A stretch of 20,520 bases of DNA from assembly GCA_944323495.1 (NCBI GenBank), contig CALUSZ010000105.1, positions 1 to 20,520 on the forward strand, written 5' to 3'. The notes under the pieces are model-generated. The model made no database searches. It had not been told where the DNA came from and saw only the letters and a list, made by a program, of their open reading frames with translations. Made by a program: the position numbers and the translations under genes. Shown one piece after another: positions 1 to 20,520 of the stretch. Numbering within the stretch: position 1 is the first letter of the stretch; each line of letters opens with the position of its first letter. This DNA comes from Candidatus Gastranaerophilales bacterium. Its GTDB lineage: Bacteria; Cyanobacteriota; Vampirovibrionia; Gastranaerophilales; Gastranaerophilaceae.

Positions 1-791
1 AAATAGTAGGTAAAGGAAATGTATCTGTTCAGGTTAATGCTGATATTGATTTTAATTCGGCCAAGTCAACTATTGAAAGCTATATTCCGCTTGAAGGCAA
101 GGCAGAGGGTGTTGTAACAAGCTCTCAAACAGAGGTGGAGACTTACGAAAACCCTAACAATGTTCCTAATCCTAATAATGTTAATCAGAGAAATTTGAAT
201 TATTCAAAACAAAAAACAGCTGTAAACTACAGCGTTTCAAAAGAGGTTAAGCAAGTAGTTTATGCTCCCGGTACAATAAAAAGACTTTCTATCGCAGTTG
301 CTGTTAATAAAATTCTGACAGAATCAGAAAAAGAAGAGTTGAGAGGTCTTGTTCAATCAGCCTCAGGTGTTGATTTCTCCAGAGGTGATGTAATATCAGT
401 ATCAGGATTGCAGTTTGAAGGTGCAACTATTGATAAGAAAGCTCAGGAAGCTTTTGCAGAGCAGTATCAGAAAGAGCAGATGTTCTACTTTATTACATCT
501 TCCGTAATACCGCTTGTTATAGTTCTTATTCTCGGTTGTTTTGCACTTTATATATTGAAGAATTTTATTTCCAAAATGCCTTCAGCACGTAGAATAGAGC
601 GCAGGGCACAGGAGGAAATTGCAGAACAGCAGATGGAAGAGCCGGAACCGGAAGAGGATATGCCAAGAATAGAGCTTAGTAAAAAAGAAGTTAAGACACA
701 AAAGGAACAAAATATTAATGAATTAAACGAAGCTGTAATGGCTTCACCCGAAGACGCTGCAAAATTATTAACTTCGTTTATAAGAGATTAG
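1..791 (+). CDS. fliF: Flagellar MS-ring protein FliF, C-terminal part (5' truncated by window edge)
   Basis: FliF forms the membrane MS ring on which the flagellar rotor and export apparatus assemble. The reading frame is open from base 3 with no start, so the gene begins upstream. The first visible residues (VGKGNVSVQVNADIDFN and on to a KSTIE segment) match the conserved FliF periplasmic ring domain. A hydrophobic helix lies at about bases 480-570 (MFYFITSSVIPLVIVLILG), followed by an acidic cytoplasmic tail that ends in SPEDAAKLLTSFIRD, the usual FliG-binding terminus. The GTG at 135 is internal and should not be taken as the start. The next gene, fliG, follows after 33 bp on the same strand, as in most flagellar operons. 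Confidence 0.95.
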   Translation, partial: IVGKGNVSVQVNADIDFNSAKSTIESYIPLEGKAEGVVTSSQTEVETYENPNNVPNPNNVNQRNLNYSKQKTAVNYSVSKEVKQVVYAPGTIKRLSIAVAVNKILTESEKEELRGLVQSASGVDFSRGDVISVSGLQFEGATIDKKAQEAFAEQYQKEQMFYFITSSVIPLVIVLILGCFALYILKNFISKMPSARRIERRAQEEIAEQQMEEPEPEEDMPRIELSKKEVKTQKEQNINELNEAVMASPEDAAKLLTSFIRD

Positions 792-824
792 CATTTAGGG
801 TGCGGAAATTTAAACAGGTAAAAA

Positions 825-1874
825 ATGGGTATAGAAGAAATTAAAAAGGCAAAAGAAGAAGCAAAAAAGACAATAACGCGTCCGAGCCAAAAAGTCGCGG
901 CTCTTCTGATTGCATTGGGCCCATCAACGGCTTCTGAAATACTCAAAAATATTAAAGATGAGGATTTGCTGGAACAGATTACGCTGGATATCGCAAATTT
1001 GGGTAAGATTTCTGATGAAGATTTAAATGAAGTCCTTTTAGAGTTTAAAACGGTATTTCAGGCTAAAAATTATGTTGCTCAAGGTGGTATCAGCTATGCA
1101 AAACAATTATTGGCGCAGACATACGGCGAACAGGAAGCATCTAAATTATTGGAAAAAGTTAACGCAATGGTTAACACAAATCCGTTTTATTTTCTTAATG
1201 AAGCAGATCCTTCTCAGCTTGCAAACACCTTCGCTTCTGAAAACCCGCAGCTTTTGGCTTTAATTCTTGCATATTTGAGACCGGAATTGTCCGCACAGGT
1301 GCTTGCGTTTCTTCCGCCGGATGTTCAGGCTGTTGTTTCTATGAGAATTGCTGATATGACTCCTACAAATCCGGAGATTTTATCAACTATTGAAGATATT
1401 GTAGAGCGTAAGTTCTCGGCTCTTTTGGTTCAGGATTTCTCGAATGCAGGCGGTGTGGAATCTTTAGCGAATATTCTTAACTGCTGTGACAGAGGTACCG
1501 AAAAGAATATTATGGAATGGCTCGATATTGAAAATCAAAAAATGGCGCAGGAAGTACGCGATTTGATGTTTGTATTTGAAGATATTATTATTCTTGACGA
1601 CAGAGCTATTCAGAGACTTCTTAGAGAAATTGATACAAAACAGCTTGCTCTTGCACTTAAGGGTACAAAGGATGAGATTAAGGAAAAAATATTTAAGAAT
1701 ATGTCAGAGCGTGCAAAACAGATGCTTACTGATGATATGGAATACCTTGGTCCTGTTCGTGCTAAAGAAGTTCAGGAAGCTCAAACCGGTATTGTTAATG
1801 CAATTAGAAATCTTGAAGCAACAGGTGAGATTACTATTACGCGTGCAAGTGTTGAGGACGAATTAATTGAGTAG
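825..1874 (+). CDS. fliG: Flagellar motor switch protein FliG
   Basis: FliG is the C-ring protein that couples FliF to the stator and sets rotation direction. The 349 residues match the usual length (about 330-350). The N-terminal FliF-binding domain starts near QKVAALLIALGP (22-33). The middle domain carries ENPQ at 139-142 where the family motif is EHPQ, so His is replaced by Asn. The Gly-Gly linker is at 209-210, an MFVF motif at 248-251, and the charged stator-facing helix (DDRAIQRLLREID) at 258-270. The Shine-Dalgarno is weak (AGGT, 5 nt before ATG). The 3' end overlaps the fliH start by 8 bp, which suggests translational coupling. Confidence 0.95.
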   Translation: MGIEEIKKAKEEAKKTITRPSQKVAALLIALGPSTASEILKNIKDEDLLEQITLDIANLGKISDEDLNEVLLEFKTVFQAKNYVAQGGISYAKQLLAQTYGEQEASKLLEKVNAMVNTNPFYFLNEADPSQLANTFASENPQLLALILAYLRPELSAQVLAFLPPDVQAVVSMRIADMTPTNPEILSTIEDIVERKFSALLVQDFSNAGGVESLANILNCCDRGTEKNIMEWLDIENQKMAQEVRDLMFVFEDIIILDDRAIQRLLREIDTKQLALALKGTKDEIKEKIFKNMSERAKQMLTDDMEYLGPVRAKEVQEAQTGIVNAIRNLEATGEITITRASVEDELIE

Positions 1875-2625
1875 TAACAGGATAAAAGGCCAGGAAATTC
1901 AGATGGGCGAAAGCTTTGTGTTACCTGTAGAACAGACAAGGGTTACACGACAGCAGGCTAAAGTCCAGCAGATTATTGAAGAAACTGATGCTAAGGCACA
2001 GCAGATTATTTCAAATGCCGAAAATAAATCACAGGTTGTTATTCAGACTGCTAATAATGAGGCGGAAAGAATTATTGAAGAAGCCCGAAAAAAGGCACAG
2101 AAAGAGTATGAATCAATAAAAAAGCAGGCATATGATGAAGGGTTTAAAAAGGGTGAGCAGGACGGGCTTTATAAGTTTCAGAATGATGCTAAGGAAGGGT
2201 TAAAGTCTTTGGAAACTCTTGCCGGCAGTTCTTATGAAATGAAGAAGAATATAATAGATTCTGCCTCGCGGGATATTGTTGATCTGGTAAGTACCATAGC
2301 TGATAAAGTATGCCACCAGAAATTTTCTAATCAGGTACTTTATAAGATTACGCTGGATGCTATAAGACAACTTAATGACAAAGAAACAATTACAATCATT
2401 GTTAATCCGCTGCTGGTAGATAATATTAATAAACTTGTACCGAATTTTAGAAGTGAATTTCCTAAACTTCAAACTCTTAAGATTTTGGAAGATAACTCTC
2501 TTTCACCTGATGGAGTTATTGTAGAGACTCCCTCTGCAAGATTAGATTCAAGAATTTCTGCGCAGATTGCAGAGATTACAGAAAAAATGATTACAGGTAC
2601 GGAAGATGAGCTGGGACAAAAATAA
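1867..2625 (+). CDS. fliH: Flagellar assembly protein FliH (export ATPase regulator)
   Basis: FliH is the peripheral stalk and negative regulator of the export ATPase FliI. The call rests on position between fliG and fliI and on architecture: a long Glu/Ala/Lys-rich coiled coil (residues about 25-90, rich in EEA and AQQII heptads) followed by a C-terminal domain with the FliH/V-ATPase-E-like SPDGVIVETPSARLDSRI segment. The proposed start is TTG at 1867, inside the end of fliG, preceded by GAGGA; this keeps the SSNRIKG stretch that resembles the common FliH N-terminus. An ATG at 1903 with AGGA 7 nt upstream is a credible alternative start. The 3' end overlaps fliI by 20 bp. Confidence 0.88.
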   Translation: MSSNRIKGQEIQMGESFVLPVEQTRVTRQQAKVQQIIEETDAKAQQIISNAENKSQVVIQTANNEAERIIEEARKKAQKEYESIKKQAYDEGFKKGEQDGLYKFQNDAKEGLKSLETLAGSSYEMKKNIIDSASRDIVDLVSTIADKVCHQKFSNQVLYKITLDAIRQLNDKETITIIVNPLLVDNINKLVPNFRSEFPKLQTLKILEDNSLSPDGVIVETPSARLDSRISAQIAEITEKMITGTEDELGQK

Positions 2626-3931
2626 GTATTTAGATATAATCAAAAATACGCAGACTATAAAAGAAATCGGTAAGATTACTGAAATTATCGGACTTACGAT
2701 TGAATCTGACGGGCCAAAATCTTCTATTGGGGATTTGTGCTATATCTATAATGATTATAACGACAAGCCTACAATGGCAGAAGTAGTCGGTTTTAAGCGC
2801 GATAAAATACTTTTAATGCCTCTTGCTAATCCTGATGGAATCCGTCCCGGGGCTTTGGTTGTAAATACCGGAGGAGCAATGAGGATTGGAGTTGGAAACC
2901 AGCTTATAGGACGCGTGTTAGACGGGCTCGGAAATCCAATTGATACTCTGGGCAGTATAAGGTTCTCTGAATACCGTTCAACAAGGGCTGATGCAATTAA
3001 TCCTTTAAAAAGAAAACGTATATCTGAACCTCTGGCACTTGGGATAAAATCTGTAGACGGATTTATGACTCTTGGAAAAGGGCAAAGAATGGGGATTTTT
3101 GCCGGCTCAGGCGTTGGAAAAAGTACAACTATCGGTATGATGGCAAAAAATACATCTGCCGATTTGAACGTAATTGCCTTGATTGGTGAACGGGGACGTG
3201 AGGTTAAGGAGTTTATCGAGGAAATACTCGGGCCTGAAGGCATGAAGCGCTCTATTGTTATTGCGGCAACTTCAGAACAGCCTTCGCTTGTTAAAATTAA
3301 GGCTGCTTTTGTTGCAACTTCTATTGCTGAATATTTTAGAGATAAGGGTTTGGATGTCTTGTTTATGCTGGATAGTGTAACACGTATTGCTATGGCGCAG
3401 AGAGAAGTCGGACTTGCAATCGGGGAACCGCCGGCAACAAGAGGTTACACACCTTCTGTGTTTGCTCTTATGCCAAAATTAATGGAAAGAGCCGGTACAA
3501 ATGAATTCGGAACAATTACCGGGCTGTATACGGTACTTGTTGAAGGTGACGATTTTAATGAGCCGATTTCTGATACTGCAAGAAGTATTTTGGACGGACA
3601 CATTGTACTTTCGCGTGATTTGGCTCACAAAAACCATTATCCGGCAGTCGATGTCTTACAGTCTTTAAGCCGTGTTATGGGGGATGTGACTACAAAAGAA
3701 CACCGTACGGCTGCCGGAAATATCAGAAACCTGCTTGCAGTATATAGAAAAAATGAAGATTTGATTAATATCGGGGCTTATGTGAAAGGTTCTGATCCGG
3801 TTTGTGATAAGGCTATTGCTTTAATGGAGAATATTAATGAATTTCTTATCCAAGCAACGGATGCAAAAATTGAATATGAAGAAACTGTTAATAAACTTTT
3901 ACAGCTTAACCAACTCGCAGGAGGGGGGTAG
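2606..3931 (+). CDS. fliI: Flagellum-specific export ATPase FliI
   Basis: FliI is the hexameric F1-beta-like ATPase of the flagellar type III export gate. At 441 residues it is full length. Visible motifs: Walker A GSGVGKST at 167-174, GERGREV at 194-200, Walker B VLFMLDS at 251-257, followed by VTRIAMAQREVGLAIGEPP, which is diagnostic for the FliI/SctN family. The start ATG lies within the end of fliH and probably relies on coupling. The stop codon TAG at 3929-3931 is also the first base of the GCAAAA element that precedes the next gene. The fliJ gene expected next in many operons is not recognisable here. Confidence 0.96.
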   Translation: MSWDKNKYLDIIKNTQTIKEIGKITEIIGLTIESDGPKSSIGDLCYIYNDYNDKPTMAEVVGFKRDKILLMPLANPDGIRPGALVVNTGGAMRIGVGNQLIGRVLDGLGNPIDTLGSIRFSEYRSTRADAINPLKRKRISEPLALGIKSVDGFMTLGKGQRMGIFAGSGVGKSTTIGMMAKNTSADLNVIALIGERGREVKEFIEEILGPEGMKRSIVIAATSEQPSLVKIKAAFVATSIAEYFRDKGLDVLFMLDSVTRIAMAQREVGLAIGEPPATRGYTPSVFALMPKLMERAGTNEFGTITGLYTVLVEGDDFNEPISDTARSILDGHIVLSRDLAHKNHYPAVDVLQSLSRVMGDVTTKEHRTAAGNIRNLLAVYRKNEDLINIGAYVKGSDPVCDKAIALMENINEFLIQATDAKIEYEETVNKLLQLNQLAGGG

Positions 3932-3963
3932 CAAAAAAAATTTTTACGGGTTTTATAAATAGT
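3931..3963 (+). promoter_or_regulatory. Shared GCAAAA / A-T-tract promoter-like element, copy 1
   Basis: The block starts on the last base of the fliI stop codon: GCAAAA at 3931-3936, an A8-T5 tract, then TATAAA at 3954-3959 exactly 17 bp after GCAAAA, and the ATG at 3964 after 4 more bases. No Shine-Dalgarno is present. The same layout precedes the genes at 6373, 7527 and 19070. I read it as a -35/-10 promoter that yields a leaderless or almost leaderless mRNA; this is inference from spacing alone. Confidence 0.55.
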
Positions 3964-4719
3964 ATGATGAAATTAAGTATAAATAAAAGCAAAACATTTT
4001 TACCTCTGTCAATGGCCAAGGGTACAACTGAACAAAGACTTCAGAAGGCAAGATTATTGAATCTTAAGTTTTATGATAATCTGCATGACGAATTTGTCAA
4101 TAGAGAAGTTAAACAGTCTGTTTTTAAAAGAGTTCTTAGGGAGGCTAGCGGTATAAAGCCAGAAATCAATATTTTTGAGGCTAATGATTGGAAGAAGACT
4201 ACTCTGACTCCTTTGCTTGACTCCAGAAGAAAAGTGAAGGGATTTGCTTTTTTTATTCCGCTTACATACTGGTATAGCAATATCCCTCAAAGTGCATCAC
4301 AGTTCTTTTTAAAAGAAACTCAAAGGTTTTTTAATATGATTTGTAACCCGAAGTTCTTGACTCGTAGATTTCTATTGTTTAACAGAGGGTATAATATAAA
4401 GAAGGTTATGGATTTTTATTCACAAAATATTGCGGAAAAACAAGTTTTGACGGCTGAAAATCTGGATAAATTTTTATGTGGAAAAAATGCTGACGAAAAG
4501 ATAAATACTTTACAATTTCTTAGGTATAATTTAATGGATGATATGAATGTTCATAAGGCTGAATACAGGATTGATAAGCATATTGAAAAAGCTGAAAGTC
4601 TGAAATTTCAGAATAAAAACTATGATTTGTCAGAATATCAATATGATGAGAAGCTGGCATTGTTAAATCAAAGGCTGAATGAAGTCATACAAGCAGAAAG
4701 AAAAGGTATAAAAAAATAG
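3964..4719 (+). CDS. Hypothetical protein, 251 aa, downstream of fliI
   Basis: I do not recognise a family. The product is basic and mostly helical, with no signal peptide and no convincing membrane segment. It opens MMKLSINKSKTFLPLSMAKG, a loose version of the short N-terminal pattern of other orphans here. Two consecutive ATGs (3964, 3967) could each start it. It sits where fliJ is often found, but it is far longer than FliJ (about 150 aa) and has its own promoter-like element, so I do not call it flagellar. A terminator overlaps its stop codon. Confidence 0.7.
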   Translation: MMKLSINKSKTFLPLSMAKGTTEQRLQKARLLNLKFYDNLHDEFVNREVKQSVFKRVLREASGIKPEINIFEANDWKKTTLTPLLDSRRKVKGFAFFIPLTYWYSNIPQSASQFFLKETQRFFNMICNPKFLTRRFLLFNRGYNIKKVMDFYSQNIAEKQVLTAENLDKFLCGKNADEKINTLQFLRYNLMDDMNVHKAEYRIDKHIEKAESLKFQNKNYDLSEYQYDEKLALLNQRLNEVIQAERKGIKK

Positions 4720-4741
4720 GGCTAAAACCCTCTTTTTTATT
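4716..4741 (+). terminator. Rho-independent terminator
   Basis: A short stem AGGG (4718-4721) / CCCT (4728-4731) with loop CTAAAA is followed by CTTTTTTATT. The stem begins inside the stop codon of the preceding gene. The stem is short, so efficiency is uncertain. The A-run upstream could allow weak reverse function. Confidence 0.6.
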
Positions 4742-4924
4742 AAAACTGAGTTTGGTAAGACTTCAATTGATTAAGGGTAATGTAAGCCAGAAGCTAAAAA
4801 AAATTATTAATATTGTAATATAGTGACCAGTATTTTTAACATGTGTTGTTTGTTTGTAAATAAATCTATTGATACACATTTTCTAGTTTTTCATGTTAAT
4901 ATAGAATAAAAAGGAGTGTGTATT
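4742..4924 (+). promoter_or_regulatory. Intergenic region with probable promoter and ribosome binding site for the 89-aa gene
   Basis: This AT-rich gap has no open frame I can support. Near its end there is TGTTAATAT (4894-4902), an extended -10 candidate, with a TTGATA at 4869-4874 that is too far away (22 bp) to be a standard -35 for it. AAGGAG at 4911-4916 lies 8 nt before the ATG at 4925 and fixes that start. Unlike the four genes with the GCAAAA element, this orphan therefore has a leader and a Shine-Dalgarno. Confidence 0.45.
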
Positions 4925-5194
4925 ATGAAAATAGGGGTTAATTACAGTACAAGTTGCAGACAGCCATCTTTTCAGGCTGTTAATCAGAAGTATTTAAAAT
5001 GGGCGGAAAAAATGTACAAAGATAGAAGAACGATTACATCAGAATGGGTAGAATCGTTGACTGATGATGTGATATTGTTTGCAGATGTTTCTAAACGTGA
5101 TGCGATTGACACAATGAATGCCGTTAGAAAATATGTTAATCAAGGTAGTATGGAGGCATTTGAAAGTACACTAAAAGTTATTAAAAATTCTTAA
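4925..5194 (+). CDS. Hypothetical protein, 89 aa, N-terminal PSFQ motif
   Basis: The family is not recognised. The start is the ATG at 4925 because AAGGAG is 8 nt upstream; the GTG at 4916 overlaps that site and is unlikely. The product begins MKIGVNYSTSCRQPSFQAVN, then continues as a charged, probably all-helical segment (KYLKWAEKMYKDRR and on). The PSF near residue 15 resembles PNF in the proteins at 7527 and 19070. The stop codon overlaps that of the convergent gene: a single TTAA (5191-5194) serves both strands. Confidence 0.7.
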   Translation: MKIGVNYSTSCRQPSFQAVNQKYLKWAEKMYKDRRTITSEWVESLTDDVILFADVSKRDAIDTMNAVRKYVNQGSMEAFESTLKVIKNS

Positions 5195-6039
5195 TCTATT
5201 AATTTAGATATATTATTACCTGCAATGGCCCCAAGTCCCATACCAACAAGCGAGCCGACTGGACCAAAGTACTTGGCTCCTATTGCACCGCCATAGCCGA
5301 TACCTGCAATTGAGCTTGTTAAATTTATTGCAGATTTTGCTGTAGCTTTTATTGCATTTTCTCCATCTGATATTTCTTTTAATAAATGAGCAGTTTCCAA
5401 GCCTCCAAGAACTACCGTACCAATTTTTGTGGTTCTTGTCATTGCTCTTGCTGTTAATTCGCCAAATGCAGATTTTGTTATAAATTTTTTTGCTTTGATG
5501 AAGTTTGAATTTTGTTCCGTATGTGTAATGTTTTTAATTGTTGTATCAATAAACTTTTCATCTATATTATATTTTTCTGTCACTAATTTACCAAGTTTTG
5601 TGTTCCACAGAGTTGTATCATTTTTAAAAAGCCATTTAGCAAGCTTAGGGCAAGGGCTTGTCTTAGGGTTTACAAATTTATGTAAAAGTGTTCCCCTGAA
5701 AAACGAGAATGGGTGTTGTGCCGTTTTATAGTCATAAGAAGGTGTAAATTTTTCCCCGAGTGCGGAAGCTTTTATCTGTGCATAAGCGGATTTCATATCT
5801 CTCCAATCCTCAGGTGCGTTAAGAACCGCCAGTGCAACAAGCCCCGTTGCGGGAACAAAATCGGAATGTTCAACTTTATCCGGTACTCTCTCTACACGCC
5901 TAAAAGTTGGTATTATATCAAAGATTGAAGGCAGTTTGTTTTCTTTATCAACAGTATTCTTTACTTCCTCATAATCCTGCTGAATTTGAGGTAGTTTATC
6001 TATTTGGTTTTGATACATGATTGGATTAAATGTACACAT
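5191..6039 (-). CDS. Hypothetical protein, 282 aa, glycine-zipper C-terminus
   Basis: No family is recognised. The N-terminal two thirds are soluble and charged, with Pro-rich patches and an HPFSFFRGT stretch at 109-117. The last 40 residues (about 243-275) are a Gly/Ala-rich hydrophobic segment with GxxxG-type spacing (IAGIGYGGAIGAKYFGPVGS), like glycine-zipper membrane-inserting regions. There is no signal peptide. An AAGG lies 10 nt before the ATG. A GCAATTTTTTC box (6095-6085 on this strand) precedes TATATA, a looser form of the element at the other orphan genes. Membrane association is inferred only from the C-terminus. Confidence 0.7.
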   Translation of the reverse strand: MCTFNPIMYQNQIDKLPQIQQDYEEVKNTVDKENKLPSIFDIIPTFRRVERVPDKVEHSDFVPATGLVALAVLNAPEDWRDMKSAYAQIKASALGEKFTPSYDYKTAQHPFSFFRGTLLHKFVNPKTSPCPKLAKWLFKNDTTLWNTKLGKLVTEKYNIDEKFIDTTIKNITHTEQNSNFIKAKKFITKSAFGELTARAMTRTTKIGTVVLGGLETAHLLKEISDGENAIKATAKSAINLTSSIAGIGYGGAIGAKYFGPVGSLVGMGLGAIAGNNISKLID

Positions 6040-6164
6040 TAAAATATAACCTTCAACACTTATATATATAAAGTATTTGATGTAGAAAAAATTGCCTAAT
6101 TTAAAATATTATTTTTACAATAATATAGAAAATTTTATCTACAATTACAATATTTTTTGTTATT

Positions 6165-6199
6165 AAAACAAAATGGCAAGACCTAAAGGCCTTGCCATT
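6165..6199 (-). terminator. Rho-independent terminator of the tRNA-Lys gene
   Basis: A 9-bp stem, AATGGCAAG (6172-6180) with CTTGCCATT (6191-6199), is followed on the minus strand by TTGTTTTAATA. It lies 15 bp downstream of the tRNA 3' end and should end that transcript before the minus-strand gene at 6039. Confidence 0.8.
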
Positions 6200-6214
6200 A
6201 TTGAATTTAAAAAT

Positions 6215-6287
6215 TGGGTGTGGTGGGACTCGAACCCACGACCAATTGATTAAGAGTCAACTGCGCTACCAACTGCGCCACGCACCC
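6215..6287 (-). tRNA. tRNA-Lys, anticodon CUU
   Basis: Read on the minus strand, the cloverleaf is complete: acceptor GGGTGCG, D arm GCGCAGTTGGTAGCGC, anticodon stem GTTGA/TCAAT with loop CTCTTAA (anticodon CTT), T arm GTGGG-TTCGAGT-CCCAC, and acceptor 3' strand CACACCC with discriminator A. CCA is not encoded. The acceptor stem has a C-A mismatch at positions 6-67, so it is not fully paired. CUU decodes AAG. Confidence 0.95.
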
Positions 6288-6315
6288 GTATGTTGAATTT
6301 TCAATCTACAAAACT

Positions 6316-6343
6316 ATTCTAACACAAACTTTTATTACCGCAA
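6316..6343 (-). promoter_or_regulatory. Promoter of tRNA-Lys
   Basis: On the minus strand TTGCGG (6343-6338) and TAGAAT (6321-6316) are 16 bp apart and lie about 30 bp before the tRNA 5' end, a good housekeeping-type promoter. The -35 overlaps the GCAAAT box of the divergent gene at 6373, so the two promoters may compete. Confidence 0.6.
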
Positions 6344-6372
6344 ATTTTTTTTTGTGCGGGTTTAGTTTTAAT
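6340..6372 (+). promoter_or_regulatory. Shared GCAAAA / A-T-tract promoter-like element, copy 2
   Basis: GCAAAT starts at 6340, followed by a T9 tract, GTGCGGG, and TAGTTT at 6363-6368, again 17 bp after the first hexamer. The ATG at 6373 falls 33 bp from the leading G, exactly as in copies 1 and 4. The -10-like hexamer is weaker than in the other copies. No Shine-Dalgarno is seen. Confidence 0.5.
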
Positions 6373-7491
6373 ATGCAGATTACAAAAATAAATAATTTTA
6401 ATTATCAAGCTTGTAATAAAACTGTATTTAGACGGGCAAAGTTAAAACAGACAGGTGCAAAGGATTTTTTTGTCAAAACTGTCTCAGGACTGCTGCAAGA
6501 TTCATTAACAGAAATTAAGGACATAGCACCGGTAGCCTTTGCCGGTACTAAGTGCTCGGGAGCATTAATGCTGAATGATTTTTGGAAAAGTGTTGCTCCA
6601 AAAAATTTAGCAACAAAATTCAAACTTAATATGCTGGGCTTATCTACAAACAGGGACGGGTTTGCCGATAGTTTTTTGAAAACGTATTCTGACAGGCCTA
6701 TTTCTACATCTTTTGTCCATAATTGTGCGGTTATGTATTTGTATAATGATAAAACTAAAACCCATGCTATGTATCATGCCGCTCCGAATACAAAAGTTAA
6801 AAAATTAGATTTTATGATTAAAACGCTTATGCCGGAAGGTTTTACACATGCGGATATTGTTCCCGGGGATTATAGTTTTTATAGGGAACAAGCTCCTAAT
6901 ATGAAAAATATGTTTAAACTCTTGAAACAAAATAATCCGTCTGCTGTTGTGAACGTGTTTTATGGAATTAACAGATTTCCGGAAGTTGTCGGATATAAAG
7001 GAGGGGTTTTCCAAATCCCTAACAAGAGGGTGGAAGAGCAGATGAATAGAGGTATTCTCGATGCAACAGATTACGGGCAGGCAAGCTTCAAGATTCTGGA
7101 TACAGGAGGATATAATACTTTCGATTATATTCACGGAGAATGCACTACCATGGATGAGCTGGAGAATTTAAAAAACAGATTCAAAAAGAATAACTTGCCA
7201 AAACTGATGTTTAAGATTTTCGCTGATGAAATTAATAAACAAAAAGATGTTCTAAATTTAATTAATAAATCAAAATCTTTAGACGAGTTAAATGATTGGA
7301 AGGAGATTTTTACTGAGGACAAATTTAAAACAATTTTTCTGAAAAAAAGAGAAGAAATGCTTATTAATATTTTAGATAAAGTTAATGATGAGGAGGCGCT
7401 TAAACAATTTTATCAGCTGGCAAGGCACGATTTTATAAGGATGAAAAAACTCTTCAAACTTTTTCAGGAAAAGAAAAAAGAAATTCTTTAG
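6373..7491 (+). CDS. Putative CheD-like glutamine deamidase, orphan, 372 aa
   Basis: No family is obvious at first sight, but residues 112-141 carry T112, C118 and H135, the spacing (6 and 17) of the Thr/Cys/His site in CheD receptor glutamine deamidases. Residues between also agree: CAVMYLYNDKTKTHAMYH against the CheD type CxxxxLYDxxTKxxxxxH. Further on, NMKNMFKLLKQ then a GYKGGVFQIPN strand-turn resembles the end of the CheD domain. An N-terminal region of about 110 residues and a helical tail (about 255-372) are extra; CheD is only about 160 residues. The N-terminus MQITKINNFNYQ resembles other orphans here. The ATG at 6373 is chosen over an upstream TTG because of the promoter spacing. 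It is not beside chemotaxis genes, so the substrate is unknown. Confidence 0.6.
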   Translation: MQITKINNFNYQACNKTVFRRAKLKQTGAKDFFVKTVSGLLQDSLTEIKDIAPVAFAGTKCSGALMLNDFWKSVAPKNLATKFKLNMLGLSTNRDGFADSFLKTYSDRPISTSFVHNCAVMYLYNDKTKTHAMYHAAPNTKVKKLDFMIKTLMPEGFTHADIVPGDYSFYREQAPNMKNMFKLLKQNNPSAVVNVFYGINRFPEVVGYKGGVFQIPNKRVEEQMNRGILDATDYGQASFKILDTGGYNTFDYIHGECTTMDELENLKNRFKKNNLPKLMFKIFADEINKQKDVLNLINKSKSLDELNDWKEIFTEDKFKTIFLKKREEMLINILDKVNDEEALKQFYQLARHDFIRMKKLFKLFQEKKKEIL

Positions 7492-7526
7492 CAAAAAAAT
7501 TTTTTATCTGATTTAATATAAATGTT
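7491..7526 (+). promoter_or_regulatory. Shared GCAAAA / A-T-tract promoter-like element, copy 3
   Basis: GCAAAA starts on the G of the preceding stop codon (7491), followed by an A7-T6 tract, with TAATAT at 7514-7519 17 bp after the first hexamer and an overlapping TATAAA at 7517-7522 that lies 4 nt before the ATG. The ATG at 7527 is 36 bp from the leading G, 3 bp further than in the other copies. No Shine-Dalgarno is present. Confidence 0.55.
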
Positions 7527-7865
7527 ATGAACGTATCAAAAATACAAACAAGGCCGAATTTTTATAATAACGAAAAACCTAAAAAGCGCGAGTTTATAGA
7601 TGTTATTGCAGATAATGTAAAAAATCCGCGCGATGTACAGGATTGTGTGGCTGTACCCAGAGGGATTTTTAAGGCTTATATTTATTTAATGGCCGGAAGC
7701 GGACTTTTATCAATTTCTAATTTTCTGCCGAATAAATGGAAAGGTGTAAAAACTACTGTTAATATTTTAGGTGCAATATTAGGTATTATAAGTGCGGTTT
7801 ATTTTGCCAAACCATTTGCAATCAAAGGTTTGTCACCAACTGTAGAAAAAGAAAAACCTCTCTAA
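7527..7865 (+). CDS. Small membrane protein, 112 aa, N-terminal PNF motif
   Basis: The family is not recognised. The protein starts MNVSKIQTRPNFYNN, which aligns without gaps to the start of the kinase-like protein at 19070 (I6, P10, N11 and F12 identical). A charged region precedes two hydrophobic helices at about 47-67 and 76-96, giving a hairpin membrane topology. The last codons and stop lie inside a perfect terminator hairpin. Function cannot be assigned. Confidence 0.7.
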   Translation: MNVSKIQTRPNFYNNEKPKKREFIDVIADNVKNPRDVQDCVAVPRGIFKAYIYLMAGSGLLSISNFLPNKWKGVKTTVNILGAILGIISAVYFAKPFAIKGLSPTVEKEKPL

Positions 7866-7881
7866 TTTTAGAGAGGTTTTT
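7852..7881. terminator. Bidirectional Rho-independent terminator, perfect 14-bp palindrome
   Basis: AAAAACCTCTCTAA (7852-7865) and TTAGAGAGGTTTTT (7868-7881) are perfectly complementary with a TT loop. Both strands end in a T-run, so it can terminate the plus-strand gene whose stop it contains and the minus-strand gene ending at 7903. Confidence 0.88.
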
Positions 7882-7902
7882 CCTTAAACTTTTTTTCAGT
7901 TA

Positions 7903-8130
7903 CTATCTTAATTTTACAGTTACTGATTTAGCTTTTTGAGTGTATTCAAGTTTATCTTCTCTTGATAACCAACCTAAACCCATTTCAGCAAAGTTTTCGT
8001 TTAAAGAAAGGTCTTTTTTCATTTTATTAATAGATACTTCACCTTTGTTTGAAAGGTAGTTGTAAATTTGACCTGCTGATTCAATGATTTGTTCTTGAAT
8101 ACCTTTTTTTTCTTCTTTAACTCTTGCCAT
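7903..8130 (-). CDS. Small winged-helix DNA-binding protein (DUF2582-like)
   Basis: The 75 residues resemble the small winged helix-turn-helix family Pfam DUF2582: EQIIESAGQIYNYLSNKGE, then VSINKMKKDLSL as the first part of the helix-turn-helix, then MGLGWLSREDKLEYTQ as recognition helix and wing. It is probably a DNA-binding protein of unknown target. AAGGAG lies 6 nt before the ATG. It ends at the bidirectional terminator and is divergent from the helicase gene. The family is assigned from memory of its pattern, not by search. Confidence 0.7.
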   Translation of the reverse strand: MARVKEEKKGIQEQIIESAGQIYNYLSNKGEVSINKMKKDLSLNENFAEMGLGWLSREDKLEYTQKAKSVTVKLR

Positions 8131-8247
8131 TTTAATCTCCTTCTTAAATAGTGTATTCGTAATTGCTTACGAGATTATTGTAGTAAAAATTTTCTGATTT
8201 GGCAAGAGGTTTGAACCGTATTTATGATAAAATAGTCTATAAGGAGT

Positions 8248-11200
8248 ATGTTATTAAATTTTATTAAAGTCGATTTTCGAACTAAAGTATTAGTTGAAAA
8301 ATATCTGGAGCTTGTTTCTGAAGGCGTGAAACCGTCAGAAATACTGGTTCTTGTACAAAATTCCACTTTAAAAAAACAATTTACGGATAAAATATTAGAT
8401 AATATAAAAATTAGTGCGGTTGAAAAGTTAAATATTCATTCTTTTTTTTCAATTGTATATAATACACTTATTGACAACTGGTGTTTTATTGAAAATTCCA
8501 TTCCGGGAGAGAGACATTTTATTTTGCCGAATCTGGTGGGATTAGAGGTCTCGCAGTTTTTATTAAAAGATATTTTAAAACATGTTGAGGTTAAGGGATA
8601 TAATTCTAAAAAATCTCTTTTGCATCAAATTTTCAGAAGGTATTCTTTAATTGTGCAAAATCATTTAACTAATGAGGAGGTAAAAGAACGGTCTAAGATT
8701 TTAAAAGAGTCGTTTGCTGATGATGCGGAAATTATTATAAAAAAACTTTTGTCCTCTACTTTGAAAACCAGAAGTCTGGACTATTTGAGACAGACTTTGA
8801 TTTTTAACCATGTTTATAAAAATACGGATTATTTTAAGGATATTAAATATCTTCTTGTTGATGATGCAGATGAGATGACTCCGGTTTGTTTTGATTTTAT
8901 AAGTTATCTAAAACCGCAGCTTAAGGATTGGGTAATTTGTTTTGATTCTTTAGGTTCCTCAAGGTGCGGGTATTTGAGCGCCGACACCTCAATTGAGTAT
9001 AAACTCGAAAAGTTGTTTAACGAAGGGGTAGGGGAATGCATGGACATGTCTCAGTCATTCAATTCCCCCTTTCCCCAAGGTGATATAATCTTCTCCAACA
9101 TTCTTGAAGGAACAAAAAAAAGATTAGAAAATTTTACATTAACTTCACTCTCAAAACGCGCGGAAATTCTGGATTATACGATTGAAAAGATACAAAACTT
9201 ATTCAAAAAAAACATTCTTCCAAAAGATATTGCTATCATAACTCCGCTTCAGGACGACATGCTTCATTTTACACTTAGAGAAAAATTGGGGTGTAATATT
9301 TTATTCTTGTCAGGGAGTGAAAAACTTGCAGACAATCCGCTTGTAAAATCGAGTTTGAATATTTTAAAACTCATGCTCGGAATTGAAATCTCCGAGATGG
9401 AGCTGCGGGTTATACTTTCTGATTTTATCGGTATTCCTTTAAAATATTGCAAGACAATTCTTGAGTATTATAAAGAGAGGCATGAGCTTCCGAATGAAAC
9501 AGAGTTTTATAATGACAAATATCAAAAATTCCATGAGGCTTTTGTTAGGATTAAATCAAAAGAGGAAAAGCTTTCTAGGAAAGTTTTTGACATGTTTTAC
9601 AGCTCGGTGGATTATGTAGACGAAACAAAGATTAATAAATTTAATTTCTTTATAAAACAGCTTAAGGATTTTGAGAGTGTTTTAGGCTGGGAGCAGGTTA
9701 TTGAAAGGGCTGACGATATTATTATTCAGATAGAAAATTCTATTATTGCAGAAAACCCCAGTTCAACATTAGAAATACATGATAATGATTTAGTTGTAGC
9801 GACTCCGCAAAAAATTATTGATAACAAAATATCAACAAAATATCAGTTTTGGCTTGATGTATCGCATGGTGACTGGGTAAAAACGGATACGGGGCCTTTG
9901 TATAATGCATGGGTTATGCAGGCTGATTGGACAAAAGACGAATATACGGTTGAAGATGATATATTTTTATCAAAACAAAAGACTGCAAGGATTTTAAGAA
10001 AGCTTCTCCTCTTAGCGCGGGAGCATGTCTGGGCATGCTCAAGTTTATTTGATCCGTCAGGCGTTGAAAATCTCGGCGGGATTGAAGATTATCTCGCAGG
10101 CGGAGATGATGAACCTGTAGAAGAAAAGAAAGCTTTCAGGATTATTCCGCGTCCCGATCAGAAGCCGGTTTTGGATTATGAAAAAGGCTCTATGGCGATT
10201 TCTGCTGTTCCGGGGGCGGGGAAAACCACGATTTTGCTGGCATTAATAATTAAACTAATGGATAGAGGAGTTAATCCCGAACATATTTATGTTTTGACTT
10301 ATATGGATTCTGCGGCCAGAAATTTTAGGGAAAGAATTAAGAACATGTGCCCGAATACAAACAGGCTTCCTAATATCAGTACTATACATGGTTTGGCGCT
10401 TAAGATTATTAAAGAAAATTCGAATTTTGAAAGGCTGAATCTTTCATCAGATTTTGATATATGTGACGATACGCAGAGAATGCGTATAATAAGGGGTATT
10501 GGAGGAAAATATACAAAAACAGAGCTGGAAGAGTTTGATAGGGCAATTTCGGTTTTAAAGCTGCAGGAAGGGAATATTGATACTGAATCAGCGGATAAAA
10601 AGACATTAAAATTTAAGGAATTTTTCCGTGCTTACCAGAAGGAGTTGAAGGAAGCTGATTTGATTGATTATGATGATATTTTAATCATGTCGGTAAAGCT
10701 TTTAGAAAATAATCCTGATATTTTAGAATATTACAGGGGGCAGTGCGAATATATTATAGAAGATGAAGCACAGGATTCATCGGCTGTGCAGCAGAAATTA
10801 ATCGGATTATTGTCGGGTAAACATAAAAATTTAATCCGCTGCGGTGATATTAATCAAGCGATTACAACAACTTTTTCTAACGCTGATGTTGAAGGGTTCA
10901 GAAATTTTATCCAGAGTGCGGATAAAACCGTAGAGATGAATTATTCCCAGAGATGTACGCAAGATGTCATGGATTTAGCGAATAAGCTTGTTGATTTTGG
11001 AGACAAAATCCTTCCGAAAGCTTTTTTCAAAAGCTATATGAGAGGGGTTGAGGGGAAAAATCCTGTAAGTGAGAATGCTATTTTCTCCTGCGTGTTTGAA
11101 AACAATTTTGCGGAGAGAAATTTTATATTGAAAGAGATAAAAAATATCTTGACCAGAAATAAAGATGCAACGGTCGGAATATTATTAAGAAACAATTATC

Positions 11201-12075
11201 AGGTCGGGAATTGGGCTGAATTTATTAACAATGCCGGCTTAAAAAGTATTACAAGAAGCGAATCTCTGGGCCAGAAGGGAGTATTTAACACGATATTTTC
11301 TATTCTGAAATTTATTCAATCCCCGTATGATAATGAGATACTTGTATCTGTGTACGAAACACTTGCTGATTTAGGCTTTTATAAACCCAGACTCCAGCTG
11401 CATATAAGAGCCTCTGAAATTCCTTTTATACAAAAAGACGGAGATGATATTGAATCAGCGGATTTGTCGCAGTTTTTGTGGGACATGCAATACTGGCTTA
11501 ATTCTTCTACGCTGCCGCTCGAGGAATTAGTAATAAGAATAGGACTTTTTTATTATACAAGTGATATTGAGAAATCAAATGTATATTTAATAGCAACACT
11601 TGTAAAAAGATTGAATGCACAGGGGAAATTTGACCTCACATTGCAGCGGCTTGAAGAATTATCAAAACGACCTTCTTTGAGCGGATTTAAGTTCTTCTCC
11701 GATGAGGAAGATAAAGATGCAATGAAAGGTAAGGTTCAGATTATGACTTTGCATAAATCTAAGGGTGATGAGTTTGAGTATGTATTTCTTCCGGAGATGG
11801 CGGAGAAAAATCTTCAAATTGATGTAGAAAAACAAAAACTTAAGTCTTCATCATTATTTATGGAAGAGGTTAAGTCATTTAATTCTAATTACAAACGCAA
11901 AGAGGAGCTTGTCTTAAAGGAATTTAATTCGGAAGAGAGTCTGCGTCTCCTTTATGTAGCAATTACCCGTGCGCAGAAGAAGCTTTATATAACAACCTCA
12001 TCAAAGGCCAAAGGCTGGGGAAATAAGGAGGTTGAGCAGGCGCCGAGTATTATATTTGATAATATTTTAAATTAA
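8248..12075 (+). CDS. UvrD/Rep-family (SF1A) helicase with degenerate N-terminal helicase-like half, 1275 aa
   Basis: The C-terminal half is an intact SF1 helicase that should unwind DNA 3'-5': Walker A VPGAGKTT at 654-661, motif Ia STIHGLALKI, Walker B DEAQD at 839-843, MTLHKSKGDEFEYVF at 1166-1180, and motif VI LYVAITRAQ with R1241. The first 640 residues have no Walker A but show matching landmarks: HSFFSIVYNTL like motif Ia and LLVDDADE at 202-209 in place of DEAQD, then SQSF and a VVATPQKI stretch. This looks like an inactive AddB-like helicase half fused to an active one. No C-terminal RecB-type nuclease domain follows motif VI. AAGGAG ends 1 nt before the ATG, an unusually short spacing. 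It is divergent from the winged-helix gene. Confidence 0.88.
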   Translation: MLLNFIKVDFRTKVLVEKYLELVSEGVKPSEILVLVQNSTLKKQFTDKILDNIKISAVEKLNIHSFFSIVYNTLIDNWCFIENSIPGERHFILPNLVGLEVSQFLLKDILKHVEVKGYNSKKSLLHQIFRRYSLIVQNHLTNEEVKERSKILKESFADDAEIIIKKLLSSTLKTRSLDYLRQTLIFNHVYKNTDYFKDIKYLLVDDADEMTPVCFDFISYLKPQLKDWVICFDSLGSSRCGYLSADTSIEYKLEKLFNEGVGECMDMSQSFNSPFPQGDIIFSNILEGTKKRLENFTLTSLSKRAEILDYTIEKIQNLFKKNILPKDIAIITPLQDDMLHFTLREKLGCNILFLSGSEKLADNPLVKSSLNILKLMLGIEISEMELRVILSDFIGIPLKYCKTILEYYKERHELPNETEFYNDKYQKFHEAFVRIKSKEEKLSRKVFDMFYSSVDYVDETKINKFNFFIKQLKDFESVLGWEQVIERADDIIIQIENSIIAENPSSTLEIHDNDLVVATPQKIIDNKISTKYQFWLDVSHGDWVKTDTGPLYNAWVMQADWTKDEYTVEDDIFLSKQKTARILRKLLLLAREHVWACSSLFDPSGVENLGGIEDYLAGGDDEPVEEKKAFRIIPRPDQKPVLDYEKGSMAISAVPGAGKTTILLALIIKLMDRGVNPEHIYVLTYMDSAARNFRERIKNMCPNTNRLPNISTIHGLALKIIKENSNFERLNLSSDFDICDDTQRMRIIRGIGGKYTKTELEEFDRAISVLKLQEGNIDTESADKKTLKFKEFFRAYQKELKEADLIDYDDILIMSVKLLENNPDILEYYRGQCEYIIEDEAQDSSAVQQKLIGLLSGKHKNLIRCGDINQAITTTFSNADVEGFRNFIQSADKTVEMNYSQRCTQDVMDLANKLVDFGDKILPKAFFKSYMRGVEGKNPVSENAIFSCVFENNFAERNFILKEIKNILTRNKDATVGILLRNNYQVGNWAEFINNAGLKSITRSESLGQKGVFNTIFSILKFIQSPYDNEILVSVYETLADLGFYKPRLQLHIRASEIPFIQKDGDDIESADLSQFLWDMQYWLNSSTLPLEELVIRIGLFYYTSDIEKSNVYLIATLVKRLNAQGKFDLTLQRLEELSKRPSLSGFKFFSDEEDKDAMKGKVQIMTLHKSKGDEFEYVFLPEMAEKNLQIDVEKQKLKSSSLFMEEVKSFNSNYKRKEELVLKEFNSEESLRLLYVAITRAQKKLYITTSSKAKGWGNKEVEQAPSIIFDNILN

Positions 12076-12088
12076 TACCCGAACGATG

Positions 12089-12220
12089 TTAGGTCTCTTC
12101 TTGCCCCTTTTCTGCTTTTTTAATCTTCATCACTTTTCCCTCCACTTCCATTTCGATTTGGTCTTGTTCGGGATTGATGTCAAGCAATTCCAGAATTGGC
12201 TTTGGTACAAAAATAGCTGT
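12089..12220 (-). pseudogene. C-terminal remnant of an AbrB/MazE-like antitoxin
   Basis: On the minus strand 43 codons and a TAA stop encode AIFVPKPILELLDINPEQDQ and then IEMEVEGKVMKIKKAEK. This matches the second half of MazE/SpoVT-AbrB-fold antitoxins, where IPKxILELLxIxxGD-type sequence is followed by a beta strand and a basic tail. The first half (usually a basic beta hairpin with a Met start) is missing: upstream the frame runs straight into the inverted-repeat element at 12219. No toxin gene follows; downstream is the convergent helicase end. It therefore looks like a broken remnant of a toxin-antitoxin pair. Confidence 0.7.
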
Positions 12221-12241
12221 AGGTTGGGTGAAACCCAACAA
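12219..12241 (+). repeat. Left terminal inverted repeat of the MITE/REPIN-like element
   Basis: This 23-bp repeat contains an internal 6-bp hairpin and overlaps by 2 bp the open frame of the antitoxin remnant. Confidence 0.85.
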
Positions 12242-12322
12242 ATAAATAGATTGCTATGAAATATAAATTACAATAATGTTATTTTATTAATCAATATAGA
12301 ATTATGAATAAATTATAATAAA

Positions 12323-12345
12323 TTGTTGGGTTTCACCCAACCTAC
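12323..12345 (-). repeat. Right terminal inverted repeat of the MITE/REPIN-like element
   Basis: An exact inverted copy of the left repeat. Its outermost GTAG (minus strand) includes the TAG stop codon of the adenine deaminase gene at 12344-12342. Confidence 0.85.
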
Positions 12346-14069
12346 GAAACTACTATCGTTTCAGCAGTTTCAAATATATTAATAAAATCGAGTTTGTTGG
12401 TATCAAAAACCCCTTTATCGGTAATTTTTAATTCCGGAATAACAGGCAGCGACAGGAAGCCCATTGTCATAAAAGGGTCTTCTAACTTGCAGCCGATAGA
12501 ATGTGCAGCTTGATTAAGTTCATGACATTTAGAGATAACAAAATCAAAGTCTCTGTCTGACATTAATCCTGCTATAGGAAGAGGAAGAGAAGAGATTATT
12601 TCTCCATCTTTCACAACCACTTTTCCCCCCTGGCATTTAATCAGGGCAACTGCGGCCGCGTACATATCATCATCATTTGTTCCGATTACAATCATGTTGT
12701 GAGAATCATGTGCCACGGTAGATGCTATTGCTCCGCATTTGAGGTTAAAGCCTTTGACAAAACCTTTGCCGATATTTCCTGTAGCGCGGTGTCTTTCTAT
12801 TACGCAAATCTTTAATGTATCATTTTCAATATTACTTACGGCGTTTCCGTCTTGAATTTTAATTTCTGAAACAACGGATTTTGTAATAAGCTGATTAGGT
12901 ATAACCTCGAGTGCTTGAACTTTCGCAGCTTCTGCCTTAATTACAAAATCTTCGGGCGTAATCCATCTTACATTAACGGAGTTTCTGGTCTCGATTGCGG
13001 TTTTTTCCGGAATCTTGGAAACAATATTCCCGTTTTCTACCGCAATTTGGCCGTTTTTGATTACAATATCAGGCTTAAATGTTTTTAAATCCGGAAGAAT
13101 AAGCATATCGGCCTTATACCCCGGAGCTATTGCACCAAGGTTTTTGAGTCCGAAATATTCAGCCGTATTCAGGCTTGCAATCTGTACGGCTTTGACGGGC
13201 GGAACTCCCGCTTTTACGGCACGTCTTACCATGCCGTTTATATGTTCTTTTAAATCCGCAGGGTGTCTGTCATCAGTAACAAAAATGCATTTTCTTGTAT
13301 TACACTCTTGTAATACCGGAATCAATGCCTCCAAATCTTTAGCTGCCGTTCCTTCGCGTATCATGATATACATGCCGAGCCGCATTTTTTCAATCGCTTC
13401 TTCTGGTGTCGTGCATTCGTGGTCAGATTTTACGCCGCTTGCAATATACGCGCACAAATCTTTATTGCTCAAATACGGAGCATGGCCATCTATACATTTG
13501 TTATAAGATTTTGCAAGCTCCAATTTTGCCATAACATTCTTATCCTGATTTAAAACTCCGGGGAAATTCATCATCTCCGCTAATCCTAAAACCCATGGTT
13601 TATCGATTAAAAGCGAAAGGTCATAGCTTGTAAGGTCAAATCCCGATGTCTCAAAAGGTGTTGCCGGAACGCAGGAAGGGAGCATTGTATAAACATCAAT
13701 AGGCAAATCTTTCACGACTTCGTGCATAAAACTGATTCCGTGGAGCCCGAGAACGTTTGAGATTTCGTGCGGGTCAATAATAACCGTTGTTGTGCCTGCC
13801 GGAAGTACTATTTTTGCAAACTCCCGCGGGAGCATCATTGTACTTTCAAGATGCACATGCCCGTCAATAAATGAAGGAGACACGTACGCTCCGTTTATAT
13901 CAATCTCTTTTTCGCCAAAATATCCATTTCCGACACCTGCAATAATTCCGTCTTTTATTGCAATATCGGCTTGATAAATTTCTTCAGATAAAACATTGAT
14001 AATATTTGCATTTTTTATTACTAAATCGGCTTTTTCAAAGCCCCTTGCCGTATTAATTATATTTGACAT
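12342..14069 (-). CDS. ade: Adenine deaminase
   Basis: The product converts adenine to hypoxanthine and ammonia in purine salvage. At 575 residues it is the size of B. subtilis AdeC and E. coli Ade. Visible family features are the metal-binding DGHVHLESTMM at 69-79 (H71, H73), a GHAPYLS segment, SDHECTTPEEA, FVTDDRHPADL, and the C-terminal VAHDSHNMIVIGTND and PELKITDKGVFD stretches. AGGGAT lies 6 nt before the ATG. The start overlaps the end of the upstream gene by 13 bp, so the two are coupled. The stop codon is supplied by the inserted inverted-repeat element, so the last residues (about TIVVS) may differ from the ancestral end. Confidence 0.95.
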   Translation of the reverse strand: MSNIINTARGFEKADLVIKNANIINVLSEEIYQADIAIKDGIIAGVGNGYFGEKEIDINGAYVSPSFIDGHVHLESTMMLPREFAKIVLPAGTTTVIIDPHEISNVLGLHGISFMHEVVKDLPIDVYTMLPSCVPATPFETSGFDLTSYDLSLLIDKPWVLGLAEMMNFPGVLNQDKNVMAKLELAKSYNKCIDGHAPYLSNKDLCAYIASGVKSDHECTTPEEAIEKMRLGMYIMIREGTAAKDLEALIPVLQECNTRKCIFVTDDRHPADLKEHINGMVRRAVKAGVPPVKAVQIASLNTAEYFGLKNLGAIAPGYKADMLILPDLKTFKPDIVIKNGQIAVENGNIVSKIPEKTAIETRNSVNVRWITPEDFVIKAEAAKVQALEVIPNQLITKSVVSEIKIQDGNAVSNIENDTLKICVIERHRATGNIGKGFVKGFNLKCGAIASTVAHDSHNMIVIGTNDDDMYAAAVALIKCQGGKVVVKDGEIISSLPLPIAGLMSDRDFDFVISKCHELNQAAHSIGCKLEDPFMTMGFLSLPVIPELKITDKGVFDTNKLDFINIFETAETIVVS

Positions 14070-14632
14070 ACCAAATCCCTGTACTCAAGAAGTTTTGATA
14101 AATCTTCCTGCTTCAAAACCTCATCAATCTTTTCTTTAAATGTTTCTGCCCCATCGGTTTTCATGCCTTCAGGGAGCTTAATATCAGTATTGTATTTTGT
14201 CTCAACAAAACCCTTATTAATAATTAAAAACTCTTTATACATTTCTAAAATTTTCAAATCACCCTGATTAATCTCATAATTTTCGCCGAGAAAATATTTC
14301 ATATCCTTAGGGAATAATTCCAGAAATTTAATCATAAATTCTGTATCGGAAATATTAGCTTCCTCATCATAAGGCTGGTTAAAACAGCTGTTGTTTAGGA
14401 TTTCCTGCTCAGGCTGTGTTTTGAGATAAGCTGCCCACATAAGACACCCGACATAGAAACCGAGATTATTATAAAAAAGTTCAAGAAATTTTTTGTAATA
14501 CTGCCTGAACTTCATTTTTCTCTGTGATAAATTCTTGAATCTGTTAATATCCATATAAAGATATTCAACAGTACCTCTAAACGCTAAAATATACGGTGCA
14601 AATCCCGGATCGAACTCTAAACCTTTTGCCAT
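14057..14632 (-). CDS. Hypothetical protein, 191 aa, between GT9 and ade
   Basis: I do not recognise the family. The protein is soluble-looking, acidic and aromatic-rich, with many Tyr/Phe/Leu helices (RQYYKKFLELFYNNLGFYVG) and no export signal. A perfect AAGGAG lies 4 nt before the ATG. It follows the glycosyltransferase by 25 bp and overlaps ade by 13 bp, so the three are probably cotranscribed, though no shared pathway is apparent. Confidence 0.75.
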   Translation of the reverse strand: MAKGLEFDPGFAPYILAFRGTVEYLYMDINRFKNLSQRKMKFRQYYKKFLELFYNNLGFYVGCLMWAAYLKTQPEQEILNNSCFNQPYDEEANISDTEFMIKFLELFPKDMKYFLGENYEINQGDLKILEMYKEFLIINKGFVETKYNTDIKLPEGMKTDGAETFKEKIDEVLKQEDLSKLLEYRDLVCQI

Positions 14633-14657
14633 AATTCTCCTTTTGGTTTATAACATT

Positions 14658-15644
14658 TTAGCATAAAATTTTCACAATCTCATCAGAAGATATTTTCAAA
14701 CATTCAAGTGTATCACAGGTTGTCTGCCGTCTCTCCCACAGGCATGGCCTTAAAGGGCAGGTGCAGGTTTTTGACTTGATTGGAATAACTTTGCCGTTTG
14801 GAGGAATTAGTTTTTTATCATCGGTGGAGCCGAAAATTACATAGGTTTTCACTCCCAGAGCGGAAGCTATGTGCAAAGGGGCAGAGTCAGAACATAAAAA
14901 TATTTCAGCTTTTGATATTAACTCCGCCAACTCCCGAAGATTTTTTGTCTTGCCGTACATATTAACGAATTTTTCGGAAGAAACTGTATTTACAATAGTA
15001 TCAATCGTTTCTTTATCATCAGGGCCTCCGGCAAGAATAACTTTTTTGCCTCGCCCGGCTAGCTTTTCCACAACTTCTGCCCAAATTTTTGCAGGAATTG
15101 TTTTTATCATATTTTTTCGAACACTTAATAAACTTACTCCGGGGTGAATTAAGACTGTATTCGCTTCAGTCTCTTTTTTCTCAACATTTATTTGCGGAAG
15201 CTCTGTTACAACACCGCTCAACGGGCGGACTAAATCATGGTACATAGTAGCAGCGTATTGATTTTTATTTAATTTAACCGCTTCTGTGAGCAAGAGTTCG
15301 CTTAGTTTACCCGTATTATATCCGTAACGCTTTCTTATAAATGTTAAAAACAAAAAAATTGAGATAAATTTATTTGAGCCTGATGAAATTACTATATCAA
15401 ATTTTTTAGTCCAAATCTTAAAGAGTAATTTTAAAAGCTCAAGGTACTTGCCGCTTCCCTTGATATTGGCAAACAAAGTTTCATCTATAATATCCGTAAG
15501 CCCTGTTATTCCCTTGCTTCTCTCTTCCAGTGCGAGTGTAATTTCAGAGGCGGGAAACTCTTTTTTTACGGAAATTATTGAAGGAAGAAAAAGGATTTCA
15601 TCGCCAAGGCCGCCAAAATTTATAAAAAGAATTTTCTTTTTCAT
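14658..15644 (-). CDS. Glycosyltransferase family 9 (heptosyltransferase-like), 328 aa
   Basis: GT9 enzymes transfer sugars such as heptose onto lipopolysaccharide core at the inner membrane face. The N-terminus MKKKILFINFGGLGDEILFL has the family's GGLGDxxLxxP loop. The C-terminal half shows VLIHPGVS, KVILAGGPDDKETI, and the nucleotide-sugar site CSDSAPLHIASALGVKTYVI then FGSTD. A Cys-rich end (CTCPLRPCLWERRQTTCDTL) is common in this family. I chose the ATG at 15644 because the family begins there; an in-frame upstream ATG would add 52 residues that read through an intergenic hairpin and look non-coding. The ribosome site is weak. The exact sugar cannot be told. Confidence 0.88.
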   Translation of the reverse strand: MKKKILFINFGGLGDEILFLPSIISVKKEFPASEITLALEERSKGITGLTDIIDETLFANIKGSGKYLELLKLLFKIWTKKFDIVISSGSNKFISIFLFLTFIRKRYGYNTGKLSELLLTEAVKLNKNQYAATMYHDLVRPLSGVVTELPQINVEKKETEANTVLIHPGVSLLSVRKNMIKTIPAKIWAEVVEKLAGRGKKVILAGGPDDKETIDTIVNTVSSEKFVNMYGKTKNLRELAELISKAEIFLCSDSAPLHIASALGVKTYVIFGSTDDKKLIPPNGKVIPIKSKTCTCPLRPCLWERRQTTCDTLECLKISSDEIVKILC

Positions 15645-15748
15645 AACTTCTTTGTACTTGAAAAATGTTACATTTGCAATAGAGGGAGCGGAAAATCCCA
15701 AAAATTGACAGATTTTGAGGTTTTTCGCTCCCGGCCTAAGGTGTGTGA

Positions 15749-15786
15749 ACCACAGGCTTGGTGCTATCCCGCACCAAGCCTGTGGT
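15749..15786. repeat. Perfect 16-bp hairpin (GC-rich) in a divergent intergenic region
   Basis: ACCACAGGCTTGGTGC (15749-15764) and GCACCAAGCCTGTGGT (15771-15786) pair perfectly around the loop TATCCC. No T-run follows on either strand, so it is not a standard terminator. It may be a palindromic mobile unit or an operator or RNA structure. It is richer in G+C than the surroundings. Confidence 0.85.
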
Positions 15787-15800
15787 GAAACCGTTCCCAA

Positions 15801-15837
15801 GAATTTGCGAGAAAAATATTAATTTTTCCGCAAATTC
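15801..15837. repeat. Second hairpin, 9 + 7 bp with one bulge, directly after the first
   Basis: GAATTTGCG (15801-15809) pairs with CGCAAATTC (15829-15837). After a single unpaired A, GAAAAAT (15811-15817) pairs with ATTTTTC (15822-15828) around an ATTA loop. It lies 15 bp from the first hairpin and 60 bp before the LCP gene. A role in divergent transcription is possible but unproven. Confidence 0.8.
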
Positions 15838-15887
15838 AATAATTGATTTTAGTATATGCTTAAAATATAATTTTTTAGTATAGAGAG

Positions 15888-15893
15888 TATAAA
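15888..15893 (+). promoter_or_regulatory. Candidate -10 box (TATAAA) 3 nt before the LCP start codon
   Basis: TATAAA at 15888-15893 is followed by TAG and then the ATG at 15897. No good Shine-Dalgarno is seen and no GCAAAA box sits 17 bp upstream. The placement suggests a very short or absent leader, as at other genes of this window. Confidence 0.35.
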
Positions 15894-15896
15894 TAG

Positions 15897-17198
15897 ATGA
15901 AAATAGCTAATGATAATAATCAAAAAGAAGAATATAGGGAATTTTTAAAAAATATCCGTGAGGAAAGAGAAGGAACTTCTAATTTTGCAAAGTTATTATT
16001 TACAATTGTTTTAGCTGTTTTGTGTGCAGTAATAGTATGCGTAACAGTTGTAGAGAACAATTTTTTCCTGAATAGTCTTGAGCCGGATAAGGCTGATGAG
16101 TTTTTCTCAAAAAAGGATAGAAATAATTTTGAAGTACCTTTTTCTCCAAGAAGGCAAAATATTTTACTTTTAGGTGTTGATTCAAACGGAGAAGGAACTA
16201 AAATGTGGGAAGGAACACGTTCCGATACTATAGTGATTGTTAATATCGACCCTAAAACGAAAACTATTAATGCAATATCTATTCCGCGTGATAGCAAAGT
16301 TTACCTTCCTGATAACCACGGGATTCAAAAGATTAATTCTGCTCACGCGTTAGGTGGTGTAGATTTAGTCAAAAAAACACTTAAAGAAACTTTTGGAATA
16401 AAAATTGATAAGTATATTATCGTTCACGACGAAGCTGTCGAAAAAATAGTTGATGCACTTGGAGGAATTCCCATTTATGTAGAAAAACCTATGCGTTACC
16501 ATGATTATGCCGGAAAGCTCCATATTGACCTTCCAAAAGGGAACACAGTTTTGAACGGTAAACAGGCTGTAGGTTATTTGAGATATAGAAAAGACGGGCT
16601 CGGTGATATCGGAAGAACGCAGCGCCAGCAGTGGTTTATGAGGAGCCTGTTTGAAAAACTTCATTCCCCGCAGGTAATTACAAAGATTCCGGAAGTATTA
16701 AATATTTGTAATACATATGTAAAAACAGATATGAGTTTTTATGAGCTTTCTCAATATGCAGCATTTGCAAGAAGCGTTGATGAGAATAAGATTGAAATAG
16801 CAACGCTTCCGGGTGCTCCAAATCAGAGAGGATATATAAGCTATTGGATTTTAGACCCACAAAAAACGCAGGAAGTTATTAACAGAATGATATACCGCGA
16901 TAAACCGTCTCTCGACGGAACAAAATTCAAAGGCGGGATTATGTATTCGCCTAAAAAAGAAGAAGAAGCTATGGCGATGAAAGAAAAGTTAAATGAATTA
17001 GGGTTTGAAGTTAATATGCTAAAGATTACGCATCTTTCTCATACACGTTTTGTTGCGAACAAAAATGCTGTTTCTGTTGATTTCTTTAACTGGCTTCAGA
17101 AAAAAATGCCGGAATTAGACAGTATGCAGTTTATATATGACCCTACGGAAACCTTCTCTGTCGGAAGTGATTTTACTGTCGTACTTGCAGAGGGATAG
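15897..17198 (+). CDS. LytR-CpsA-Psr (LCP) family envelope protein, 433 aa
   Basis: LCP proteins attach polyprenyl-linked glycans to peptidoglycan. A cytoplasmic N-terminus of about 30 residues precedes one membrane helix (31-52). The LCP domain then begins with NILLLGVDSN (88-97), TRSDTIVIVNIDP (107-119), SIPRDSKV (128-135) and INSAHALGG, and ends with the LRYRKDGLGDIGRTQRQQ signature, where the conserved Arg and Asp bind pyrophosphate. The last 100 residues (GGIMYSPKKEEEAMAMKEKL and on) look like a LytR C-terminal domain. It is divergent from the GT9 gene and 32 bp before the nitroreductase, with no terminator between. Confidence 0.92.
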   Translation: MKIANDNNQKEEYREFLKNIREEREGTSNFAKLLFTIVLAVLCAVIVCVTVVENNFFLNSLEPDKADEFFSKKDRNNFEVPFSPRRQNILLLGVDSNGEGTKMWEGTRSDTIVIVNIDPKTKTINAISIPRDSKVYLPDNHGIQKINSAHALGGVDLVKKTLKETFGIKIDKYIIVHDEAVEKIVDALGGIPIYVEKPMRYHDYAGKLHIDLPKGNTVLNGKQAVGYLRYRKDGLGDIGRTQRQQWFMRSLFEKLHSPQVITKIPEVLNICNTYVKTDMSFYELSQYAAFARSVDENKIEIATLPGAPNQRGYISYWILDPQKTQEVINRMIYRDKPSLDGTKFKGGIMYSPKKEEEAMAMKEKLNELGFEVNMLKITHLSHTRFVANKNAVSVDFFNWLQKKMPELDSMQFIYDPTETFSVGSDFTVVLAEG

Positions 17199-17230
17199 GG
17201 GTAAATAGAGGAAAGAAAGGAGTGTAGTTC

Positions 17231-17833
17231 ATGTTAGATTTAATCAAATCAAGAAAGAGCGTTAGAAAATATTCGGAAAAACATATTCCCGATGAAGATT
17301 TGAGGAAAATTCTTGAAGCCGGCAGACTTGCTCCTTCCTGGATGAATGTACAATCTTGGGAATTTATCCTTGTTAAATCACAGGAGAATAAAGATTTATT
17401 ATCCGAACTAGCTGTCGGGCAAGGGCATGTTAAAAATGCCGACGCTTTAATTGTATGTGTTGCTGATATGAATGCCTGGGAAGAAGCTAAAATTACGCAT
17501 ATTTCTAAACCGGCGCTTAATCCAAAATTGCAGGGCGAAAATGGTATTCTTATAAGAACTCTAGAGCAGCTAATTTATCCGATATCTTATATGATGCTTG
17601 AGGCTGAATCTTTGAACGTAAAATCATGTATTATAGGAGCCTTGGGGAATGAAATCACAGGAGTTTTGCCTGAAATTTCCGCGAAGGCAAAGGCTCAACT
17701 CGGGCTTAATGAAAATCAGATAATTTCGACCATTATCACTCTCGGATACGAAGCAGAACACAGTGAGACAAATAAAATCAGAAAAGATTTTGACTCTGTT
17801 GTTTTCTTAGAAAAAATCGGTAATAAATTCTAA
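17231..17833 (+). CDS. Nitroreductase-family protein, 200 aa
   Basis: FMN-dependent oxidoreductases of this family reduce nitro compounds or quinones with NAD(P)H. The N-terminus MLDLIKSRKSVRKYSEK carries the FMN phosphate-binding Arg residues (R8, R12). It is followed by LRKILEAGRLAPSWMNVQSW, and the C-terminus has STIITLGYEAE where the family has a GYP-like turn. Length is typical. AAGGAG 8 nt before the ATG fixes the start. Its stop overlaps by 4 bp the stop of the convergent small gene. Substrate unknown. Confidence 0.9.
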   Translation: MLDLIKSRKSVRKYSEKHIPDEDLRKILEAGRLAPSWMNVQSWEFILVKSQENKDLLSELAVGQGHVKNADALIVCVADMNAWEEAKITHISKPALNPKLQGENGILIRTLEQLIYPISYMMLEAESLNVKSCIIGALGNEITGVLPEISAKAKAQLGLNENQIISTIITLGYEAEHSETNKIRKDFDSVVFLEKIGNKF

Positions 17834-18042
17834 TCAATCTCAGGTTCGCCGTTCATAAGCTTTAAGATTTCTACAACTTTTGGCATTTGGCAGTCAAAAG
17901 AATAATGTGCTTTTTTAATCGAGCATTCTCTGCAGTTGCCGTTAAGTTTGTAGCATTCGATTGCTTGTTCTGTCCAATTTTTGGTGATTGAACCAGAAAT
18001 CTCGGTTTGTCTCGGCGGTTCTATTATTGCATGGTTCAGCAT
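17830..18042 (-). CDS. Small Cys-containing protein, 70 aa
   Basis: The family is not recognised. I use the ATG at 18042 because AGAGGGGGAG lies 5 nt upstream; starting at 18096 would add 18 hydrophobic residues without support. The core ECYKLNGNCRECSIKKAHYS then FDCQ contains four Cys (C-x7-C-x2-C-x11-C), suggestive of a zinc or iron-sulfur site or disulfides, with a short amphipathic tail. It lies 50 bp downstream of the kinase-like gene on the same strand and may be cotranscribed with it. Confidence 0.68.
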   Translation of the reverse strand: MLNHAIIEPPRQTEISGSITKNWTEQAIECYKLNGNCRECSIKKAHYSFDCQMPKVVEILKLMNGEPEID

Positions 18043-18092
18043 TACACACTCCCCCTCTTGTAACATAATAGTACCTAATATAAAATACAGCA

Positions 18093-19070
18093 TCATCTAT
18101 TTAAACGATTTGTCACAAAGAGATTGTCAATATATGCTTTTGTTTTGCGAACCCTTTCTTCCGGATTAGAATACCGGTATTCAATGTCATCTAAAGTTCT
18201 CATAACTTCTGCTGCATCATTTTTTATACTGCATTTTTTGAGAGCCTTCTGCCAGTTCATATAATCCCATTGAGAATTAGCCTGTAGTAAATTTGCCCTA
18301 GAAGATGCTAAAACAACTTTTTTGAAAATTTTTCTTACAAGAGGAAGCTTCTCTCCTGCAGGTGGTGCATCTAAATCTTTTGTAGCACGATTAATAAATA
18401 CTTCTAAAAGCTTAGCTGTTGTATTTGAATATGACCTGTCACAATTCATGTCAATTTCGTCTACCAAATATAATTTTCCGTGGCTTGCAACAATGTTATT
18501 TGGATTAAGCGAATCAAAAATACAAAATTGTCTTGTATCAAAATTGATTTCATTCAGTTTGTTAATATCCATTGCCAATTTATCATAACTTGACTGTGGA
18601 ATATGTGCAAAACGCGGAAGATATGTATTTAGGTAGTATTTGTATATTTTGTTTTTATTAAAAAACTTTGTTAAATGTTCCGGCACACCGGCAGGTCTAT
18701 GGTGCCCAACATTCTTTAAAATCTGCAGTTTGCCCATTTCTAAGATTGCTTCTCCAAAGTAACTTTTTATATTAGAAAAAATTCCTTTCCCCGAATTAAC
18801 AGTTTGAGGAAGCTCATCAGAGTTAATCTTTGCTTCTCGCGGAAGTCTTAGGGCATATTTTCTTGTAATTTTATAGACTGCATTATGTGAACCCTCTTCA
18901 ATAAATTTTTCCGGTGTTAAAATACTGCTTAAACCAAGTTTGATTTTATCAGCAAGCTTGCGGTTAAGCTCTTTGTCTGCAGGGTGATTTATAACCATTT
19001 CGATTTGGGTTTGAATTTGTCTTGAATGGCCTCTAAAATTTGGAGACGATGATATAGGATTAATGTTCAT
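18093..19070 (-). CDS. Kinase-like (APH-fold) protein with N-terminal PNFRG motif, 325 aa
   Basis: Motifs follow the order of aminoglycoside-phosphotransferase-like kinases. A glycine loop EEGSHNAVYKI lies at 58-68, then ALRLPRE at 73-79 with Arg75 in the usual Lys/Arg place, FGEAILEMGKLQIL with Glu107/Glu111 for the alpha-C Glu, FDSLNPNNIV at 185-194 in the catalytic-loop place (family HGDLHPGNIL), and LYLVDEIDM at 200-208 with Asp204 as the metal-binding Asp. The catalytic Asp position reads Ser187, with an Asp one residue earlier. The N-terminus MNINPISSSPNFRG is shared in part with the protein at 7527. It has its own promoter-like element. It may be an active atypical kinase or a pseudokinase; the target is unknown. 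Confidence 0.6.
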   Translation of the reverse strand: MNINPISSSPNFRGHSRQIQTQIEMVINHPADKELNRKLADKIKLGLSSILTPEKFIEEGSHNAVYKITRKYALRLPREAKINSDELPQTVNSGKGIFSNIKSYFGEAILEMGKLQILKNVGHHRPAGVPEHLTKFFNKNKIYKYYLNTYLPRFAHIPQSSYDKLAMDINKLNEINFDTRQFCIFDSLNPNNIVASHGKLYLVDEIDMNCDRSYSNTTAKLLEVFINRATKDLDAPPAGEKLPLVRKIFKKVVLASSRANLLQANSQWDYMNWQKALKKCSIKNDAAEVMRTLDDIEYRYSNPEERVRKTKAYIDNLFVTNRLNR

Positions 19071-19103
19071 ATATTTTATAAATCACCTGAAAAAATTTTT
19101 TGC
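19071..19103 (-). promoter_or_regulatory. Shared GCAAAA / A-T-tract promoter-like element, copy 4
   Basis: On the minus strand GCAAAA starts at 19103, two bases after the stop codon of the upstream permease gene. An A6-T6 tract follows, with TATAAA at 19080-19075, 17 bp after the first hexamer, and the ATG at 19070 after 4 nt. The leading G is 33 bp from the ATG, as in copies 1 and 2. AGGTGA within it is 12 nt from the ATG, too far for a typical Shine-Dalgarno. Confidence 0.55.
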
Positions 19104-19104
19104 G

Positions 19105-20052
19105 CTAAATTAGAAAATTTATTGCGACACCTGATACAATACTGATTACAAGCAGAATAAAGATTATCTGCAATGTGTCTTTAAAATCATTGTTTTTTAA
19201 AAGAACCAAGAGTCCAAGCCCTGCATTAGATAAAAGCCCTGCCATCAGTGCTCCAAATGTTATAGTGCCTTTGATAAGCATTAATGTAAGACCGATTGAT
19301 ATTGCACAGTTTGGTAAAAGCCCTATTATTGCAGCAATTACGGGCTGAATAAAATTTCCTCCCGAGATAAGGTTTGTGAGCGCTATATTTGTAAGACAAT
19401 AATTCAGAATAAGAGTTATTATAAAAATAAATACAAATACATTCAAAGTATGCATAAGCGGGTGAATCAACAGCTCTCTTCTGCTTCCATGCTCAAGGCT
19501 GTGCTTGCAGCAGCCCTCTTCTGTAATTTCCTCCTTCACTTCCTCCGGCTTTACTTCAAGCTTTGAAGGCCGGACAAAATCAATAAAATATCCCGTCAAA
19601 ATCCCGATAAAAATTTTGAGCCCGACAATAGGAATAATTAAGTATGCTTTAGCCGGAGTTGCCAGAAGTATCGGAATAGTTTCGTCGGATGTCGCCAGAT
19701 ATACAGCAATTAAACACCCGCGCGTGATGATTCTTTTAGAATATAAACTGCTTGCGATTACGGAAAATCCGCACTGCGGAAAAATCGCAGCAAGGGCCCC
19801 TACTGCAACTCCATATCTGCCTGTCTTTTTCAAAAACTCATTAAGTTTATCAGCATAATAATACTCAATAATTTCTATCAAAACAAAAATTATAAACAAA
19901 AACGGAAGCAGGTGGATACTGTCACAGATAGCATCTATTATCCAATCCGCAAGGGGTAACTTTTCTATAATAGAGTCAAGAGGAGAAAAAATACCCTCAT
20001 ACAACCCATTGATTTTTTCCAAAATAGATATTAACATAAGGTCATTAAACAT
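19105..20052 (-). CDS. Putative arsenic/manganese efflux permease, 315 aa
   Basis: This polytopic membrane protein has two homologous halves: PQCGFSVIASSLYSKRIITRG at 92-112 (first half) and LPNCAISIGLTLMLIKGTIT at 246-265 (second half), each a Pro-x-Cys followed by similar helices. TSDETIP (121-127) is a conserved loop. This pattern fits the family annotated as arsenic efflux protein or putative manganese transporter; which metal is moved cannot be told. A hydrophilic loop (about 163-196) with CCKH and nearby His could bind metal. No Shine-Dalgarno is seen; TATAAT lies 5 nt before the ATG. It is divergent from the ferredoxin gene. Confidence 0.72.
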   Translation of the reverse strand: MFNDLMLISILEKINGLYEGIFSPLDSIIEKLPLADWIIDAICDSIHLLPFLFIIFVLIEIIEYYYADKLNEFLKKTGRYGVAVGALAAIFPQCGFSVIASSLYSKRIITRGCLIAVYLATSDETIPILLATPAKAYLIIPIVGLKIFIGILTGYFIDFVRPSKLEVKPEEVKEEITEEGCCKHSLEHGSRRELLIHPLMHTLNVFVFIFIITLILNYCLTNIALTNLISGGNFIQPVIAAIIGLLPNCAISIGLTLMLIKGTITFGALMAGLLSNAGLGLLVLLKNNDFKDTLQIIFILLVISIVSGVAINFLI

Positions 20053-20057
20053 CTAAT

Positions 20058-20063
20058 ATTATA
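20058..20063 (-). promoter_or_regulatory. Consensus -10 box 5 nt before the permease start codon
   Basis: On the minus strand TATAAT (20063-20058) is followed by ATTAG and the ATG at 20052. The transcript would start at or close to the initiation codon, implying a leaderless message. No clear -35 is visible. Confidence 0.4.
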
Positions 20064-20084
20064 TGAAATCAAGAAGGAGTTTTT

Positions 20085-20520
20085 ATGAAAACAATAGAAA
20101 TTAATAAAGAAAAGTGTGTAAGATGCGGATTATGCATAAGCGATTGCCTTACATCATGTATAGAATTCGATAAAGATAATTTTCCTTACATGAAAAAAGA
20201 AGAAAATTGTATTTCCTGCGGACACTGTATGGCAATATGCCCAACAGGCGCGCTTTCTCTTAATCATAAAAACCCGGACGAATCTGAACCTGTTAATTAT
20301 TATGATATTTTGTCTCTGATTAAATCCAGAAGAAGCATAAGACAATATAAAGACGAAGAGATTACGGAAGAAACTTTTGAAAAATTGAAGTCTATGCTTG
20401 CATATGTTCCGACCGGCTGTAATTCTCACTCGCTTCATTTCAGTATTGTTGAGAAAAAATCTGCTATGGATATTATAAGAAACAAGGTTAATGAAAATGT
20501 TTTGAAAGCGCTTTCCTATA
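20085..20520 (+). CDS. Ferredoxin-nitroreductase fusion, 3' truncated by window edge
   Basis: The frame runs from the ATG at 20085 to the window end (145 codons). AAGGAG lies 6 nt upstream. The N-terminus has two [4Fe-4S] motifs: CVRCGLCISDC (residues 11-21, with C25 as the fourth Cys) and CISCGHCMAICPTGAL (42 onward). A nitroreductase domain then begins with IKSRRSIRQYKDEEITEET and LAYVPTGCNSHSLHF. Such fusions are common in anaerobes and probably pass electrons from the clusters to FMN. The catalytic remainder is outside the window. Confidence 0.92.
   Translation, partial: MKTIEINKEKCVRCGLCISDCLTSCIEFDKDNFPYMKKEENCISCGHCMAICPTGALSLNHKNPDESEPVNYYDILSLIKSRRSIRQYKDEEITEETFEKLKSMLAYVPTGCNSHSLHFSIVEKKSAMDIIRNKVNENVLKALSY

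Follow-up and report, generated by a model that had tools for sequence, protein, structure and literature searches.

The window (the whole 20,520-nucleotide stretch of Ca. Gastranaerophilales DNA analysed here) contains flagellar genes, namely the C-terminal part of fliF followed by fliG, fliH and fliI, together with an ArsP-like gene, a LytR-CpsA-Psr-family gene, a glycosyltransferase gene and several orphans. The nearest genome compared (G001) had 32% of sampled 31-mers in common with it. Four of the orphans, designated w3964, w6373, w7527 and w18093, are each preceded by a block running right up to the start codon (Table 1). A sequence-only reading had placed these blocks 33, 33, 36 and 33 nt from their leading G to the A of the ATG, with the hexamers TATAAA, TAGTTT, TAATAT and TATAAA beginning 17 nt after GCAAAA or GCAAAT, and direct reading of the four sites confirmed both statements. 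Beyond this, all four blocks have a G at block position 20 and TTTA at positions 22–25. Pfam, PHROG and NCBIfam profile searches gave no match for w3964 or w7527, and none of the four block-carrying genes matched a phage family (PHROG). w3964 had 24 homologs and, among the matches listed, none carried a name or a Pfam domain.

Table 1. Positions of the blocks and of the genes discussed. Scores are from the weight matrix; the tag is the N-terminal motif described below.
Feature	Position	Strand	Leading G to A of ATG	Score (bits)	Remarks
Block 1	3931..3963	+	33 nt (3931 to 3964)	33.6	Abuts ATG of w3964; fliI stop codon ends on the leading G
Orphan gene w3964	3964..4719	+			251 aa; without clear tag
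Orphan gene at 4925	4925..5194	+			Tag PSFQA; ordinary Shine-Dalgarno; no block and no matrix match nearby
Block 2	6340..6372	+	33 nt (6340 to 6373)	25.8	Abuts ATG of w6373
Orphan gene w6373	6373..7491	+			372 aa; residues 1–41 disordered, then a predicted CheD-like deamidase fold
Block 3	7491..7526	+	36 nt (7491 to 7527)	29.3	Abuts ATG of w7527
Orphan gene w7527	7527..7865	+			112 aa; partial tag PNFYN
Orphan gene w18093	18093..19070	-			325 aa; tag PNFRG at residues 10–14; predicted kinase-like fold
Block 4	19071..19103	-	33 nt (19103 to 19070)	28.2	Abuts ATG of w18093

The blocks were scored with a weight matrix built from 30 training sites in 29 loci, all from genomes other than that of the window, and this matrix served as an independent test of the four blocks. 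The next-best place in the window reached only 7.3 bits. A looser copy that had been proposed at 6095–6085 on the minus strand scored −18 or worse and was rejected. The looser pattern of the sequence-only reading was found 7 times in the window compared to 3.55 expected (sd 1.62), with 3 of 100 shuffles reaching 7; at only about 2 sd above shuffles, this pattern was too weak to serve as sole evidence. A fuller pattern gave 4 exact matches and, with up to 3 mismatches, 8 matches compared to 2.47 expected (largest shuffle, 7), although these counts are not independent because the pattern was read off the same four sites.

It had also been noted that the four genes lack a Shine-Dalgarno sequence while most genes with assignable functions in the window have AAGGAG. 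AGGAG-type sites were indeed found before 8248 and 17231, but none was present at 825 or 15897, and a strong Shine-Dalgarno precedes the orphan at 4925. Similarly, three of the four blocks in the window begin on or near the preceding stop codon, as had been described, but none of 39 sites in the relative G021 abutted the stop codon of a same-strand called gene, and the placement was rejected as a general rule. The dinucleotide TA preceded GC at 26 of these 39 sites, so TAG overlaps with stop codons would arise easily.

Conservation and recurrence of the block

The block was present before the orthologs of all four genes or before their operons, in agreement with a dedicated promoter-like block. 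It was found 32–33 nt before the ATG in 7/7 full-length orthologs of w3964 (scores 18.8–29.7; identity 27–69%), a count that leaves out six weaker matches, three without a tblastn hit and three without a block. For w6373 it lay 32–36 nt before the ATG in 7/7 ortholog loci (scores 13.2–26.4; protein identity 27–77%), the lowest score belonging to a relative in another family (f7) that carries a GCAAT variant 33 nt before the ATG (L366, genome G048). The gene w7527, which is located after w6373 in five relatives, had the block in 5/5 orthologs; the distance was that of the window (36 nt) in four of them and 51 nt in the fifth. The block was present in all 8 genomes with a clear w18093 ortholog: in five it lay at 32–33 nt, in a sixth at 47 nt, where the gene also has a Shine-Dalgarno, and in G003 and G020, which have two such genes in tandem, it preceded only the first of the two. 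This last count leaves out eleven weaker rows, among which L311 and L312 scored 13.8 at 33 nt. The matrix training set included two of these ortholog sites, located in L018 and L024. Both block and neighbours were kept at orthologs in several relatives. An alignment of 20 sites gave 1.36 versus 0.34 bits per column, which is illustrative only as the sites were chosen by score; four of its rows labelled w6373 (L360, L361, L363 and L365) actually show the block that belongs to w7527, the gene that follows.

Genome-wide searches used the strict pattern GCAAAWWWWWTTTTNNNNNGNTTTA. It recurred in 34/34 genomes of the same genus, with 3–19 exact matches per genome against 2 reversed matches in total. 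Within the family, 240 of the 266 genomes had a match, and both block-rich and block-poor genera were present; in other families, 11 sites were spread over 9 of 20 genomes. The reversed pattern gave 9 matches in 286 genomes across the order. A scan of named genomes returned at least 118 stretches and, among the 80 matches listed, 26 were from Gastranaerophilales or Melainabacteria, 3 were from 'Cyanobacteria bacterium' and many were from gut bins. Some matches in named genomes were evident chance matches in unrelated organisms. Viral contigs contained 9 stretches with the pattern, with no w18093 relative among them.

At a matrix threshold of ≥16 bits, G021 (1.18 Mb; 1053 genes from a simple gene caller; source of one of the 29 training loci, L008) had 39 sites compared to 3 simulated and 0 reversed, and 37 of its 1053 called genes carried the block. 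With their own loci excluded from training, G010 had 14 sites (0 simulated, 0 reversed) and G034 had 13 (1 simulated, 0 reversed). In G045 (family f7; 400 kb), 3 sites were found at ≥16 bits against 0 and 0 in the controls, and none of the three was located at a called gene start.

Spacing and distance to the start codon

The loci examined contained 227 distinct sites scoring ≥18 bits, and 190 of these had a long-frame ATG 28–94 nt after the G; the latter counts take in related genomes and are not independent. One ATG was at 28 nt, 75 were at 31–36 nt (44 at 33 and 16 at 32), 6 were at 37–42 nt and 108 were at ≥43 nt. A Shine-Dalgarno-like word preceded the ATG at 2/75 near-class sites (31–36 nt) versus 87/108 far-class sites, and 5 of the 75 near-class sites had a later in-frame ATG with such a word. 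The ATG peak at 32–33 nt, which lacks a Shine-Dalgarno, supports the proposal of leaderless messages; 108 of the 190 sites precede genes with an ordinary leader, so the promoter would not be exclusively leaderless. A single transcription start near position 33 would account for both classes, since the message would have either no leader or one long enough for a ribosome site. Housekeeping promoters provided only 10 strong sites, too few for a control of leader length.

The distance from GCAAA to TTTA before 1757 called genes was 16 nt in 30 cases and 17 nt in 25 cases, with ≤5 cases at each other distance from 8 to 25 nt; the opposite-strand control gave 6 and 6 at 16 and 17 nt. The putative −10 part is better read as G-N-TTTA than as the TA-rich hexamer of the sequence-only reading.

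Genes behind the block and their N-terminal tag

Genes carrying the block had few Pfam domains, which bears out the orphan bias ascribed to it. Of the 32 G021 carriers of 100–700 residues, 20 were sampled randomly; 5 of these had a Pfam match (matrixin, YkuD, AAA, helix-turn-helix and tyrosine phosphatase), compared to 16 of 20 length-matched controls. The carriers had been described as unrelated orphans, and mostly orphan they are, but many have a common N-terminal tag, consisting of a start M-x-I and, inside the first 50 residues, F-x-(G/A/S) in a defined context. Over G021, G010 and G034 together, 32/60 carriers had the tag versus 224/1697 other genes (P = 7e-13), and shuffled carrier N-termini gave a mean of 5.8 and a maximum of 13 in 500 shuffles. 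By genome, the tag was found in 24/37 carriers versus 147/1008 others in G021 and in 6/13 versus 34/359 in G010, with no enrichment in G034 (2/10 versus 43/330). A stricter motif was found in 21/37 G021 carriers versus 85/1008 others and was not enriched in internal protein stretches of that genome. By eye, some untagged carriers resembled signal-peptide proteins or lipoproteins.

Among the carriers of the window, the tag is full only in w18093, partial in w6373 and w7527, and absent from w3964; across the w6373 and w18093 families it was largely kept while the stretch preceding it varied. The gene at 4925 is tagged and has no block, so the tag can be present where this promoter is not. In G045, of another family, the tag was found on genes without the block; among the upstream regions of its tagged genes that were inspected, none had the block and many had a Shine-Dalgarno.

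The structural model of w6373 has a CheD-like fold with Thr-Cys-His, and the protein is accordingly modelled as a CheD-like deamidase; no CheD was found among its Pfam matches at E values up to 10, and its profile gave one weak, unrelated match to PDB sequences. The model of w18093 may be kinase-like, which would make the protein a candidate member of the protein kinase/APH superfamily.

A probable promoter class and its possible meaning

The block is confirmed as a real, conserved, family-wide promoter-like element before mostly orphan genes. We consider it highly probable that it defines a promoter class, mainly of one Ca. Gastranaerophilales family, that serves a scattered regulon and is often leaderless. 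The 16/17-nt spacing, the ATG peak, conservation at orthologs and the scarcity of Pfam domains all support the dedicated promoter for orphan genes that had been suggested. Judging from the position of the block, transcription very likely starts at the near ATG. Such a promoter would consist of (TA)GCAAA at about −33 to −29, a fixed-length A/T-run spacer, and G-N-TTTA, its G placed at about −14 and its TTTA at about −12 to −9; transcription is predicted to start ~33 nt after the leading G. An ATG at the start point would yield a leaderless message, and an ATG ≥10 nt further on would yield a short leader with a Shine-Dalgarno. The regulon driven by the promoter would encode, from scattered genes, lineage-specific proteins of which roughly half are tagged and some have ordinary signal peptides.

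We lean towards an alternative sigma factor, rather than an activator, as the protein that reads the block. Sigma-70 region 2 matches numbered seven to nine per genome, both inside and outside the family. Among the readable sigma proteins (61 of 78 sequences), no family-specific factor was found, each of the six clusters with full-length members spanning genomes inside and outside the family, and the block preceded no readable sigma gene. The pair of GCAAA and G-N-TTTA is not known to fit any sigma consensus.

The sigma comparison favours a rival reading in which the block is an operator, where a transcription factor would bind GCAAA and the A/T run while the housekeeping polymerase uses the downstream T/A-rich −10; the frequent TATAAT-like form of the downstream element also fits this reading. 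We judge it unlikely, as the TTTA spacing is fixed at 16 or 17 nt and the G at position 20 is kept, as in a two-part promoter. An operator beside a −10 could give the same spacing and G conservation. A mobile or recombination-related element that carries genes, for example a cassette site, is a very improbable identity for the block. The unrelated orphans behind it lie at scattered places in the genome, and in the window it begins on or beside upstream stop codons, but the G021 sites do not abut called stops, orthologs in several relatives retain block and neighbours, and the distance to the ATG is sharply set. That four examples of chance or ordinary A/T-rich sequence were over-read is scarcely credible, the slight excess of the loose pattern over shuffles in the window being outweighed by the reversed and simulated controls, such as the 9 reversed matches across the order, and by conservation before orthologs.

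With respect to the function of this promoter class, we tentatively suggest that the carrier products may be exported. According to the part of Di Rienzi et al. 2013 (PMC3787301) drawn on here, Melainabacteria include flagellated members, and one gut genome is without filament and hook-filament-junction genes. Among the matches listed, FlhA-type proteins were found in 56/57 genomes searched, all 56 belonging to the order, and many genomes had two full-length copies. FliP was present in two copies in 10/10 genomes. In G010, a second locus encodes FliE, FliF, an unknown protein, FliH and an FlhA that scored below the curated cut-offs for both flagellar FlhA (697.5 of 772.1) and SctV (584.8 of 692.25). 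The two FliP copies and the divergent second FlhA locus make a second export gate possible in Ca. Gastranaerophilales; no observation ties this gate to the tag. More speculatively, and in our opinion doubtfully, promoter and tag might together mark a secretome, in which a dedicated sigma factor would control fast-changing effector-like enzymes whose tag is read by a second, divergent flagellar-type export apparatus. Equally doubtful in its details, the enzymes would be a CheD-like deamidase, kinase-like and tyrosine-phosphatase-like proteins and others, with the tag taking the form 'M-x-I...(N/S)F-x-(G/A/S)'.

The block offers a first handle on an uncharacterised part of Ca. Gastranaerophilales genomes, as one sequence rule selects a scattered, apparently co-regulated set of genes and predicts exact 5' ends, while one tag links many unrelated orphans. 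Export of the products, if it occurs, would suggest that these common but little-studied gut relatives of Cyanobacteria possess a delivery system. Among the papers listed in literature searches, no title or abstract opening described such a promoter or tag in Ca. Gastranaerophilales.

Compared to known systems, the w6373 product differs from the CheD glutamine deamidase of T. maritima (2f9z_C) in carrying an additional tag region at the N-terminus and a helical part at the C-terminus, and in having no Pfam CheD match even at an E value of 10. The N-terminal export signals of early flagellar subunits, as described in the portion of Bryant et al. 2022 (PMC8983047) used here for comparison only, are similar to the tag in combining a hydrophobic element at the very N-terminus with another short motif deeper in the protein; that F-x-(G/A/S) acts as a gate recognition motif would be conjecture, and the resemblance is only a lead. 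As in the regulons of alternative sigma factors of the sigma-70 family, a pair of conserved elements with constant spacing recurs before many dispersed genes of related function, but here the pair matches no sigma consensus known to us and the recognising factor is putative. The near class resembles bacterial leaderless mRNAs in having the ATG at the expected start and almost no Shine-Dalgarno sequences, whereas here leaderless and leadered genes appear to stand under one promoter class that is biased to orphans.

Tag and block variant outside the main family

In genome G045, which belongs to another family of the order (f7), the N-terminal tag, in the form F-x-(G/A), is found on genes with ordinary leaders (L249-L268), and the tag is therefore not tied to the promoter. 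In genome G048 of this family, a GCAAT variant of the promoter-like block lies 33 nt upstream of the ATG in a relative (L366) of w6373, the window orphan gene behind block 2, which hints at a diverged promoter form outside the family where the block mainly occurs.

Further loci near or behind the block

A tagged gene preceded by the block encodes a protein built from several helix-turn-helix units, possibly a DNA-binding member of the proposed regulon. By eye, a stretch just upstream of block 2 resembles a tRNA gene.

Flagellar-type export genes

Two FliP copies per genome were found in 10/10 genomes. In many genomes of the order, among the matches listed, a protein of ~490–500 residues gives a third FHIPEP hit (~158 bits), which covers the C-terminal half of that model. 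FlhA of the second flagellar-type export locus scored under the cut-offs of the FlhA model and the SctV model alike.

Coordinates of the loci described
Feature	Position	Content or remark
Second flagellar-type export locus	L219:3940-9926 (G010)	FliE, FliF, unknown protein, FliH, FlhA
Second flagellar-type export locus	G021 C1:216581-222547	FliE, FliF, unknown protein, FliH, FlhA
Third FHIPEP C-terminal-half match	G021:C3:78620-79660	Comparable positions in most genomes, among the matches listed
Tagged helix-turn-helix gene	L208:11001-11861	
tRNA-like stretch	window 6217-6288 (-)
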